Positions 1-64,000 of a stretch of DNA of 64,000 nt are shown here, piece after piece. The notes beneath the pieces were generated by a model. That model had not been told where the DNA came from. It saw nothing but the letters and a program-made list of their open reading frames with translations, and ran no database searches. This stretch comes from Solwaraspora sp. WMMA2056 (GTDB taxonomy: Bacteria; Actinomycetota; Actinomycetes; Mycobacteriales; Micromonosporaceae). Each line of letters starts with the position of its first letter. Position 1 is the first letter of the stretch. The position numbers were made by a program, and so were the translations under genes. Where the stretch lies: positions 4,154,001 to 4,218,000 of the forward strand of contig NZ_CP128360.1 of the NCBI RefSeq assembly GCF_030345095.1, written 5' to 3'.

Positions 1-849
1 ATCGACTGCACCCACCTGCCGCCCGCCGAGATCGCCGCGATCAGCGACTACATCTCCTATGACGCGCCGCTGTTCCTGGAGTTCCTGGAGCAGTCCGGCA
101 TCGACCTGTCCCGGCACCCGGTCGAGTTCGAGCTGTTCAACGGCGCCTGGTCGGCCACCGGGTCACCCAAGGGGGTGGTGGTCGGTGCGGACGGGCAGAC
201 CCGGGTCCCCGGCCTGTTCGCCGCCGGCGACCTGGCCACCCCGGCGTACGCCCTGGCCGGCTCGCTGGCCAGCGGGTACGTCATCGGCCGGACCGCCGCC
301 GAGTTCGCCCGGTCCGCCGCTGCGCCGATACTGGACGCCTCGGCGGTGGCCGCTGAACGTCGGCGGACCCTGGCACCGCTGAACCGGACCAGCGGGATCG
401 GCTGGCGCGACTACGAGCACCAACTGCAGGACCTGATGACCACGTACGTCGGGATGGACCGCAACGAGATCGGGCTGCGGCAGGCCGCCGAGTACCTGCG
501 TGGGTACGCGGCGGCGGCCGGCGAGGTCCACGCCGGCAACGGCCACGAGCTGATGCGCGCCCATGAGGCGTTCGACCTGCGGCTGTTCGACGAGATGATG
601 ACCGCCGTCGCGCTGGAGCGCGACGAGAGCCGGTTCAGCTTCCTGATGGGCCACTACCGCACCGACCGGCCCGGTCCCGACGACCAGCGGTGGCTCGGTG
701 TGTCGATCCTGGCTGGACACGATGGCGAGCAGCCGGTCCTGGAGCACACCGTGCCGACCCCGTCCTGGCGTGCGGCGCAACTGGAGAACCGGTCGGTCGT
801 GGAACTGGTCGGTGAACGGGGAGCGCGGCTCGCCGGAAAGGTGGGATAG
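1..849 (+). CDS. FAD-dependent oxidoreductase, fumarate reductase/AprA-like flavoprotein (C-terminal part)
   Basis: The reading frame is open from the first base, so the N-terminus and the FAD Rossmann motif lie outside the window; 282 residues are visible. The segment VPGLFAAGDLATPAYALAG is the end of the FAD domain typical of fumarate reductase, aspartate oxidase and adenylylsulfate reductase alpha subunits. A helical C-terminal domain follows. The stop is 2 nt before a two-cluster ferredoxin gene, the same flavoprotein plus ferredoxin pairing as AprA/AprB, but the substrate cannot be told from this part. It is the first visible gene of a rightward unit that runs to 3468. Family call firm, function open. 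Confidence 0.8.
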   Translation: MDCTHLPPAEIAAISDYISYDAPLFLEFLEQSGIDLSRHPVEFELFNGAWSATGSPKGVVVGADGQTRVPGLFAAGDLATPAYALAGSLASGYVIGRTAAEFARSAAAPILDASAVAAERRRTLAPLNRTSGIGWRDYEHQLQDLMTTYVGMDRNEIGLRQAAEYLRGYAAAAGEVHAGNGHELMRAHEAFDLRLFDEMMTAVALERDESRFSFLMGHYRTDRPGPDDQRWLGVSILAGHDGEQPVLEHTVPTPSWRAAQLENRSVVELVGERGARLAGKVG

Positions 850-851
850 CC

Positions 852-1091
852 ATGGCACCACGGATCAACGAGAACCTCTGTACGCTCTGCGGGATCTGCC
901 AGGACGTCTGTCCGGGTGACATCCTGCACATCGACCGGGGTGTGGCGGAGATGGTCCGCTACCCGGACGAGTGCAGTTACTGCGACGTCTGCCGGGTGGA
1001 GTGTCCGGCCGGCGCGATCGACATCGAGTTCACCTGGAGTATGCGGCAGCAGCCGATCTCCATCCTGCCGGGCCGGCCCGACCATGATTGA
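852..1091 (+). CDS. Ferredoxin with two 4Fe-4S motifs
   Basis: This 79-residue protein has two cysteine motifs, CTLCGICQDVCP near residue 12 and CSYCDVCRVECP near residue 41. The spacing CxxCxxCxxxC plus a following Cys-Pro is the bacterial 2[4Fe-4S] pattern, with the second motif slightly different. It probably passes electrons to or from the flavoprotein encoded 2 nt upstream. The downstream gene starts inside its last codons (8 nt overlap), so the three genes are translationally coupled. Confidence 0.9.
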   Translation: MAPRINENLCTLCGICQDVCPGDILHIDRGVAEMVRYPDECSYCDVCRVECPAGAIDIEFTWSMRQQPISILPGRPDHD

Positions 1092-1815
1092 GGCGAGCTA
1101 CACCCTCGACATCGACGTCGGCGTCGACGAGGTGTGGTCGTTCGTCGAGGTGATCCCGAACTGGGCGCACTTCCTGGTCGGTTTCCAGAAGCTGGACCTG
1201 GTCGACGACCGGCGGTCGATCTGGACGCTGCGCGGTGACGTCGGGGTCCTCGCCCGTGAGGTGGACCTGCAAGCCGACATCACCGTCTGGGAACCGGGCC
1301 GGCGGGCGGAGTTCACCATCACCGGGCTGACCGAACGGATCACCGGGCAGGGCAGCTTCGACATCGAGCCGATCGACGAGCCGTCGGTGCCGGGCGACGC
1401 CACCGCGGCCGACCCGGGCGACGGTTCGTCGGCCTCGGCCGACGGTACCTCGGCCTCGGGAGAGCCGCGGCGGTCGGAGTCCGAGGAGCAGACGCGCCCC
1501 GGACTGCTGCGCCGGATCAGGTTCGCCCTGGCCGGCCGTCTGCTGCGCTGGTTGAACCGCCGCCGGGCGACCCATCCGCCGGCCGGGTCGGCGGCCGGCT
1601 CTCCGGCGGCGGCCGGCCAGGAGTCGACCACGCCCACACCGTCCGGGCCGCCCCGGACGGACCGGTCCCGGCTGCGCTTCCATCTGCAGCTCACCCCGCA
1701 GGGACCGATGGCCCCGATGGTCGAGCTGCTGATGGGACCGATGGTGGAGCCGACGGCCGAGGACTTCCTGCGCAACATCCGCCAGGCTCTCGAAGCCCGG
1801 CGGGCCAGCGCCTGA
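1084..1815 (+). CDS. SRPBCC/CoxG-like protein with a disordered insertion
   Basis: The ATG at 1084 lies inside the end of the ferredoxin gene. The first ~95 residues (MIEASYTLDIDVGVDEVWSF onward) look like the START/SRPBCC fold of the CoxG family: an Asp-Val-Trp helix start, then beta strands ending in GQGSFDIEP. From about residue 97 to 195 the sequence becomes a Ser/Ala/Gly/Pro- and Arg-rich stretch of low complexity, and the family C-terminal helix (MVELLMGPMVEPTAEDFLRN) follows at the end. At 243 residues it is longer than a usual CoxG (~150). CoxG proteins recruit or assemble molybdenum hydroxylases; a ligand-binding role is equally possible here. Confidence 0.7.
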   Translation: MIEASYTLDIDVGVDEVWSFVEVIPNWAHFLVGFQKLDLVDDRRSIWTLRGDVGVLAREVDLQADITVWEPGRRAEFTITGLTERITGQGSFDIEPIDEPSVPGDATAADPGDGSSASADGTSASGEPRRSESEEQTRPGLLRRIRFALAGRLLRWLNRRRATHPPAGSAAGSPAAAGQESTTPTPSGPPRTDRSRLRFHLQLTPQGPMAPMVELLMGPMVEPTAEDFLRNIRQALEARRASA

Positions 1816-1833
1816 CGAGGCAGGAGACGAGCC

Positions 1834-3468
1834 ATGCACGAGTTGCCACGACGTACCGACGTGGTCGTGGTCGGCACCGGGGCCGCCGGGCTGACCGCGG
1901 CCCTGACCGCCGCGGCCGCCGGCCTGCGGGTCACCATCGTGGAGAAGGCCTCGGTGATCGGCGGCACCACCGTCGTCTCCGGCGGCTCCATCTGGGCACC
2001 GGCGAACCGTTGGCTGGCCGAGGCGGGGGTGCCGGACAGCCGCGACGACGCCGTGAGCTACCTGCGCAGGCTTGCCCTGGGCCGGGTTCCCGACCAGCTC
2101 ATCGAGACCTTCGTCGATCAGGTCAACCCGATGCTGGACCTGGTGGTGGCGCACACCGGGCTGCGCTTCACCCCGAACCTGGAGCACCCCGACTACCAGC
2201 CGGACCTGCCCGGCGCACACCCCGGCGGACGCACCCTGCAGAGCGACCTGTTCGACGCGAATGTTCTCGGCGAGCTGCGCGGCAGGTTGCGCCCGACCCA
2301 CTCGACCGTGCCGGTCACCAAGCTCGAACTGGACCAGTGGGGGATGGACACGCTCGACCGGTGGGACTGGGCGCTGATCGCCGAACGTACCGCGAAGGGT
2401 GTCGTCGGGATGGGTGCCGCGCTGGTCGGTGAGCTCCTGCACGGCTGTCTGCGGCTCGGTGCCACGGTGCACCCGCAGACCCGGGCGGTCCGGCTGCGGC
2501 GTACCGGCGATCAGGTCGACGGGATCACCGTGGCCACCGGTGACGGCGAGGTGGAGATCGCCGTGGAACGGGGCGTGGTCCTTGCCTCTGGTGGGTTCGA
2601 ATGGGACCAGGAGATGGTCGGGCGCTTCCTCGGCGTACCGATGGACGCGCCGGCCAGCCCACCGGCGAACGCCGGGGACGGGCTGCGCATGGTGATGGAG
2701 GTCGGTGCCGCGCTCGGCAACATGAGCGAGGCATGGTGGGGTCCGATGGTGTACGCGGTCGGCGACACCTACGACGGGGCGCCGCTGTTCCGGCCCACCT
2801 CGGGTCTGCGGGCGCTACCGGGCGGGATCATCGTCAACCGGCAGGGCCGGCGCTTCTCGAACGAGGCGATGAACTACAACGACCTGGGTAAGGCGATGGC
2901 CACCTTCGACCCGATCCGCTACGAGTACGCCAACCTGCCCTGCTGGCTGGTGTTCGACGACCGGTTCCGGTCGTCGTACTCGGTGGCCACGGCGACCCCG
3001 GACGCGCCGACTCCTGGGTGGATGGCGACGGCACCGACGCTGGTCGAGCTGGCTGACGCGGTGGGCATCGACCCGGACGGACTGACCGCGCAGGTCGCCG
3101 AGTTCAACCGGCACGCCGAGCACGGACGGGATCCGCAGTTCGGTCGCGGTACGACCGTCTACGACCGGTACCGGGGCGACCCGACGGTGACGCCGCACCG
3201 CAACCTGCGTCCGCTCGGCACCGGCCCCTACTACGCGGTCCGGCTGCACCTGGGCTGCCTGGGTACCAAGGGTGGTCCGCTCTGCGACGGCAACGGGCAG
3301 GTGCGCGGCGTCGACGGAGACCTGATCGGCGGGCTGTACGCCTGCGGCAACGTCGCCGCGAGCCCGTTCGGGCCGGGTTATCCGGGTGCCGGGGCGACCC
3401 TGTCCGCCGGGATGACGTACGGCTATCTCAGTGGACGCTCGCTCGCGGCGAGACTCGCCGCAGGGTGA
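1834..3468 (+). CDS. FAD-dependent 3-ketosteroid delta1-dehydrogenase-like flavoprotein
   Basis: 544 residues, complete. The N-terminus has the dinucleotide motif GTGAAG (residues 14-19) and VEK at the end of the second beta strand. The segment VSGGSIWAPAN is typical of the KstD/fumarate-reductase flavoprotein group. Near the C-terminus are GPYYAVRLHLGCLGTKGG and YPGAG (Tyr516, Gly520); in KstD enzymes the Tyr and Gly of this last motif act in catalysis and substrate binding. It would remove hydrogens next to a ring ketone, but not necessarily on a steroid. A good ribosome site (GGAGA) precedes the ATG. The 3' end overlaps the convergent kstR2-like gene by 46 nt. KstD-like family call is firm; exact substrate unknown. 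Confidence 0.78.
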   Translation: MHELPRRTDVVVVGTGAAGLTAALTAAAAGLRVTIVEKASVIGGTTVVSGGSIWAPANRWLAEAGVPDSRDDAVSYLRRLALGRVPDQLIETFVDQVNPMLDLVVAHTGLRFTPNLEHPDYQPDLPGAHPGGRTLQSDLFDANVLGELRGRLRPTHSTVPVTKLELDQWGMDTLDRWDWALIAERTAKGVVGMGAALVGELLHGCLRLGATVHPQTRAVRLRRTGDQVDGITVATGDGEVEIAVERGVVLASGGFEWDQEMVGRFLGVPMDAPASPPANAGDGLRMVMEVGAALGNMSEAWWGPMVYAVGDTYDGAPLFRPTSGLRALPGGIIVNRQGRRFSNEAMNYNDLGKAMATFDPIRYEYANLPCWLVFDDRFRSSYSVATATPDAPTPGWMATAPTLVELADAVGIDPDGLTAQVAEFNRHAEHGRDPQFGRGTTVYDRYRGDPTVTPHRNLRPLGTGPYYAVRLHLGCLGTKGGPLCDGNGQVRGVDGDLIGGLYACGNVAASPFGPGYPGAGATLSAGMTYGYLSGRSLAARLAAG

Positions 3469-4079
3469 GCGGCTCCGGACCGGTCGTCGTCGGTCGGCCG
3501 GGCGGCGAGGCCGTCGAGGAAGATCGCGGTGCACTGGTCGGCGAGTCGGCTGGTGGGATACTCCGGGGTGGGGTGGAACCACCGGACCGAGAGCCAGACG
3601 GCGTCGCGGATGAAGCGGTAGAAGACCCGGGTGTCGATGTCGGCGCGGAACGCTCCGCTGCCGACGCCGGCGTCGATCACCCCGAGCCAGGCGCTCTGCA
3701 CCTCGCGGGCGACGTCCTTGAGGTAGTGGAACCGGGCCAGACCGCGCAGGTAGTTGACGTCGTTCTGGTAGATCTCGGTGGCGTGCGGGTGCGCGGCGGC
3801 GGTGTCCAGCGAAGCGCGCACCAGCTCCCGCAGCCGGGTCGCGGGATCGTTCTCCCCGGCCAGCACCTCGGCGTACCGCCGGCGCAGGTCCTCCAGGTAG
3901 GGGCCGAGGATCGCCTCGACGATCGCTTCCTTCGAGTCGAAGTGGTGGTACAGGCTGCCGGACAGGATGCCGACCTCGTCGGCGATCTGCCGGACCGTGG
4001 TGGCGGCCACGCCACGACTGGCGAAGAAGGCCGCCGCGCAGGCGGTGATCTGCTGTCGTCGATCCAGCGACTCTGCCAC
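3423..4079 (-). CDS. kstR2: TetR-family repressor, KstR2 type
   Basis: 218 residues from a GTG start at 4079. The helix-turn-helix region ATTVRQIADEVGILSGSLY followed by HHFDSKE closely matches mycobacterial KstR2. The C-terminal ligand domain keeps YRFIRDAVWLSVRWFHP; Arg158 and Trp162 fall where I recall the HIP-CoA-contacting Arg and Trp of KstR2 (Arg162/Trp166 there). KstR2 represses the genes for the last two steroid rings and lets go on binding HIP-CoA. Perfect copies of its known palindrome lie 55 bp upstream and in front of the ipd operon, which supports the call and suggests autoregulation. The last ~20 residues extend beyond the usual ~200-residue length and overlap the neighbouring gene. 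Confidence 0.9.
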   Translation of the reverse strand: MAESLDRRQQITACAAAFFASRGVAATTVRQIADEVGILSGSLYHHFDSKEAIVEAILGPYLEDLRRRYAEVLAGENDPATRLRELVRASLDTAAAHPHATEIYQNDVNYLRGLARFHYLKDVAREVQSAWLGVIDAGVGSGAFRADIDTRVFYRFIRDAVWLSVRWFHPTPEYPTSRLADQCTAIFLDGLAARPTDDDRSGAAHPAASLAASERPLR

Positions 4080-4133
4080 GGTGCCTCTTTCGGGTCTGCG
4101 ATGCGACGGGCGGGCGTCAGCATAGCAGTGTCA

Positions 4134-4147
4134 ATCAAGCGCTTGGT
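4134..4147. promoter_or_regulatory. KstR2-type operator O1
   Basis: ATCAAGCGCTTGGT matches AnCAAGnnCTTGnT at all ten fixed positions. It lies 55 bp upstream of the repressor gene and on its promoter side. Read leftward, a TANNNT hexamer (TATGCT) follows it, so it probably serves autoregulation. Confidence 0.88.
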
Positions 4148-4205
4148 GCGCCGCCCGGAGTACGGCGGCCTGGTCGGCCAGGTGGAGCTCGGGTAACAAT
4201 ATCCA

Positions 4206-4219
4206 AGCGAGCGCTTGAT
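4206..4219. promoter_or_regulatory. KstR2-type operator O2 (one mismatch) on the solute-binding-protein promoter
   Basis: AGCGAGCGCTTGAT fits AnCAAGnnCTTGnT with one mismatch. An alternative reading is a wider dyad, CAAGCG-AG-CGCTTG at 4204-4217. The right half contains TTGATT (4215-4220), which with TAGTTT (4238-4243) makes a -35/-10 pair with a 17 bp spacer. The site therefore covers the -35 box of the transporter operon starting at 4292. Confidence 0.72.
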
Positions 4220-4291
4220 TGGTGGCCGGGACGCCGATAGTTTACATGTCATTCACAAAGCCTCGGGCTTCACGGCTACCAGGAGAAGCAG

Positions 4292-5929
4292 ATGGCAACT
4301 GGTCGGAAACACAAGTGGAACGGGGCGTCCGCCCGCGTCGCGGTGGCCGGGCTGCTGCTCGCCGGCGTCGCCGCGTGCGGCGACGACAGCGATAGCAGCG
4401 AGACCGGCGGCATCCTCACCATGGCCACCTGGTCCGCCACCCAGTCACTCGACCCGGTCCAGGTCGCTGGCACCGGCAACTCCGGCGGCGCGGAACTCGC
4501 GGCGCTCTACGACACGATCATGCGGTACGACCCGGCCGGCGGCACCTTCGAGCCGCAGACCGCCGAGTCGCTGACCCCAAACGACGACTTCACCCAGTGG
4601 ACGCTCACCCTGCGCTCCGGGATCACCTTCAGCGACGGCGCGCCGTACGACGCGGCGGCGGTCGTGGCGAACCTGCAGCGGCACACCGAGGCGCGCTCCA
4701 ACGCCAGCTCGCTGGTCGCCCCGATCACCGACTACGCCACCCCGGACGACCGCACGGTGGTGTTCACCCTGGCCTTCCCGTGGAACAACTTTCCGTTCGC
4801 GCTCGCCGGAACGCCCGGCATGGTGGTCAACCCGGCGGCCGTGGCAGCCCAGGGCGACGCCTTCGGCACCGACCCGCAGGGCGGCGGCGCGGGCCCCTTC
4901 ACCATCGACGAGTTTCGCCCCGGAGAGTCGCTCACCCTGACCCGCAACCCTGAGTACTGGGGCGGCGACGTCCCGCTCGACGGGCTACGGTTCATTCACG
5001 CGGGCGACGGACCGCAGACCTACGAGGCGTTCCGGGCGGGCACGGTCGACCTGGCCTTCCTACGCGACGCCGGGGCGATCGCGGACGCCGAGGCCGACGG
5101 CGCCGACGGCATCCGCGTCCCGTACTCCGCCAACGACACGTTGATCATGAACAACGGGTTCCCGATCATCTGTCAGCAGGGCGAGCCGGCACCGCGCTGC
5201 GAAGGCCAGCCCGACGGTACGCAGTTGGAGTCCACCGCGCCGACCGCCGACAAGCGGGTCCGGCAGGCGGTCGCCGCGGCCATCGACCCCGAGACACTCA
5301 AACAACGGGTGTACGGCGGATCCGGCACCATGTCCACCGCGCTGATCTCCGCGGAGTCCCGCTGGTACAACGGCGTCGACGGACCCGCGTACGACATCGA
5401 CCGGGCCCGCCAGTTGGTCGAGCAGGCCAAGGCCGACGGCTGGGACGGACGCATCCGGGTCAGCTGCCATACGGGTCTACCGACCTGGGGGACCGCCGTG
5501 CAGGGCATGTTGGAGGCGGCCGGCATGCAGGTCGAGCTCACCGACCAGCAGGAGATCGCCGCGAACACGTCGGCGGTCATCGTGCGCAAGGACTTCGACC
5601 TGGCCTGCTTCGGGTCGTCGATCTCCGACGCCGAGCCGTTCTTCGCCCTCAACCGGGACTTCAACTCGACCTACGTCACCGCCGGCGGCGGGAACTTCTC
5701 CGGCTACGTCAACCCCACCGTCGACGAGGCGATCGCCGCCGGCCGGGCGTCCGACAGCGAGGCCGAGATCAAGGCCGCGATCACCACGATCGCCCGGGCG
5801 TACGCCGAGGACGTGCCGTTCCTCGCGCTGACCGCTCAGCCGGAGGTGGTGCTGATCTCCGACGAGATCGGCGGCGTGCTGCAGAGCGTCAACACGGTGG
5901 TGCTGCTCGGTGAGGCGACGCGGGAATGA
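4292..5929 (+). CDS. ABC transporter solute-binding lipoprotein, family 5 (oligopeptide/DppA type)
   Basis: 545 residues. A signal sequence ends in the lipobox LLLAGVAAC with Cys29 as the lipid-bearing residue. The mature protein follows the family 5 layout: TMATWSATQSLDPVQ, WTLTLRSGITFSDGAPYDA, then GPFTIDEFRPGESLTLTRNPEYW. Such proteins bind peptides, opines, nickel chelates or sugars outside the membrane. Here the matching permeases follow at 6788 and 7737 and the ATPases lie at 11749-13871 under their own operator. Because the promoter has a KstR2-type site, the ligand is more likely the catabolic substrate than a peptide (inference). It overlaps the next gene by ATGA. Confidence 0.9.
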   Translation: MATGRKHKWNGASARVAVAGLLLAGVAACGDDSDSSETGGILTMATWSATQSLDPVQVAGTGNSGGAELAALYDTIMRYDPAGGTFEPQTAESLTPNDDFTQWTLTLRSGITFSDGAPYDAAAVVANLQRHTEARSNASSLVAPITDYATPDDRTVVFTLAFPWNNFPFALAGTPGMVVNPAAVAAQGDAFGTDPQGGGAGPFTIDEFRPGESLTLTRNPEYWGGDVPLDGLRFIHAGDGPQTYEAFRAGTVDLAFLRDAGAIADAEADGADGIRVPYSANDTLIMNNGFPIICQQGEPAPRCEGQPDGTQLESTAPTADKRVRQAVAAAIDPETLKQRVYGGSGTMSTALISAESRWYNGVDGPAYDIDRARQLVEQAKADGWDGRIRVSCHTGLPTWGTAVQGMLEAAGMQVELTDQQEIAANTSAVIVRKDFDLACFGSSISDAEPFFALNRDFNSTYVTAGGGNFSGYVNPTVDEAIAAGRASDSEAEIKAAITTIARAYAEDVPFLALTAQPEVVLISDEIGGVLQSVNTVVLLGEATRE

Positions 5930-6762
5930 CCGGCCGATCCGCGACCGACGCCGCTGACCCGTCGGCGCGGGTCGGCGGGCGGGGTGGTGCCGGCGGCGCC
6001 GGCACCACCCCGGCACCCCCGGTGGCCCTGATCACCGCGGCCGCCCACGGCATCGGGGCAGCCACCGCCCGGGTCTTCGCCGAGGCGGGACACCGGGTGG
6101 TCCTGGCCGACGTCGACGCCGACGGGCTGGCCGCGACCGCCGCCGACCTCGCCGGCAGCGGCCTGGACCCGTCGGCGACGGTCGCGGTGGTCGCCGACGC
6201 GACCACCGAGGCCGGGGCCACGGCGGCGGTCGACGCGGCCGTCACCCGGTACGGGCGGCTCGACACCCTGGTCAACGTGGTGGGCGGCAGCCGGCCCGGC
6301 CGGACCGTGCTCGACATCGACCTCGCCGAGTGGGACCGGTGGGTCGCGCTCAACCTCACCTCGGTCTTCCTGATGTGCCGGGCCGCGCTGCCGCAGTTGA
6401 CGGCGGTCGGCGGGTCGATCGTCAACGTCTCGTCCGGTGCCGGCCTGCGGGGCATGCAGGCCAACCCGGCGTACTGCGCGGCCAAGGCCGGAGTCGTCGG
6501 ACTGACCCGGGCACTGGCCATCGACCACGGTCCCGCCGGCGTCCGGGTCAACTGTGTCGCGCCCGGGCCGGTCCGGACCCCGTTGATGGAACGTAACCGT
6601 AGCGCGGCCGAGATCGACGCGATGGGGCGGATCGCGGTCCTCGGCCGGATCGGCGCGCCAGCCGAGATCGCCGCGGCGATCCGCTGGCTGGCCAGCGACG
6701 CCGCGTCCTACCTGACCGGTCAGACCATCGAGGTCGACGGCGGCCCGGCTCCGTTGGTGTGA
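5926..6762 (+). CDS. Short-chain dehydrogenase/reductase (SDR 1)
   Basis: 278 residues with an extra ~30-residue Gly/Ala-rich N-terminus. The cofactor motif appears as TAAAHGIG, the usual NNAG is NVVG, and the catalytic Ser and YCAAK (Tyr-x-x-x-Lys) are present, followed by CVAPGPVRTP. It would oxidise or reduce a hydroxyl/keto group with NAD(P). It starts inside the stop of the binding-protein gene and ends 25 nt before the permease, so it is cotranscribed with the importer. Substrate unknown. Confidence 0.88.
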   Translation: MTGRSATDAADPSARVGGRGGAGGAGTTPAPPVALITAAAHGIGAATARVFAEAGHRVVLADVDADGLAATAADLAGSGLDPSATVAVVADATTEAGATAAVDAAVTRYGRLDTLVNVVGGSRPGRTVLDIDLAEWDRWVALNLTSVFLMCRAALPQLTAVGGSIVNVSSGAGLRGMQANPAYCAAKAGVVGLTRALAIDHGPAGVRVNCVAPGPVRTPLMERNRSAAEIDAMGRIAVLGRIGAPAEIAAAIRWLASDAASYLTGQTIEVDGGPAPLV

Positions 6763-6787
6763 CCCGCGACAAGGGGAGGCAACGCTG

Positions 6788-7744
6788 ATGTTGCGGACCG
6801 TGGCGATCAAGCTGGCCCTGCTCGTCCCGGTGTTGTTCCTGGTCAGCGTGGGCACGTTCGGGCTGCTCCAGTTGGGGCCGGGCGACCCCGCCGCCCAGGT
6901 GCTCGGCAACACCGGGACGGCCGCCGACTACCAGCGGATCCGTACCGAGATGGGGTTGGACCAGCCGCCGGTGCAGCGCTACCTCGACTGGCTCGGCGGC
7001 GTGCTGCGCGGCGATCTCGGGCAGAACCTCGTCCCGCCGATCGAGAACGTCTCCGACCGGCTGCTGCGCGCGTTCCCGGTGAACCTGCAACTCGCCGCCA
7101 TGGCCATCGTGCTGGCCCTGCTGATCGCCGTCCCGCTGGCGATGTGGTCGGCCTACCGGGCCGGCGGGCTGGTCGACCGGTGGATCTCCGCCGGCACCAT
7201 CGGCGTCATCTCGGTCCCACCGTTCCTGGTCGGTCTGCTCCTGCTGCTGGTGTTCGCCATCCAGCTCGGCTGGTTCCCGCTCGGGCAGTGGGCCCGGCCG
7301 TCCGACGCCGGCTGGGGGCAGAACCTGTGGCACGCGTTCCTGCCCGCGTTGACCCTGGCACTGGCCGAGGCGCCGGTCTTCGCCCGCCTGCTGCGCGGCG
7401 ACCTGGTCGCCACCCTGCAGGAGGACTTCATCCTGGCGGCGAAGGCCAAGGGCATGCCCGGCTGGCACATCATGCTCCGGGAGGCGCTGCGCCCCTCGTC
7501 GTTCTCGTTGATCACCCTGGCCGGGGTCAGCGCCGGCCGACTGCTGGGCGGCACCATCATCGTCGAAGCGGTCTTCGTCCTGCCCGGGGTGGGCAACGTC
7601 ATCATCAACGCCGCGCAGAACAACGACTACAAGCTGGTCCAGGGCGGTGTGCTGCTGATCGCGGTCATCTACCTGCTGCTGAATCTCGCCGTGGACGTCC
7701 TGTACGGCTACCTCGACCCACGGATCCGGAGACGGCATGCCTGA
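6788..7744 (+). CDS. ABC transporter permease, DppB type
   Basis: 318 residues with an N-terminal membrane helix (IKLALLVPVLFLVSVGTFGL), the FGLLQLGPGDPAA segment common to DppB/OppB permeases, and several further hydrophobic helices. The ATPase-coupling loop is ILAAKAKGMPGWHIMLREAL. A GGGGAGG ribosome site precedes the ATG. It pairs with the DppC-type permease whose ATG lies 8 nt before its own stop. It would form half of the membrane channel of the importer fed by the lipoprotein at 4292. Confidence 0.92.
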   Translation: MLRTVAIKLALLVPVLFLVSVGTFGLLQLGPGDPAAQVLGNTGTAADYQRIRTEMGLDQPPVQRYLDWLGGVLRGDLGQNLVPPIENVSDRLLRAFPVNLQLAAMAIVLALLIAVPLAMWSAYRAGGLVDRWISAGTIGVISVPPFLVGLLLLLVFAIQLGWFPLGQWARPSDAGWGQNLWHAFLPALTLALAEAPVFARLLRGDLVATLQEDFILAAKAKGMPGWHIMLREALRPSSFSLITLAGVSAGRLLGGTIIVEAVFVLPGVGNVIINAAQNNDYKLVQGGVLLIAVIYLLLNLAVDVLYGYLDPRIRRRHA

Positions 7745-8612
7745 ACTCAGCCGTACCCGACGGCGTCGGGCCGACCTCGCCTTCTGGCTCAGCGTCTGCT
7801 GGCTGGTCGCCCTCACCGGCTGCGCCCTGCTCGCCGATCTGCTGCCGCTGGGCAACGCCGACGACACCACCCTGACGATCGGCGTCGCCGGTTACGCGCG
7901 GCCGGACCTGTTCTCGGCCAACCCGCTCGGCACCAACGGGTTCGGGCTCGACCTGCTGGCCCGGTCCATCCACGGAGCGCGGGTGAGCCTGCTGACGGTC
8001 GGCTGCACCGTCGTGGTCAGCCTGCTGATCGGCGGTACGGTCGGGATGCTCGCCGGCTACTTCCGGGGCTGGGTCGACGTGGTCATCGGGATCTTCGCCG
8101 ACGCCGCCCTGGTGATCCCCGCGCTCGTCCTGCTGATCGCCTTCGCCGCGGTGCTCGGCCCGCCCCGCACCGTGCCGGAGGCGGTCCTCAAGAGCGGCCT
8201 GGCCCTGGCCGTGGTCGGCATCCCGACGATGATCCGGCTGGCCCGCGCCAACACGTTGCTCTTCGCCCAGCGGGAGTTCGTCACCGCCAGCCGGGCGATG
8301 GGTGCCCGGCACCGCCGGATCCTGTTCCGGGAGCTGCTGCCGAACGTGGCCCTGCCGTTGGTCTCCTACGCCTTCATCGTCGCGGCGGTCCTGATCGTCG
8401 CGGAGGGCTCACTGGCCTTCCTCGGCCTCGGCCTGCAACAACCCGCACCGTCCTGGGGCAACATGATCGCCGAAGGTGGCCTGCGGGAGTTGCGCCGCCA
8501 TCCGCACGTACCGCTGATTCCCGGCGTGTTCATGTTCCTCACCGTCTTCAGCCTGAACATCGTCGGAGAGCGTGCCCGGGCCCGGTGGGATCCCCGGGAC
8601 TCCCAGGTCTGA
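7737..8612 (+). CDS. ABC transporter permease, DppC type
   Basis: 291 residues. It begins with a membrane helix, then the DppC-specific motif HPLG-like NPLGTNGFGLDLLARSIHGARVSL, and carries the coupling loop TASRAMGARHRRILFRELLPN. The ending NIVGERARARWDPR is typical of the family. It overlaps the DppB-type gene by 8 nt. Together they form a heterodimeric channel; the ATPases are encoded separately at 11749-13871. Confidence 0.92.
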   Translation: MPELSRTRRRRADLAFWLSVCWLVALTGCALLADLLPLGNADDTTLTIGVAGYARPDLFSANPLGTNGFGLDLLARSIHGARVSLLTVGCTVVVSLLIGGTVGMLAGYFRGWVDVVIGIFADAALVIPALVLLIAFAAVLGPPRTVPEAVLKSGLALAVVGIPTMIRLARANTLLFAQREFVTASRAMGARHRRILFRELLPNVALPLVSYAFIVAAVLIVAEGSLAFLGLGLQQPAPSWGNMIAEGGLRELRRHPHVPLIPGVFMFLTVFSLNIVGERARARWDPRDSQV

Positions 8613-8673
8613 CCGCAGTGTCCGGGGTCGGCCCGTTCTCGACACCCTCGACCCGAGCAGCAGGAGGTACGTC

Positions 8674-9477
8674 ATGCGGATGGACGAGTCGGCGTTCCGG
8701 CTGGACGGCCGCGTCGCCGCGGTCACCGGCGCCGGCAGCGGAATCGGGCAGGCGGTCGCCCAGACCCTGGCCCGGGTCGGTGCCGCCGTGGTGGTCGCCG
8801 ATCTCGACGCCGAGCGTGGCGCGGCGACCGTCGCCGCCATCACCGACGCCGGCGGGCGGGCCAGCTTCCAGCACACCGACGTCACCCGGCGGGCCGACCT
8901 GGACGAGCTGGCCGCCGCCGCCGTCGGCCGGTACGGCGGCCTCGACGTGCAGTGCAACATCGCCGGCGTGCCGTCCCCGGTCCGCGAGCTGACCGAGGTC
9001 ACCGGTGCGGACCTCGACGCCGAGTTCGCGATCAGCCTCAAGGGCGTGCTGTACGGCTGCCAGGCCGCCGCGACGGTGATGACCCGCCAGGGCCACGGAG
9101 CCATCGTGAACATCTCGTCGACTGCCGCCGACCTGCCCGCCGCCGGCTATGGGCTCTACCATCTCGGCAAGCTCGCCGTCGTCGGGATGACCCGCACCCT
9201 CGCCCTGGAGCTCGGACCGAAGGGCATCCGGGTCAACGCGATCGCGCCCGGTGCCACCCTGACCAACTTCAGCGCCCGCAACTTCACCGATCCGGACGGC
9301 ACCGTCGACGCCGAGCGCAAGCGCCAGTGGCTGGCCGGCATGGCGGCCCGGTCACCGTTGAACATGGTCGGCGACCCGCAGGACCAGGCGCTGCTGGTCC
9401 TCTACCTGGTCTCCGACGCCGCCCGGTTCGTCACCGGGCAGCTGATCCGGGCCAACGGCGGATGGACCATGAGTTGA
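8674..9477 (+). CDS. Short-chain dehydrogenase/reductase (SDR 2)
   Basis: 267 residues. The ATG at 8674 is preceded by AGGAGG at a 6 nt distance, which sets this start over longer in-frame options. Motifs: TGAGSGIG, CNIAG in place of NNAG, NISSTAAD with the catalytic Ser, and YHLGK. The C-terminal VTGQLIRANGGWTM is the usual SDR ending. It follows the permease by 61 nt and overlaps the aminotransferase, so it belongs to the importer operon. Substrate not predictable. Confidence 0.9.
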   Translation: MRMDESAFRLDGRVAAVTGAGSGIGQAVAQTLARVGAAVVVADLDAERGAATVAAITDAGGRASFQHTDVTRRADLDELAAAAVGRYGGLDVQCNIAGVPSPVRELTEVTGADLDAEFAISLKGVLYGCQAAATVMTRQGHGAIVNISSTAADLPAAGYGLYHLGKLAVVGMTRTLALELGPKGIRVNAIAPGATLTNFSARNFTDPDGTVDAERKRQWLAGMAARSPLNMVGDPQDQALLVLYLVSDAARFVTGQLIRANGGWTMS

Positions 9478-10700
9478 CCACCCGTCCCGAGCTCGCCGCC
9501 CGTACCGTCGGGATGCGCCCGTCGAAGCTACGGGAGCTGGTCGCGGCAGCGGCCGCGCCGCACGCGGACGCCGCGTCCGGGCCCGAGCTGCTCTCGCTCG
9601 GCGGCGGGTTGCCGCCCGCCGAGGCGTTCCCGGCGCAGGCGCTCGCCCGGGCGGCCGAGCGGGTGCTGACCGGCGCGGCCACCACCGCCCTGCAGTACTC
9701 GGCCACCGACGGCGACCCGGACCTGCTCGACCTGGTCGGCGCCGACCTGGCCGGGCGGTTGCGGCTGCCCGAACCGGCCGGGCGGCTGCTGGTCACCACC
9801 GGTTCGCAGCAGGCCCTCGACCTGATCGCCAAGGTACTGCTGGACCCCGGCGACGTGGCGGTGGTCGAGTCGCCGGCCTACGTCGGTGCGCTGCGGGCGC
9901 TGGCCGGATACCAGCCGAGGATCGTCGAGGTGCCGGTCGACGGCGACGGGATGGACACCGAGGAACTGGCCAGGCTGCTGCGGACCGGACTGCGGCCGAA
10001 ACTGTGCTATCTGGTGCCGAACTTCTCCAACCCGAGCGGACGTACCCTGACCACGCGGCGGCGCGTCCGACTGGCGGCTCTCGCCGCCCGGTACGGCTTC
10101 CTCATCGTCGAGGACGACCCGTACGGTCAGCTGCGCTTCGCCGGCACGCAGCTGCCACCGATCGCCGCCGACGACGCCGAGCAGGTGGTCTACCTCGGCA
10201 GTTTCTCGAAGCTGGTGGCACCCGGCCTGCGGGTCGGCTACCTGGCCGCGCCCCGGTGGCTGCACCGCACGCTGACGGTCGCCAAGCAGGCGACCGACCT
10301 GAACTCGGCCGCGTTGAGCCAACGGCTGCTCGTCGAGTTGCTGGCCGACCCGGACTGGTTCGCCGGTCACCTGGCCGGGCTGCGGGGGCTGTACCGCCGT
10401 CGGGCCGAGGCACTGACCGGCGCGGTGGCAGGTCGGCTGGCCGGCCGGCTGGTCACCCCGATGCCGGACGGCGGGATGTTCGTCTGGGCCGGCCTGCCGG
10501 CGGCGGGGCCCGACGCGCTGGAGCTGGCCCGCGCGGCGATGCGCCGCGCCGTGTCGGTGGTGCCGGGCAGCGAGTTCTCCCTGACCGACGCCTTTCCCCG
10601 GCACCTGCGCCTGTCGTTCAGCATGCTGGATCCGGCGCGTCTGGTGAGCGCCGTCGACCGCCTCGGGGACGCCTTCGACGACCTGACGGCGTCCGGGTGA
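9462..10700 (+). CDS. PLP-dependent aminotransferase, class I/II (2-aminoadipate/MocR-like fold)
   Basis: 412 residues from ATG 9462; a TTG at 9474 that overlaps the upstream stop as TTGA, or ATG 9513, are alternatives. Fold type I features are VTTGSQQALDLIAKVLLDPGD, the NPSG motif in VPNFSNPSGRTL, the Asp/Tyr pair in EDDPYGQLRF, and the PLP lysine in YLGSFSKLVAPGLRVGY. It resembles N-acetylornithine/2-aminoadipate aminotransferases without a DNA-binding domain. An aminotransferase (aspB) also lies in the mycobacterial KstR2 region, but whether this one is equivalent is not known. Its stop lies inside a strong terminator hairpin. Confidence 0.87.
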   Translation: MDHELTTRPELAARTVGMRPSKLRELVAAAAAPHADAASGPELLSLGGGLPPAEAFPAQALARAAERVLTGAATTALQYSATDGDPDLLDLVGADLAGRLRLPEPAGRLLVTTGSQQALDLIAKVLLDPGDVAVVESPAYVGALRALAGYQPRIVEVPVDGDGMDTEELARLLRTGLRPKLCYLVPNFSNPSGRTLTTRRRVRLAALAARYGFLIVEDDPYGQLRFAGTQLPPIAADDAEQVVYLGSFSKLVAPGLRVGYLAAPRWLHRTLTVAKQATDLNSAALSQRLLVELLADPDWFAGHLAGLRGLYRRRAEALTGAVAGRLAGRLVTPMPDGGMFVWAGLPAAGPDALELARAAMRRAVSVVPGSEFSLTDAFPRHLRLSFSMLDPARLVSAVDRLGDAFDDLTASG

Positions 10701-10727
10701 GCCCGGCGAAGCCGGACCCACCCGGAC
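10691..10727. terminator. Nested hairpin terminator between convergent genes
   Basis: A 9 bp perfect outer stem, GTCCGGGTG (10691-10699) with CACCCGGAC (10719-10727), encloses an inner CCGGC-GAA-GCCGG stem. It spans the stop of the aminotransferase and lies 18 nt from the stop of the convergent SnoaL-like gene, so it can end both transcripts. No T-tract is seen, as is common in actinomycetes. Confidence 0.72.
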
Positions 10728-10744
10728 CAGCCCGCGACGACAGG

Positions 10745-11206
10745 TCAGTCGGCCGGCTGAGCGGCCGTGGTGAATCGGGGTACCGGCCAGACGGTCGGCG
10801 AGCTGGTGCTCCAGAGCACCTGGTGTACCCGTTCGCGGATCCGCCAGCCGTTGTCGGTGCGGACCAGCCGGTCGGCGTAGTGCAGTCCCCGGTGCACCAC
10901 CTCGTGGCCGTCGGTGACCGGGCGCACCAGATGGGCCACCGTGTACGAGCTGGCGACCGCCGAGTCGCCGTCGACCTCGACGGTGGCCGAGCCGACCACG
11001 TGCTGGCTGGCGGCCAGTCGAGCCAGCGGCGCCATGTGCGCGACGATGTGGCGCACTCCTGGCTCCAGCCGTCGACCGGAGTACTCCGCCCGGGCGTCGT
11101 CGGTGAAGCAGTCGCCGACCGCCTCGAACTCACGCCGGTCGCAGCACTGGGCGTACCGGTTCAGCAATTCGACGATGGCCGCACGGTCATCGGCGTATCC
11201 GGGCAT
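10745..11206 (-). CDS. SnoaL/NTF2-fold protein (1)
   Basis: 153 residues from ATG 11206. The beginning DDRAAIVELLNRYAQCCDRREFEAVGDCFTDDA is the standard start of SnoaL-like, scytalone-dehydratase and ketosteroid-isomerase-related proteins. The end DRLVRTDNGWRIRERVHQVLW is the matching last strand pair. These small cone-shaped barrels isomerise, hydrate or dehydrate ring compounds, or only bind ligands. It is divergent from a second SnoaL-like gene 66 nt away; no KstR2-type site lies between them. Confidence 0.85.
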   Translation of the reverse strand: MPGYADDRAAIVELLNRYAQCCDRREFEAVGDCFTDDARAEYSGRRLEPGVRHIVAHMAPLARLAASQHVVGSATVEVDGDSAVASSYTVAHLVRPVTDGHEVVHRGLHYADRLVRTDNGWRIRERVHQVLWSTSSPTVWPVPRFTTAAQPAD

Positions 11207-11272
11207 CGTGCCCACCTTTCGACGGGGCGCCGCCACCACGGCGGCACCACTGCAGGGACGGGAGATCGGGTC

Positions 11273-11740
11273 ATGGACACACACACCGCCGACCGGCTGG
11301 CCATCGCCGATGTGGTGAACCGGTACTTCATGGCGATCGACAGCCGGGACTGGGACCGGCTGCGCGGCTGCTTCACCGACGACGTGGAGGGGATCTACGA
11401 GGGGGTGCGGGTGGCCGGTGGGATCGAACAGATCATGGCGTTCTTCACCGGCCGCTCGCCGGTACGCTTCCCGCTGGAGATCGTCGACCTGCGGGCGTCG
11501 ATGCACTTCATCGGCAACCACTACGCCGAGGTGACCGGCGACCGCGCGGTGGCACGGACCTATGCCCAGGCCCACCTGATCGACCGGCCGGCCACCGGCC
11601 CCCGGATGCGTACCCGGGGTCTGCGCTACCTCGACGAACTGGTCCGGGTCGACGGCCGCTGGCTGATCAGCCGTCGGGAACACCTGCTGGACTGGATGCG
11701 CCGCGACGAACTGCTGGTCGCGCCGGCGGCCGCGGACTGA
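11273..11740 (+). CDS. SnoaL/NTF2-fold protein (2)
   Basis: 155 residues. It starts ADRLAIADVVNRYFMAIDSRDWDRLRGCFTDDV and ends VRVDGRWLISRREHLLDWMR, both hallmarks of the SnoaL-like fold. It is related in layout to the protein on the other strand at 10745 but clearly a different sequence. Single gene unit, converging on the ABC ATPase gene with 8 nt between stops. Likely a ring isomerase/dehydratase or binding protein; catalytic residues cannot be assigned. Confidence 0.85.
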   Translation: MDTHTADRLAIADVVNRYFMAIDSRDWDRLRGCFTDDVEGIYEGVRVAGGIEQIMAFFTGRSPVRFPLEIVDLRASMHFIGNHYAEVTGDRAVARTYAQAHLIDRPATGPRMRTRGLRYLDELVRVDGRWLISRREHLLDWMRRDELLVAPAAAD

Positions 11741-11748
11741 CCTGCCCG

Positions 11749-12773
11749 TCACGGCCGCGACCGGCCGGCGGTGGGTCCGTCGGCCGGCGCGTCCTGCGGG
11801 AAGTGGCAGGCGACGTACTGGTCCGGGCCGGTCCGGCGCAACTGCGGCTCGGTACGGGCACAGACGTCCGCCGCGCGCGGGCACCGGGTGCGGAACCGGC
11901 AGCCGCTCGGCGGATCGAGCGCCGACGGCAGTTCACCACTGGTGCGCTCCGGTGCCGGGGAGCCGTCGTCGAGCTCCGGGATCGAGCGCAGCAGCAGCGC
12001 CGTGTACGGGTGGGCGGGCCGGGCGAACAGCGCGTCCGGCGCGGCGACCTCGCAGATCTTGCCCAGGTACATCACCACGATCCGGTCGCTGACCCGCTTG
12101 ACCACCGCCAGGTCGTGGGCGACGAACAGCAGGGTCAGGCCGTACCGGTGTTTCATCTCCTCCAGGAGGTTGAGGATCTGTGCCTGGACCGAGACGTCCA
12201 GCGCGCTGACCGGTTCGTCGCAGAGCAGCACAGCCGGTTCCAGCACCAGGGCACGCGCGATGCAGACCCGCTGGCACTGCCCACCGGACAGTTCGTGTGG
12301 TCGCCGGTCGCCGACCAGCCGGGGGTCCAGCCCGACGGCGTCGAGTACCTCGTCGACCCGCCGCCGGGCGGCGGCACCGCCGTCGCGGTGCCAGATCCGC
12401 AGACCTTCGGCGACGATGTCCCGGACGGTACGGCGTGGGTTGAGCGACGAGATCGGGTCCTGGAAGATCATCTGCAGTCGGGTACGGGTGCGGCGCAGCC
12501 GCTCGCCGCGCAGCGCGGTCAGCTCGGTGCCGTCGAAGCGGACCGATCCGCCCGTCGGTGGCGGCAGTTGCAGGATCGCCCGACCGGTGGTGGACTTTCC
12601 ACAGCCCGACTCGCCGACCAGGCCGACGGTCTCCCGGACCCGGGCGTCGAGGCTGATTCCGGAGACCGCCTGGACGGTACGGCCCCGGCCGGCGGGGAAC
12701 TCCACGGTCAGGTCCTCGACCCGCAGCACCACGTCGTCGATGTCACGCAGATGCGCCTTGCCGGTGCCGGCCA

Positions 12774-12774
<1 letters not shown>
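11749..12774 (-). CDS. ABC transporter ATPase, DppF/OppF type
   Basis: 341 residues. Walker A GESGCGKST, ABC signature LSGGQCQR, Walker B VLLCDEPVSALDVSVQ and the switch His in LLFVAHDLAVVKRVSD are all present. The C-terminal oligopeptide-transporter domain includes HPYTALLLRSIPE and the cysteine-bearing GCRFRTRCP. ATG 12774 overlaps the upstream ATPase stop as ATGA. With its partner it should power the importer whose permeases are at 6788-8612. Confidence 0.93.
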
Positions 12775-13871
<1,097 letters not shown>

Positions 13872-13882
13872 GTTGCCAGCCT

Positions 13883-13896
13883 AACAAGCGCTTGGT
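13883..13896. promoter_or_regulatory. KstR2-type operator O3, shared by divergent promoters
   Basis: AACAAGCGCTTGGT fits AnCAAGnnCTTGnT at every fixed position. To the right its last T begins TACTTT (13896-13901), a -10 for the gene at 13941. To the left its last base begins TAGGCT, a -10 for the ATPase operon. One bound repressor would block both. Confidence 0.88.
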
Positions 13897-13940
13897 ACTT
13901 TGAGCGAGCCCCCGTTACCTGCCTGAAACGTGGAGACCCG

Positions 13941-14504
13941 ATGACTGACGACGAACTGGACGAACTGATCGCGGTGGTCCAACTGCCCGAGCGCACGCCG
14001 GACACGGTCGAGCAGCGGGTGGCCCTCGCCGAGGACCACCGTCGGATCGCCGACCTGGTGATGCTCTACGGCTGGCTGTGCGACCGCCGTCGATGGGACG
14101 ACCTGCTGGAGTACTACACCGAGGACTTCGAACGGCAGCTGCGCGGCACCCTGAACGAGACCGTCAAGGGCAAGGAGAAGCTGCGCGAGCTGTACTTCCG
14201 CCCGGTCCTGCCCCGCTCCGGCGACGCCGACGGGCCACCGTCCGCCGACGTGATCAACACCTACGAACTGCGTCACCTCATCCACCCTCCGGTGATCCGG
14301 GTCGCCGACGACGGTCGGACCGCGTCGGTCGCCGCCGTCTACAGCCTGGTCGCGACCAGCGGCGACGGCCCGCAGTTTCGCCGAGGTGAGCACGAAGGTG
14401 CCTACCTGTTCGGCATGCGCCGGGAGCCCGACGTCGGCTGGCGCTTCGCCACCATGGTCGTGATCAGCGAAAACGCCCGCAACCCCCTGTTTCAGAAAGG
14501 CTGA
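13941..14504 (+). CDS. SnoaL/NTF2-fold protein (3)
   Basis: 187 residues; ATG 13941 follows GGAG by 7 nt. The core AEDHRRIADLVMLYGWLCDRRRWDDLLEYYTEDFE is the SnoaL-like opening, and the last third has strands typical of ring-hydroxylating dioxygenase beta/SnoaL barrels. An extra N-terminal ~25 residues and a longer loop make it larger than the other two copies in the island. It opens a two-gene rightward unit with an SDR, starting 44 bp after operator O3. Confidence 0.8.
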   Translation: MTDDELDELIAVVQLPERTPDTVEQRVALAEDHRRIADLVMLYGWLCDRRRWDDLLEYYTEDFERQLRGTLNETVKGKEKLRELYFRPVLPRSGDADGPPSADVINTYELRHLIHPPVIRVADDGRTASVAAVYSLVATSGDGPQFRRGEHEGAYLFGMRREPDVGWRFATMVVISENARNPLFQKG

Positions 14505-14508
14505 CCCG

Positions 14509-15270
<762 letters not shown>

Positions 15271-15378
15271 CGAAGTCGACCGGTATCACCCGGGACGGGC
15301 CTCGCGACATCGACCGAACAGTCCACCAGGGACACCGAACGCTGGAGTGTCGGCCAGCGGGTCCATGATCCCGCGTCG

Positions 15379-15384
15379 TAGTCT
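15379..15384 (+). promoter_or_regulatory. Candidate leaderless -10 box of the GGDEF-EAL gene
   Basis: TAGTCT (TANNNT) ends 6 nt before the ATG at 15391 and there is no ribosome-binding sequence. This is the usual arrangement of leaderless actinobacterial promoters. No KstR2-type site is nearby. Confidence 0.45.
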
Positions 15385-15390
15385 GGCGGC

Positions 15391-17595
15391 ATGGCCCCTG
15401 GACGCCACCGGCAGTGGCTGACCGCGCTGCGATCCTGGATGAGGGTCGGGGCGGATCAGCCGCTGCTGCCGGTGGTACGCCGAGCGTTCCTGGCCTTCCT
15501 GCTCGTCTGCCTGGTGATCATCGTCGCGCAGTGGGCGGCCGCACCGGTGGTGCCCGCTGGACGGTCGTGGCCGGTGCTGATCGCCGTCGTCGTGCTGGCG
15601 GTGCTCGCCGTACGGCTGTACCGGCGGGAACGGCCGACCATCGGCCACGACCTGCTCGCCGCTGTCGCCGTCGGTGTGGTGATCTGGTCGGTCGGGGCGC
15701 TGCCGGCCGGCGGAGTGCTGTTCGTGGGCACCGCCCTGCGGGCACTCTACGGTGGACTTCCCGGGGCGCTGCTGTCGGTCCTGTTCACCCTCACGGCGAT
15801 GACCACGGGGGTGCTCGCCGCCGGTGGCTCGCCAGCCGACGTGCAGTTGGCCCAGTACGGTCCGGGCCTGCTGCTGTCGTCGTTGGCGTTGCGCCTGGTG
15901 CTGATGGCGGTGCGGCGGTACGAGGCCGGTACGGCGGCCCGGTTCGAGGCGGTCGTCCGGTCCTCGCGCGACGTGATCGTGCTGACCGACCGGGACACCA
16001 CGGTCAGTTACCTGAGCCCGGCGGCGGCCGACGTCTTCGGCCTGCCCGCCGGCCTGCCCGGTGACCGGCTGCTGTCCTGGATCGTCGCGCCGGACCGGCC
16101 GGCCGCCGACGCGTGGCTGACCCGGCTGCTCGCCGAGCCCGGTGCCGCCGCCACCCTGCAGTGCCGGGTTCCCGGCCCGGGGGCCGACCCGCCGACCACG
16201 GTCGAGATCAGCGGGCAGAACCTGCTGCACGATCCGAACGTACGGGGGCTGTCGTTCGCCGTACGGGACGTCACCGAGCGGGTGCTGCTCACCGAGCGGC
16301 TGCGCCACCAGGCGTACCACGATCCGTTGACCGGGTTGGCCAACCGGGCCCTGCTCCGGGAGCGGGTGACCACGGCGCTCGGCGCGGGCAGCGACGTCGC
16401 GTTGCTGCTGCTCGACATCGACTCGTTCAAGGTGGTCAACGACGCGCTCGGCCACCATGCCGGGGACGCCCTGCTGGTCGAGGTCGCGCGACTGCTGACG
16501 GCGCGGCTGGCCGGGACCGACCTGCTCGCCAGCCTCGGCGGTGACGAGTTCGCCGTACTGCTGACGGCCGACCGGGCAGCCGCGCGCGACACCGAGCAGA
16601 TCGCCGACGACCTGCTCGCGGTCTTCGACCGGCCGATCCAGGTCGCCGGCGAGCTGCGACTCGTCTCGGCCCGGGTCGGCATCGCGGTCAGTGTCGACAG
16701 CGCCGCCGACGTCGACCGACTGATGCGCGAGGCAGACATCGCGCTGCAGATCGCCAAGGGATCGGCGCGGACCCGGCGGGTACGCTACCGCTCCGAACTG
16801 CACCAGCACGCGGTCGACCGGATCCGGCTGCAGATGGAGGCGCAGGACGCGCTGTCGCGGCGCGAGTTCGTCCTCAACTACCAGCCGATCCACGCGTTGG
16901 CCGACGGTGCCGTGCGTGGGGTGGAGGCACTGGTCCGGTGGCGCCACCCACAGCGGGGCGTCGTGCGACCGGACCAGTTCATCCCGTTGGTCGAGGCCAG
17001 TGGACTGATCGTGCCGCTTGGTCGCTGGATCCTGAGCCAGGCGTGCGTCAGCGGAGCCGGTTGGCAACGGCTCACCGGCCGGGCGCTGCAGATCAACGTC
17101 AATGTCAGCGTCCGCCAGTTCATGCTGGGCGACGTGGTCGCCGACGTGCTGGCCGCGCTGGAACGCTCCGGCCTGCCGCCGACGACGCTGACCCTGGAGA
17201 TGACCGAGAGCGTCCTGGCCACCGAGCACGACGCGATCGAGTCGCAGCTGTCCGCGCTGCGCCGCCTCGGCGTCCGGATCGCCCTCGACGACTTCGGTAC
17301 GGGTTTCAGCTCCCTCGGCCACCTGCACCGGTACCCGATCGACGAGCTGAAGATCGACAAGATGTTCGTGGCCCGGATCGGTGCCGAGGACCCGACCTGC
17401 CTGCCGGTGGTCCGGGCGATCATGGCGATGAGTCACGGGCTGCGGTTGAGCACGGTGGCCGAGGGCATCGAGAACGACGACCAACGTAGCGAGTTGACCG
17501 CGATGGGGTGCGAGTTCGGTCAGGGCTTCGGCTTGTCCCGGCCGGTGGAGGAGCCTGCCCTACGGGCGCTGCTGCAGCGCCGCGCCGTCTCCTGA
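15391..17595 (+). CDS. Membrane PAS-GGDEF-EAL protein (cyclic-di-GMP turnover)
   Basis: 734 residues. About residues 28-185 form several membrane helices (MASE-like), followed by a PAS-type domain (FEAVVRSSRDVIVLTDRDTTVSYLSPAA, ~190-300). The GGDEF domain starts at AYHDPLTGLANRALL and keeps the active signature SLGGDEFAVLL. The EAL domain keeps GVEALVRW, EMTESVLA, ALDDFGTGFSSL and LKIDKMFV, so both domains look catalytically intact. It can in principle make and degrade c-di-GMP, with direction set by the sensor part. It is inserted between catabolic units and lacks an operator, so its link to them is positional only. Confidence 0.95.
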   Translation: MAPGRHRQWLTALRSWMRVGADQPLLPVVRRAFLAFLLVCLVIIVAQWAAAPVVPAGRSWPVLIAVVVLAVLAVRLYRRERPTIGHDLLAAVAVGVVIWSVGALPAGGVLFVGTALRALYGGLPGALLSVLFTLTAMTTGVLAAGGSPADVQLAQYGPGLLLSSLALRLVLMAVRRYEAGTAARFEAVVRSSRDVIVLTDRDTTVSYLSPAAADVFGLPAGLPGDRLLSWIVAPDRPAADAWLTRLLAEPGAAATLQCRVPGPGADPPTTVEISGQNLLHDPNVRGLSFAVRDVTERVLLTERLRHQAYHDPLTGLANRALLRERVTTALGAGSDVALLLLDIDSFKVVNDALGHHAGDALLVEVARLLTARLAGTDLLASLGGDEFAVLLTADRAAARDTEQIADDLLAVFDRPIQVAGELRLVSARVGIAVSVDSAADVDRLMREADIALQIAKGSARTRRVRYRSELHQHAVDRIRLQMEAQDALSRREFVLNYQPIHALADGAVRGVEALVRWRHPQRGVVRPDQFIPLVEASGLIVPLGRWILSQACVSGAGWQRLTGRALQINVNVSVRQFMLGDVVADVLAALERSGLPPTTLTLEMTESVLATEHDAIESQLSALRRLGVRIALDDFGTGFSSLGHLHRYPIDELKIDKMFVARIGAEDPTCLPVVRAIMAMSHGLRLSTVAEGIENDDQRSELTAMGCEFGQGFGLSRPVEEPALRALLQRRAVS

Positions 17596-17651
17596 GCAGC
17601 CGTGTCCGGAGCCGGCCGGGTCCAGGGCGGTTCGACGGCGCGGCGGCGGGC

Positions 17652-18653
17652 TCAGACCAGTGTGTCGGCGAGGGTCTCCGGGGCGAACAGTTCCGTCGGC
17701 TCCAGCAGCCGCCGGGCAAGTCCCTGTTCGTGCGAGTACCGCAGGAAGGTCTCCAGCACCCCGTGGTTGGGCTCGACGCCGTACGGCCAGAAGTCGTGCC
17801 CCAGCAGCGCCGCCGCCTCCTCCGCGGCCGGGACCACCCACGGCAGGCTGATCTTCAATGCGGTCACCTCCCGTAGCTCGGCGTATACCCGGTCCCTCGC
17901 CTCCGCGAAGGCGTCCAGCAGCGCCCGGGCCAGCCACCGGTGCCGCTGGTAGACGTCGCGGCGCAGCACCACGGTGTGCATGATCGGGAAGATCCCGGTG
18001 GCCCGCAGGTACGCCCGTTCGGCGGCAGCCGGGTCGGGGAACAGCCGACGGACCCGGTCCGGGCCGCCCGCCGGATCGAAGGAGCGAGGTGCCCGCGCGG
18101 TGTACAGGGCGTCGATCGCGCCGGTGCGCAACAGCCCGTCGAGGGTCTCGTCGGACCTGATCGGCGTCACGTCGAACCGCTCTGGCAGGTCCAGGCGCAG
18201 CTTCTCCTGCCGGCCGGCGTGGTGCAGGCCGCCGGTGCGGTACCTGACCCCGTCCACCGGCAGCCCATGGTGTTCGGCCAGAACGCCGCGGATCCACACG
18301 GCGGCGGTCATCTGGTACTCCGGGATTCCGACGGTACGGCCGGCCAGCTCGGCCGGGTCGCGGACCGTCGACGACGGTGCCAGGTAGATCGAACCGTGCC
18401 GGAACACCCGCGACGGGAAGACCGGGATCGCCACGAACGGCGGCTCGTCGGCGAACAGCGACAGCACGTACGACGACAGGGACATCTCCGCGACGTCGAA
18501 CTCCTGCCAGCGCAGCATCCGGAAGAAGGTCTCCTCCGGCGGCAGCGGCAGATAGGTCAGGTCCACGCCGGCGGGCCGGACGGTGCCCTCCCGCAGCGCC
18601 CGGGTGCGGTCGTAGTCCCAGCAGGCCAGGCTGATCGGCAGCCGGTATGCCAT
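17652..18653 (-). CDS. 4,5-dihydroxyphthalate decarboxylase-like / periplasmic-binding-fold protein
   Basis: 333 residues; ATG 18653 has GGAGG at a 5 nt distance. The sequence LSLACWDYDRTRALREGTVRPAGVDLTYL, the EETFFRML and SLSSYVLSL segments, and AGRTVGIPEYQMTAAVWIRGVL match the family annotated as 4,5-dihydroxyphthalate decarboxylase, which has the two-lobe fold of periplasmic binding proteins. There is no signal peptide, so it works in the cytoplasm and an enzyme role (decarboxylation of a ring acid) is more likely than transport. It is the last gene of the leftward unit that starts with the monooxygenase at 23894. Confidence 0.78.
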   Translation of the reverse strand: MAYRLPISLACWDYDRTRALREGTVRPAGVDLTYLPLPPEETFFRMLRWQEFDVAEMSLSSYVLSLFADEPPFVAIPVFPSRVFRHGSIYLAPSSTVRDPAELAGRTVGIPEYQMTAAVWIRGVLAEHHGLPVDGVRYRTGGLHHAGRQEKLRLDLPERFDVTPIRSDETLDGLLRTGAIDALYTARAPRSFDPAGGPDRVRRLFPDPAAAERAYLRATGIFPIMHTVVLRRDVYQRHRWLARALLDAFAEARDRVYAELREVTALKISLPWVVPAAEEAAALLGHDFWPYGVEPNHGVLETFLRYSHEQGLARRLLEPTELFAPETLADTLV

Positions 18654-18688
18654 GGTGCCTCCGATCCTCGTACCGATTCGCGTACTCC

Positions 18689-19441
18689 TCAGTGGAATGC
18701 CGCACCGCCGTCGACGTTGACCGTCTGCCCGGTGATGAAATCGCTGTCCGGCCCGGCCAGGAAGGCGACGACGCCGACCAGATCGGCCGGCACCTGCCGC
18801 TGCTTGATCGCCTGGCCGGCGACGATCGCCGCCTCCTGCTCCGGGGTGACGGTGGCCCGTGGGATCTCGGTCCGGGTGGCGCCGGGGGTGATCGCGTTGA
18901 CCCGTACGCCGGCCGGGCCCAGCTCGGTGGCCAGCGCCCGGGTCATCCCGATCAGCGCCGCCTTCGAGGTGACGTAGTGCAGGTAGTGCGGTCGGCCGAT
19001 CCACACCGTGGCCGACGAGATGTTGACCACCTTGCCGTAGCCGGCCCGCCGCATCACCGGCGCGACCGCCCGGGTACACAGGAACGGTCCGCGCACGTTG
19101 ACCGCCATCACCAGGTCCCACTCGGCCGGGTCGATCTGGTCGAACGGGCGCATCGCCAGGGTGGAGAAGATCGCCGCGTTGTTGACCAGGACGTCGATTC
19201 CGCCGAACACGTCGGTGCCGCGCCGGACCATCGCTGCGACGCTGTCCGGGTCGGCCACGTCGACCTCGACGGCGAGCGCGTCGGCACCGATCTCGGCGGC
19301 GACGGCGGTGGCCGCCTCGGTGTTGCGGTCGGCCACCACGACGCGCGCGCCGTCGGCGGCCAGCCGGTGCGCGAAGGCCCGACCGAGCCCCTGTCCGCCG
19401 CCGGTGACGATGGCCACCCGGCCGGCCAGCCGGTCAGCCAT
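18689..19441 (-). CDS. Short-chain dehydrogenase/reductase (SDR 4)
   Basis: 250 residues. Motifs: TGGGQGLG, NNAA, NISSATVW with the catalytic Ser, YVTSK, and FITGQTVNVDGG. The ATG overlaps the preceding flavoprotein gene by 8 nt. It is part of the five-gene leftward unit and probably acts on the alcohol or ketone handled by its neighbours. Substrate unknown. Confidence 0.9.
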   Translation of the reverse strand: MADRLAGRVAIVTGGGQGLGRAFAHRLAADGARVVVADRNTEAATAVAAEIGADALAVEVDVADPDSVAAMVRRGTDVFGGIDVLVNNAAIFSTLAMRPFDQIDPAEWDLVMAVNVRGPFLCTRAVAPVMRRAGYGKVVNISSATVWIGRPHYLHYVTSKAALIGMTRALATELGPAGVRVNAITPGATRTEIPRATVTPEQEAAIVAGQAIKQRQVPADLVGVVAFLAGPDSDFITGQTVNVDGGAAFH

Positions 19442-21062
19442 CGCCGAGCCGGGACAGTTCGGTACGGGCGTCCATCGGCTGCCACCACGGCTCGATGCCC
19501 AGGTCGCGGGCGATCACCCCGGCGGCGATGTACCCGGCGCCGCCGCTGATCGCCCCGTTGGGGTGGCAGGCCGAGCCGGCCAGGTAGAGGTTCGGCAGCG
19601 GGGTGCGGTAGCCGAAGTGGTTGTGCAGCACCTGATCGGCACTGAGTGCCCCCATGAAGATGTCGCCGTGCCGCATGTTGATCAGTTCCTGCGCGTACTC
19701 GTACGCGGTGTAGGTGTACGAGCCCAGCACGGTGGCGTCGGTCAGGTTGGGCGCGTACTCCCGCCACCTGTCCATGATCGATGCGGCCATGTCACCCTGC
19801 ACGCGGCGCAGGTTCTCGTGGTCGCCGTCGGGTGCCCACGGGACCACGTGCCAGGCGTACGCGGTGTGTTTGCCCGGCGGTGCCTGGCTCGGGTCGAGCA
19901 CGCTCAGCGCCCCGGCGCCGAACTGGACGTTGGTTGGCACCCGACCGTTGTCCACGTCGTCGTGTGCGGCCATCAGGCTGGCGATGGTCTCCGAACCGAT
20001 GTTGTACTTCAGCGCCCCGTTCACGTGCGGGTCGAAGGCCGCCGAGGTGTACGCCGGGGCCTCGTCGAGAGCCAGGTGCAGGCCGAACAGCGTCCAGCCG
20101 GTGTAGTGGAACGTGTCCAGCCGGGCCAGGTGGTCGGCGGGCAGCTGGTCGCGGCCGATCAACGTCTCCAGGGTCTGGTGCAGGTCCAGGGTGCTGGCGA
20201 CGAACTGCCGGGCCCGCATCGAGCGCCCGTCGGCGAGCTCGATACCGGTGGCCCGGCCGCCCTCGACGACGATCCGCTCGACGTGCGCCTGGTTCACGAA
20301 GTGTCCACCGGCGGCGATGAACTCCTCCATCAGCCCGCGGGCCAGGTTCCAGCTGCCGCCGGCGCACAGCTCGTAGCCGGTGGTCAGGTCGAAGGCGCGG
20401 ATCAGTGAGCCGAGCGGGCTGTGCGTGCCGAGCGTCTCGTGCAGCACCGTGCCGAACAGCGACAACTTGAACAGGAACAGCACCTTGACCCGTTCGTCGG
20501 TGAACAGCTCCTCGACCACCTCGCCGGGTTGCCGCCGGGTCAGCTCCAGGAAGTCACGGCCCAACGCGGTACGGCCGAGCAGCTCGTCGCGGTCGTCCGG
20601 GCTCAGTGGCTCACTGAACCGCTCGCGCAGGAAGATCCGCTGGGTCATCTCCTCCGCCTTGGCGTTCCACTCCCGGAACGTGTCGGCGTCGGCCTTGCTG
20701 AACCGGCCGATGCTGGCCAGCGTCTCGTCCAGGTCGCGGGAGAAGACCAGTGCGCTGCCGTCGCGGTGCGGTTGGGCGAACTCGTACCGTGGGGTCAGGT
20801 AGCGCACCCGGGCGGACAGCCCCAGGTCGCGGAACCACGGCGTCGAGGTGACGCTGAAGTGGTTGATCGAGTGCAGGTTGTGCTGGAAGCCGGGCAGGGT
20901 CCGCTCCTCGGTGCTCAGCCCACCGCCGTGGCGCAGCCGTCGCTCGACCAGGAGTACCCGCAATCCGGCCCGGGCCAGGTAGGTGCCGAGGATCAGGCCG
21001 TGCTGGCCCGCCCCGATGATGATGCCGTCGTAGGTGTCGGCCGGGTGGTCAGTGGTCGCCAC
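19434..21062 (-). CDS. FAD-dependent oxidoreductase, phytoene-desaturase (CrtI)-like
   Basis: 542 residues from GTG 21062, with GAGGAGG 6 nt upstream. The FAD motif GIIIGAGQHGLILGTYLARAG is followed by VLLVERR and the GGGLSTEE segment of the CrtI/amine-oxidase group. The end has NLYLAGSACHPNGAISGGAGYIAA, the C-terminal FAD-contact signature of this family. Members desaturate or isomerise hydrophobic chains and rings. Here it lies between an aldehyde dehydrogenase (14 nt overlap) and an SDR (8 nt overlap), so it is a catabolic dehydrogenase and not part of a carotenoid cluster. Confidence 0.85.
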   Translation of the reverse strand: MATTDHPADTYDGIIIGAGQHGLILGTYLARAGLRVLLVERRLRHGGGLSTEERTLPGFQHNLHSINHFSVTSTPWFRDLGLSARVRYLTPRYEFAQPHRDGSALVFSRDLDETLASIGRFSKADADTFREWNAKAEEMTQRIFLRERFSEPLSPDDRDELLGRTALGRDFLELTRRQPGEVVEELFTDERVKVLFLFKLSLFGTVLHETLGTHSPLGSLIRAFDLTTGYELCAGGSWNLARGLMEEFIAAGGHFVNQAHVERIVVEGGRATGIELADGRSMRARQFVASTLDLHQTLETLIGRDQLPADHLARLDTFHYTGWTLFGLHLALDEAPAYTSAAFDPHVNGALKYNIGSETIASLMAAHDDVDNGRVPTNVQFGAGALSVLDPSQAPPGKHTAYAWHVVPWAPDGDHENLRRVQGDMAASIMDRWREYAPNLTDATVLGSYTYTAYEYAQELINMRHGDIFMGALSADQVLHNHFGYRTPLPNLYLAGSACHPNGAISGGAGYIAAGVIARDLGIEPWWQPMDARTELSRLGDG

Positions 21063-22536
21063 GGTCGCCTCCTCGTGGATCGTTCGTCGGCCCCAGGTGG
21101 ACGGTGACCGACTTTGGCTGGGTGAACGAGTGCAGTTCCTCGACGCTCTCCTCGCTGCCGAGGCCGGAGTCCTTGACCCCGCCGAACGGCAGGCCGGCGA
21201 AGTGCCGGGACGCGGTGTTGATCCACACGTAGCCGGCGTCGACCGCCCGGGCCCAGCGGTGCGCCCGACCGACGTCGCCGGTCCACACGCTGGCGGTCAG
21301 TCCGTACGGGGAGTCGTTGACCATCCGCAGTGCCTCCCGCTCGTCGTCGAACGGGGTGACGCAGAGCACCGGCCCGAAGATCTCCTCGCGGGCCAACGGG
21401 CTGTCCGGCGGCACGTCGACGAAGACGGTGGGTTCGACGTACGCGCCGGGACCGGGCGGCAGACCGCCGCCGGTGGCCAGGGTCAGCCCGGCGTCACGGC
21501 CCTGCCGCAGGAATCCGGCGATCCGGTCCCGGTGGGCGGCGGAGACCATGGTGCCCATCTCGGTTTCCGGGTCGAGTGGATCCCCGACCTGTACGGCGCG
21601 GGTGCCGGCCACCACCCGCTCGACCACCTCGTCGACGAGTGATCGGTGCACCAGCAGTCGGGAGGTGGAGCCGCACGACTGCCCGCCGGTCCAGTGGAAG
21701 TTCATCCCGGCGACCGCGCCGGCGCTGGCGGCGGCCACGTCGGCGTCGGCCAGGATCACCATCGGGTTCTTGCCGCCCAGCTCCAGCGACACCTGTTTGA
21801 CGCCGTGCGCGGCAGCGGTGCGCAGCACCGCCTGGCCGGTGCCGGTGCTACCGGTGAACGCGATCCGCCGCACCAGCGGGTGGCCGACCAGTGCCGGTCC
21901 GACGGTGGCGCCGTCGCCGGTGAGCACCGCCAGCACCCCGGCCGGCAGCAGGTCGGCGACCAGTTCGCCGAAGCGCAACGCGGACAGCGGTGTCTGGTCG
22001 GGGGCCTTGAGCACCACGGCGTTGCCGGCCAGCAGCGGCGCCGCGACCCGGGAGGCGGCGAACATGACCGGATGGTTGTACGGCACGATCCGGGCGACCA
22101 CGCCGTACGGCCGTCGGGTGGTGTAGTGCAGGTGGTCCTCGCCGCCGGGCAGGGTCCGGCCACCCAACTGATCGGCCCAGTCCGCGAAGCGCTCCAGCAG
22201 TTCGGCGGCGAGGTCGACGTCGGCGGTCATCGCGGTGACGGGGTTACCGCCGTCGGCCGCGTCGAGGTGACCGAGTTCGGCGCGGTGCGCGCGCAGTACG
22301 TCGGCCATCGCCCGCAGCACGGCGGCCCGCTGCCGGGGCGGGGTGGCCGCCCATTGTGGCTGCGCGGCGTGCCCGGCCCGTACGGCCCGGTCGACGTCGG
22401 CGACGGTGGCGGCGGGTGCCCGGCCGAGCACCGCGCCGGTGGCTGGTGACCGGGTCGGGGTCGTCCCGCCGTCGCCGGCACGGACGAACTGCCCGTCGAT
22501 CAGCAGTCGCCAGTCGTGTCCGGGGTCGGGAATCAT
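21049..22536 (-). CDS. Aldehyde dehydrogenase (NAD(P)-dependent)
   Basis: 495 residues from ATG 22536, which overlaps the monooxygenase stop as ATGA. Family motifs: PYNHPVMFAASRVAAPLLAGN, VTLELGGKNP-like VSLELGGKNPMV with the general-base Glu, the nucleophile Cys in GGQSCGSTSRL, EIFGPVL, and PFGGVKDSGLG. It oxidises an aldehyde to an acid. Substrate unknown, but the neighbours suggest an intermediate of the ring compound made by the monooxygenase or the flavoprotein. Confidence 0.93.
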   Translation of the reverse strand: MIPDPGHDWRLLIDGQFVRAGDGGTTPTRSPATGAVLGRAPAATVADVDRAVRAGHAAQPQWAATPPRQRAAVLRAMADVLRAHRAELGHLDAADGGNPVTAMTADVDLAAELLERFADWADQLGGRTLPGGEDHLHYTTRRPYGVVARIVPYNHPVMFAASRVAAPLLAGNAVVLKAPDQTPLSALRFGELVADLLPAGVLAVLTGDGATVGPALVGHPLVRRIAFTGSTGTGQAVLRTAAAHGVKQVSLELGGKNPMVILADADVAAASAGAVAGMNFHWTGGQSCGSTSRLLVHRSLVDEVVERVVAGTRAVQVGDPLDPETEMGTMVSAAHRDRIAGFLRQGRDAGLTLATGGGLPPGPGAYVEPTVFVDVPPDSPLAREEIFGPVLCVTPFDDEREALRMVNDSPYGLTASVWTGDVGRAHRWARAVDAGYVWINTASRHFAGLPFGGVKDSGLGSEESVEELHSFTQPKSVTVHLGPTNDPRGGDRGDH

Positions 22537-23894
22537 CGCGCCTCGTCTCGGCTCGTCGTCGGGGCGGCGGTCGGCGCGTCCGCCGCCGTGGCGGCGCTGG
22601 CGCGTGCGGCGGGGCTCGCGGCGGGGCTCGCGGCGGGGCTCGCAGCGGGGCTCGCGGTGTGGTTCGCGGTGGGGGAGGAGCCGCGCTGGGCGGCGGTGTG
22701 GCCGAAGAGCCAGTCGGTTGACCGGTAGTCGGTCGGTCCACGATGGGTCAGCGCGTCGTCGCGTAGCGCGGCGGCGACGCCGTCGGCGTGCCAGATGTCG
22801 CCCCAGGTCCGGGCGTTGCGCTGTACCCGGGCGGTGCGGGGTGCGCGTTCGCCGACGAACTCCCGCAGTGCGAGGTGGACCGGCGCGTCGGCTCCGATCG
22901 GCCCGGCGGGCAGGTGCCGGGTGACGGCGGCGGCGAGCGCGGCGGCGTCCTCCAGCGCCTGGCAGGCACCCTGGGCCAGGTACTGCAGCATCGGGTGGGC
23001 GGCGTCGCCGAGCAGGGTGACCCGGCCGCCGTGCACCCAGTTGTCGATCGGTGTCCGGTCGTACATCGGCCACCGCTGGTCGGTCCGGATCGCCTGGACG
23101 GCGGTCCGCACGTGCGGGCAGGCCCGGGAGAACGCCTCCTGCAGCTCGGCCGGGCCGCCCCAGTCGGGGTCACCCTGCCGGTGCCGCTCGCTGCGGAACA
23201 CCGCGACCTGGTTGTAGTACCTGCCGCCGCGCAGGGCGTACTGCACGAAGTGCAGGCCGGGGCCGATGAAGGCGACCACGTCGGACAGGTCGGCGGTCCG
23301 GCTGGCCTGCTCGATCGGGATGGCCCCCCGGTAGGCGACGTAGCCGCTGCATTCCGGCTCGTCGGCGCTGACCAGGGCACGGAACCGGGAGTGCAGGCCG
23401 TCGGCGGCGACGACCGCCCGGGCCCGGTGGCGCTGCCCGCCGGCGCAGTCGATCTCGACGGCGTCCGGGCCCGGTCGGATCGCGGTCACCTCACGGCCGG
23501 GTTCGAGCACCGCGCCGGCCTCGGCTGCCCCGGCGAGCAACAGGTCGAGCAGGTCGCGGCGGTGCGCGACGACGTACGGGGCCAGGTAGCGCTCGGTGAA
23601 CGGCCCGGTGAGGTCGAGCCGGTTCAGTTCCCGGCCGGTGCGGGCGTCGGCGAGCACCAGGTGTCGGGGCGCGAGCCCGGCGGCGATCAACCGGTCGAGC
23701 AGGCCCCACTCGCGCAGCAGCCGGGTGGCGTTGGGGGCGAGCTGGATGCCGGCACCGACCTCGCCGAAGGCGGCGGCCCGTTCCAACACCCGGACCTGCC
23801 GTCCGGTGCGGGCCAGGGCGAGTGCGGTGCCGAGCCCGCCGATGCCGCCACCGACCACGATGAACTCGTCGGTCTGCCCGTCGCTGGCCGTCAA
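22533..23894 (-). CDS. FAD-dependent aromatic-type monooxygenase (salicylate hydroxylase-like)
   Basis: 453 residues from TTG 23894 with AGGAGG 5 nt upstream. Motifs of class A flavin monooxygenases are present: GGGIGGLGTALALARTG (FAD), a DG motif in VVAADGLHSRFRAL, and GDAAHPMLQYLAQGACQALED (second FAD motif). It would hydroxylate a ring substrate with NAD(P)H and oxygen. The last ~45 residues are a disordered Ala/Ser/Pro tail built from AASP units, encoded by a 12 bp tandem repeat, which is not part of the family. It opens the leftward five-gene unit; operator O4 and a separate pair of dyads lie upstream. Confidence 0.9.
   Translation of the reverse strand: MTASDGQTDEFIVVGGGIGGLGTALALARTGRQVRVLERAAAFGEVGAGIQLAPNATRLLREWGLLDRLIAAGLAPRHLVLADARTGRELNRLDLTGPFTERYLAPYVVAHRRDLLDLLLAGAAEAGAVLEPGREVTAIRPGPDAVEIDCAGGQRHRARAVVAADGLHSRFRALVSADEPECSGYVAYRGAIPIEQASRTADLSDVVAFIGPGLHFVQYALRGGRYYNQVAVFRSERHRQGDPDWGGPAELQEAFSRACPHVRTAVQAIRTDQRWPMYDRTPIDNWVHGGRVTLLGDAAHPMLQYLAQGACQALEDAAALAAAVTRHLPAGPIGADAPVHLALREFVGERAPRTARVQRNARTWGDIWHADGVAAALRDDALTHRGPTDYRSTDWLFGHTAAQRGSSPTANHTASPAASPAASPAASPAARASAATAADAPTAAPTTSRDEAR
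22611..22658. repeat. Tandem repeat, 12 bp unit, four copies
   Basis: Four adjacent copies of GGGGCTCGCGGC (third copy with one change, fourth with T at the end). They lie in the coding frame of the monooxygenase C-terminus and encode the AASP repeats. Such in-frame repeats can change copy number without breaking the gene. Confidence 0.9.
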
Positions 23895-23969
23895 CGTGCC
23901 TCCTGGTGGGTGTGGGCCGGGCCGGTCTGCGGACGCGGGGCCGGCCGAGGTTGCCCGACGCTAACCCCG

Positions 23970-24017
23970 CTTCTGTCCAGAAGAATCTGAGTCGACCGGC
24001 GTTTCTGTTCAGCAGAA
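23970..24017. promoter_or_regulatory. Two related dyads upstream of the monooxygenase operon
   Basis: CTTCTG-TC-CAGAAG (23970-23983) and TTCTG-TTCAG-CAGAA (24003-24017) share TTCTGTYCAG. The shared sequence repeats with a 32 bp period, close to three helical turns. Read leftward, TAGCGT (a TANNNT box, 23958-23963) lies just after the first dyad. They look like sites for a second regulator. Confidence 0.5.
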
Positions 24018-24061
24018 CGACGGCCAGCGGCCGGGCTGCTGGTCGGCTGCGGCCATGGCGT

Positions 24062-24075
24062 ACCAAGCGCTTGTT
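24062..24075. promoter_or_regulatory. KstR2-type operator O4 between divergent units
   Basis: ACCAAGCGCTTGTT fits AnCAAGnnCTTGnT fully. Its last T begins TAGGGT; a second TANNNT (TACGCT, 24080-24085) ends 7 nt before the thiolase ATG, fitting a leaderless start. On the other side the monooxygenase operon begins 168 bp away. Confidence 0.86.
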
Positions 24076-24092
24076 AGGGTACGCTGCCCGCC

Positions 24093-25334
24093 ATGTCGCC
24101 CCGAGACTCCGCCACCACGCAGGCCGTGATCGTCGCCGCCGCCCGCTCGCCGATCGGTCGGGCGCGCAAGGGCTCGCTCGTCACGCTGCGCCCCGACGAC
24201 CTCGCCGTGGAGATCACCCGGGCCGCGTTGGCGCAGGTGCCCGCCCTGGATCCGGCGCAGGTGCAGGACGTCCTGCTCGGGTGTGCCCAGCCGGCCGGTG
24301 AACACGGCCACAACCTGGCCCGCATGGTCGCCGTCGGGCTGGGTCTGGACGACACCCCCGGCACCACCGTCCACCGGTACTGCGCCTCGTCGGTGCAGAC
24401 CACCCGGATGGCCTTCCACGCGATCCGGGCCGGGGAGGGCGACGTCTTCATCTCCGCCGGGGTGGAGATGGTCTCCCGGTACGACGCCGGTAAATCGGAC
24501 AATTTGCCGGGCACCCGTAATCCGCGCTACGCCGCCGCTGGTGCCCGCAGCGCGGCGCGCGCCGCCGGCGACGGTGGGCCGTGGCAGGACCCACGCGAGT
24601 CCGGGTCGCCGCCGGACCCGTACGTCGCGATGGGGGAGACTGCCGAGAACGTCGCCCAGCGGTACGGGGTGAGCCGGGCCGACCAGGACGAGTTCGCGGT
24701 GCGCAGCCAGAATCTGGCGGAGAAGGCGATCGCCGACGGGCTCTACGCCCGCGACATCACCCCGGTGACGTTGCCCGACGGCACGGTCGTCGACCGTGAC
24801 GACAGCCCACGTCCCGGCGTCCGGCTGACGTCGGTGGCCGCGCTCGATCCGGTGTTCCGCCCGGACGGCACGGTGACCGCCGGAAACTGCTGTCCGCTCA
24901 ACGACGGTGCCGCCGCGTTGGTGGTGACGAGTGCCGCCCGTGCCGCCGAGTTGGGTGTCACCCCGCTGGCCCGGATCGTGGCCACCGGGGTCTCCGCGCT
25001 CAGCCCGGAGATCATGGGGCTCGGCCCGGTGGAGGCGACACGGCAGGCGTTGCGCCATGCCGGGCTGAGCATCGACGACATCGACCTGGTGGAGATCAAC
25101 GAAGCCTTCGCTGCCCAGGTGCTGCCCTGTGTGCGGCTGCTCGGCCTCGACCTCGACCGGGTGAACGTCAACGGTGGGGCGATCGCGTTGGGCCATCCGT
25201 TCGGGATGACCGGTGCCCGGATCACCACCAGTCTGATCCGGGCGCTGCGCGAGCGCGACCGGCAGTTCGGGCTGGTCACCATGTGCGCGGCCGGAGGACA
25301 GGGGATGGCGATGGTGATCGAGCGGGCGAGCTGA
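24093..25334 (+). CDS. Thiolase (acetyl-CoA acyltransferase), FadA3-like
   Basis: 413 residues. The nucleophile Cys97 lies in HRYCASSVQTTRMAF, the His in GGAIALGHPFGMTG, and the second catalytic Cys in VTMCAAGGQGMAM; VEINEAF is also intact. By eye it is closer to mycobacterial FadA3-type thiolases than to FadA5 or FadA6. It would cleave a 3-ketoacyl-CoA from the ring breakdown products, giving acetyl- or propionyl-CoA. No ribosome site is obvious and a -10 box ends 7 nt before the ATG. It forms a short unit of its own between operators O4 and O5. Confidence 0.93.
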   Translation: MSPRDSATTQAVIVAAARSPIGRARKGSLVTLRPDDLAVEITRAALAQVPALDPAQVQDVLLGCAQPAGEHGHNLARMVAVGLGLDDTPGTTVHRYCASSVQTTRMAFHAIRAGEGDVFISAGVEMVSRYDAGKSDNLPGTRNPRYAAAGARSAARAAGDGGPWQDPRESGSPPDPYVAMGETAENVAQRYGVSRADQDEFAVRSQNLAEKAIADGLYARDITPVTLPDGTVVDRDDSPRPGVRLTSVAALDPVFRPDGTVTAGNCCPLNDGAAALVVTSAARAAELGVTPLARIVATGVSALSPEIMGLGPVEATRQALRHAGLSIDDIDLVEINEAFAAQVLPCVRLLGLDLDRVNVNGGAIALGHPFGMTGARITTSLIRALRERDRQFGLVTMCAAGGQGMAMVIERAS

Positions 25335-25352
25335 ACCCGGGCTGGCTAACCA

Positions 25353-25366
25353 ATCAAGCGCTTGGT
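25353..25366. promoter_or_regulatory. KstR2-type operator O5 of the ipd operon
   Basis: ATCAAGCGCTTGGT, identical to O1, fits AnCAAGnnCTTGnT fully. Its last T begins TACATT (25366-25371), a -10 box. The ipdA start is about 60 bp downstream. It should control the ten-gene operon to 35538. Confidence 0.9.
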
Positions 25367-25425
25367 ACATTGCGAAGGCGTCGGTTCCGGCGTACCCGAA
25401 CCCGTGACCAGCAAGGATCGAGTAG

Positions 25426-26289
25426 GTGGCGATGACCGACAAACGGATGACCGCCGAGCAGGTCGTCGGCGAGCTGCGCTCCGGCATGACCATCGGCATC
25501 GGCGGCTGGGGTTCGCGCCGCAAGCCGATGTCCCTGGTCCGGGCGATTCTTCGGTCGGACCTCGAGGACCTGACCGTCGTCACCTACGGCGGCCCCGACG
25601 TCGGCCTGCTGCTCGCCGCCGGCAAGGTCCGTCGCCTGGTGTACGGCTTCGTCTCGCTCGACTCGATCCCGCTGGAGCCGCACTTCCGGGCCGCCCGCCA
25701 GGCAGGTGCCGTCGAGGCCGTCGAGTACGACGAGGGCATGCTCTACCTCGGCCTGTACGCCGCGGCCTGCCGCCTGCCGTTCCTGCCCACCCGGGTCGGA
25801 CTCGGCTCCGACCTGATGCGCATCAACCCGGCCCTGCGGACCGTGCGGTCGCCCTACGACGACGAGGAACTGCTCGCCGTCCCGGCGCTGCGGCTCGACG
25901 CCGCCCTGGTCCACCTGCACCGGGCCGACATCCACGGCAACGCCCTCTGCCTGGGCCCCGACCCGTACTTCGACGACCTGTACTGCGCGGCCGCCGACCG
26001 CGCGTACGTCTCCTGCGAGCAGATCGTGCCGGCCGCGCAGCTCACCCCGGCCGCCTCGGTACTAATCCGCCGCCACCAGGTCCGCGGGGTGGTTCCGGCC
26101 ACCAACGGTGCCCACTTCACCTCGTGCGACCCGGACTACCCCCGTGACGAGCGGTTCCAACGCGAGTACGCCGACGCGGCCGGCACCGACCGGTGGGCCG
26201 CGTTCCGCCAGCGCTACCTCGACACCGACGAGGCCGGCTACCAGCAGGCCGTCGCCGCCCGGGGCCCGCAGATGGAGGTGATCCGGTGA
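25426..26289 (+). CDS. ipdA: IpdA, alpha subunit of the CoA-transferase-like steroid ring hydrolase
   Basis: 287 residues from GTG 25426 (AAGGA 8 nt upstream; ATG 25432 is an alternative). It has LRSGMTIGIGGWGSRRKPM, VVTYGGPDVGLL, FVSLDS and DPYFDDL, closely matching mycobacterial IpdA. IpdAB has the class I CoA-transferase fold but in M. tuberculosis hydrolyses ring C of the keto-cyclohexene CoA thioester (COCHEA-CoA). The Glu of EYDEGM (Glu103) is the likely counterpart of the catalytic Glu reported there. First gene of the ten-gene operon; it overlaps ipdB by GTGA. Confidence 0.93.
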   Translation: MAMTDKRMTAEQVVGELRSGMTIGIGGWGSRRKPMSLVRAILRSDLEDLTVVTYGGPDVGLLLAAGKVRRLVYGFVSLDSIPLEPHFRAARQAGAVEAVEYDEGMLYLGLYAAACRLPFLPTRVGLGSDLMRINPALRTVRSPYDDEELLAVPALRLDAALVHLHRADIHGNALCLGPDPYFDDLYCAAADRAYVSCEQIVPAAQLTPAASVLIRRHQVRGVVPATNGAHFTSCDPDYPRDERFQREYADAAGTDRWAAFRQRYLDTDEAGYQQAVAARGPQMEVIR

Positions 26290-27047
26290 CCGGCACCCCG
26301 CCGACGCGCGCCGAGGTGTGCGTCGTCGCCTGCGCCGAGGCATGGCGTGGCGACGGCGAGATCCTGGCCAGCCCGATCGGGCTGGTCCCGACGATCGGCG
26401 CCCGGCTGGCCCGGGCCACCTTCTCCCCGGAACTGCTGCTCACCGACGGCGAAGCCGCCCTCGGCGTCGGCACCTGGCCGGTCGGCGGATCCCCGGCGCA
26501 GACCGAGGGGGCGTTGCCGTTCCGGCAGATCTTCGAACTGATCTGGTCCGGCCGCCGGCACGTCATGATGGGGCCGGGCCAGATCGACCGGTACGGCAAC
26601 GTGAACATCTCGGCGATCGGTGACTTCCACCGGCCGAAGGTGGCCCTGCTCGGAGTACGGGGCGCACCCGGCAACACGGTCAGCCACCCGTGCAGCTACT
26701 GGGTGCCCCGGCACAGCCGCCGGACCTTCGTCGCACAGGTCGACCTGGTCTGCGGCGTCGGCTACGACCGGGCGGCGGCGGCCGGGCCGTCCGCGTCGCG
26801 CTTCCACCAGCTGCGCCGGGTGGTGAGCGATCTCGGGGTCTTCGACTTCGCCGGTCCGGACCACCGGATGCGGCTGGTGTCGACACACCCCGGAGTCAGC
26901 GTCGACCAGATCCGCGAGGCGACCGGGTTCGACCTGCTGATCGGCGAGGACGTACCGCAGACCCGGCAGCCGACGGCGCAGGAGCTGACCCTCATCCGTA
27001 CCGTCATCGACCCGGCCGGCCACCGCGACACGGAGGTACGGCGTTGA
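26286..27047 (+). CDS. ipdB: IpdB, beta subunit of the CoA-transferase-like steroid ring hydrolase
   Basis: 253 residues from GTG 26286, with GGAGG 7 nt upstream and GTGA overlap with ipdA. RAEVCVVACAEAWRGDGEI, ARLARATFSPELLLTDGEA, GPGQIDRYGNVNISAIG, GVRGAPGNTVSH and GVFDFAGPDHRMR line up with mycobacterial IpdB. With IpdA it should form the alpha2beta2 hydrolase that opens the last carbocycle. Stop overlaps the next start as TTGA. Confidence 0.93.
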   Translation: MTGTPPTRAEVCVVACAEAWRGDGEILASPIGLVPTIGARLARATFSPELLLTDGEAALGVGTWPVGGSPAQTEGALPFRQIFELIWSGRRHVMMGPGQIDRYGNVNISAIGDFHRPKVALLGVRGAPGNTVSHPCSYWVPRHSRRTFVAQVDLVCGVGYDRAAAAGPSASRFHQLRRVVSDLGVFDFAGPDHRMRLVSTHPGVSVDQIREATGFDLLIGEDVPQTRQPTAQELTLIRTVIDPAGHRDTEVRR

Positions 27048-28168
27048 CCGACCACCCGGCGCGGCCGGCCGCCGGCCCGCCGCCGACCCCGGTCCACCCG
27101 GCGCTGCGCACCCCGATCTGCGAGCTGTTCGGGGTGCGCTACCCGATCGTTCAGACCGGCATGGGCTTCGTCTCCGGCCCCCGGCTGGTCGCGGCCACCG
27201 CCGAGGCCGGCGGGTTGGGCATCCTCGCCGGTGCCACCCTCGACCTGCCCGACCTGGCTGCGGCGATAGCCGAGATCCGGCGGAACACGATGCGGCCGTT
27301 CGGGGTGAACGTGCGGGCCGACGCCGCCGACGCCGCGCAGCGAATCGATCTGCTGATCCGGGAAAACGTCCGGGTCGCCTCGTTCGCCCTGGCCCCGAAA
27401 CCGGAGCTGATCGCCCGGCTCAAGCAGGCCGGCGTGCTGGTGGTGCCGTCGGTCGGTGCCCGTCGGCACGCCGAGAAGGTGGCCGCCTGGGGCGCCGACG
27501 CGGTCGTCGTGCAGGGCGCCGAGGGCGGCGGCCACACCGGTGCCGTCCCGACCAGTCTGCTGCTGCCGCAGGTGGTCGACGCCGTCGACATCCCGGTGAT
27601 CGGCGCCGGCGGGTTCTTCGACGGCCGGGGTCTGGTCGCCGCCCTCGCCTACGGCGCCGCCGGGGTGGCGATGGGCACCCGGTTCCTGCTCACCAGCGAC
27701 AGCACCGTCGATCCCCAGGTGCTGCGGCGCTACCTCGATGCCGGGCTGGACGGCACCGTGGTCACCCGGGCGCTCGACGGCGTACCGCAGCGGGTGTTGC
27801 GGACCGACTTCATCGACCGGCTGGAACGCGCCGGACCGCTTCGTCGGCTGGTCCGGTCGGCCAGCAGCGCCGCCCGGTTCCGGCGGCTCACCGGTACCCC
27901 GTGGCGGCACCTGCTCGCCGAGGGCCGGGCGATGCGCCGCAACCGGGAACTGACCTGGGGCCAGGTGCTGCTCGCCGCGAACACCCCGATGCTGCTGCGC
28001 GCCGCGATGGTCGACGGGCGCGTCGACCTCGGCGTGATGGCGACCGGACAGGTCACCGGGCTGATCGACGACCTGCCCAGCTGCGCCGAGCTGATCGACC
28101 GGATCGTCGCCGAGGCGACGGCGGTGCTGGACACCCTGCAGGAGGGAAGACCCGATGGCGACCGCTGA
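27044..28168 (+). CDS. ipdC: IpdC, FMN-dependent nitronate-monooxygenase-family dehydrogenase
   Basis: 374 residues from TTG 27044: GGAGG lies 7 nt upstream, the start overlaps the ipdB stop, and the encoded LRTPICELFGVRYPIVQTGM is the true family N-terminus, which an ATG start would lose. GVNVRADAADA, VQGAEGGGHTG, GAGGFFDGRGL, GTRFLLTSDSTV and ELTWGQVLLAANTPML match mycobacterial IpdC. In the HIP pathway this flavoprotein acts before ring D hydrolysis, oxidising or isomerising the hydrindane CoA ester. It overlaps ipdF by 14 nt. Confidence 0.93.
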   Translation: MTDHPARPAAGPPPTPVHPALRTPICELFGVRYPIVQTGMGFVSGPRLVAATAEAGGLGILAGATLDLPDLAAAIAEIRRNTMRPFGVNVRADAADAAQRIDLLIRENVRVASFALAPKPELIARLKQAGVLVVPSVGARRHAEKVAAWGADAVVVQGAEGGGHTGAVPTSLLLPQVVDAVDIPVIGAGGFFDGRGLVAALAYGAAGVAMGTRFLLTSDSTVDPQVLRRYLDAGLDGTVVTRALDGVPQRVLRTDFIDRLERAGPLRRLVRSASSAARFRRLTGTPWRHLLAEGRAMRRNRELTWGQVLLAANTPMLLRAAMVDGRVDLGVMATGQVTGLIDDLPSCAELIDRIVAEATAVLDTLQEGRPDGDR

Positions 28169-28976
28169 ACCGCAGGCCGGGCGCGCCACCCCCGCCGGGC
28201 CGCGCCCGCCCGCCCCACCGGCCGGCCATGGGCTGCTCGCCGGCCGGACCGTGCTGGTCACCGCTGCGGCCGGCACCGGCATCGGCGCGGCGACCGCCCG
28301 GCGCTGCGCCGAGGAAGGTGCCCGGGTGGCGATCAGCGACCGGCACGAAGCGCGCCTCCGGACGACCGCCGCCGAGCTCGCCGCCGCGACCGGTGCCGAA
28401 CCTCTCACGATCGTCTGCGACGTCACCGTCGAGTCGCAGGTGCAGGCAATGATCGACCAGGTCGTCGCCGGCTACGGCCAGCTCGACGTGCTGGTCAACA
28501 ACGCCGGGCTGGGCGGCACCGCCCGGATCACCGAGATGACCGACGAGCAGTGGCACCGGGTGCTGGACGTCACCCTCACCGGCACCTTCCGATGCACCCG
28601 TGCGGCGCTGCGGCACATGATGCCGCGCGGCAGCGGCGTGATCGTCAACAACGCCTCCGTGCTCGGCTGGCGGGCGCAGCAGGGCCAGGCGCACTACGCC
28701 GCCGCCAAGGCCGGGGTGATGGCGCTGACCCGGTGCAGCGCCGTCGAGGCCGCCGAGGCCGGGGTCCGGGTGAACGCGGTCGCGCCGAGCCTCGCCATGC
28801 ACGCCAACCTGGCCAAGGTCACCGACGACGCACTGCTGGCCACGCTGGCCGACCGGGAGGCGTTCGGCCGGGCCGCCGAACCCTGGGAGGTGGCCAACGC
28901 GATCGTCTTCCTGGCCAGCGACTACGCCTCGTACCTGGTGGGCGAGGTGCTCTCGGTCAGCAGCCAACACCCGTGA
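28155..28976 (+). CDS. ipdF: IpdF, SDR-type hydroxy-hydrindanone-CoA dehydrogenase
   Basis: 273 residues with an Ala/Pro-rich ~27-residue extension before GLLAGRTVLVTAAAGTGIG. The catalytic region VIVNNASVLGWRAQQGQ then HYAAAKAGVMALTRCSA and the end SDYASYLVGEVLSVSSQHP are near-identical to mycobacterial IpdF (Rv3559c) as I recall it. IpdF oxidises the 5-hydroxyl of the HIP-derived carboxyl-CoA. It overlaps ipdC by 14 nt and precedes echA20 by 10 nt. Confidence 0.93.
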   Translation: MATAEPQAGRATPAGPRPPAPPAGHGLLAGRTVLVTAAAGTGIGAATARRCAEEGARVAISDRHEARLRTTAAELAAATGAEPLTIVCDVTVESQVQAMIDQVVAGYGQLDVLVNNAGLGGTARITEMTDEQWHRVLDVTLTGTFRCTRAALRHMMPRGSGVIVNNASVLGWRAQQGQAHYAAAKAGVMALTRCSAVEAAEAGVRVNAVAPSLAMHANLAKVTDDALLATLADREAFGRAAEPWEVANAIVFLASDYASYLVGEVLSVSSQHP

Positions 28977-28986
28977 GGAACCGACC

Positions 28987-29811
28987 ATGACATCCACAGC
29001 GGACAGTACGATGGTCGTCGCGACCACCGGCGCCGACGGAGTGGCCGAGATCGTGGTCGACCGGCCGCCGGTCAACGCCCTGCCGGTCGCCGGCTGGTAC
29101 CGCCTCGCCGAGGCGGTCACCGCCGCCGGTGCCGACCCGGCCACCCGGGCCGTGGTACTGCGGGCGCAGGGCCGCGGCTTCAACGCCGGCGTCGACATCA
29201 AGCAGATCCAGGCTGACCCCGGCAACGACGCGCTGATCGGCGCCAACCGGGGCTGCTTCGCGGCGTTCGCCGCCGTCTACGACTGCCCGGTACCGGTCGT
29301 CGCCGCCGTCCACGGCTTCTGTCTCGGCGGCGGCATCGGCCTGGTCGGCAACGCCGACATCATCGTGGCCAGCGACGACGCCACGTTCGGACTGCCCGAG
29401 GTGGACCGGGGCGCGCTCGGCGCCGCCACCCACCTGTCCCGGCTGGTCCCGCAGCACCGGGCCCGGGCGATGCTCTACACCTCCGCCACCGCCACCGCCG
29501 CCGAACTGCACGCCTACGGCTCGGTGCTGCGCGTGGTCCCCGCCGCCGAACTACGGGCCGCCGCCCTGGCGGTCGCCCGGCAGATCGCCGCCAAGGACCC
29601 GGCGGTGATCCGGGCGGCCAAGGAGTCGCTCAACGGCATCGACCCGTGGGACGTCAAACGCAGCTACCGCTACGAGCAGGGCTTCACCTTCGAGTTGAAC
29701 CTGTCCGGTGTCGCCCACCGGGTCCGGGACGGCTTCGGCGACCAGGCCGCCCCCGGGCCGGCACGGCAACACGGTGCTGGCCGGGCTGGCGACCCGGGCC
29801 GGGAGGGCTGA
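28987..29811 (+). CDS. echA20: EchA20, crotonase-fold ring D hydrolase
   Basis: 274 residues. GRGFNAGVDIKQIQ, NRGCFAAFAAVYDCPVPV, FCLGGGIGLVGNADIIVAS and FGLPEVDRGALGAATHLSRL are diagnostic of EchA20, a crotonase that hydrolyses ring D of the hydrindane CoA ester. RYEQGFTFELNLSGVA near the end also matches. The last ~20 residues (Ala/Gly/Arg-rich) are an extra tail. The next gene starts 3 nt after its stop. With IpdA, B, C and F it completes the ring-opening set. Confidence 0.92.
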   Translation: MTSTADSTMVVATTGADGVAEIVVDRPPVNALPVAGWYRLAEAVTAAGADPATRAVVLRAQGRGFNAGVDIKQIQADPGNDALIGANRGCFAAFAAVYDCPVPVVAAVHGFCLGGGIGLVGNADIIVASDDATFGLPEVDRGALGAATHLSRLVPQHRARAMLYTSATATAAELHAYGSVLRVVPAAELRAAALAVARQIAAKDPAVIRAAKESLNGIDPWDVKRSYRYEQGFTFELNLSGVAHRVRDGFGDQAAPGPARQHGAGRAGDPGREG

Positions 29812-29814
29812 CCG

Positions 29815-30954
29815 ATGGATCTACGTCCGGACCCCGCCGACGAACAGTTCCGCGCCGAGGCCCGCGACTGGCTGCGCGCCCACCGGCCGTCCCGCCCGCT
29901 GCCCTCCGGCGACACCCGCGCCGGGTTCGCCGCCCACCTGGAGTGGGAGCGCACACTGCACGACGGCGGCTGGTCGGTGGTCTCCTGGCCCCGCCGCTAC
30001 GGCGGCCGGGACGCCTCCCTCTGGCAGTGGCTGATCTTCGAGGAGGAGTACGCCGCCGCCGGCGCACCGCAGCGGGTCACCCAGAACGGCATCTTCCTGC
30101 TCGCCCCGACGCTGTTCGAGTTCGGCACCGACGAGCAGCGGGACCGGATCCTCCCGGCGATGGCCGCCGCCGAGCAGCTGTGGTGCCAGGGCTGGTCCGA
30201 GCCGGGTGCCGGCAGCGACCTGGCCGCGTTGACCAGCCGGGCGGTCCGCGACGACGCGGCCGGCGGGTGGCGGCTGACCGGGCACAAGACATGGACCACC
30301 CGGGGCGCGTACTGCACCCACCTGTTCGGCCTGTTCCGGACCGACCCGCAGCAGCAGCGGCACCGGGGCCTGACCTACTTCCTGGTGCCGCTGGACGCCC
30401 CCGGGGTGACCGTGCGGGGATTCGGCCGGTTCGACGGCGACGAGGGGTTCGCCGACGTCCACTTCGACGACGTGTTCGTACCGGACGCCGACGTGGTCGG
30501 CGAGGTCGGGGCCGGCTGGCGGGTGGCGATGGCCACCACCGGCTCCGAACGTGGCCTCACCCTGCGCCCGCCGGGCCGGTTCACCGCGGCCGCCGCCCGG
30601 CTGGTCGAGCTGGCCGGCGACCGGCCGGTCCGGCTCACCGGCCGGCTGCGTGAGCAGGTGGTCCGCGCCTGGCTCGGTGCCCGTGCCTACCACCTGTTCA
30701 CCCTGGCCCAGGTGACCCGGATGCTCGACGGCGATCCGCCGGGTGCGGCAGCCAGTCTCAACAAGATCCACTGGTCCGAGCTGGACATCGCGCTGCACCG
30801 TACCGCCCTCGAACTGCTCGGCCCGGACGCCGAGGTCGACACCGAGTGGACCCGTGGCTTCCAGTTCTCCCTGGCCGGCCCGATCTACGCCGGCACCAAC
30901 GAGATCCAACGCGGCATCGTCGCCGAGCGGCTGCTCGGCCTGCCCCGACGCTGA
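29815..30954 (+). CDS. Acyl-CoA dehydrogenase, large (alpha) subunit, FadE30/FadE31-like
   Basis: 379 residues. WCQGWSEPGAGSDLAAL and WTTRGAYCTHLFGLFRT form the FAD/acyl-CoA site, and the end IYAGTNEIQRGIVAERLLGLPRR is that of actinobacterial FadE proteins in steroid degradation. The Glu of the usual IYEGT motif is Ala here, as in other steroid FadE alpha subunits, where the base sits elsewhere. A smaller FadE follows after 12 nt, so an alpha2beta2 enzyme is likely. It should desaturate a CoA ester of HIP or of the ring-opened acid. Confidence 0.88.
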   Translation: MDLRPDPADEQFRAEARDWLRAHRPSRPLPSGDTRAGFAAHLEWERTLHDGGWSVVSWPRRYGGRDASLWQWLIFEEEYAAAGAPQRVTQNGIFLLAPTLFEFGTDEQRDRILPAMAAAEQLWCQGWSEPGAGSDLAALTSRAVRDDAAGGWRLTGHKTWTTRGAYCTHLFGLFRTDPQQQRHRGLTYFLVPLDAPGVTVRGFGRFDGDEGFADVHFDDVFVPDADVVGEVGAGWRVAMATTGSERGLTLRPPGRFTAAAARLVELAGDRPVRLTGRLREQVVRAWLGARAYHLFTLAQVTRMLDGDPPGAAASLNKIHWSELDIALHRTALELLGPDAEVDTEWTRGFQFSLAGPIYAGTNEIQRGIVAERLLGLPRR

Positions 30955-30966
30955 GGAGGAGACGGA

Positions 30967-32013
30967 ATGCGGTTCGCCCTCACCGACGAGCAGGCGACGC
31001 TCCGCGACGCGGTCGACGACCTGCTCGCCGCCGAATGCCCACCGTCGGCGGTCCGCGCCGCCTGGCCCGGTGGAGACCCGGCCCCGCTGGACCGGCTCTG
31101 GACCGCGCTCGCCGAGATGGGCGTGCTCGCCGCGGCGGTGCCCGAGTCCGCCGGTGGCCTCGGGCTGACCGAGGTGGACCTGGTGCCGTTGCTCACCGCC
31201 GCTGGGTACGCGGCGGTGCCGTTGCCGGTGGCCGAGACCGCCGTCGTCGCCGGACCGCTGCTGGCCGCCGCCGGCGACCCCGGCGGGCAGCTCGCCGCGC
31301 TCGTCGAGGGTCGCTGCCGGATCGCCGTCGTCGGGCCGGGCGGTCTCGTCCCGTACGGGCGGCGGGCCGACCTGCTGCTGCTCCTGACGCCGCCGGACGG
31401 ACCCCGACTGGTCCGGCCGGACGAGGTCGCGACCACGCCGGTGCCGACCATGGACGGCAGCCGGGCCGCGCTGCGGCTCACCGGCGAGCCCGCCGTCGGG
31501 CCGTCCGTCGGTATCCGGCTCGACGTGCCGGCCGACCTGCTGGCGCTGACCGCCGACCGGGCCACCCTGGCCGCCTCGGCCCAGCTGGTCGGGCTCGGCC
31601 GCCGGATGCTCGACCTCACCGTCGCGCATGTCGGCACCCGCCGCCAGTTCGGCGCCCCGGTCGGCAGCTTCCAGGCGGTCCAGCACCAGCTCGCCGACGC
31701 CCTGCTCGGGCTGGAACTCGCCGCCCCGGCGGTGCTCGCCGCCGGCTGGGCGGCCGCCACCGGTGCCGACAGCCGCCCGGCCGATGTCTCGGCCGGCTAC
31801 CTGCTCGCCGCCGACGCCGCCGAACGGACCGCCCGCGCCGCACTGCAGTGCCACGGCGCGATCGGCTACACGATCGAGTACGACCTGCACCTGTACGCCA
31901 AGCGGGCGTGGGCGCTCGTGGCCGCGACCGCCGGCACCGACCACCACCTCGACCGGCTCGGCACCGCGATCGGACTGCCCGCCGCCACCGCCGAGCAAGG
32001 AGGACGACCGTGA
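30967..32013 (+). CDS. Acyl-CoA dehydrogenase, small (beta) subunit, FadE32/FadE33-like
   Basis: 348 residues, shorter than catalytic FadE. The middle domain is reduced, and the C-terminal domain keeps RRQFGAPVGSFQAVQHQLAD and LQCHGAIGYTIEYDLHLYAKRA, the latter typical of beta subunits. These supply part of the FAD site in heterotetrameric steroid acyl-CoA dehydrogenases. GAGGAGA precedes the ATG. Stop overlaps the next start as GTGA. Confidence 0.86.
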   Translation: MRFALTDEQATLRDAVDDLLAAECPPSAVRAAWPGGDPAPLDRLWTALAEMGVLAAAVPESAGGLGLTEVDLVPLLTAAGYAAVPLPVAETAVVAGPLLAAAGDPGGQLAALVEGRCRIAVVGPGGLVPYGRRADLLLLLTPPDGPRLVRPDEVATTPVPTMDGSRAALRLTGEPAVGPSVGIRLDVPADLLALTADRATLAASAQLVGLGRRMLDLTVAHVGTRRQFGAPVGSFQAVQHQLADALLGLELAAPAVLAAGWAAATGADSRPADVSAGYLLAADAAERTARAALQCHGAIGYTIEYDLHLYAKRAWALVAATAGTDHHLDRLGTAIGLPAATAEQGGRP

Positions 32014-32939
32014 CCGACGCCGCCGCGAGCCCGTCACCACCCGCCGAGGACCGGCCGGGCGTGGCCGCCGACGACCCTGTCGGCCCCGTCGCCGACGAGG
32101 CGGTGGTCCGGTACGCCACCGACGGGCCGGTGGCGGTGGTCACCATGAACCGCCCCCGGTACGCCAACGCGCAGAACTCCGCGATGACCTACGCCCTCGA
32201 CGACGCCTTCTCCCGCGCCGCCGCCGACGACGACGTACGGGTGGTGGTGCTCGCCGGCGCCGGTAGGCACTTCTCCGCTGGCCACGACATCGGCACCCCC
32301 GGGCGCGACGCCGACCGCAGCTTTCCGCGCCGGGCCGGGCTGTGGTGGGACCACGTCGGCAAGGCCGGCGCGGAGAGCCGGTTCGCCCGCGAGTCCGAGG
32401 TCTACCTCGGCATGTGCCGACGTTGGCGGGAGCTGCCCAAGCCGACCGTCGCCATGGTGCAGGGCGCCTGCATCGCTGGCGGGCTGATGCTCGCCTGGTG
32501 CTGCGACCTGATCGTCGCCGCCGACGACGCCCGGTTCGCCGACCCGGTGGTCCGGATGGGTATCCCCGGTGTCGAGTACTTCGCCCACCCGTGGGTGATG
32601 GGGCCCCGCTTCGCCAAGGAGTTCCTCTTCCTCGGCGAACGGGTCGACGCCGACCGGGCGCTGGCCCTCGGCATGGTCAACCGGGTGGTGCCCCGGGCCG
32701 AGCTGCAGCCGTACACGATGGAGCTGGCCGGCCGGATCGCCACCATGCCCCGGCTGGGCCTGGCCCTGACGAAGAAGGCGGTCAACCAGGCCGAGGACCT
32801 GATGGGTCTGCGGGCCGGGATGGATTCGGTGTTCGGCCTGCACCACGTGGCGCACGCGCACAACGCCGAGGTCGGCGACGATCCGCTGGCCGGACACGAC
32901 GCCCGCAGCATGCGTGAGCCGGCAGAGGGTTCCGGCTGA
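32010..32939 (+). CDS. Enoyl-CoA hydratase/isomerase (crotonase family)
   Basis: 309 residues from GTG 32010 (AAGGAGG 6 nt upstream). An acidic/Pro-rich N-terminal ~30 residues precedes VRYATDGPVAVVTMNRPRYANAQN. Oxyanion-hole segments are FSAGHDIGTPG and QGACIAGGLMLAWCCDLIVA. RFAKEFLFLGERVDADRALALGMVNRVV is standard for the fold. The His-rich HHVAHAHNAE near the end is characteristic of one actinobacterial subgroup. Probably hydrates the double bond made by the upstream dehydrogenase; it is not an EchA20 type. Confidence 0.87.
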   Translation: MTDAAASPSPPAEDRPGVAADDPVGPVADEAVVRYATDGPVAVVTMNRPRYANAQNSAMTYALDDAFSRAAADDDVRVVVLAGAGRHFSAGHDIGTPGRDADRSFPRRAGLWWDHVGKAGAESRFARESEVYLGMCRRWRELPKPTVAMVQGACIAGGLMLAWCCDLIVAADDARFADPVVRMGIPGVEYFAHPWVMGPRFAKEFLFLGERVDADRALALGMVNRVVPRAELQPYTMELAGRIATMPRLGLALTKKAVNQAEDLMGLRAGMDSVFGLHHVAHAHNAEVGDDPLAGHDARSMREPAEGSG

Positions 32940-33844
32940 TGCGCGTCGACGTGCAGCTGTTCGGCCTGCCGGCCACCGAGTACGCGCCGCTGGTGGTGCA
33001 CGCCGAGCGGCTCGGCTTCGACACGGTCTGGCTGGCCGACCACGTGATCACTCCGGCCCGGTACGCGCCGACCTACCCGTACCGGTCCTCCGGCGACCCC
33101 GGTATCCGGCCGGACACCCCACTGTCCGACGTGACGGTCACGCTCGGGCACCTGGCCGCCCGGACCAGCCGGATCCGGCTCGGCACCGGCGTGCTCATCG
33201 CCCCGCTGCGGGACCCGTTCCACCTCGCCCGCGCCTGGGCGAGTCTGCAGCAGCTCTCCGCCGGCCGGGCGGTGCTCGGCGTCGGGGTCGGCTGGATGGC
33301 AGAGGAGTTCGCCGCGCTCGGCGTCGACTTCGGCACCCGGGGTGCGCGCACCGACGAAATGCTGCGGGTCCTCGACCTGCTCTGGTCCGGCGAGCCGGTG
33401 GCACACCAGGGTCGGTTCTTCGACTTTCCGACCGTACACTTCGGTCCCTCGCCGCAGCCGCCGGTGCCGGTGGTGGTCGGCGGCCACAGCCCGGCCGCGC
33501 TGCGTCGGGCCGCCCGGCACGGTGCCGGCTGGTTCGGACCCGACGTGGACCTGGCGACCTCGGCCCGGCTGTGCGGGCAGTTGGCTCAGCTGCGGGAGCA
33601 GGTCGGGCGTGCCGACGACGACTTCACCTGCCACGTCCGACTGCACGGTGCGATCAGCGTCGCCACGGTGCGGGCGTACCGCGACGCCGGGCTCGACCAC
33701 CTGGTCGTCGCGCCGTTCACCCGACTGCCACCGGCGGCCACCCGGGCGGACCGGCTGGCCGCCCTGGACTCCGTCGCCGAGCGACTCGCGTCGCTGTGGC
33801 CCGACCCGGCATCGACCGGCCACCCCGCAGGAGAGACCCGATGA
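32939..33844 (+). CDS. LLM-class, probably F420-dependent, oxidoreductase
   Basis: 301 residues. The TIM-barrel features of luciferase-like enzymes are clear: AERLGFDTVWLADHVI, RIRLGTGVLIAPLRDPFHLARAWASLQQLSAGR, LGVGVGWMAEEFAALG, and PVVVGGHSPAALRRAARHGAGWF. The style is that of F420-dependent actinobacterial enzymes rather than FMN monooxygenases. No such gene is in the mycobacterial KstR2 core set as I know it. TGATG overlap with the crotonase gene and ATGA overlap with the acyl-CoA synthetase place it inside the operon. A reduction of a conjugated ketone or enoate is possible. Confidence 0.88.
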   Translation: MRVDVQLFGLPATEYAPLVVHAERLGFDTVWLADHVITPARYAPTYPYRSSGDPGIRPDTPLSDVTVTLGHLAARTSRIRLGTGVLIAPLRDPFHLARAWASLQQLSAGRAVLGVGVGWMAEEFAALGVDFGTRGARTDEMLRVLDLLWSGEPVAHQGRFFDFPTVHFGPSPQPPVPVVVGGHSPAALRRAARHGAGWFGPDVDLATSARLCGQLAQLREQVGRADDDFTCHVRLHGAISVATVRAYRDAGLDHLVVAPFTRLPPAATRADRLAALDSVAERLASLWPDPASTGHPAGETR

Positions 33845-35538
33845 CCGCTGCCAACCCACCGGCCGCCTTCGACCAGGAGACCATCGACGAGTACACCCGT
33901 GCCGGGTACTGGACCGGTGACACCATCGCGTCGATGGTGGCCGGGCACGCCGCCGCCCGGCCCGCCGATCCGGCGTTGCTCGCCACCGACGCCACGCTGA
34001 CCTGGTCGCAGTACGACACGCTGAGCACCCGGCTGGCCGGTGGCTACGTCCTGGCCGGCCGGCAACCAGGGGAGCGGGTCGCCACCCTGCTCACCAACGG
34101 AGCGTTGGTGCACGTCGCGTACCTGGCCGCGCAGAAGGCCGGCCTGGTGACGGTCGGCATCGGTCCGCGTGCCGGAACGGCCGAGGTGCGGCACCTGATC
34201 CGGCGTACCGGGGCGAGTGCGCTGTTCACCCGGCCGGTGCATCGGGGCCGGGCCGCCGCCGAGCTGGCCGCCGACCTGTGGGCCGACGGCGTCGTCGATC
34301 CGTACCGCCAGGCCCGACCAGCCCCGGGCGGCCGGCCTGAGCACCTGACCGCGCAGCTCACCGCCTCCGGCGAGCTGCACCTGCTCCGTGACGGCAAGCC
34401 ACTGGACCTGCCCGACCTGGCGACTGCGGCGGCCGCGATCGCCGGTCGCGGGCTCGGCGCCGACGACCTGTTCTTCCTCAACTCCACCTCGGGTACGACC
34501 GGGCTGCCCAAGTGCGTGATGCAGACGATGAACACCCGCAAGTACTTCGGGCCGCTCGCGGCCGAGGCGGCCCGGTTCGGGCCGGACGAGGTTTTCGCCA
34601 GCGTGCTGCCAGCTCCGTACGGCTTCGGCCAGTGGAGCGGTCACGTGGTGCCGGCCATGTACGGCTATCCGACGGTGCTGGCCGAGGAGTTCGACGCGGA
34701 ACAGACCTGGCAACTGATCGAACGGCACCGGGTCACCGTGCTCGCCGCTGTGACCAGCCAGTTCGTGATGATGCTCAACGCCGAGGGGCGCGCCGCCCGG
34801 GACGTGTCGTCGCTGCGGGTGCTGTTCACCGGCGGGGAGCGGGTGCCGGGGGACCGGGCCGCCCGGTTCGAGGAGGAGACCGGCTGCGCCGTGCTGCAGT
34901 TCTACGGTTCCAACGAGGCGGGTCCGATCAGCGTGACCCGGGTCGACGACTCCCGGGAGCAGCGGCTGGGCACCGCCGGACGGGTGATCCCGCAGATGCG
35001 GGTACGGCTGTTCGACGCCGAGGGTGCCGACGTGACCGCCACCGGTGGCCCTGGTCAGTGCGCCGCGCGGGGGCCGGGACTGACCCCCGGCTACTACGAC
35101 GACCCGCAGGCCAACCTGCAGCTGTTCCACCCGCAGGGCTGGATGCTCACCGGTGATCTGGTCCGGATCGACCCGGCCGGCTACCTCACGGTGACCGGCC
35201 GGGTGGCGGATTTCCTGATCCGGGGTGGGCACAACGTCAGCGTGTTGGCGGTCGAGGAAGCGGTCGGCGGCTGTGCGCGGGTCGCCCAGGTCGCGGTGGT
35301 ACCGGCCGCCGACGAGGTGCTCGGGGAGCGGGCCTGCGCCTACGTGGTGACCACCGACGGGACCGACCTGACCCTCGACGAACTTCGGGCCGACCTGGCC
35401 GCGCGGGGGATCTCCAAGTACGAGTGGCCGGAGCGGCTGGTCACCCTGGCGGAGCTGCCGTTGAGTGCGGGCGGCAAGGCGGACAAGGCGTGGCTGCGGG
35501 CCGATGCCGCGACCCGGTTCGGTCAGCCGGCGCGGTGA
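33841..35538 (+). CDS. Acyl-CoA synthetase (AMP-forming)
   Basis: 565 residues from ATG 33841, which overlaps the LLM gene. ANL-family motifs: STSGTTGLPKCVMQT (P-loop), QFYGSNEAG (A5), GWMLTGDLVRID, and the catalytic Lys of SAGGKADKAWL. In the mycobacterial regulon FadD3 makes HIP-CoA, the KstR2 ligand. This protein sits in the same regulon but is longer and closer in style to aryl-acid ligases of the DhbE/MenE group than to FadD3. It may be the functional replacement, activating the imported acid. The last 16 nt overlap the convergent hydrolase gene. Confidence 0.88.
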   Translation: MTAANPPAAFDQETIDEYTRAGYWTGDTIASMVAGHAAARPADPALLATDATLTWSQYDTLSTRLAGGYVLAGRQPGERVATLLTNGALVHVAYLAAQKAGLVTVGIGPRAGTAEVRHLIRRTGASALFTRPVHRGRAAAELAADLWADGVVDPYRQARPAPGGRPEHLTAQLTASGELHLLRDGKPLDLPDLATAAAAIAGRGLGADDLFFLNSTSGTTGLPKCVMQTMNTRKYFGPLAAEAARFGPDEVFASVLPAPYGFGQWSGHVVPAMYGYPTVLAEEFDAEQTWQLIERHRVTVLAAVTSQFVMMLNAEGRAARDVSSLRVLFTGGERVPGDRAARFEEETGCAVLQFYGSNEAGPISVTRVDDSREQRLGTAGRVIPQMRVRLFDAEGADVTATGGPGQCAARGPGLTPGYYDDPQANLQLFHPQGWMLTGDLVRIDPAGYLTVTGRVADFLIRGGHNVSVLAVEEAVGGCARVAQVAVVPAADEVLGERACAYVVTTDGTDLTLDELRADLAARGISKYEWPERLVTLAELPLSAGGKADKAWLRADAATRFGQPAR

Positions 35539-36224
35539 CCGGGGGCCGGGTCGTCGGTCGATCCGGCCCACACCGCGACGATCTGCTCGCTCGTGGTCCA
35601 GTCCTGCGGGGCGAGCAACGCCCGGAAAGCCGGTTCGCAGGCCGCGGTGAGCTCTGCGGTGTTGTTGGCGACGCAGTCGGCCGGTACGACGGTGAAGTAG
35701 TCCCGTTCGATCGCGTCGCGGACGGTGGACTCGACACATCCGGTGCCGGCGACTCCGGTCACGACCAGGCTGCGGATGTCCCTGCTGCGGAGCAGGTTCT
35801 CCAGCTGGGTGCCGACGAAGGCGCTGCGCCGCAGCTTCTCGAACACCACGTCCCCTGGCTGCGGGGTGAGCTCGTCCACGATCTCCCAGCCCCAGGTCCC
35901 CCGCATGCAGTGCATCGGCTCGAATCCGTGTCGGAGGTTGTCGGCCAGCCAGACCGGCGAGGCCAGCGAGCCGTCCGGATGCTGCACCACCCGGCAGTAC
36001 AGCACCGCCGCGCCGGCGGCCCGCGCGGCGGCGGCGAGCCGACCGATCGGCGGGACCACGCCCTGGAAGCCGGCCACCATCGGCCTGCCGAACGACCTGG
36101 CGCAGTAGCCGTCGTCGTGTACGAAGTCGTTCTGCATGTCGACGATGAGCAGCGCCGTGCGGGCAGGATCGATCTTGAGGTCGAGGCGGTCGGGCAGGAC
36201 GTGCCCGAGGTAGGTGCGGGGCAT
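35523..36224 (-). CDS. Isochorismatase-family cysteine hydrolase
   Basis: 233 residues from ATG 36224, with GGGAG 7 nt upstream; a TTG 60 nt further up is less likely because it would lie on the operator edge. The catalytic triad is visible: Asp in LLIVDMQNDF, Lys in VFEKLRRSAF, and Cys in TGVAGTGCVESTVRDA. Family members cleave amides or vinyl ethers (N-carbamoylsarcosine, nicotinamide, isochorismate). An imperfect KstR2-type site 60 bp upstream suggests coregulation. Substrate unknown. Confidence 0.88.
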   Translation of the reverse strand: MPRTYLGHVLPDRLDLKIDPARTALLIVDMQNDFVHDDGYCARSFGRPMVAGFQGVVPPIGRLAAAARAAGAAVLYCRVVQHPDGSLASPVWLADNLRHGFEPMHCMRGTWGWEIVDELTPQPGDVVFEKLRRSAFVGTQLENLLRSRDIRSLVVTGVAGTGCVESTVRDAIERDYFTVVPADCVANNTAELTAACEPAFRALLAPQDWTTSEQIVAVWAGSTDDPAPGHRAG

Positions 36225-36283
36225 CGGGAACTCCCAGGGATCGACGGGGCGCGGCAGTGGGCGGTACGCGGATCCGACTGCCA

Positions 36284-36297
36284 ATCAAATGCTTGGT
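36284..36297. promoter_or_regulatory. KstR2-type operator O6 (one mismatch)
   Basis: ATCAAATGCTTGGT fits AnCAAGnnCTTGnT at nine of ten fixed positions (CAAA instead of CAAG). It lies upstream of the leftward hydrolase gene and marks the right edge of the regulon. Confidence 0.68.
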
Positions 36298-36360
36298 TGA
36301 CCTGCTGATCGTAGGCCGAACCGACCGGCCCGGCAATCCTGCCGCCGGTCGTCGGGCCGT

Positions 36361-36425
36361 GTCGGGTCCGCCCCGGGCCGTCTCGGCCTGCGTCGGGTCC
36401 GCCCCGGTCCGCGTCGGGTCCGCCG
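36361..36425. repeat. Three copies of GTCGGGTCCGCC in a spacer
   Basis: Copies begin at 36361, 36392 and 36413; the first two extend to GTCGGGTCCGCCCCGG. They lie between the regulon edge and the xylanase terminator and have no coding sense that I can see. Confidence 0.7.
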
Positions 36426-36431
36426 CACAGC

Positions 36432-36470
36432 GGTCGGGGGCGGTACGGCGACGCCGTACCGCCCCCGACC
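36432..36470. terminator. 18 bp perfect hairpin downstream of the xylanase gene
   Basis: Left arm 36432-36449 and right arm 36453-36470 are exact reverse complements (GGTCGGGGGCGGTACGGC on the left) with a 3 nt loop. It lies 13 nt past the stop of the leftward xylanase gene. Very stable; no T-tract. Confidence 0.85.
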
Positions 36471-36482
36471 GGGGTCACGGTG

Positions 36483-39400
36483 CTAGTTGGTGGCGCAGTA
36501 GCCCACGCTGAACGTGCTGGCACCGGACTTCAACGTCCGGTTCCAGTCCACTCCGTTGATCCGGTACGTCTGACCGTCGATCTGCCGCCGCTCGAAGTTC
36601 CAGGCGGTGTAGATGTCACCGGCGAGATCCACCACCCCCGACCACTCGACCGGGGCGGCGGAAGAGTTGGTCGCGACGATCTCCGCGCAGTAGCCGCCGC
36701 CGCTGTCCGAGCCCCACGAGGTGAACCGGCGCACCGTAATGTCCACGTTGGAGTCGGCGACCAGTCGGCCGACACCCCAGCGGGCGGTCGTCTGGTAGCC
36801 GATGCCCTCCTGCTCGGCCCAGTTGCGGATCGCCGTACGGGCACCGTCGGAGGCGTCGTTGACCTGGAAGTCCAGGCCGTGGAACGTACCGAGCCCGCCG
36901 TACTCGAGCAGACTGATCGCCGCCTCGACGGTGTAGCCGCCGTCGGTGCGGGCCGTGGCGCTGCGGACCCGGGCCGCCTGGAAGCCCTCGTCGCCGGTGC
37001 CGAAGGACACGACGTTGTCGGCGTTGATCCGCACCTGCATGTCGTCGTAGCGGTAGGCGCCGTTCTTGACGTTGCCGGCGTCGACGTAGATCTCCACCGA
37101 GTCCTGTGTCCACGGATCGGAACCGGAGACGTCCACCACCGGATCGGCCACCTCGGCCAGCACGTACAGCGTCTGGTCCCGCCACAGCGTCCGTACGGTG
37201 GCGATCGCGCCGCCCGTACCGGAGACCTCCTTGTCGGTGGTGACCACCCCGGCCTCGGCCCAGCCGGCGTCCACCTCGCCGTCGACGACCGGGACCACCG
37301 CGGCCTGCTTCACCTCCAGATAGGACAGCTCCTCGACCAGGGTGAGCGTGCCCACCGCGCCCGGGGTGTTCCAGCCGGCGGTGGTGGATCCGTCGACACT
37401 GACCCGCACGTCGAGGGTGACGGTGTCGCCCTCGACGGCCGCGTCCAGTGGCAGTTGCGCGACGAGGTCGTAGCCGCCGACCCGTTCGGTCACCACGGCG
37501 GGCACGTCGCCCGAGCCGTCCCGGGCCACCCGGTACGTCTGGTCCGCCAGCACGAAGTCGACCCCGTCGCCGGTGTCGGCCGCGTCGTCGGTGACCGTCA
37601 CGTACGCGGTCAACTGCTCGGCCGTCCACCGCAGCTGGAACCCGGCGACGTCCTCCACCCGGTGCAGCGGCAGCTTGCTCCACTCCAGCGCCGAGGCCAC
37701 GCCGGGGGTCAGCTCGATCTCACCAGCGAAGACGTTCGCGGTCCGCAGCCGGGCCGGCAGGTCGGCGTCGACCGCGCCGTAGTACGCCGGCTTGGCCTGG
37801 AAGCCGTCGTTGAAGATCAGCGGTGCGCCGTTGCCGGACCGCCACGACCGCCCGTCGTTGAGCCCCCAGACCGTGACGACGAACAGATCCTCGGTGTACG
37901 CCCGGAAGATCCGGAACGCGTCGCGGTAGAAGTAGCCCTGGTCGATCAGCCGTGCCTCGGTCACCGGGGTGCCGGTGGTGACGTCGAGCTCGGTGACCGC
38001 CTGGGTCAGCGGCAGCTCGGCGAAGGTCGCCAACGCCGTCTCCAGGCTGGTGACCGGCGTGGCCAGCGACACGTGGAACTGGTGGCCCACCCCGTCGATC
38101 GGCACACCCCGGTCCAGCAGCCGCTGCACGAGTGCCTTGTACCGGGCCTGCTTGCCGCTCTGCTCGGTGTTGTAGTCGTTGATGAACAGGGTGACCGGGT
38201 CGGCACCGGGTACGGCGTACACGTCGTTGAACGCCTCCTCGGCGTACTGGAACGACAGGTCGATGAACTCCTCGCCGAGAATCCGGTACCACTCGCTGCG
38301 CCGCAGCCCGTCGGCGTACTCGCCGCTGTCGCTGACCACCTCGTTGACCACGTCGAAGGCGTTCATCGGGTTGGTGTCCGAGCCGAACGGCCCGTACCGG
38401 TCGTGCAGCGAACCGGCCACGTCGAAGATGTGCTGGCGCATCCGGTCGCGCAGCACCTGCTGGTCGGCTGCGGAGGTGGTCAGCGGCTCACCGGCGGCGT
38501 CCTGGAACATCCATGCCGGGGTCTGGCTGTGCCACACCAGGACGTGACCGTACACGCCGAGGTCGTTGGCGGCGGCGAAGTCCATCATGGCGATCGCCTG
38601 CTCGTGTGGCCGGAAGGTGCGCGCGTCGTCGTACCACGCCTCCGGCTTCATGTGGTTCTCCGGCGTGATGTTGTTGAAGTGCCGGGTCAGCAGCTGGGCG
38701 GCGACCCCGACGGTCTCCCGGCTGTCGATCGCGACACCCACCGGGAACTCGGCGGTCTGGTAGATGCCGGTCAGATCCTCGACCACCGGCGGATCCGGCA
38801 CCCGGACCACGACGTCGTCGACGAGGAAGTCGCTGGTGTTGCCGGCGACGTCCGCGCCCTGCCAGCTCGTCTCGAAGTACAGGAACGCGGTGTCGAACGC
38901 CGGCGCGGTGAAGCTCGCGGTGACCTCGGTCCAGCCGCTGTTGGTGACCGACCCGAACTGGGCGAGGGTGCTGAACGACTCGCTGTCGCCGGAGGTGGTG
39001 GCCAGGCTCAACCAGATCTCGTCGGCCGGCTGACCCTCGGCGAAGCGCAGCCACGCGGAGATCTCGTAGCCGACGCCCGCCTCGAACTGCGCGGTGACGT
39101 CCCGGCCGATGCCGGCGCCCTGGTTGACCCGGTCGGTGACGAGTGCTGCCGCCGCGCCGCCGTGCGCGGTGTCGGTGAGTGCGACGGTCGGCGCCCCTGG
39201 ACCGCCGTCACGTGGTTGCCAGCCGTCCAGCCCGTCCTCGAAGTCGGTGTCGATGACGATGGTGCCCGGCGGTGGACCGCCGGGGTCGGTGCGTGGTGCG
39301 GTGACGAGGATGTCGTCGACCAGGTAGGTCGCGGTGGCCTCGGCGGCCTCCAGATAGACCTGGTACGCGGCCGGGTCGGCGTCGGCAGGCACGGTGAACT

Positions 39401-40289
39401 CGCCGCGGACCGTGGTCCAGTCGTTGGCGCTGACGGTGGTGTCGCCGATCCAGGTGTAGTCCGGCTTCATCACGAACCGGAAGCCCGACGACTCCGGGCC
39501 GTCGGGGGCCAGCCGGGCCCGCGCCGAGAAGGTGTACGTGACACCGGCGGCGAAGATCCCGGTCGGGCTCTGCAGCCCGTCGAAGCCCTCGGTCCGGTCA
39601 CTGACCCGCAGTGCCCGGCCCGGGTCGGCGTCCACCACGGTCAACGTGGGGCCGCCGCTGGCCGTCCAGGTGCCGGTGGTGCCGTCCTCGAAGTCGACGG
39701 CGCTGACCGTTACCACGTCCGGTTCCTCGTCGGGCCGGGTGACGACGATGTCGTCGACCAGGAACGGGGTGGTCCCGGCCGCCTCGATGTAGACGGTGGC
39801 GGCGCTCAGGTCCGCCGGCATCGTGTAGCTGCCACCGATACGCACCCATTCGTCGGCGGTGGCCTGTGCCTCGTCGCCGATCCAGGTGTACGTGTTGTCG
39901 CCACCGTCGGCCGGGGCGGCCTCGACGGTGAAGTGGACCCCGGCGGCGCCCTCGGTGCCCGCCGGCAGCTTCACCCAGGCGGTGACCGCGTACGGCACGC
40001 CCGGGGTGAACAGGGCGGCCGCGTCGGTCGACGGGCCCTGCCAGTCGGCGGTCCGGTCGGTCACCGACAGGCTGCTCGAGCTGTCGCGGCCCTCGTCGAC
40101 GATCGCCAGGGTCACCTCGCCGCGTGGACTCCAGGGCGCGTACGACCCGGATTCGAAGTCGTTGGCCAGCACGGTGGTGTCCGCCGTGGCGGACGGGGCG
40201 AGCGCGACCGAGGCGGCGAGCGCGCTCGCGCAGACCGCCGCGAGAACGGCGGTACGCAAAGGTGGACGGAACGGATATCTGCGGCGCAT
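36483..40289 (-). CDS. Secreted multimodular GH10 endo-xylanase
   Basis: 1268 residues. A signal peptide (cut near Ala36) is followed by three CBM22/CBM4_9-like modules (about 38-185, 193-333, 345-498), each ending in a LVDD segment before a short linker. The GH10 domain spans ~505-845, with ITPENHMKPE, the acid/base Glu650 in DVVNE and the nucleophile Glu767 in VTELDV. Then come a CBM9-like region (about 860-1165; YLEVKQAAVVPVVDGEVDAGW onward) and a C-terminal CBM2-like module (~1180-1268) with two Cys. It would bind and cut xylan outside the cell. AGGAG precedes the ATG. Confidence 0.93.
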   Translation of the reverse strand: MRRRYPFRPPLRTAVLAAVCASALAASVALAPSATADTTVLANDFESGSYAPWSPRGEVTLAIVDEGRDSSSSLSVTDRTADWQGPSTDAAALFTPGVPYAVTAWVKLPAGTEGAAGVHFTVEAAPADGGDNTYTWIGDEAQATADEWVRIGGSYTMPADLSAATVYIEAAGTTPFLVDDIVVTRPDEEPDVVTVSAVDFEDGTTGTWTASGGPTLTVVDADPGRALRVSDRTEGFDGLQSPTGIFAAGVTYTFSARARLAPDGPESSGFRFVMKPDYTWIGDTTVSANDWTTVRGEFTVPADADPAAYQVYLEAAEATATYLVDDILVTAPRTDPGGPPPGTIVIDTDFEDGLDGWQPRDGGPGAPTVALTDTAHGGAAAALVTDRVNQGAGIGRDVTAQFEAGVGYEISAWLRFAEGQPADEIWLSLATTSGDSESFSTLAQFGSVTNSGWTEVTASFTAPAFDTAFLYFETSWQGADVAGNTSDFLVDDVVVRVPDPPVVEDLTGIYQTAEFPVGVAIDSRETVGVAAQLLTRHFNNITPENHMKPEAWYDDARTFRPHEQAIAMMDFAAANDLGVYGHVLVWHSQTPAWMFQDAAGEPLTTSAADQQVLRDRMRQHIFDVAGSLHDRYGPFGSDTNPMNAFDVVNEVVSDSGEYADGLRRSEWYRILGEEFIDLSFQYAEEAFNDVYAVPGADPVTLFINDYNTEQSGKQARYKALVQRLLDRGVPIDGVGHQFHVSLATPVTSLETALATFAELPLTQAVTELDVTTGTPVTEARLIDQGYFYRDAFRIFRAYTEDLFVVTVWGLNDGRSWRSGNGAPLIFNDGFQAKPAYYGAVDADLPARLRTANVFAGEIELTPGVASALEWSKLPLHRVEDVAGFQLRWTAEQLTAYVTVTDDAADTGDGVDFVLADQTYRVARDGSGDVPAVVTERVGGYDLVAQLPLDAAVEGDTVTLDVRVSVDGSTTAGWNTPGAVGTLTLVEELSYLEVKQAAVVPVVDGEVDAGWAEAGVVTTDKEVSGTGGAIATVRTLWRDQTLYVLAEVADPVVDVSGSDPWTQDSVEIYVDAGNVKNGAYRYDDMQVRINADNVVSFGTGDEGFQAARVRSATARTDGGYTVEAAISLLEYGGLGTFHGLDFQVNDASDGARTAIRNWAEQEGIGYQTTARWGVGRLVADSNVDITVRRFTSWGSDSGGGYCAEIVATNSSAAPVEWSGVVDLAGDIYTAWNFERRQIDGQTYRINGVDWNRTLKSGASTFSVGYCATN

Positions 40290-40465
40290 GAAGGCTCCTG
40301 CACGGACGGATGTACGTGTGGTCGGTGCCTGGTGAATCGCGCCAGCAGATCCAGACGGCGGAAATGCTATCCGGGTATGGCGGGTACGTCGAGCCCCTCG
40401 CCGGCACGCGTCGGTGGCGACAGCGCGATCGGTGCGCGTGCGACACCTCGACTACGGCGGGACCG

Positions 40466-41113
40466 TCAGCAGTTGTTGCTGGTCGCCGTGACGGTGTACT
40501 CGAAGTCGTCGTGGGTGATGCCCGACGGCACGCCGTCGAAGTAGGCCTCCACCTTCTGCCAGCCCCGGCGCTGCTCGTAGTGCAGGTGCGGCGCGCCGGA
40601 ATTGCCGGTGCTGCCCACCAGCCCGATCTGCTGCCCCTGGTCGACCCGGTCCCCGGCGGCGACCATGGGCGGTTCGAGCAGGTGCAGGTACTGGGTCTCC
40701 CAGCGGCCACCGTGATCGATCTTCACCCAGTAGCCGCCGCCCCGACCCCGGGGACCCTGCGGGTTCTGCTCGGTCCGTCCACCCAGCGAACCGTTGATCC
40801 CGGCGACGGTCACGGTGCCGGCGTACGAAGCGAGCACCGGCCGGCCCCACGACTGCCCGTCGGTCGGGTACAGATCGACGTCGTAGTCGTCGTGGCCGGG
40901 GTAGGTGCCGAGCTGCCAGGTCTCCCCGCAGGTGACGGGCAGCTGGAACAACGGTCGGGGACCCGGCTCACGCAGCAGCGGTACGACGAACGTCACGGCG
41001 GCGCCGACCGCCGCGATCGCGACGACCGCCAGCGCGAACCGCAGGGTGTGGCGGCGCCGCCTGGTGCGGGCGGGGCGGTGGTACGAGGGGCCGGTACTCA
41101 CCCTTCCCAGCAT
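40466..41113 (-). CDS. M23-family peptidase (LytM-like), membrane-anchored or secreted
   Basis: 215 residues. An Arg-rich N-terminus leads into a single membrane helix (~24-47). The peptidase domain has YPGHDDYDVDLYP (metal His/Asp), TQYLHLLEP and HLHYEQRRG, the usual His-x-His ending. These enzymes cut peptidoglycan cross-links or are degenerate cell-wall binders; the metal ligands seem intact here. Leftward single gene upstream of the xylanase. Confidence 0.88.
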   Translation of the reverse strand: MLGRVSTGPSYHRPARTRRRRHTLRFALAVVAIAAVGAAVTFVVPLLREPGPRPLFQLPVTCGETWQLGTYPGHDDYDVDLYPTDGQSWGRPVLASYAGTVTVAGINGSLGGRTEQNPQGPRGRGGGYWVKIDHGGRWETQYLHLLEPPMVAAGDRVDQGQQIGLVGSTGNSGAPHLHYEQRRGWQKVEAYFDGVPSGITHDDFEYTVTATSNNC

Positions 41114-41250
41114 GGCAGACCGTTACCGCCGCACCGGGTCGGCGCTGCCCGCCCCACGGGATCCACAGCTGATCGACAGCTGACGCACAGCTGGCGGGTG
41201 GACGGGGCGACGTACCGTGGAAGCCTCGCGACGGCCTGGAGGAGCCCACG

Positions 41251-41466
41251 GTGAGTAGCTTCGTCAAACGTTTCCTGCTGCCGATGGTCCTGTCGAAGCT
41301 GAGCCGGTACACCCGGGGGCGTGGCCACAATCGGGCGGTCACCGGCCTGCTGCGCGAGGTCGAGCGCCGGCTCGGCCGCCGCCACGGCCACGGCGGCCCG
41401 TACGGGCACTACGGTCACGGCCACCACGGCTACCACGGTCACTACCGGCGCAAGCGGCGGTGGTGA
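41251..41466 (+). CDS. Small His/Gly-rich basic protein
   Basis: 71 residues from GTG 41251 with GGAGGAG 6 nt upstream. Residues 1-42 are a basic amphipathic stretch (FVKRFLLPMVLSKLSRYTRG). Residues 44-65 form a His-Gly-Tyr run (HGHGGPYGHYGHGHHGYHGH), and the end is RRKRRW. The tail could bind nickel, copper or zinc. I do not recognise a family. A 13 bp hairpin 16 nt after the stop and a good ribosome site support it as a real gene. Confidence 0.72.
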   Translation: MSSFVKRFLLPMVLSKLSRYTRGRGHNRAVTGLLREVERRLGRRHGHGGPYGHYGHGHHGYHGHYRRKRRW

Positions 41467-41481
41467 CCGGCGCCGGTCAGC

Positions 41482-41512
41482 CGGCGACGGTGCCATTCGG
41501 GCACCGTCGCCG
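41482..41512. terminator. 13 bp perfect hairpin between convergent genes
   Basis: CGGCGACGGTGCC (41482-41494) and GGCACCGTCGCCG (41500-41512) flank a 5 nt loop. It lies between the stops of the His-rich gene and the M14 peptidase gene and can serve both. A 12 bp palindrome ACCGGCGCCGGT (41466-41477) precedes it. Confidence 0.87.
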
Positions 41513-41520
41513 ACCGACGA

Positions 41521-43974
41521 TCAGGTATCGGAGATGATGGCGAATCCCCGGTTCCAGTTCTTCGCGTCGGTGTCCGGGCGGTAGTTGTTCTCGATGTTGC
41601 CGGCGGCGTCCACCGAGAACCAGAAGACCTTCGTCCCGTACGGCACGGTGATCGTCTCAGCGCCTTCCCGGATGCCGGCCGAGGCGTAGAGGGTGGACTC
41701 GTACGTCGGTTTGCTGCCGTCGAGGGTGTAGAACACCGCCGCGGGCTCGCTGACCTCGAACCGGATGTCGACCGTGCCGTCGGTGGCACCCGGCGCGGTG
41801 ACCAGAGTGCTGGTCGGGCGTTTACGGTCCTTGTCGTAGTCGCGGGCGACCCGCATCAACTCGGTCAGCCCGTTGGCGTACTCCATGGTCTGCTGGTGCG
41901 CCTCGTCCCAGGCCGGCTGGAACGACGTGCCCACCTCGAAGTTCCAGGCGTAGATTCCGTACCTGTACCAGAGCATGTCGCCCGAGTTGCCGGCCGCCGA
42001 GTAGAGCACGTCGGAGATCGGACCGGTCCGGGCCGGCGTGACCGCAAGGTTGCGGTGCCGCTTGATGGCGGTCAGGATCCGCGCCGACGCGCCCCAGAAG
42101 AAGGACTCCTCGGCCAGGGTCGGCCGGGGCGCGGAGACCCGACCCGGCGTGGCGTACGAGCCCGGTGACCACATGAAGTAGTTGCCGGACGAGTGCAGGT
42201 TCATCGAGAACTTCATGTTCGGCCGGCTGGCCAGCCAGTCCAGGTTCCGGTTCTCCGGCTCCGACAACTCGCTCGGCCCGGCGAACACGTCGCTGGTGCA
42301 ACTGTTCGACGCCCCCGAGTAGCCGTCGAACAGGCTGTACTCGGTGTAGTTGCGGTTGTTGTCCACACCCCAGGAATTGCGGGCCAGGGCGTCGGTGGCA
42401 CCACCGGCCGTGCAGTGGTTGGTCATGTTGCGCCGCTGCGAGGCGAAATCGTAGAACGAGTAGTGCCCGCCGTCGGGGTTGATCGACGGCGCGATCCAGA
42501 TGTCCAGCGTCCGCAGCAACTGCTGGGTGTTCTCGTCGGTACGGTGGTTGCGCAGCAGCCGCTCGGCGGTCTCGATGGCGACCAGCGGCGGCACCCATTC
42601 CCGGGCGTGCTCCTGGGCGTAGGCGAGCACCCCGGTGCGGGAACCGTCCCGGTACTTGCCGATCCGCAGCGCGTACACCGGATGCGGGTCGCGGGAGACG
42701 CTCGCCGGCGCCGACAGGTTGTCCGACAGCGGTGTCACCGCGACCGGCGCGACCACCCCGTCGCCGACGCTGCCGCGATAGGTGTACGCCGTGACCAGGT
42801 CGCCGGCCGTGGTGGTGATCGCGGCGGCGACCTGCGCCGCCGTGCTGACGACCGCGCCGGCACCGTCGGTGGCCAGCGTGACCTGGATGGCCGAACCGGT
42901 CACCGCGACGGCGAGCCCCGCCCCGGCGGTGCCCGGGTCGACCAGCTCGACGGTGATGTCGTTGCCGCCCTCGTGACCCCAGGCGTGCGAGTCGACGGCG
43001 ATCCGGTTCGCGGTGCTGGTGCCGATCACCACCTGTGCCTTGCGGCGGTACCCGTTGGTCCGGTACGGCAGCTCGACGACCTCGGCGAGGTGGGGAAACT
43101 CCTGGGCCAACCGGGAGATCCGGTCGTACAGCTCGGTGGGGGTCAGGTAACTGGTGACGAAGTCCTTCTGGTAGCCGGGTCCCTCCGGGGACTCCCCGGG
43201 GATCGGCAGCCACTCCTTGACCTGGGCGACGGCGACGTCGCCGGTCGGGCTGACGATCTGAATCCGGTCCGGCCGGGCGGCGACCGTGGCGGCCCCACGG
43301 TGGTAGAGGTAGACCCCGGCATCGACGAACCGGGAGATCGTCTGGGTGCCGCCGGAGCCGAGCTCGGTGCCCGGCCCGCTGTCACGGCTGACCGTCAGGC
43401 TGCTGCCGGAGGTCTGCCCGTCGGCCCACTTGGCCTCCACCGACAGCACCTGGCTGGTGCCGGAGGTGTAGTAGTCGGCGCGGATGATCCTGACGTCGGC
43501 GACGTCGGCGTCCTGCTGGACTTCGGCGGTGAACGCCTGGTTGTCCGCCCGGTGCCCGGAGATCGTCGTCGCCCGTTCGGCGATGCGGGCCTCGGTGTCG
43601 TCGGCGTCGTGCAGGGTGGCGCCGATGTGGTAGCCGAGTTCGCGCAGCCCAGCGAGCTCGGTGGGGGTCACCACGGCGTGCACGACGATGCCCGCCGGGG
43701 TCTGCGAGACGTGGTGGTCCAGGTCGACCCCGGTGGCGACCAGCTGGTCCAACTCGTCGCGGTCGGCGACCACGACTTCCACGACGTCGGCCTGCTCACC
43801 GGCGAACCGTTCGAGGACGGGCGGGTTGCCGTCGGCACCGGTCTCGGCCGTGGACGGTTGGGCGGCGGCGGTGGGCACGGCGGTAGCCGGTCCGGCAAGA
43901 AGGAGGGCGGCGGCAGCGGCGGCGGTGACCGCGGCTGACCGCCGCCGCCACTGCGGCGGGTGCGATGGATACAT
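41521..43974 (-). CDS. Secreted M14 zinc carboxypeptidase
   Basis: 817 residues from ATG 43974 (AAGG upstream). A signal peptide with a long Ala/Leu core is followed by a ~300-residue N-terminal region, then TPTELYDRISRLAQEFPHLAEVVEL, the start of the M14 domain. Zinc ligands are visible in YAQEHAREWVPP (His, Glu) and NLHSSGNYF (His). RNSWGVDNNRNY is the substrate-binding Asn-Arg segment, and the catalytic Glu is in AWNFEVGTS. An insertion of ~110 residues (AWGHEGGNDITVEL onward) interrupts the domain between the first strand and the HxxE motif. A C-terminal ~80-residue beta domain of the chitobiase/FN3 type ends the protein. Confidence 0.92.
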   Translation of the reverse strand: MYPSHPPQWRRRSAAVTAAAAAALLLAGPATAVPTAAAQPSTAETGADGNPPVLERFAGEQADVVEVVVADRDELDQLVATGVDLDHHVSQTPAGIVVHAVVTPTELAGLRELGYHIGATLHDADDTEARIAERATTISGHRADNQAFTAEVQQDADVADVRIIRADYYTSGTSQVLSVEAKWADGQTSGSSLTVSRDSGPGTELGSGGTQTISRFVDAGVYLYHRGAATVAARPDRIQIVSPTGDVAVAQVKEWLPIPGESPEGPGYQKDFVTSYLTPTELYDRISRLAQEFPHLAEVVELPYRTNGYRRKAQVVIGTSTANRIAVDSHAWGHEGGNDITVELVDPGTAGAGLAVAVTGSAIQVTLATDGAGAVVSTAAQVAAAITTTAGDLVTAYTYRGSVGDGVVAPVAVTPLSDNLSAPASVSRDPHPVYALRIGKYRDGSRTGVLAYAQEHAREWVPPLVAIETAERLLRNHRTDENTQQLLRTLDIWIAPSINPDGGHYSFYDFASQRRNMTNHCTAGGATDALARNSWGVDNNRNYTEYSLFDGYSGASNSCTSDVFAGPSELSEPENRNLDWLASRPNMKFSMNLHSSGNYFMWSPGSYATPGRVSAPRPTLAEESFFWGASARILTAIKRHRNLAVTPARTGPISDVLYSAAGNSGDMLWYRYGIYAWNFEVGTSFQPAWDEAHQQTMEYANGLTELMRVARDYDKDRKRPTSTLVTAPGATDGTVDIRFEVSEPAAVFYTLDGSKPTYESTLYASAGIREGAETITVPYGTKVFWFSVDAAGNIENNYRPDTDAKNWNRGFAIISDT

Positions 43975-44171
43975 GGGCAACCTTTCACTGACGGCGATGC
44001 CACTGACCGGGGTGGGATCCAGGGGCGGTACCGGAACATCGGGAATGGGATGGCCCGACGGTCCGGCCTCGACGTGACAGGGCGGGAAAGATCGACAAGT
44101 ACGGTTGGCCCATCCTGGACGGCGGGCCCGTACCGTGTCAACGGCGTCCTGTGGGCCCCGCCGGTCGCTGG

Positions 44172-45308
44172 TCAGCTGGGTCCGGTGCCGCCGGCTATCG
44201 CCGCGCGTAGCTGCGTACCCGCCTGGTCGGCGGCCTGTCGGAGCCGATCCGTGGCGTCCTCGGGAAGTCCACGCTGCACGGCTGTCCAATCGATCCAGGC
44301 CGCCGCGACGGTCGGCAGCAGCTCGCCGACGGCCGGGTCGGCGCCGGCCCGTTCCGCGAACGCGGGCAGACCCAGGACCGCGACGACCTGCCGTGGACCC
44401 AACCGCAACGGGTCGCAGGCGGCCTGCTCCACGAACTCGTCGACGAGCAGGTCGACCGCGCGGGTCGTCGCGTCACCCGTCGGTAGTGCGGCCGCCTGCG
44501 GCGAGGCCAGGAAGGACCGCTTCTGCAGTTCGATCTCCACGGTGGTGGGGAAGGGCTCCTTGGCGGCCGGGGCAGCGCTGAGCCGCCGGGCCCGGGCCAG
44601 GGTCAGCGCCCGCATCTTCCGGTACGCCACCGGCAGTGGGCTCAGTTCGTACTCCGGCCGCTCGGACAATTCGTCGGTGGTGTCGATCGCGTCCTCGAAC
44701 AGCCGACGCGCCACCGCCGGATCGAGCGGCTCACTGACCAGGCCGTCGGGAGTGCCGTGCGCCTCCTCGACGATCCTGCGCAGCGGGTCGATCCGCAGAC
44801 TGAGGGTGAGTTCGCGAAACCGCCCGCCGCCGATCGCCCGGTCGATCACCGCCATGATGCCGTGCTCGTCGTCGCCGTCGTAGGAGAAGCCACAGACCAC
44901 CACGGCGACCTCGCCGTAGTGGTCGTGTGCCCACCAGCAGCCGTCCACCCGGACCCGGCCGATGGTCGACACCCAGGGCGGGTCCGGCAGGCCGCGCGCG
45001 ACCAGCCGGTCGGCGTGCAGCCGGGCGAGGTCACGTTGGGTGTCGACCGTACTCATCGCGGCGAAGCCGCGCAGCGCCGCGAGCGCGGTCGGGGTCGCCC
45101 GTCGCGCCAGTTCCTGGATGATCCTCGCGTCGTCCTGCGCCGCGTCGGACAGCCGCGGGCCGAATCCCTCGGCGTTCTCGTGGGCGAGCAGCTGGGTCAT
45201 GCCCTGCTCCACCGACCACGGTGAGTCCTCGGACATCAGTGAGAAGTTCCATTCGAGGAAATCCGCCCCGGACGTGGCACGGTGCAGCTGGCGCTCACTG
45301 TCATCCAT
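44172..45308 (-). CDS. Protein of unknown function (378 residues)
   Basis: The ATG at 45308 gives a 378-residue protein rich in Ala, Leu and charged residues, with no signal peptide or membrane helix. A Trp/His-rich strand pair (VDGCWWAHDHYGEVAVVVCGFSYDGDDEHGIMAVID) suggests a compact alpha/beta domain in the middle. I cannot assign a family. It has normal coding character for this genome and is divergent from the GH92 gene, with 170 bp between starts. Confidence 0.7.
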   Translation of the reverse strand: MDDSERQLHRATSGADFLEWNFSLMSEDSPWSVEQGMTQLLAHENAEGFGPRLSDAAQDDARIIQELARRATPTALAALRGFAAMSTVDTQRDLARLHADRLVARGLPDPPWVSTIGRVRVDGCWWAHDHYGEVAVVVCGFSYDGDDEHGIMAVIDRAIGGGRFRELTLSLRIDPLRRIVEEAHGTPDGLVSEPLDPAVARRLFEDAIDTTDELSERPEYELSPLPVAYRKMRALTLARARRLSAAPAAKEPFPTTVEIELQKRSFLASPQAAALPTGDATTRAVDLLVDEFVEQAACDPLRLGPRQVVAVLGLPAFAERAGADPAVGELLPTVAAAWIDWTAVQRGLPEDATDRLRQAADQAGTQLRAAIAGGTGPS

Positions 45309-45477
45309 GGCCGCGATTGTCGCAGTCGATATCGGCCGTTGCGACCATGCGCCGGCTGGCGCGCCGCAGCGGTCCGAGTGCTCACGCCGCCCCGTGCCGG
45401 GTCGAGCAGCGACGCCGGCCAGCCGGAATTCATCTCGCGGAAACCCGTCGGGGCCGGCGCGTTGGTAGCGTCCGGTC

Positions 45478-47718
45478 ATTCTCGACGACATCGACCCGTT
45501 CATCGGTACCGGAGCGACCGACCTGCCCCGGTCGTACGGTCCGGCCGCCACGTGGTGGTGGCCGAAGCCGCAGGTGGGCAACACCCATCCGGGCGCGACC
45601 TCGCCGTTGGGCATGGTGTCGGCCTGTGCCTACTCCGGTGCCTACCCGACCGGGTACGGCCGGTACTCGAAGAACACCGAGGGCGTGCCCGAGGAGATGT
45701 TCGACCGGCTGCAGGCGTCCGGGTTCACCCACTTCCAGCAGTCCGGCACCGGGGCGATCCGCAAGTACTACAACTACGTCCGGGTGACTCCGATGATCGA
45801 GCCGCTGGACGGGCTCGGTCAGGCCTGGGCGCTGCACGACGAGACCGCCGAGGCCGGCTACTACGCCGCGACGTTGGACACCGGGGTGCGCTGCGAGATC
45901 ACCGTCGGGGCGAAGGTCGCCGTGCACCGGTACACGTTCCCCGCGCACCGCAGCGCCCGGGTGGTGGTCGACCTGTCCTGCGGCGGTCTGGGCATCGAGC
46001 TGGGCCGCACGGTGCCGCTGCGAGCCCAGGTCGAGGCCATGGGCCACGGCCGGGCCCAGGCGACCGTGGTGATGGAGGGCGTGCCGCTGTCGGTCTACCT
46101 GGAGGTGGACAGCCCCGGCTGGCGGCAGATGCTCTGGTACGACCGGCGGCTCATCGACGGCGGCACCCGGCTGGACTTCGACAGCATCCGACACACCACG
46201 CTGCGGCCGTTCGGGATGCTGATGATGGGACCGGCCGCCGCCGGGCAGACCGTCGAGGTGCGGCTCGGCTTCTCGCTGCGCGGCTGTGAGCAGGCCCGGC
46301 GCAACCTGGAGCAGGAATGCTGGCCGGCGCAGCCGGGTTTCGACCAGGTCCGGGTGGCGACCCGGACCCGGTGGGCCGAGCACCTGGACCGCGTCCAGGT
46401 CGACGGCGGTACGCCGGCCCGCCGCACCGTTCTGGCCACCGCCGTCTACCACTCCCTGATCAAACCCTGCTTCGCCGACGACGAGAGCCCGTTCTGGCCG
46501 ACCTCGGGGCCGTACGCCTTCGACATCTGCACGATGTGGGACATCTACAAGACGCAGCTGCCGCTGCTCGCCGCGATCGTGCCGCAGCGGGCCACCGACC
46601 TGCTGGAGTCGCTCATCCGGGTGTGCGAGGAGGAGGGCAACTTCCCGATCGGCTACCGGATGGCCCGTGGCGCCGACCGGTTCTTCCGCCAGGCGAGTGC
46701 GCTGGCGCACACCGCCCTGGCCGACGCTCACGCCCTCGGTTCGCCCGGGCTGGACTGGAACTGGGCACTGGTGCACATGGTCGACGACCTGCGCCGGCTC
46801 TACGGCGAGGACTTCTTCGAGCACGGCCTCGTGCATCCGATCACCCACACTCTCGATCTCGCCTACGCCCACCACTGCACCGCCAAGGTCGCCCGGGCGC
46901 TCAACGACCGGCGGCTCGCCGACGACCTGGAACGGCGCAGCCGGCAGTGGGTGAACGCGTTCGACCCGGCCACCGGGCTGCTGCGGGACTCGGAGTTCTA
47001 CGAAGGCGGCAAGTGGAACTACTCGTTCCGGCTGCTGCACGACATGGCCGCGCGGATCGCGCTCGCCGGCGGTGACGACGCGTTCGTCGCCAAGCTCGAC
47101 CGCTTCTTCGGCTTCGGCGCGGACCCGGTGACCCAGCCCGGCCGGCGACCGTCGCCGGCGGAGATGGCCGCCGGGTACGCGCTGAACCGGTTCGAAGGGC
47201 TCAACAACGAACCGGACATGGAAGCGCCCTGGGCGTACCACTACGCGGGCCGGCCCGATCGGACCGCGCGGGTCGTCCAGGCGGCGCTGACCTGGCAGTT
47301 CGGCACCGGACCAGGAGGGCTGCCCGGCAACGACGACTCCGGGGCGCTCAGCTCCTGGTACGTGTGGGCCTCGCTGGGGCTGTTCCCGGTCGCCGGACAG
47401 AGTCTGTTCCTGGTCAACACGCCCGCGTTCGCCCGGGCCGCGCTGCGGGTCGGCGACGCGGAGTTCGTGGTCGAGACCAGCGGGCACCGGGAGACCCCGA
47501 TCGGGTCCGACGGCCTGGACCACGACCCGGCACCGCAGTACGTCCAGTCGGCCACCCTCAACGGCGAGCCGCTGCACACCACCTTCCTCACCGCCGCCGA
47601 CGTGCACCGGGGTGGCCGGCTGCACCTGCGGCTCGGCCCGCAACCGTCGCGCTGGGGATGCGAGAGCCGCCCACCGTCGCTGTCCACGTTCCACCCCGCC
47701 GTAGAGGATGCCCGTTGA
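45478..47718 (+). CDS. GH92 alpha-1,2-mannosidase-like glycosidase, probable ATT start
   Basis: The family N-terminus DIDPFIGTGATDLP followed by GNTHPGATSPLGMV is encoded in frame from about 45481. An in-frame TAG at 45466 leaves only CGT-CCG-GTC-ATT before it, so the first possible initiator is ATT 45478 (746 residues). The nearest GTG (45574) would drop the conserved first strand. Further GH92 marks are YSGAYPTGYGRY, MWDIYKTQLPLL, GYRMARG, and GLNNEPDMEAPW with the catalytic acid region. No signal peptide, so it is cytoplasmic. Calcium-dependent exo-mannosidase activity is expected from the family. It overlaps the next gene as TTGA. Confidence 0.88.
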   Translation: MLDDIDPFIGTGATDLPRSYGPAATWWWPKPQVGNTHPGATSPLGMVSACAYSGAYPTGYGRYSKNTEGVPEEMFDRLQASGFTHFQQSGTGAIRKYYNYVRVTPMIEPLDGLGQAWALHDETAEAGYYAATLDTGVRCEITVGAKVAVHRYTFPAHRSARVVVDLSCGGLGIELGRTVPLRAQVEAMGHGRAQATVVMEGVPLSVYLEVDSPGWRQMLWYDRRLIDGGTRLDFDSIRHTTLRPFGMLMMGPAAAGQTVEVRLGFSLRGCEQARRNLEQECWPAQPGFDQVRVATRTRWAEHLDRVQVDGGTPARRTVLATAVYHSLIKPCFADDESPFWPTSGPYAFDICTMWDIYKTQLPLLAAIVPQRATDLLESLIRVCEEEGNFPIGYRMARGADRFFRQASALAHTALADAHALGSPGLDWNWALVHMVDDLRRLYGEDFFEHGLVHPITHTLDLAYAHHCTAKVARALNDRRLADDLERRSRQWVNAFDPATGLLRDSEFYEGGKWNYSFRLLHDMAARIALAGGDDAFVAKLDRFFGFGADPVTQPGRRPSPAEMAAGYALNRFEGLNNEPDMEAPWAYHYAGRPDRTARVVQAALTWQFGTGPGGLPGNDDSGALSSWYVWASLGLFPVAGQSLFLVNTPAFARAALRVGDAEFVVETSGHRETPIGSDGLDHDPAPQYVQSATLNGEPLHTTFLTAADVHRGGRLHLRLGPQPSRWGCESRPPSLSTFHPAVEDAR

Positions 47719-48989
47719 CCAGACCCTCCCGCCGCCTCGTCATCGTGGTCCGGGCCGACCCGGTGATCTGCGGCCATTCCGGCGAGGCACGTAACCTCGC
47801 CGAGGTCGCGCTGACCCGTGGCTTCACCGACGTCCGACTGTTGACCTGGCCGATCGCGACGCTGCAGGCGGCCGGGTTGCCGCTCAAGCCGCTGGACCGG
47901 CTGCTGCCGTACAGCCCGGGGATCACGGTGGAACGGCCGGAGCCGGTCGGGGACTACCGGGTGCCCGACGGCAGGCACCTCGCCGGGCTCACCGGCCGCC
48001 TGGTCGAACTGCTCGCCGACGGCGTGCCCACCACCTGTCTGTCGATGTACCTCGTGCCGCACACGACCGTGGTCAACGACGCGGTGACGGCCGCACGGGC
48101 CGCCGGGTTCACCACGGACGTGCGTACCGTCGCGAAAGCGGTCGGCTCCGACGTCACCAACGTGATCGCGTCCTGTCTGCGCGAGGGCCGGTTCGGTGCC
48201 GCCACCGTGCTGTTCACGACCTTCCTGGCCAGCGACGAGCTGGTCGCCGTGTCGGAGTACACCCGGGACGAGATCGTGGCGTCGGCGGAGCAGGTCGACG
48301 CGCACTGCGGCACCAACTTCGCCGATCAGTGCCGTGAGCGGGTGACGGTGAGCTACCCGCCGATCGACACCTCGGCGTACCTCGACCTTGACCCGGCGGC
48401 GGTGGACGAAGCGCTCGCCCGGCGTGGGCTGCGGCGGGGCGGCTACCTGCTCTTCCTGTCCCGGGTGGCACGGGCCAAAGGGATCTACGACCTGGTCATC
48501 GCGTACGGCCAGATGCGCTGCCGGGACGAGGTCGAGCTGGTCGTGGCCGGCACCGGCCCAGCGCTGGAGCACGTCCAGGCAATGTCCAAGGAGGACGACA
48601 GGATCACGTTCCTCACCGACGTGGACGACGACGAGAAGCCGCTGTTGATGGCCGGCTGTGCGGCGTACGTCCTGCCGACCAAGCCGGAGCCCGACTTCGT
48701 CGAGACCTTCGGCATCGCCCTGGCGGAGAAGGCGCTCGCCGGTGGCGGGCCGATCGTGACCACCCTGACCGGTGGCACCGGCGAGGCGGTCGGTGACACC
48801 GCCGTCATCGTCGAGGCCGGTGACATCGCCGCGTTGGCCGAGACGGTGGACCGGGTCGTGCTGGAGATGTCCGCCGCCGAGAAGCTCGACCGCGAAGTGC
48901 GGGCCAGGGCGTACGCCATGTCGTTCGATCGGGGTGTGGTCTTCGACGGACTGTTCCCCGCGCCGGAGCCCGCCGTCATGGCCGACTGA
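47715..48989 (+). CDS. Glycosyltransferase, GT4-like (GT-B fold)
   Basis: 424 residues from TTG 47715, overlapping the GH92 stop, with GAGGA 6-7 nt upstream. The N-terminal domain starts LVIVVRADPVICGHSGEARNLAEVAL. The C-terminal nucleotide-sugar domain has LFLSRVARAKGIYDLV, VVAGTGPALEHV and the Glu pair of KPEPDFVETFGIALAEKAL. It may act with the GH92 enzyme in turnover of an intracellular mannose-containing glycoside (inference from pairing only). A terminator follows 16 nt after the stop. Confidence 0.86.
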   Translation: MTRPSRRLVIVVRADPVICGHSGEARNLAEVALTRGFTDVRLLTWPIATLQAAGLPLKPLDRLLPYSPGITVERPEPVGDYRVPDGRHLAGLTGRLVELLADGVPTTCLSMYLVPHTTVVNDAVTAARAAGFTTDVRTVAKAVGSDVTNVIASCLREGRFGAATVLFTTFLASDELVAVSEYTRDEIVASAEQVDAHCGTNFADQCRERVTVSYPPIDTSAYLDLDPAAVDEALARRGLRRGGYLLFLSRVARAKGIYDLVIAYGQMRCRDEVELVVAGTGPALEHVQAMSKEDDRITFLTDVDDDEKPLLMAGCAAYVLPTKPEPDFVETFGIALAEKALAGGGPIVTTLTGGTGEAVGDTAVIVEAGDIAALAETVDRVVLEMSAAEKLDREVRARAYAMSFDRGVVFDGLFPAPEPAVMAD

Positions 48990-49005
48990 TCAACGGCCCG
49001 GCTGC

Positions 49006-49038
49006 CCGCCCCGGGTCCGCAACTGCGACCCGGGGCGG
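49006..49038. terminator. 12 bp perfect hairpin between convergent genes
   Basis: CCGCCCCGGGTC (49006-49017) pairs with GACCCGGGGCGG (49027-49038) across a 9 nt loop. It follows the glycosyltransferase stop and faces the stop of the small gene at 49064. Confidence 0.82.
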
Positions 49039-49063
49039 TGGTCCGCCGTTACGGTTGCCGTGG

Positions 49064-49327
49064 TCAACCTCGCGTCGGTGGCTGGTCGGCACCGTTGGCC
49101 AGGTGCAGGGAGAGCTCCTGCACGAGATCGTCCATGCTCTGCCCGGTCTGGGCTCGGACCAGACCGAGCGCCAGGTCGGCCAGCAGGTAGAAGCCGAGGG
49201 TCTTGGCCTGTTCGGTCGGGAACGCCGCCAGCAGCTGCTCGGCACCGTCGGTGTCGCCGCGACGGTGCGCGGCGATGACGCCGGCGGCCCGTTGCACCAC
49301 TTCGGCACTACTGGGCACGGGGTCCAC
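49064..49327 (-). CDS. Small helical protein of unknown function next to superoxide dismutase
   Basis: 87 residues from GTG 49327, 3 nt after the superoxide dismutase stop on the same strand. The sequence AEVVQRAAGVIAAHRRGDTDGAEQLLAAFPTEQAKTLGFYLLADLALGLV predicts two or three helices in a tetratricopeptide-like arrangement. No family recognised. Tight spacing suggests it is cotranslated with the dismutase. Confidence 0.68.
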   Translation of the reverse strand: MDPVPSSAEVVQRAAGVIAAHRRGDTDGAEQLLAAFPTEQAKTLGFYLLADLALGLVRAQTGQSMDDLVQELSLHLANGADQPPTRG

Positions 49328-49330
49328 GCG

Positions 49331-49945
49331 TCAGATCGCGGGCTTGGTGGCGCGGGCGGCGTCGAACCGGGCGGCGACGTCGGCCCAGTTCACCAGGCTC
49401 CAGAGCCGGTCGACGTAGTCCGGGCGGACGTTGCGGTACTGCAGGTAGTAGGCGTGCTCCCAGGCGTCGAAGACCAGGATCGGCGTGCTGCCCTGCCCGA
49501 CGTTGCCGTGGTGGTCGTAGACCTGCTCGATGATGAGCCGCTGGCCGAGCGGCTCCCAGGCGAGGACACCCCAGCCGGAGCCCTGCACGCCCTTGGTGGC
49601 TGCCGACAGTTGTCCGGCGAACGCCTCGAACGAGCCGAGGTGCTCGTCGATCGCGGCGGCCAACTCGCCGTCGGGGCGGTCTCCGCCGTCGGGGGAGAGG
49701 TTGTTCCAGAAGATCGAGTGCAGGACGTGGCCGGAGAGGTTGAACGCGAACGTCTTCTCCAGGCCGACCAGGGTGGTGTAGTCGCCCTTCTCCCGCGCCT
49801 CGGCGAGCTGGTCGAGCGCGTCGTTGCTGCCCTTGACGTACGCGGCGTGGTGCTTGCTGTGGTGCAGTTCCAGGATCTCGCCGGACATGGCCGGTTCGAG
49901 CGCGCCGTAGTCGTAGGGCATGTCGGGCAGGGTGTAAACGGCCAT
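49331..49945 (-). CDS. Superoxide dismutase, Fe/Mn family
   Basis: 204 residues from ATG 49945, with GGAGGAAG upstream. The N-terminal [32 protein letters not shown] holds the first metal His. [20 protein letters not shown] follows, and the Asp/His ligands are in [21 protein letters not shown]. The metal cannot be told by eye. Converts superoxide to peroxide and oxygen in the cytoplasm. Confidence 0.96.
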
Positions 49946-50037
49946 CGGGCAGCTTCCTCCGGTCTTGGTGCACATGATCTGTTGTTGCCACTCTGTGGCA
50001 ATACTGCCAGACGATTGTGCCGCCCGGAACGGAGTGC

Positions 50038-50072
50038 GCGCCGGGCACGGACGCTGAGCCCGTGCCCGGCGC
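50038..50072. terminator. 13 bp perfect hairpin ending the DUF1080 operon
   Basis: GCGCCGGGCACGG (50038-50050) pairs with CCGTGCCCGGCGC (50060-50072) over a 9 nt loop, 6 nt past the stop of the leftward gene at 50079. It separates that operon from the superoxide dismutase promoter. Confidence 0.85.
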
Positions 50073-50078
50073 CGCCGG

Positions 50079-53000
50079 TCAGAGCGTCCGCAGCCGCACG
50101 TTGCGGAACTCCATCACGTCGTTGCCACCGTGGTTCTGCAGCCCGACGAAGCCGCTGACGAACTGGCGCAGGTCCGTCGGCGGGTCACCGGCGCGCGACG
50201 ACTGCTTGCCGGGTACGTTGTCGAACTCGCTGATCGTCACCCCGTTGCGGATGATCGTGTAGCGCTGGCCGACGACCCTGATCTCGTAGTCGTTCCATTC
50301 GTCCTTCGGCGTCGGTCGTGCCTGCTCCAGGTTGTTGGGCTGGAAGTTGTAGACCGAGCCGGTCTTCTGCGTCTCCCCGGCGGTCCCGTCGTAGAGCTGG
50401 ATCTCGTGACCGCAGTAGATCGCCACCCAGGCCTGCGAGCTGCGGGCCGAGCCGACGGTGCCGCAGCTGCCCGCCGGCCGGTCGTCGACCGGCACCGTCG
50501 GGTCGGGGAACCGGACGAACACCCCGCTGTTGGCCCGGACGTCCCCGGGTGAGACGTCCTTGAACTGCAGCCGCAGCGAGTAGTCGGCGAACTCCTCGGC
50601 CCCGTACCAGAGCATCCCCAGCCCACCCGAGGTGCTGATCCCACCGTCGGGCAGCAGCCGGAACGTGCCCCCGGGCGCCTGCCGCCAGTCGGCCAACGAG
50701 TGTCCGGTGCCGTCGAACAGCGGCCGGTATCCGGCCGTCCGCCCGATCAGCGATGCTTCTCCGGCCGCCCGCAGCGTCGCCATTTCGGCGGCGTCGAGCA
50801 CCTCGTCGTCGTCCAGCTGCGCCAGCACCTCGTCGAGGTGGCTGATGAACGAGCCCTGGTTCGGCCACTGCCGTTCGTCGTCGATGAGGTCGTTGACCGT
50901 GCATCCGGCCGCAGCGTCGCGGTTCGGTACGCCGGTGTCGGTGTCGAGCAGCCACACCGTCTGGCGGGCGTCCGGGGCGTCGCAGCCGGTGTCGACCACG
51001 ACGGTGTGCGTGGCCACCTCACCGTCGGCGTAGGTGACCTTCACCGTCGCCTCGAATCTGCCGTGACCGCGGTAGGTGTGCGTCGGGTGCGGCTGGTTCG
51101 AGACCCGGTTGCCCTCGCCGAAGGTCCACTCCCAGGCGACGCCACCCGCCCGGTGGCTGGAGAAGGCCACCGTCCGCGGGTTGCTCGGGTCCGGGACCCG
51201 GGCCGAGGCGTACTCCGGACCGGGGGTCGGCGCGCCGCCCTCGTAGACGATCCGGATCAGCTTCTGGTTGCTGTGCAGGGTGAAGAAGCCGCCGCCGTAG
51301 TCCAGCAGGTACAGCGCACCGTCCGGGCCGAACTTGGCGTCCATCCAGTGCTGCAACTGGGTGCCGCCGTTCCCACCGGGAATGATCCTCCGTAGATCCT
51401 CCGCGTAGGCGGGGGCACCCTGGTCGGGCACCACCGCCGGGTCCACGGTGACCGCCACTCGGTTGTCCGCGTTGGACTGATCGCCGATGAACCACTTGCC
51501 GTCCCAGTGCGCCGGCCAGGCCACCCCGCTGTCGGTGTCGACCTGTGACCGGTGGTACGTCGGCCCGTTCATCACCGCCTGGCCGCCACCGCGCAGGTAC
51601 GGCCGGGTGAAGGTCTCCTCGCCGGGCACGTACGTCGGTAGTCCGCTGCCGTCGGTGCGGGTCGGGAAGACCGGCCCGCCGCCCTGCGGCGAGTACCAGA
51701 TCATGCTGTCACGCACCGGCGGCAGCTCCACCAGGCCGGTGTTGCGCGGCGAGGTGTTGCGCGGGTTGGCGCAGTCGTACCAGCCGGTCAGCACCGTCGC
51801 GTCGGTGTTGCTGCGGTCCCGGTACGGCTGGCGGTTGCCCATGCAGTACGGCCAGCCCTGGTTACCGGCCGACGTGATGATCGTGGCGTGCTCGTACTTC
51901 GCCGGCCCCAGCTCGGGGTCCGGGTTGGTGGCGTCCGGGCCGACCCAGGCAGCGGTCAGCCAGTCGTTGACCGGGTCCCAGGCGATCCGCGACGGGTTGC
52001 GTACGCCCATCACGTAGATCTCCGGTCGGGTCTTGCCGCCGCCTTCCTCATCGCCGGTGAACAGGTTGCCCTCCGGGATGCTGTACGTGCCGTCCGGTTC
52101 CGGCCGGATCCGCAGGATCTTGCCGTCGAGGCTGTTCGTGTTGCCGGCGGTCCGGCGGGCGTCCTGGAACGAGATCCCGGCGTACTCCTGGGTCCAGTTG
52201 TTGCCGGAGTAGCCGCTGGATCCGCCGGAGGAGTTGGCGTCGCCGGTGCTGACGTACAGGTTGCCCGCGTCGTCGAAGGTCATCCCGCCGCCCGCGTGGC
52301 AGCAGCTGTGGATCTGGGTCTCCCAGTCCAGCAGGTCGACGCGGGTGGCCTGGTCGATGCTGGCGGTGTCGTGGTCGTAGGTGAACCGGGAGATGGTCCG
52401 CCGGCCGACCCGTTTGTCGCGGTCGATCGTGGCGTGCGGCATCCAGTACACGTAGAACCAGCCGTTGTCGGTGAACGCCGGATCCAGGGTCATCCCCAGC
52501 AGACCCTCCTCGCTCTTGACCAGTTCGCTGCCGCTGCCCCGGTTGCCCATCACCTCCAACGTGGTGAGCAGCGTGACCTGTTTGGTCCGAGGGTTCCACT
52601 GGTGGATGGTGCCGCAGCCCTTGCCGACGTTCGGGTTCGACCAGTCCGGGACGGCGCCGGTGGCGCAGGCGGCGCGGCCGAGATAGAACACGGTGCCGTC
52701 CGGGGCGATGGTCAGCCCGTGCGGCTCGCCGATCTGGTCCATCTGACCCTGCTGGTTGGCGCCGGTGAGCCGTTCCACCCGGTAGTTGGCGGCGATCGTC
52801 GCCTGGCAGTCGCCCCGGACCGTACCGGCGGTCCAGCTGATCGCGCCGAGGATGTGGTCGCGGAACAGCTCGTCCTGCGCCCAGCTGGCCTCCGTACGGC
52901 CCATGCCGGTGTAGAAGGACCGACCGCCGTCGTAGTCGTGACACCAGGCGACCGGGTGGAACGGCCCGTTGCCGCTGAGCCCCGCGTCGTAGCTGGCCTC

Positions 53001-54089
53001 GTCGACCTGGGCGACGACGTGCACCCGGCCGACCGGGTTCGGGTCCCAGCTGATCCACTGGTCGTCGCGGGTCCAGTTCATTGGCAGGTCGTGGGTCGCC
53101 GGATGGTTGCGGTCGGTGACGTCGACCTCTGCCTGCTGGACCTGGGTCTCCGGCGCCGCACCGGCGTCGGCGCCGATCAGCCAGAGCTCGGCGAGCTGGG
53201 TCAGCGGCTCGCCGCTGTTCGCGGTGATGTTCAGCCGGTAGTGCCGGTAGGGGTCGGTGTTGTCGAACGCGAACTGCCGGGTGAGGAACCGCTGTGGGAA
53301 GCTCTGCCCGGTCCGGCGGTCCAGATCGGTCCAGTTCTCGCCGTCGTTGGATCCCTGCAGAGTCCAGTCCCGTGGGTCCCGGCCGGGGAAGTCGTTGGCC
53401 GAGGTGAGCGCGTACCGGTTGACCACGGTCGGCTCGGCCAGCTCACCGGCGAGCCAGCCGGTCGGGGAGCGGGTCAGCCACTTGGTGCCGGTGGCGCGGT
53501 CGAAGGCGTGGCTGGCGGTCTCGTTCGGCGGGTTGTTGCCGCTGGCACTCGCCTCGGTAACCGTCTCCGCCGGTGGCAGGGTCGGGGCCGGTCGGGTGCC
53601 GAGCAGGCCGGTGAACCACTCCGACCCGGACTGGGCGTACGCGGCGTCGTGGACGCCGACGAACCCGCCACCACCTTTGACGTACGCCTGCAGGGCCGCC
53701 TCCTGCGCGCTGTCGAGGGTGACGCCGTGCGCGGACAGGAACACGACGCTGCGGTAGCGGGCCAGGTTGTCCGCGTTGAACACCGCCGGATCGTCGGCGG
53801 AGTGCACGTAGAAGCCGTGTTCGTTGCCGAGCCGGCGGATGACGTTGGTGGCGCGGCGTACCGGATCTTCCTGCTCGGCCTCGGGGCCGTGGAAGACCAG
53901 GACGTTGACGACCCGGTTACCCCAGGTCGGGGGTGCGGTGTAGGCCTGGGCGGCGGAGACCGGGGCGGTCAGCAGGCCGGCCAGCAGGGTCACGGTCGCC
54001 GCCAGCGCGGTGCCGCGTCGGCGGGCGGCACCCGGTCGGGCGGGTCGGTGACGTAGTCGGGGGAAGGTGAAATGGCGTCGGTGGGCCAT
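50079..54089 (-). CDS. Secreted ThuA / discoidin / sorbosone-dehydrogenase-like / PKD / DUF1080 protein
   Basis: 1336 residues with a signal peptide (~1-47). A ThuA-like glutamine-amidotransferase fold begins at [14 protein letters not shown] (~60-165) and resumes at ~315-420. Between them lies an inserted F5/8-type C (discoidin) domain (~175-307). A six-bladed propeller of the sorbosone/glucose dehydrogenase type covers ~440-950 ([37 protein letters not shown]). A PKD domain (~955-1033), an unrecognised ~80-residue module with two Cys (~1036-1117) and a DUF1080 domain (~1120-1336; [14 protein letters not shown]) follow. DUF1080 proteins include 3-keto-disaccharide hydrolases. Last gene of a leftward three-gene operon. 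Confidence 0.9.
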
Positions 54090-54138
54090 TCCTGCTCCTT
54101 ATGGCGGCCCGGCGGGGTGTGCCGGGGTGGGGGAGGGG

Positions 54139-55377
54139 TCAGCGGTGTGCGGCGTGCGCCGCCGCGGCGTCGGCCGGTACCCCGGCCGCGTCGGCCGGCA
54201 CCTGCGCGGCGTCGTCGGTCGAGGCGGGGTGCAGGACCTGGCGGTGGTGGTGGCCGCCGGGCGGCATCTGTCCGTTCTCGTCGAGCACGTGCAGCGTGGT
54301 CGCCATGCCCAGATCGGAGTGGAACTGCATGTGGCAGTGCAGCATCCAGTGGCCCGGTCCGACCGAGTCACCTGCGACGATGGTGACGCCGAACGAGTCG
54401 CCCGGCCCGAGGGTCTTGTTGTCGATCACCGGGATCGAGTCGACGATGGCCTTGTTGTCGCCGGCCACCACGCCGGTACGGGTGTCGGCCCAGGAATGGC
54501 CGTGGACGTGCCAGGTGTGCATGTCGTCGCCGAGGCCGATGACGATGAACTCGACCCGTTCGCCGACCCGGGCGACGAAGCAGGCCGGGCCGGGCACCGG
54601 GTCGTCCAGGTCGCAGTCGTCGGCAGCCGCGCCGCGCCGCAGGTTGATCGACTGCCGGTCACCGAAGGCGGTGACGTAGGTGCGGTCCGGTCGGGGGTCG
54701 CCCTGGCGGCGGACCACCAGGCCGCCGAAGAGCCCCGAGCTGAGGCCCTGGGTGCCGTGCGGTCCACCGACGACGTGGTCGTGGTACCACCAGTAGCCGG
54801 CGGTGCCGGGAGATCCCGTCCGTGAGCTGCGCGGTTTCGCGTACCAGGTGTAGGTCCGCGACTCGCCCGGTGCCACGTACGACCCACTGTGCACGGTGCC
54901 GTCGGAGTCCTGGGTGTACTTGACCCCGTGCACGTGCAGCGACACGCCCAGCGGGTGCGCCGGGTTGGTCCGCAGCTGCGCCAGGGTCTCGGCGGTCACC
55001 TGGTTGTGCAGCGTGATCGCGAGACATTCGCCTTCGATCATCTCCATCGTCGGCCCCGGGTAGGAGGCCGTCTGCGGGGTCAGGCCGTAACCCAGCCGGA
55101 TCTGGTTGGTGACCGGGTCGCGGGGCAGCTCCACCGCGTACAGCTGCAGTTCGCGGTCGGGCGCGACGCAGCCGTCAGGTGCCGCGCCGCCCGCCGGCGC
55201 GGCCACGTCCTGGGCGACGGCTTCGGTGCGTACGGCGTACGCGGCGCCGGCGCTGGCGAAGGTCGCCGCCAGCACGGCCAGGACCAGCAGCGCCCGGCCG
55301 GTGCCGGCGCGCAGTCGGGCGGTGGGTGTGGCCGGTGCGCCGACCGGGACGGTGCCGGTGTCTGTCTTGTGGTTCAA
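54139..55377 (-). CDS. Two-domain multicopper oxidase, secreted or membrane-anchored
   Basis: 412 residues from TTG 55377, with AGGA about 8 nt upstream. An N-terminal membrane helix (~27-48) acts as signal or anchor. All four copper motifs are visible: SLHVHGVKY, WWYHDHVVGG, TWHVHGHSW and HWMLHCHMQFHSDLGM, the last with the type 1 His-Cys-His-Met set. The length fits the small laccase/nitrite-reductase-like group, not three-domain laccases. The C-terminus is a His- and Ala-rich tail (PPGGHHHRQ onward). It lies between two secreted DUF1080 proteins and could oxidise their substrate or accept electrons from the cupredoxin domain next door. Confidence 0.92.
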   Translation of the reverse strand: MNHKTDTGTVPVGAPATPTARLRAGTGRALLVLAVLAATFASAGAAYAVRTEAVAQDVAAPAGGAAPDGCVAPDRELQLYAVELPRDPVTNQIRLGYGLTPQTASYPGPTMEMIEGECLAITLHNQVTAETLAQLRTNPAHPLGVSLHVHGVKYTQDSDGTVHSGSYVAPGESRTYTWYAKPRSSRTGSPGTAGYWWYHDHVVGGPHGTQGLSSGLFGGLVVRRQGDPRPDRTYVTAFGDRQSINLRRGAAADDCDLDDPVPGPACFVARVGERVEFIVIGLGDDMHTWHVHGHSWADTRTGVVAGDNKAIVDSIPVIDNKTLGPGDSFGVTIVAGDSVGPGHWMLHCHMQFHSDLGMATTLHVLDENGQMPPGGHHHRQVLHPASTDDAAQVPADAAGVPADAAAAHAAHR

Positions 55378-55442
55378 CGTCTGTTCCTGTTCGCAGAGCC
55401 GGTGGGGGTCGGGGCAGGCGGGAGCGTCCCGCCGGTCGCTGG

Positions 55443-57416
55443 TCACGGCGCCAGCGGGGCGACGCGGACGTTGCGGAAGCTGACGATGTCGTCGACGCCG
55501 TGCACCTGCAGGCCGAGGTAGCCGTCGGCGCGGTGGCGGCCCGCGCCGCCAGGGTCGCCGTCGCGAGGCGGGTCGAAGACGAGGTCGGGCGTGTTGACGA
55601 AGTCGTTGACCAGTTCGCCGTTGCGGAAGATCGAGTAGTGTTGCCCGACGACCCGGATCTCGTAGTCGTTCCAGGTGCCCTTCGCGGTGACGCCGGCGGT
55701 GTCGAGGTCGACGCCGTCGAAGCCGTACACCGAGCCGGTCTTGTAGCGATCGCCGGCCGGGTCGTCGAGGATCTGCACCTCGTGGCCGTACTCGATCGCC
55801 ACCCATTCCGGCCGGGGCTGGGTCGGGTGCTGGTGCACGGCGGGGAAGCGGACGAAGACGCCGCTGTTGGCCCGGGCGTCGCCCGGGGCGTCGTCGCGCC
55901 ACTGCAGTTTCAGCGAGAAGTCACCGTAGGCGCGGATCGGGAACCAGAGCAGCCCGAGCCCGTCGACGGGCCTGCTGGTGATCGACCCGTCGGCGTTGCG
56001 GGTGAAGCCGCCCGCCCCGACCTGCTCCCACTGGGCGAAGGAGGCACCCGACCGGCCGAGGATCGACTGGTAGCCGGTCTGCGCGTCGGACTTGCCGACC
56101 GCCGACGCCGTGGCCGCCTCGATCAGTGTCGCCCGTTCGGCCGGGCTGATGACGCCGCGCGCCAGCAGGTCCTTCGCCACCGCGCGGACATGCTGCATGA
56201 ACTCGTTGTGGTTGCGCCAGTTCCGTTCGCTGGCGATCAGGTTGTTGACCGTGCAGCCGGTGACGACCTGCCGGTTCGGCACCCGGCTGTTCACCGTGCC
56301 CAGCCACACCGTCGCCCGGGTGTCGAGCACCGGGCACTGCGGATCGACGCCGCCGGTGACGATGGTGAAGGCGACCGACGCGGGGTCGGAGACGTTGCCG
56401 GCGACGTCGGTGGCCCGGTAGCTCACCAGGTGATCTCCGGGGCGGCTGACGGTCACCGGCGCCGTGTAGGTGGTGTACGGGCCCTCGTCGACGGCGTACT
56501 CGACGCTGGCGACACCGGAGTCGTCGTCGACGGCGGTCAGCACGACCGTCGCCGTACCCAGGTACGCGCCGTTGTCGTCGCGCGCGCCGGACACGGTGGC
56601 GGTCACCGTGGGCGCGGTGGTGTCCGGATCCGGGGGTGCGACCACCGTGAAGGTCACCGACCCGGGGTCGGAGGTGTTGCCGGCGACGTCGGTGGCCCGG
56701 TAACGCACCGTGTGTGGGCCGGGTTCGTTGACGGTGACCGGTGCGTCGTACGGTTGGAACCCGCCGTCACCGATGGCGTACTCGATGCTGTCGACGCCGG
56801 AGCCACTGTCGGTCGCGGTCAGGCTGACGGTGGCGGCGCCGAGGTAGGCGCCGTCGTCGTCGCGCGGCCCGGACAACGCGGCGGTCACCGTCGGCGGCGT
56901 GGTGTCCTCGGTGGTGCCGTCGCTGACCACCAGGATGCCGTTCATCAGGCCGTGCCCGGGGATGGCGCAGAAGTACCGGTAGGTGCCGGCGGTCAGCACC
57001 ACGTCGACGCTCCACCGGCCACCGTTGGTGTCGAAGGGGTCGGCCAGGATGTTGACGGCGACGTCCTGGTTGTACGTCGGGTCGCCGGTCTCGAACGTGA
57101 GGGTGTGCTGCATGCCGCTGGTGTTGCCGGTCGCGGCGCTGTTCTCGAAGACCAGCGTTGCCGGGCCGGGGACCGCGGTCGCCGGGGCCTCGGTGTAGGC
57201 GGTGACGTCGTTGCCGGCGGTCCAGGTGAGTACCTGGGTGTCGCGGGCCGGGGCGGGTCCGCCGTCGGTGGGTCGGGCGCTGACCGGTAGCGCGGTCAGC
57301 GTCGCGGTGAGCACCATGCCGACGAGGGCGGCCAGCGCGGTGCCAACCCGTCTGCCGCTGATCGGTGGTCGGATGTGACGATCGGGTTCGCCGTACCTGG
57401 CGTGGGCAGCTGACAT
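55443..57416 (-). CDS. Secreted cupredoxin / Ig-like / DUF1080 protein
   Basis: 657 residues from ATG 57416 (AAAGG 10 nt upstream; GTG 57425 possible). After a signal peptide a cupredoxin domain (~58-165) shows the type 1 copper set: His104 in MQHTL, then Cys150, His155 and Met158 in FCAIPGHGLM. Two similar ~88-residue Ig-like repeats follow (172-258 and 266-353; each ends YRATDVAGN-SDP). Then come the same unrecognised two-Cys module as in the gene at 50079 (361-443) and a DUF1080 domain (447-657). First gene of the operon with the multicopper oxidase. It probably acts on a carbohydrate outside the cell, with copper-based electron transfer. Confidence 0.9.
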   Translation of the reverse strand: MSAAHARYGEPDRHIRPPISGRRVGTALAALVGMVLTATLTALPVSARPTDGGPAPARDTQVLTWTAGNDVTAYTEAPATAVPGPATLVFENSAATGNTSGMQHTLTFETGDPTYNQDVAVNILADPFDTNGGRWSVDVVLTAGTYRYFCAIPGHGLMNGILVVSDGTTEDTTPPTVTAALSGPRDDDGAYLGAATVSLTATDSGSGVDSIEYAIGDGGFQPYDAPVTVNEPGPHTVRYRATDVAGNTSDPGSVTFTVVAPPDPDTTAPTVTATVSGARDDNGAYLGTATVVLTAVDDDSGVASVEYAVDEGPYTTYTAPVTVSRPGDHLVSYRATDVAGNVSDPASVAFTIVTGGVDPQCPVLDTRATVWLGTVNSRVPNRQVVTGCTVNNLIASERNWRNHNEFMQHVRAVAKDLLARGVISPAERATLIEAATASAVGKSDAQTGYQSILGRSGASFAQWEQVGAGGFTRNADGSITSRPVDGLGLLWFPIRAYGDFSLKLQWRDDAPGDARANSGVFVRFPAVHQHPTQPRPEWVAIEYGHEVQILDDPAGDRYKTGSVYGFDGVDLDTAGVTAKGTWNDYEIRVVGQHYSIFRNGELVNDFVNTPDLVFDPPRDGDPGGAGRHRADGYLGLQVHGVDDIVSFRNVRVAPLAP

Positions 57417-57920
57417 TGCCGGCACACCTTTCGCAAGTGTCCGTTGTGGTATGACAGAGGACGTCGTGGGTGCGGTGCGATGAGTGGATCAGGGCATGCG
57501 GTGGCCAGGGTCCGGTGAACGAGGGTGGACGGTAGCGGGACCTGGCCTGCCGTGGTGAAGGGGCGGGTGGGCGACGTCAGGGTGCTGGCGCGCGCCGCCG
57601 CGCCGATCGGATACGCATTGTCCCGGGGGGTGCCACGGCCCCGGCGGGACGATCTCGCGAAGACCGGCCCTTCCAGAGTGTTCGGTCGAGTGGGCCTCGC
57701 CGTCGGTTTCCCCGCCGTCGCACGCTGGTGAGACAGACCCTAGCTGACTTGATGTCGATGTGTCTATGTCTTTCGGTTGACCGCACTAGACTTTCATTAG
57801 CTTCGACAGAAGCTCTTGCTGTGTGGTCATTACTTCTGTCGGTGACGTCGGGCAAAGTCGGGCGCCGGAGAGAAGAGCATGGTGGACTCGACTGTTCGGC
57901 GGCGCCTCGCCGGACCGGGC
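57417..57920. other. 504 bp intergenic region, lower GC, with inverted repeats
   Basis: It lies between the end of the siderophore operon and the start of the cupredoxin operon, both leftward. The part at ~57730-57840 is unusually AT-rich for the window. It holds AGCTTC-GACA-GAAGCT (57799-57814) and an 8 bp inverted pair GACAGAAG (57805-57812) with CTTCTGTC (57833-57840). These may end the upstream operon or bind a regulator. I see no convincing gene. Confidence 0.55.
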
Positions 57921-60038
57921 TCAGGCGCGGGACCGGGCCAGCAGATAGATGAAGTACGGCGCGCCGACCAGCGCCACCACCAGCCCGGCCGGCAACTGGG
58001 CCGGTGCCAGCACGGTACGCCCGATGGTGTCGGCCACCCCGAGCCCGACCACGCCGAGCCCGGCCGCCACCGGGATGATCCGGGCGTGCCGGCCGCCGAC
58101 CAGCGCCCGTGCGGCGTGCGGCGCGACCAGGCCGACGAAACCGACGACTCCAACCGCCGTGACGCTCATCGCGGCGAGGACGGCGGCGACGGCCAGCACC
58201 AGCAGGCGCAGGCGCTCCAGACCGACACCGACGAGCCGGGGGGTGTCCTCGTCGAGGGCGAGCAGGTCGAGTTCACGGCGAGCGGCGAGCGCCACCGGCA
58301 GGGCGACCAGCAGGGCGATCACCGCCGGCACCACCTGCGCCCAGCTGCGGCCGTACGTGGTGCCCGACAACCAGGTGTAGATCCTCGGGGTGTCCCAGGG
58401 GTTCGACCGCACCAGCAGGTACGTCGTCAGGGCCGTCGTGGCGTACCAGACACCGATGCCCACCAGGACCAACCGGTCGGTGTGCAGCCCGCCCCGCCAG
58501 GCGATCGCATAGACCAGGCCGAAGGCGGCCAGCGCGCCGACGGTCGCGGCCACGGCCAGCGTCGTGGTCCCACCGCCGCCGGCAGCGGTCACGACGATCA
58601 CGGCGGCCAGCCCGGCGCCACCGGTGATGCCGAGGATTCCCGGCTCGGCCAGCGGGTTGCGACAGGTGGCCTGGACCAGGCAGCCGGACAGCGCCAACGC
58701 ACCGCCGGCGACGAGCGCGGCCGCCACCCGGGGGGCCCGTTCGTCGAGGGCGAACCGGACCATCGGTGGTCCCTCACCGGACGCCCACAGCGCGATGTCG
58801 CCGGTGAGCAGCCAGGTGTTGCCGGCGAGCAGCCCGAGCAGCGCCGTACCCCCGGTGGCGACGCCGACGGCGGCCAGCACGAGCCAGAACCGTCGCCGCG
58901 AACGTGGCCCCATCCCGCTGCCCGGCGGCTGCCGGGTCGGCCCGGAGTCGCGGACCCGCCGGGCGAGCAGGACGAGTACGACGGCACCGGCGAGGGTGGT
59001 GGTGACGCCGGTCGGCACCTGACCGGCCCGGTCGGCGCCGAGCAGGGCCCGGATCGCCAGGTCCGCGCCGACCACGGTCAGCGCCCCGACGAGGCCGGCC
59101 GCCGGGATGCCGACCGCGTGTCGATGCAGCGCCGGCACGGCCCGCGCCAGCAGCCGGGTGATCGCCGGTGCGCAGAGCCCGACGAAACCGATCGGCCCGG
59201 CCAGGGTCACCGCCGCCGCGGTCAGCAGGACCGCGAGGACGGTGCCGGCCGCGCGGGTCGATCGCACCGGTACGCCGAGCGCGGCGGCGGTGTCGTCCCC
59301 GACGCCGAGCACGTCGAGCCGCCGGGCCAGCAGCAACGCGCCGACGGTAGCCGCCGCCACGACCGGCGCGGCGTACTGGAAGGTGGTGAGTCCGAGTTGG
59401 CTCAGCGACCCGCTGCCCCAGGCGAACAACCCGGTGGTCTCCTCCTGAAAGCTGATCAGCAGCGCGGCCGTGGCCGCCTGCAACGCCATCGCCACCACGG
59501 AACCGGCCAGGACGAGCCGGGTGGTCGAGCTGCCCGCGCCGCCGGCGAGGCCGAGCACGGCGGCGGCGGCGAGCAATCCGCCGACGAAGGCGACGGTGCC
59601 CGAGGCCCACAGCGGCACCGCGAGCCCGAACGCCGCGACGGCGCTGACCGCGAAGTAGGCGCCGCCGGTGACCGCGAGGGTGTCCGGTGAAGCGAGCGTG
59701 TTGCGGGACAGGGACTGGAACATCGCCCCGGCGACGCCGAGGGCGAAACCGACGGCGACCCCGGCGGCCAGCCGGGGCAGCCGGGAGCCGACGAGGATGT
59801 CGCGGGCCGGTCCGCTGTCGTCGCCGAACGCGCCGAGCAGTTCGCCGGGGCCGAGACCGGCGGTGCCCTGAGTGAGGTGCCAGCCGGCCGCGACGATCAG
59901 GGCGAGCGCGAGTGACAGCAGGGCGGCGACCCCGCCGAGGACGGTCCGACCGGTCGGGCCGGGTACCGCCACCGGGGAACTGGTGGCGGTACCCGGTGCC
60001 GGGCGGGTCCTCGTCGTCGGTGGACCGTCGGTGCGCAC
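57921..60038 (-). CDS. Iron-siderophore ABC permease, two FecCD domains fused (FhuB-like)
   Basis: 705 residues. Two homologous halves (~35-360 and ~385-705) each have about ten membrane helices. The halves carry GSRLPRLAAGVAVGFALGVAGAMFQ and RAPRVAAALVAGGALALSGCLVQ, and the coupling segments IGFVGLCAPAITRLL and VGFVGLVAPHAARAL. Most actinobacteria use two separate FecCD genes; the fused form resembles FhuB. The GTG at 60038 is 5 nt after the binding-protein stop. Last gene of the IdeR-controlled operon. Confidence 0.93.
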   Translation of the reverse strand: MRTDGPPTTRTRPAPGTATSSPVAVPGPTGRTVLGGVAALLSLALALIVAAGWHLTQGTAGLGPGELLGAFGDDSGPARDILVGSRLPRLAAGVAVGFALGVAGAMFQSLSRNTLASPDTLAVTGGAYFAVSAVAAFGLAVPLWASGTVAFVGGLLAAAAVLGLAGGAGSSTTRLVLAGSVVAMALQAATAALLISFQEETTGLFAWGSGSLSQLGLTTFQYAAPVVAAATVGALLLARRLDVLGVGDDTAAALGVPVRSTRAAGTVLAVLLTAAAVTLAGPIGFVGLCAPAITRLLARAVPALHRHAVGIPAAGLVGALTVVGADLAIRALLGADRAGQVPTGVTTTLAGAVVLVLLARRVRDSGPTRQPPGSGMGPRSRRRFWLVLAAVGVATGGTALLGLLAGNTWLLTGDIALWASGEGPPMVRFALDERAPRVAAALVAGGALALSGCLVQATCRNPLAEPGILGITGGAGLAAVIVVTAAGGGGTTTLAVAATVGALAAFGLVYAIAWRGGLHTDRLVLVGIGVWYATTALTTYLLVRSNPWDTPRIYTWLSGTTYGRSWAQVVPAVIALLVALPVALAARRELDLLALDEDTPRLVGVGLERLRLLVLAVAAVLAAMSVTAVGVVGFVGLVAPHAARALVGGRHARIIPVAAGLGVVGLGVADTIGRTVLAPAQLPAGLVVALVGAPYFIYLLARSRA

Positions 60039-60043
60039 GGAAC

Positions 60044-61075
60044 TCAGTTGGTCAGCAGGTCGACGTACGCGTCCAGCACCTGCTGTGACGAGCGCGGCCC
60101 GCCGAAGGTCCAGATGCCGGGCGGGAAGCTGTGGGCCCGACCCTGCGTGACGGCGGGCAGCGACGACCAGATCTCGTTCTTCTGCAGCTCGGCGATGACG
60201 TCGCTGGCCGGATCGGTGGTGCCGGTGTGGAAGAAGGTGGCATCACCGACGGTGCTGATCCCCTCGACGTCGGTCTGCCCGAGACCGTACGCCGGGTCCA
60301 CCTCGCCGGTCCAGGCGTTGGTCAGACCGATCGCCTCGCCGAGTTCGCCGACCAGGGAGCCCTGACCGAACGGCCGCAGCGCGACGTTTCCACCCTGGAT
60401 CCAGCCGTCGAAGTAGACGAACTCGGTGGTCGACGGCCCGGCGGCGGCGACGTCCTGTTTCGCCTGATCGAGGCCCGCCTGGAACTGCTCGACGACCACG
60501 TCGGCGCGTTCGGTACGGCCGAGCGCCTCCGCGATCAGGGTGAACGTGTCCAGCATGTTCTGGACCGGGTCGGCGGTGTCGGCGCCCCGGGTGGCGAGCA
60601 CGGGGACGTCGTACTCGGCGAGCTGGGTGATGATCGGGTCGTCGGCGGTGGTGGCTTCGACGATCACCAGATCGGGGTTGGCGGCGAACAGGGCGTCCAG
60701 GTTGGGTTCGCCCCGGCCGCCGACGTCGGCGACCCCGTCGGGCAGTTCCTCGGCGGTGACCCAGGTGCGGTAGCCCTCGGCGTCGGCGACCGCGACCGGC
60801 GTGCGGCACAGGGTGAGGACGTCCTCGATCTGCTGCCATTCCAGGACGGCGACCCGTTCGGCCGGGGCGTCCAGGCTGACGGTGCGTCCGAGCACGTCGG
60901 TGACCTCGACCGGCCCGGTCGAGGTCGTCGTGGTGTCGTCGGCGCATTCACCGGAGGCGGTCGGCGGCGGCGTACGGTCCGTGGTGGCCTGCGGGTCGCT
61001 GGTGCCGCAGCCGGCCAGCAGGGTGGGAACCAGCGCGGCGGCCGCGAGGGCAGCCGTGATCGATCGGGTTTTCAT
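60044..61075 (-). CDS. Iron-siderophore-binding lipoprotein (FecB/FepB-like)
   Basis: 343 residues. The lipobox LLAGC gives Cys23 as the lipidation site. The mature part has VTDVLGRTVSLDAPAERVAVLEW at the start of the class III binding fold and GGRGEPNLDALFAANPDLVIVE in the first lobe. It would deliver a ferric siderophore to the fused permease encoded 5 nt downstream. The ATPase gene lies 26 nt upstream. Confidence 0.93.
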   Translation of the reverse strand: MKTRSITAALAAAALVPTLLAGCGTSDPQATTDRTPPPTASGECADDTTTTSTGPVEVTDVLGRTVSLDAPAERVAVLEWQQIEDVLTLCRTPVAVADAEGYRTWVTAEELPDGVADVGGRGEPNLDALFAANPDLVIVEATTADDPIITQLAEYDVPVLATRGADTADPVQNMLDTFTLIAEALGRTERADVVVEQFQAGLDQAKQDVAAAGPSTTEFVYFDGWIQGGNVALRPFGQGSLVGELGEAIGLTNAWTGEVDPAYGLGQTDVEGISTVGDATFFHTGTTDPASDVIAELQKNEIWSSLPAVTQGRAHSFPPGIWTFGGPRSSQQVLDAYVDLLTN

Positions 61076-61101
61076 CAGATCCTCACTGTGAGTGGTGGCG
61101 C

Positions 61102-61920
61102 CTATCGGCGCCGGTGGTGGTGCCTACCCCGGGGCTCGACCCGTACCAGGCCGGTGTCGGGGTCCATCGTGGTGTCGATCGGCAGTCCGTAGACCTCGCC
61201 GAGGTGCTCTGCGGTCAGCACCTCGGCGGCGGTGCCGACGGCCCGGACCCGGCCCTGGTGCAGCAGGACGACCTGGTCGGCGACGCTCGCCGCCTGGTTC
61301 AGGTCGTGCAGGACGACGCCGAGCGCCGTGGTGTGCTGGTCCGCCAGGTCGCGGACCAGGTCGAGGGTCTCGACCTGGTAGCGCAGATCGAGATGGTTGG
61401 TCGGTTCGTCGAGCAGCAGGACGCCGGTGTCCTGGGCCAGGCAGGTGGCCAGCCAGACCCGCTGCAACTCGCCACCGGAGAGCTGGTCGATCGCCCGTGT
61501 CGCCATCGCGGTGATTCCGGTCAGCCGCATCGCGTGGTCGATCATGGTGTGGTCGGCCTCGGTGAGGGCACCGAACCGGCGTCGGTGCGGGTGTCGTCCG
61601 AACGCCACGACGTCGCGGATCCGCAGGCCGGACGGGTGCGGCAGGGACTGCGACAGCAGGGTGACCCGGCGGGCGAAATCCCGGGCGGACAGTGGCGCGG
61701 TGTCCTGCTCGACGCCGTCGTCGTGGCGCAGCAGGACCCGGCCGGATTCGGCCCGGTGCAGTCGGGCGAGCGACCGCAGCACGGTGGACTTGCCACTGCC
61801 GTTCGGGCCGATCAGGGCGGTCACCGTGCCGGGGCGGATGGCGACCGACACCCCGTGGACGACGGTGGTGCGGTGGTAGCCGAGCACCAGGTCGTCGCCG
61901 TGCAACGCGGTCGCGATCAT
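61102..61920 (-). CDS. Iron-siderophore ABC transporter ATPase (FecE/FepC-like)
   Basis: 272 residues from ATG 61920. Walker A GPNGSGKSTVLRSL, signature LSGGELQRVWLA, Walker B TGVLLLDEPTNHLDL and the switch His in LGVVLHDLNQA are intact. It is the first gene of the operon. A longer in-frame start (61956) would read through the iron box and is unlikely. TAGCCT, inside the iron box, lies 8 nt before the ATG, so the transcript is probably leaderless. Confidence 0.94.
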   Translation of the reverse strand: MIATALHGDDLVLGYHRTTVVHGVSVAIRPGTVTALIGPNGSGKSTVLRSLARLHRAESGRVLLRHDDGVEQDTAPLSARDFARRVTLLSQSLPHPSGLRIRDVVAFGRHPHRRRFGALTEADHTMIDHAMRLTGITAMATRAIDQLSGGELQRVWLATCLAQDTGVLLLDEPTNHLDLRYQVETLDLVRDLADQHTTALGVVLHDLNQAASVADQVVLLHQGRVRAVGTAAEVLTAEHLGEVYGLPIDTTMDPDTGLVRVEPRGRHHHRRR

Positions 61921-61921
61921 G

Positions 61922-61940
61922 TTAGGTGAGGCTACCCTAA
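61922..61940. promoter_or_regulatory. IdeR/DmdR (DtxR-family) iron box
   Basis: TTAGGTGAGGCTACCCTAA matches the consensus TTAGGTTAGGCTAACCTAA at 17 of 19 positions. It ends one base before the ATPase start codon on the other strand and covers the likely -10 box. Iron-loaded repressor would shut off the siderophore importer. Confidence 0.9.
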
Positions 61941-62143
61941 AGCGTTTCGTTGGCAAGATCCGGGTGATCGTGACCTCGCGATGTGCGGATGCGGGCAGCT
62001 GGCCGGTCCCGGAACGACGCGTCTCGGGGAACCATAACTTTTCCGGGCAAAAGCTCGTTTATCAGACGGGCGCCGTCGTAGGTCGACGACCTGGTGCCCG
62101 CCCGCACCTGTTCTCCCGACGGACGGCAGCGAGAAGGAGCGCG

Positions 62144-63268
62144 ATGACCCGCGTGATGACGGTGGTCGGCACCCGGCCGGAGATCATCCGACTGTCCCGG
62201 GTGATGGACCGGTTGGACCGTACGGTCGAGCACGTGCTGGTGCACACCGGCCAGAACTGGGATCCGTTCCTGTCCGAGGTCTTCTTCACCGAGCTGCGGC
62301 TACGCCCGCCGGACCGGTCCCTCGGCGTCGACACCACCTCGCTGGGCCGGGTGCTCGGTGGGGTGCTGGTCGGCGTCGAGGAGGCGATCGCCGACCATCG
62401 GCCCGACGCTCTGCTGGTGCTGGGCGACACCAACAGCGCCATCGCCGCCCTGATGGCCCGCCGGATGCGGGTGCCCGTCTACCACATGGAGGCGGGCAAC
62501 CGCTGCTTCGACATCAACGTGCCCGAGGAGACCAACCGGCGGCTGGTCGACCATGTCAGCGACTTCAACCTGGTCTACAGCGAGCACGCCCGGCGCAACC
62601 TGACCGCCGAGGGCCTGCACCCGCGCCGGATCCTGCACACCGGCTCGCCGATGCGCGAGGTCCTGGACCACTACCGGGCCGACATCGCGGCCTCGACGGT
62701 GCTCGACCAGCTCGGCCTGACCCCCGGTGGGTACGTGGTGGTCAGCGCGCACCGGGAGGAGAACGTGGACCGGCCGGACCGGCTGCACCGGCTGCTCGAC
62801 TGCCTGCGGGCGGTCCGTGACGAGTGGGCGCTGCCGGTGCTGGTCAGCACCCATCCGCGAACCCGTAAGCGGTTGGAGGCGCTGGCGAGCGACCCGACCA
62901 GCCTCGACCGGATCACCTTCCATGAGCCGTTCGGCCTGTTCGACTACGTGAGCCTGCAGCGGGCCGCCCACTGCACGTTGTCCGACAGCGGCACGATCAG
63001 CGAGGAGGCCGCGATCCTCGGCTTCCCGGCGGTGACCCTGCGCGAGTCGATCGAGCGGCCGGAGGCGTTGGACGCCGGCGGCATCATCATGACCGGCCTG
63101 GACCCGGCCGGGGTGGTCGAAGCGGTCCGGGCCACGGTCGGGCAGGTCGCCGCCGACGGCGTGCCCTGCCCGGCGGACTACCAGGTGCCGGACACCTCCC
63201 GACGGGTGGTCGACTTCATCCTGTCGACCGTCCGGCGGCACCACGAGTGGGCCGGGCTGCGGCGCTGA
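62144..63268 (+). CDS. wecB: UDP-N-acetylglucosamine 2-epimerase (non-hydrolysing)
   Basis: 374 residues from ATG 62144, with GAAGGAG 5 nt upstream. VVGTRPEIIRLSRVMDRL, VHTGQNWDPFLSEVFF, VLGDTNSA, HMEAGNRCFD, PEETNRRLVDHVSD, SAHREENVDRPDRL and LSDSGTISEEAAILGFPAVTLRE are the family marks. It interconverts UDP-GlcNAc and UDP-ManNAc for surface polysaccharide. It is followed by a glycosyltransferase gene, so a polysaccharide locus begins here and runs off the window. Confidence 0.94.
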   Translation: MTRVMTVVGTRPEIIRLSRVMDRLDRTVEHVLVHTGQNWDPFLSEVFFTELRLRPPDRSLGVDTTSLGRVLGGVLVGVEEAIADHRPDALLVLGDTNSAIAALMARRMRVPVYHMEAGNRCFDINVPEETNRRLVDHVSDFNLVYSEHARRNLTAEGLHPRRILHTGSPMREVLDHYRADIAASTVLDQLGLTPGGYVVVSAHREENVDRPDRLHRLLDCLRAVRDEWALPVLVSTHPRTRKRLEALASDPTSLDRITFHEPFGLFDYVSLQRAAHCTLSDSGTISEEAAILGFPAVTLRESIERPEALDAGGIIMTGLDPAGVVEAVRATVGQVAADGVPCPADYQVPDTSRRVVDFILSTVRRHHEWAGLRR

Positions 63269-63327
63269 CCGGTGCCGGCACAGTCGTGGACAGCCGAACC
63301 GACCGACGAGCCGAAGGTGAGTCGACC

Positions 63328-64000
63328 GTGCACGACGTGACGACCGCCCGCGCCGCCGACGGCACCGCCCCCGTCACCACCTTGCGGATTCTCGCCACGG
63401 CCGGGGTGTTCGAACCCGGCTACCGGGGCGGCGGGCCCATCCGTTCACTGCGGTTCATCCTGGACACCCTCCCGGCCGACATCGACGTCACACTGGTCAC
63501 CCGGGACCGGGACCTGGGGGCCGCCGCGCCGTACCCGGGTCTGTCTGGTCGCCTGGTCCGCCGCGACGCCCGGTCGTCGGTGTTCTACCTGGACCCGACG
63601 AACCCGCGCCAGTGGATCAGGCTGCTGCGTCACCTGCGGTCCCACCCGGTCGACCTGCTCTACGTCAACAGTCTCTGGTCGATGTTCTCGGTGCTCGCGA
63701 TCGCGGCGGCGGCACTGCGGTTGCTGCGCGTACCGGCGATTCTGCTCGCTCCCCGCGGCGAGCTCGCCCCGGCGGCGCTGGCGATCAGGCGGCGTAAGAA
63801 GCGGCTGTTCCTGGCGGCATGGGCGCCGGTGCTGCGCCGCCTCGACGTACGGTGGCAGGCGTGCAGCTGGCGGGAACAGCGGCAGATCCTGGCGGCGCTG
63901 CCGTGGGCGCGGGTGATGGTCAACGGCAACGAGTGCCCTGTCCCGGACCGCGACCCGCCACCGGTGACCCCGCACGACGGCCCGCTGCGGCTGGTCTTCA
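63328..64000 (+). CDS. Glycosyltransferase, GT4-like (N-terminal part, cut by window end)
   Basis: Starts at GTG 63328, with AAGGTGAG 6-7 nt upstream; GTG 63286 is an alternative. 224 residues are visible. LRILATAGVFEPGYRGGGPIRSLRF is the GT-B glycine-rich opening, then LLYVNSLWSMFSVLAIAAAALRLL and ILLAPRGELAPAAL, as in GT4 enzymes of exopolysaccharide loci. The donor-binding half is missing. Cotranscription with the epimerase gene is likely. Confidence 0.85.
   Translation, partial: MHDVTTARAADGTAPVTTLRILATAGVFEPGYRGGGPIRSLRFILDTLPADIDVTLVTRDRDLGAAAPYPGLSGRLVRRDARSSVFYLDPTNPRQWIRLLRHLRSHPVDLLYVNSLWSMFSVLAIAAAALRLLRVPAILLAPRGELAPAALAIRRRKKRLFLAAWAPVLRRLDVRWQACSWREQRQILAALPWARVMVNGNECPVPDRDPPPVTPHDGPLRLVF

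What the first reader, a model, noticed from the sequence alone, without database searches (positions are those of the whole stretch)
3423..36297. A KstR2-type regulon of at least six operators over 32 kb
A regulator with KstR2 hallmarks (GILSGSLY helix, FIRD-x-x-W ligand motif) is encoded beside two copies of its known palindrome. Four perfect copies (4134, 13883, 24062, 25353) and two near-perfect ones (4206, 36284) stand in front of the repressor gene, transporter, SnoaL-SDR unit, thiolase/monooxygenase pair, ipd operon and hydrolase gene. This ties more than 25 genes, many not known from the cholesterol regulon, into one proposed response to a HIP-CoA-like signal.
Basis: partly seen in the sequence, partly recalled or inferred. 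Interest (0 to 1): 0.85.

Follow-up and report, generated by a model that had tools for sequence, protein, structure and literature searches.

The report
KstR2 regulon without cholesterol ring genes
A repressor known from cholesterol breakdown appears to control a conserved island of uptake and ring-degrading genes in an actinobacterium whose genome lacks the usual steroid ring-opening genes, so its substrate is probably not cholesterol and is still unknown.

Summary
Four perfect and two near-perfect KstR2 palindromes lie where stated, and the four perfect ones are the only perfect matches in the 7.01 Mb genome. A weight matrix trained on other genera finds these six, three more just upstream of the window, and nothing else in the 144 contiguous kb examined. 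Dinucleotide shuffles of the window give 0.005 hits on average. Sites are conserved in congeners. The two near-perfect sites fit a second operator form with half-sites 4 bp further apart.
The regulator is a KstR2 orthologue by sequence, predicted fold and effector residues. It sits over a HIP-type C/D-ring operon (ipdABCF, echA20, fadE pair) and fadA6, plus two Opp-type transporters, SnoaL proteins, an aminotransferase and others absent from the published M. tuberculosis KstR2 list.
Two corrections. The monooxygenase operon is probably not KstR2-controlled, which leaves 24 window genes. The seven same-genus genomes searched lack KshA and HsaC-type dioxygenase, and the own genome lacks KstR, so this is not a classical cholesterol regulon. 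A gentisate-type pathway is interleaved. I read it as a KstR2 regulon for a non-sterol or already-processed hydrindane substrate. Substrate is inferred; binding is untested.

The parts
3423..4079 (-). kstR2 orthologue, TetR-family repressor
   Evidence: Best PDB matches 2ibd 4e-50 and 4w97/4w1u 8e-44 to 9e-44, next 3dcf 4e-16; predicted fold closest to the same entries
4134..4147 (.). Operator 1, perfect; 54 bp upstream of kstR2 (autoregulation)
   Evidence: (22.3 bits), perfect in 4 of 4 syntenic congeners and in G006
4206..4219 (.). Operator 2, wide form CCAAGC-GAGC-GCTTGA; 72 bp upstream of the SBP gene
   Evidence: (20.8 bits); conserved in 4 of 4 syntenic congeners
4292..11740 (+). Seven-gene unit: SBP_bac_5 protein, SDR, two Opp permeases, SDR, class I/II aminotransferase, SnoaL_4 protein
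   Evidence: Pfam; overlapping or nearly abutting frames
11749..13871 (-). OppD and OppF type ATPases completing the transporter
   Evidence: Pfam ABC_tran + oligo_HPY
13883..13896 (.). Operator 3, perfect; 11 bp from oppD start, 44 bp from snoaL start
   Evidence: 32.1 bits; 32.1 bits in 4 of 4 syntenic congeners
13941..15270 (+). SnoaL_4 protein and SDR
   Evidence: Pfam
17652..23894 (-). Five-gene unit of doubtful membership: 3-hydroxybenzoate 6-hydroxylase-like FAD monooxygenase, ALDH, CrtO-like flavoprotein, SDR, 4,5-dihydroxyphthalate decarboxylase-like protein
   Evidence: start is 167 bp from operator 4
24062..24075 (.). Operator 4, perfect; 17 bp upstream of fadA6
   Evidence: 29.5 bits; perfect in 4 of 4 syntenic congeners
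24093..25334 (+). FadA6-type thiolase (link of model PRK07851 to FadA6 recalled)
   Evidence: NCBIfam PRK07851 703 bits over cut-off 580
25353..25366 (.). Operator 5, perfect; 59 bp upstream of ipdA
   Evidence: 35.4 bits; perfect in 4 of 4 syntenic congeners
25426..35538 (+). Ten-gene ipd operon: ipdA, ipdB, ipdC, ipdF, echA20, two fadE, enoyl-CoA hydratase, F420-type LLM protein, AMP-forming ligase
   Evidence: IpdA and IpdB best PDB match 6co6 7e-97 and 2e-85
35523..36224 (-). Isochorismatase-like hydrolase
   Evidence: Pfam PF00857
36284..36297 (.). Operator 6, wide form with one mismatch (reverse strand ACCAAGC-ATTT-GATTGG); 59 bp upstream of the hydrolase
   Evidence: 17.5 bits; G001 has a perfect core, G005 a wide-form site at the same place
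1..3468 (+). Right half of the interleaved gentisate-type operon: FrdA-like flavoprotein (start outside window), SRPBCC protein, KstD-like flavoprotein; no KstR2 site

Best explanation
The window holds most of a KstR2 regulon. The TetR-type repressor at 3423-4079 is a KstR2 orthologue. It binds CAAGnnCTTG palindromes, and a wider form with half-sites 4 bp further apart, in front of its own gene, two Opp-type ABC transporters, a SnoaL-SDR unit, fadA6, the ipd operon, a hydrolase gene and an aldehyde dehydrogenase unit. A HIP-CoA-like hydrindane thioester made from the imported substrate releases it, and the ipd enzymes then open the remaining two rings. In this genus the module is cut loose from the KshA/HsaC/KstR cholesterol route, so the hydrindane comes from another source. 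Shown: sites, statistics, conservation, gene families, marker absences in the genomes searched. Inferred: binding, effector, uptake role and substrate.
For: Sites; 9 operators at 17 bits or more in C1:4139098-4190284, nothing else in the 144 kb around. Conservation. Training set: the core motif occurs 80 times in 55 of 80 named KstR2 loci against 0, 1 and 1 for three scrambled controls. Regulator; R158 and W162 (R162 and W166 of Mtb KstR2 by the motif numbering of PMC13176608) invariant in both alignments (15 and 23 sequences). Lower pathway. Missing upper pathway: KshA_C in 0 of 7 same-genus genomes, HsaC-type at 1e-40 in 0 of 7, KstR best 49.7 of 280 bits in own genome. An Opp transporter with a KstR2-type operator about 100 bp upstream of its SBP gene occurs in the Enemella dayhoffiae locus L093.
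Against: No binding, expression or metabolite data. The ligase is not FadD3 by its model (212 of 657 bits) and only two acyl-CoA dehydrogenases are present in the operon where M. tuberculosis lists four (PMC5380842). Wide-form sites alone are not specific in this genome: 18 of 20 CAAGN6CTTG places lie outside the island. Only 36 of 79 scorable named KstR2 loci have a perfect core within 500 bp upstream of the regulator. A second KstR2-like protein (62% identity, same recognition helix) in the genome could share or own some sites. The matrix was not run on about 96% of the genome.
Confidence: 0.78

Rival explanations
1. HIP scavenger: the bacterium does not open steroid rings A and B itself but imports HIP or related fragments excreted by other steroid degraders, using the Opp-type transporters under KstR2 control.
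For: C/D-ring genes present with no KshA or HsaC-type gene in the seven same-genus genomes; two transporters with KstR2-type operators. HIP is reported as an extracellular metabolite in estrogen degradation (PMC12507874 passages).
Against: Does not account for the SnoaL, ALDH, OYE-like and aminotransferase genes under the same operators, nor for the interleaved gentisate-type genes. Ligase is not FadD3-type.
Confidence: 0.3
2. Two independent catabolic units lie side by side: a KstR2-controlled HIP unit and an IclR-controlled 3-hydroxybenzoate/gentisate unit with no shared substrate.
For: No KstR2 site at the gentisate operon or within typical distance of the monooxygenase; an IclR gene sits beside the gentisate dioxygenase-like gene; the monooxygenase has its own palindromes, though none of that type precedes the dioxygenase gene.
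Against: The units are interleaved: KstR2 operators flank the gentisate operon on both sides and the monooxygenase unit lies between operators 3 and 4. Both are present in 5 of 7 same-genus genomes and both are missing from G002 and G006, though one deletion could explain each loss.
Confidence: 0.4
3. Relic of a cholesterol regulon that lost its upper part and is decaying.
For: ipdA normally accompanies KshA (30 of 42 ipdA-bearing genomes); G006 shows a decayed version. SnoaLb aligns only in two pieces in G001, G004 and G005.
Against: The window frames are open, most of the proteins align over their full length in four syntenic congeners, operators are conserved, and operators stand before genes that were not found near KstR2 in 80 named loci.
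Confidence: 0.08
4. The KstR2-like paralogue at C1:4560825 is the real binder of these operators, or both compete.
For: Same recognition helix; no operator of this type near the paralogue in any of the seven genomes examined.
Against: The orthologue is encoded inside the island beside two operators, one in autoregulatory position; in G006, which lost most of the island, the orthologue still keeps an operator.
Confidence: 0.1

Closest known systems
KstR2 regulon of Mycobacterium and Rhodococcus jostii RHA1 (Kendall 2010, PMC3068626, passages seen; PMC5380842, passages seen)
   Same: Repressor family, operator AnCAAGnnCTTGnT, autoregulation, ipdABCF, echA20, fadA6, fadE genes, SDR genes
   Different: Three operators and 15 genes there, nine operators and about 31 genes here; Opp-type transporters, SnoaL, aminotransferase, OYE-like and LLM genes added; no KstR, KshA or HsaC-type gene found in the genome; ligase not FadD3
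Predicted KstR2 sites in 29 operons of Nocardioides simplex (PMC7807495, passages seen)
   Same: Large predicted KstR2 regulon
   Different: That strain has three kshA orthologues and responds to phytosterol; I did not see how its sites are laid out
Steroid 4,5-seco (estrogen) route of Actinomycetota (PMC12507874, passages seen)
   Same: Reaches HIP; ring A is opened by a hydroxylase and dioxygenase other than KshA and HsaC
   Different: Uses P450 hydroxylase AedA and meta-cleavage dioxygenase AedB, which I did not search for; only weak matches to the one extradiol model tried in this genome
3-hydroxybenzoate/gentisate pathway
   Same: 3HB6H-like monooxygenase with His213 and Tyr217 kept (roles in PMC5472690, passages seen), gentisate dioxygenase-like cupin, mycothiol maleylpyruvate isomerase family protein, FAA hydrolase, IclR gene beside
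   Different: Interleaved with a KstR2 regulon; dioxygenase below its equivalog cut-off (266 of 442 bits)

Membership tests
KstR2 repressor | Closest solved relatives by sequence and fold are KstR2 | tested here: met
   2ibd, 4w97, 4w1u in sequence and predicted fold, TM 0.77-0.81 of query; that 2ibd is RHA1 KstR2 is recalled, its title says probable transcriptional regulator RHA5900
KstR2 repressor | Recognition helix and operator AnCAAGnnCTTGnT | tested here: met
   GILSGSLYHHF shared with the 2ibd and Mtb proteins; operators
KstR2 repressor | Operator in its own promoter | tested here: met
   Site 54 bp upstream of the start
KstR2 repressor | Effector residues Arg and Trp (role as HIP-CoA contacts recalled, not read) | tested here: met
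   R158 and W162 invariant in 15 and 23 sequences
KstR2 repressor | Published KstR2-3 signature [ED][DE][RM]N[RK][QE]QRK | tested here: not met
   Window reads KDVAREVQS there, by eye on the alignment; the paper (passages) reports the signature only in Mycobacteriaceae, so it does not define the wider family
KstR2 repressor | DNA binding released by HIP-CoA | not testable with these tools
   Needs purified protein
HIP (C/D-ring) pathway | IpdAB, IpdC, IpdF, EchA20, FadA6 | tested here: met
   IpdA, IpdB by solved relatives; IpdF, EchA20, FadA6 over NCBIfam cut-offs whose link to these names is recalled; IpdC by Pfam NMO and FabK-like match only
HIP (C/D-ring) pathway | FadD3 HIP-CoA synthetase | tested here: not met
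   Island ligase 212 of 657 bits on the FadD3 model; rest of the genome not searched for FadD3
HIP (C/D-ring) pathway | IpdE1-IpdE2 type dehydrogenase | tested here: inconclusive
   IpdE2 is best family for 30967-32013 but 122 of 450 bits
9,10-seco cholesterol pathway | KshA | tested here: not met
   0 of 7 same-genus genomes, 34 of 151 genomes searched positive at 0.001
9,10-seco cholesterol pathway | HsaC-type dioxygenase | tested here: not met
   0 of 7 same-genus at 1e-40, 36 of 151 genomes positive; best own match 89 of 366 bits
9,10-seco cholesterol pathway | KstR | tested here: not met
   Best 49.7 of 280 bits in own genome
Estrogen 4,5-seco pathway | P450 4-hydroxylase and meta-cleavage dioxygenase | not tested
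   AedA and AedB sequences were not searched
3-hydroxybenzoate/gentisate pathway | Hydroxylase, ring-cleavage cupin, isomerase, hydrolase | tested here: inconclusive
   All four types present; dioxygenase and hydrolase below equivalog cut-offs

The most novel reading that the evidence does not exclude
The island encodes a ring-degradation route not yet described: a polycyclic ketone, perhaps an aromatic-ring-A or 19-nor steroid or a plant or marine terpenoid, is imported by Opp-type transporters and split without KshA or HsaC-type meta-cleavage into two halves. One half is an aromatic fragment, for example 4-hydroxyphthalate to 3-hydroxybenzoate to gentisate, handled by the decarboxylase-like, 3HB6H-like and gentisate-type genes. 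The other is a hydrindane acid handled by the KstR2-controlled ipd operon. An alternative of the same boldness is an amino-acid-conjugated hydrindane such as a coronafacoyl compound, whose 1-oxo-indene-4-carboxylate core (recalled) resembles the HIC and HIEC intermediates.
Probability: 0.18. Interest if true: 0.78.

Novelty: new variant of a known kind. Interest (0 to 1): 0.55.

Why it matters
KstR2 and the ipd genes are treated as the lower end of cholesterol and other steroid breakdown. Here they form a separable module with its own uptake systems in a lineage where the steroid ring-opening genes were not found. So ipd/KstR2 does not by itself prove sterol degradation, and a source of HIP-like hydrindanes remains to be found. 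The second operator form gives a testable model of how KstR2 reads DNA and would make regulon predictions in other actinobacteria more complete.

Tried and rejected
Classical cholesterol regulon: rejected, because KshA, HsaC-type and KstR were not found. One-mismatch matches as evidence: rejected, because they are as frequent as the control genome-wide; eleven 3-kb loci around such matches hold no matrix hit of 9 bits. The distant site at C1:6846358: dropped, 9.1 bits only. The CrtO-like protein as a probe for named genomes found nothing, and among 151 genomes only five same-genus ones, own included, had it at 1e-60. Naming the genus: not achieved. The family is Micromonosporaceae, inferred because contig lengths of G049, G060, G068 and G084 equal those of Dactylosporangium and Virgisporangium records (family of these genera recalled). 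SnoaLb (at 0.001) and the ligase (at 1e-60) gave no solved relative. Paper searches for KstR2 with Micromonospora (2 papers), KstR2 with ABC transporter and oligopeptide (none), gentisate with steroid and HIP (3 papers), two of ipdA/kshA/gentisate (15 papers) and KstR2 alone (40 of 86 listed) showed no description of this island in titles and abstract starts; the library lacks most subscription journals.

In the co-occurrence table I dropped three KshA matches weaker than 1e-20 (G048, G106, G148) and three KstR2 matches under 38% identity (G009, G118, G136).
Full report
Observation. In the whole 7,010,427-base chromosome there are four perfect matches, all these four. One-mismatch matches are not informative alone: 115 places at up to one mismatch against 125 for the reversed pattern. 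The bare core CAAGnnCTTG has 28 places (reversed control 117), six with the CG centre; five of those six lie between 4139100 and 4179364 (P about 4e-11 for a given 40 kb, chosen after seeing the data).

Independent matrix. They hold the core motif 80 times in 55 of 80 loci, against 0, 1 and 1 for three scrambled controls; 36 of 79 scorable loci have it within 500 bp upstream of the regulator. A 24-bp symmetric matrix from 71 unique sites was run on 144 kb of contiguous own sequence (C1:4094001-4238000), 84 kb from five other stretches and 47 kb from fifteen 3-kb loci. The next hit anywhere examined is 9.1 bits. In 200 dinucleotide shuffles of the window the mean count is 0.005; one shuffle held one site, of 20.8 bits. 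A simulated background suggests about 2 chance hits of 15 bits or more per genome. About 96% of the genome was not scanned with the matrix.

Conservation. Five of seven same-genus genomes (own, G001, G003, G004, G005) carry the island. In the four others the sites at 4134, 13883, 24062 and 25353 are perfect and 4206 is conserved. The 36284 site is conserved in G003, a perfect core in G001 and a wide-form site in G005; in G004 no hydrolase gene or site was found in the stretch fetched. Of the upstream sites, those of the second transporter are present in 4 of 4 (three genomes have an extra site there), and that of the aldehyde dehydrogenase unit in the 2 of 2 whose stretch was fetched. G003 is about 97% identical in these proteins and so counts for little; G004 is the most distant. 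G006 has lost most catabolic genes but keeps kstR2, one perfect operator and the hydrolase; in G002 neither the orthologue nor ipdA nor the dioxygenase gene was found.

A second operator form. In the 80 loci CAAG-N(g)-CTTG is frequent for g=2 (101) and g=6 (44) and at most 11 for other g from 0 to 15; the inverted order CTTG-N(g)-CAAG gives at most 17. The control half-sites GTTC/GAAC, which are common in coding DNA, reach 89, so only the gap profile of one half-site pair is a fair comparison. Of the 44, 21 share a half-site with a narrow core; 19 unique contexts are wide only, 10 of them ACCAAGC-N4-GCTTGGT exactly. Window site 4206 has CAAG-N6-CTTG, 36284 has it with one mismatch, and the RHA1 site ro04652/04653 listed by Kendall (PMC3068626, passages) has it too. 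In the own genome the wide pattern alone is not specific, 18 of 20 places being elsewhere. Two dimers bound 4 bp apart would explain it; this is inference.

The regulator. Best solved relatives are 2ibd of RHA1 and M. tuberculosis KstR2 (4e-50 and 8e-44, next 4e-16). The predicted model (mean pLDDT 84.7) matches the same entries first. Arg158 and Trp162 are invariant in alignments of 15 and 23 sequences and correspond to R162 and W166 by the motif numbering in PMC13176608 (passages); that they contact HIP-CoA is recalled. The KstR2-3 signature of that paper is not present, but it is reported only from Mycobacteriaceae. No NCBIfam model reached its cut-off. A paralogue at C1:4560825 (62% identity, same recognition helix) has no such operator near it.

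The genes. Starts were chosen from codon-position GC content and frame overlap, not from an annotation. Units behind operators in the window: kstR2 (1 gene); SBP-SDR-permease-permease-SDR-aminotransferase-SnoaL (7); OppD-OppF (2) and SnoaL-SDR (2) from the shared site 13883; fadA6 (1); the ipd operon (10); the hydrolase (1): 24 genes. The five-gene monooxygenase unit would make 29, but its start lies 167 bp from site 24062, and TTCTG..CAGAA-type palindromes lie between, also in 3 of 4 congeners. In M. smegmatis regulated starts lie 22-82 bp from the site and one at 285 bp is not regulated (PMC3068626). Upstream of the window are an aldehyde dehydrogenase-SDR-OYE-like unit (3), a permease-permease-OppDF unit (3) and a second substrate-binding protein (1). 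In the 80 named loci (10 kb each side at most, E 1e-20, half the length) the core ipd genes recur (IpdA in 37) and SDR-family matches are common, while SBP5, the aminotransferase, both SnoaL proteins, the CrtO-like protein, the monooxygenase, the decarboxylase-like protein, the isochorismatase-like hydrolase and the gentisate dioxygenase, FAA hydrolase and isomerase are found in none. A partial parallel is L093 of Enemella dayhoffiae: an Opp-type transporter (31-54% identity) and a weaker FAA-hydrolase match, with a KstR2-type operator (28.6 bits) about 100 bp upstream of the likely SBP start. That site overlaps the end of the upstream fadE frame and was itself in the training set.

Not a cholesterol regulon. 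KshA_C was not found in any of the seven same-genus genomes and was found in 34 of 151 genomes at 0.001. HsaC-type dioxygenase at 1e-40 was in none of the seven and in 36 of 151. KstR was not found in the own genome. Over 151 genomes ipdA occurs in 42, of which 30 have KshA at 1e-20; 8 have neither KshA nor HsaC-type, five of them this genus, and the other three are draft assemblies. The 14 control genomes of the KshA search held no strong positive, so the relatives serve as the positive control.

The interleaved gentisate unit. From C1:4150299 to window 3468 runs a row of co-oriented genes: gentisate dioxygenase-like cupin (266 of 442 bits), FAA hydrolase, mycothiol maleylpyruvate isomerase family protein, FrdA-like flavoprotein, SRPBCC protein and KstD-like flavoprotein, beside an IclR gene. 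The window's monooxygenase is nearest to RHA1 3-hydroxybenzoate 6-hydroxylase (1e-105) and keeps His213 and Tyr217 (roles in PMC5472690, passages). Its unit ends with a 4,5-dihydroxyphthalate decarboxylase-like protein (9jp7, 5e-79). At 1e-40 the dioxygenase gene is present in the five island-bearing congeners and not in G002 and G006. Interleaving suggests one pathway; adjacency and shared deletion are weaker evidence, and no KstR2 site serves these genes.

Verdict. Very likely a real KstR2 regulon, larger than described, with a new gene complement and a second operator form, in a lineage where the source of the HIP-like signal is unknown. New variant of a known kind.

Noticed in passing
window 23971-24017: Two palindromes (TTCTG-N2-CAGAA and TTCTG-N5-CAGAA) between the monooxygenase unit and operator 4, also in G001, G003 and G005 but not in the G004 stretch examined; perhaps sites of another regulator such as the nearby IclR protein.
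   Followed up: partly
C1:4560825-4561403 (L050 13831-14403): KstR2-like paralogue, 62% identity with the same recognition helix; counterparts in all seven same-genus genomes, with no KstR2-type operator near them.
   Followed up: partly
L060 (G006) 1169-6200: Decayed version of the island: kstR2 with a perfect operator, hydrolase and GGDEF gene nearly full length, remnants of SDR3, the decarboxylase-like and KstD-like genes.
   Followed up: partly
L093 13531-18987: Enemella dayhoffiae KstR2 locus with its own Opp-type transporter and a FAA hydrolase-like gene near a KstR2-type operator.
   Followed up: partly
window 15391-17595: PAS-GGDEF-EAL protein inside the island, conserved in position in G001, G003, G004, G005 and also kept in G006.
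   Followed up: no
window 36483-57425: Carbohydrate-active and related genes among those scanned: GH10 with CBMs, M14 carboxypeptidase, GH92, ThuA/GSDH and 3-keto-disaccharide hydrolase proteins, next to the island and without KstR2 sites.
   Followed up: no
window 10697-11740: 347-residue protein with a SnoaL_4 domain in its C-terminal half and an N-terminal half without family match or solved relative.
   Followed up: no
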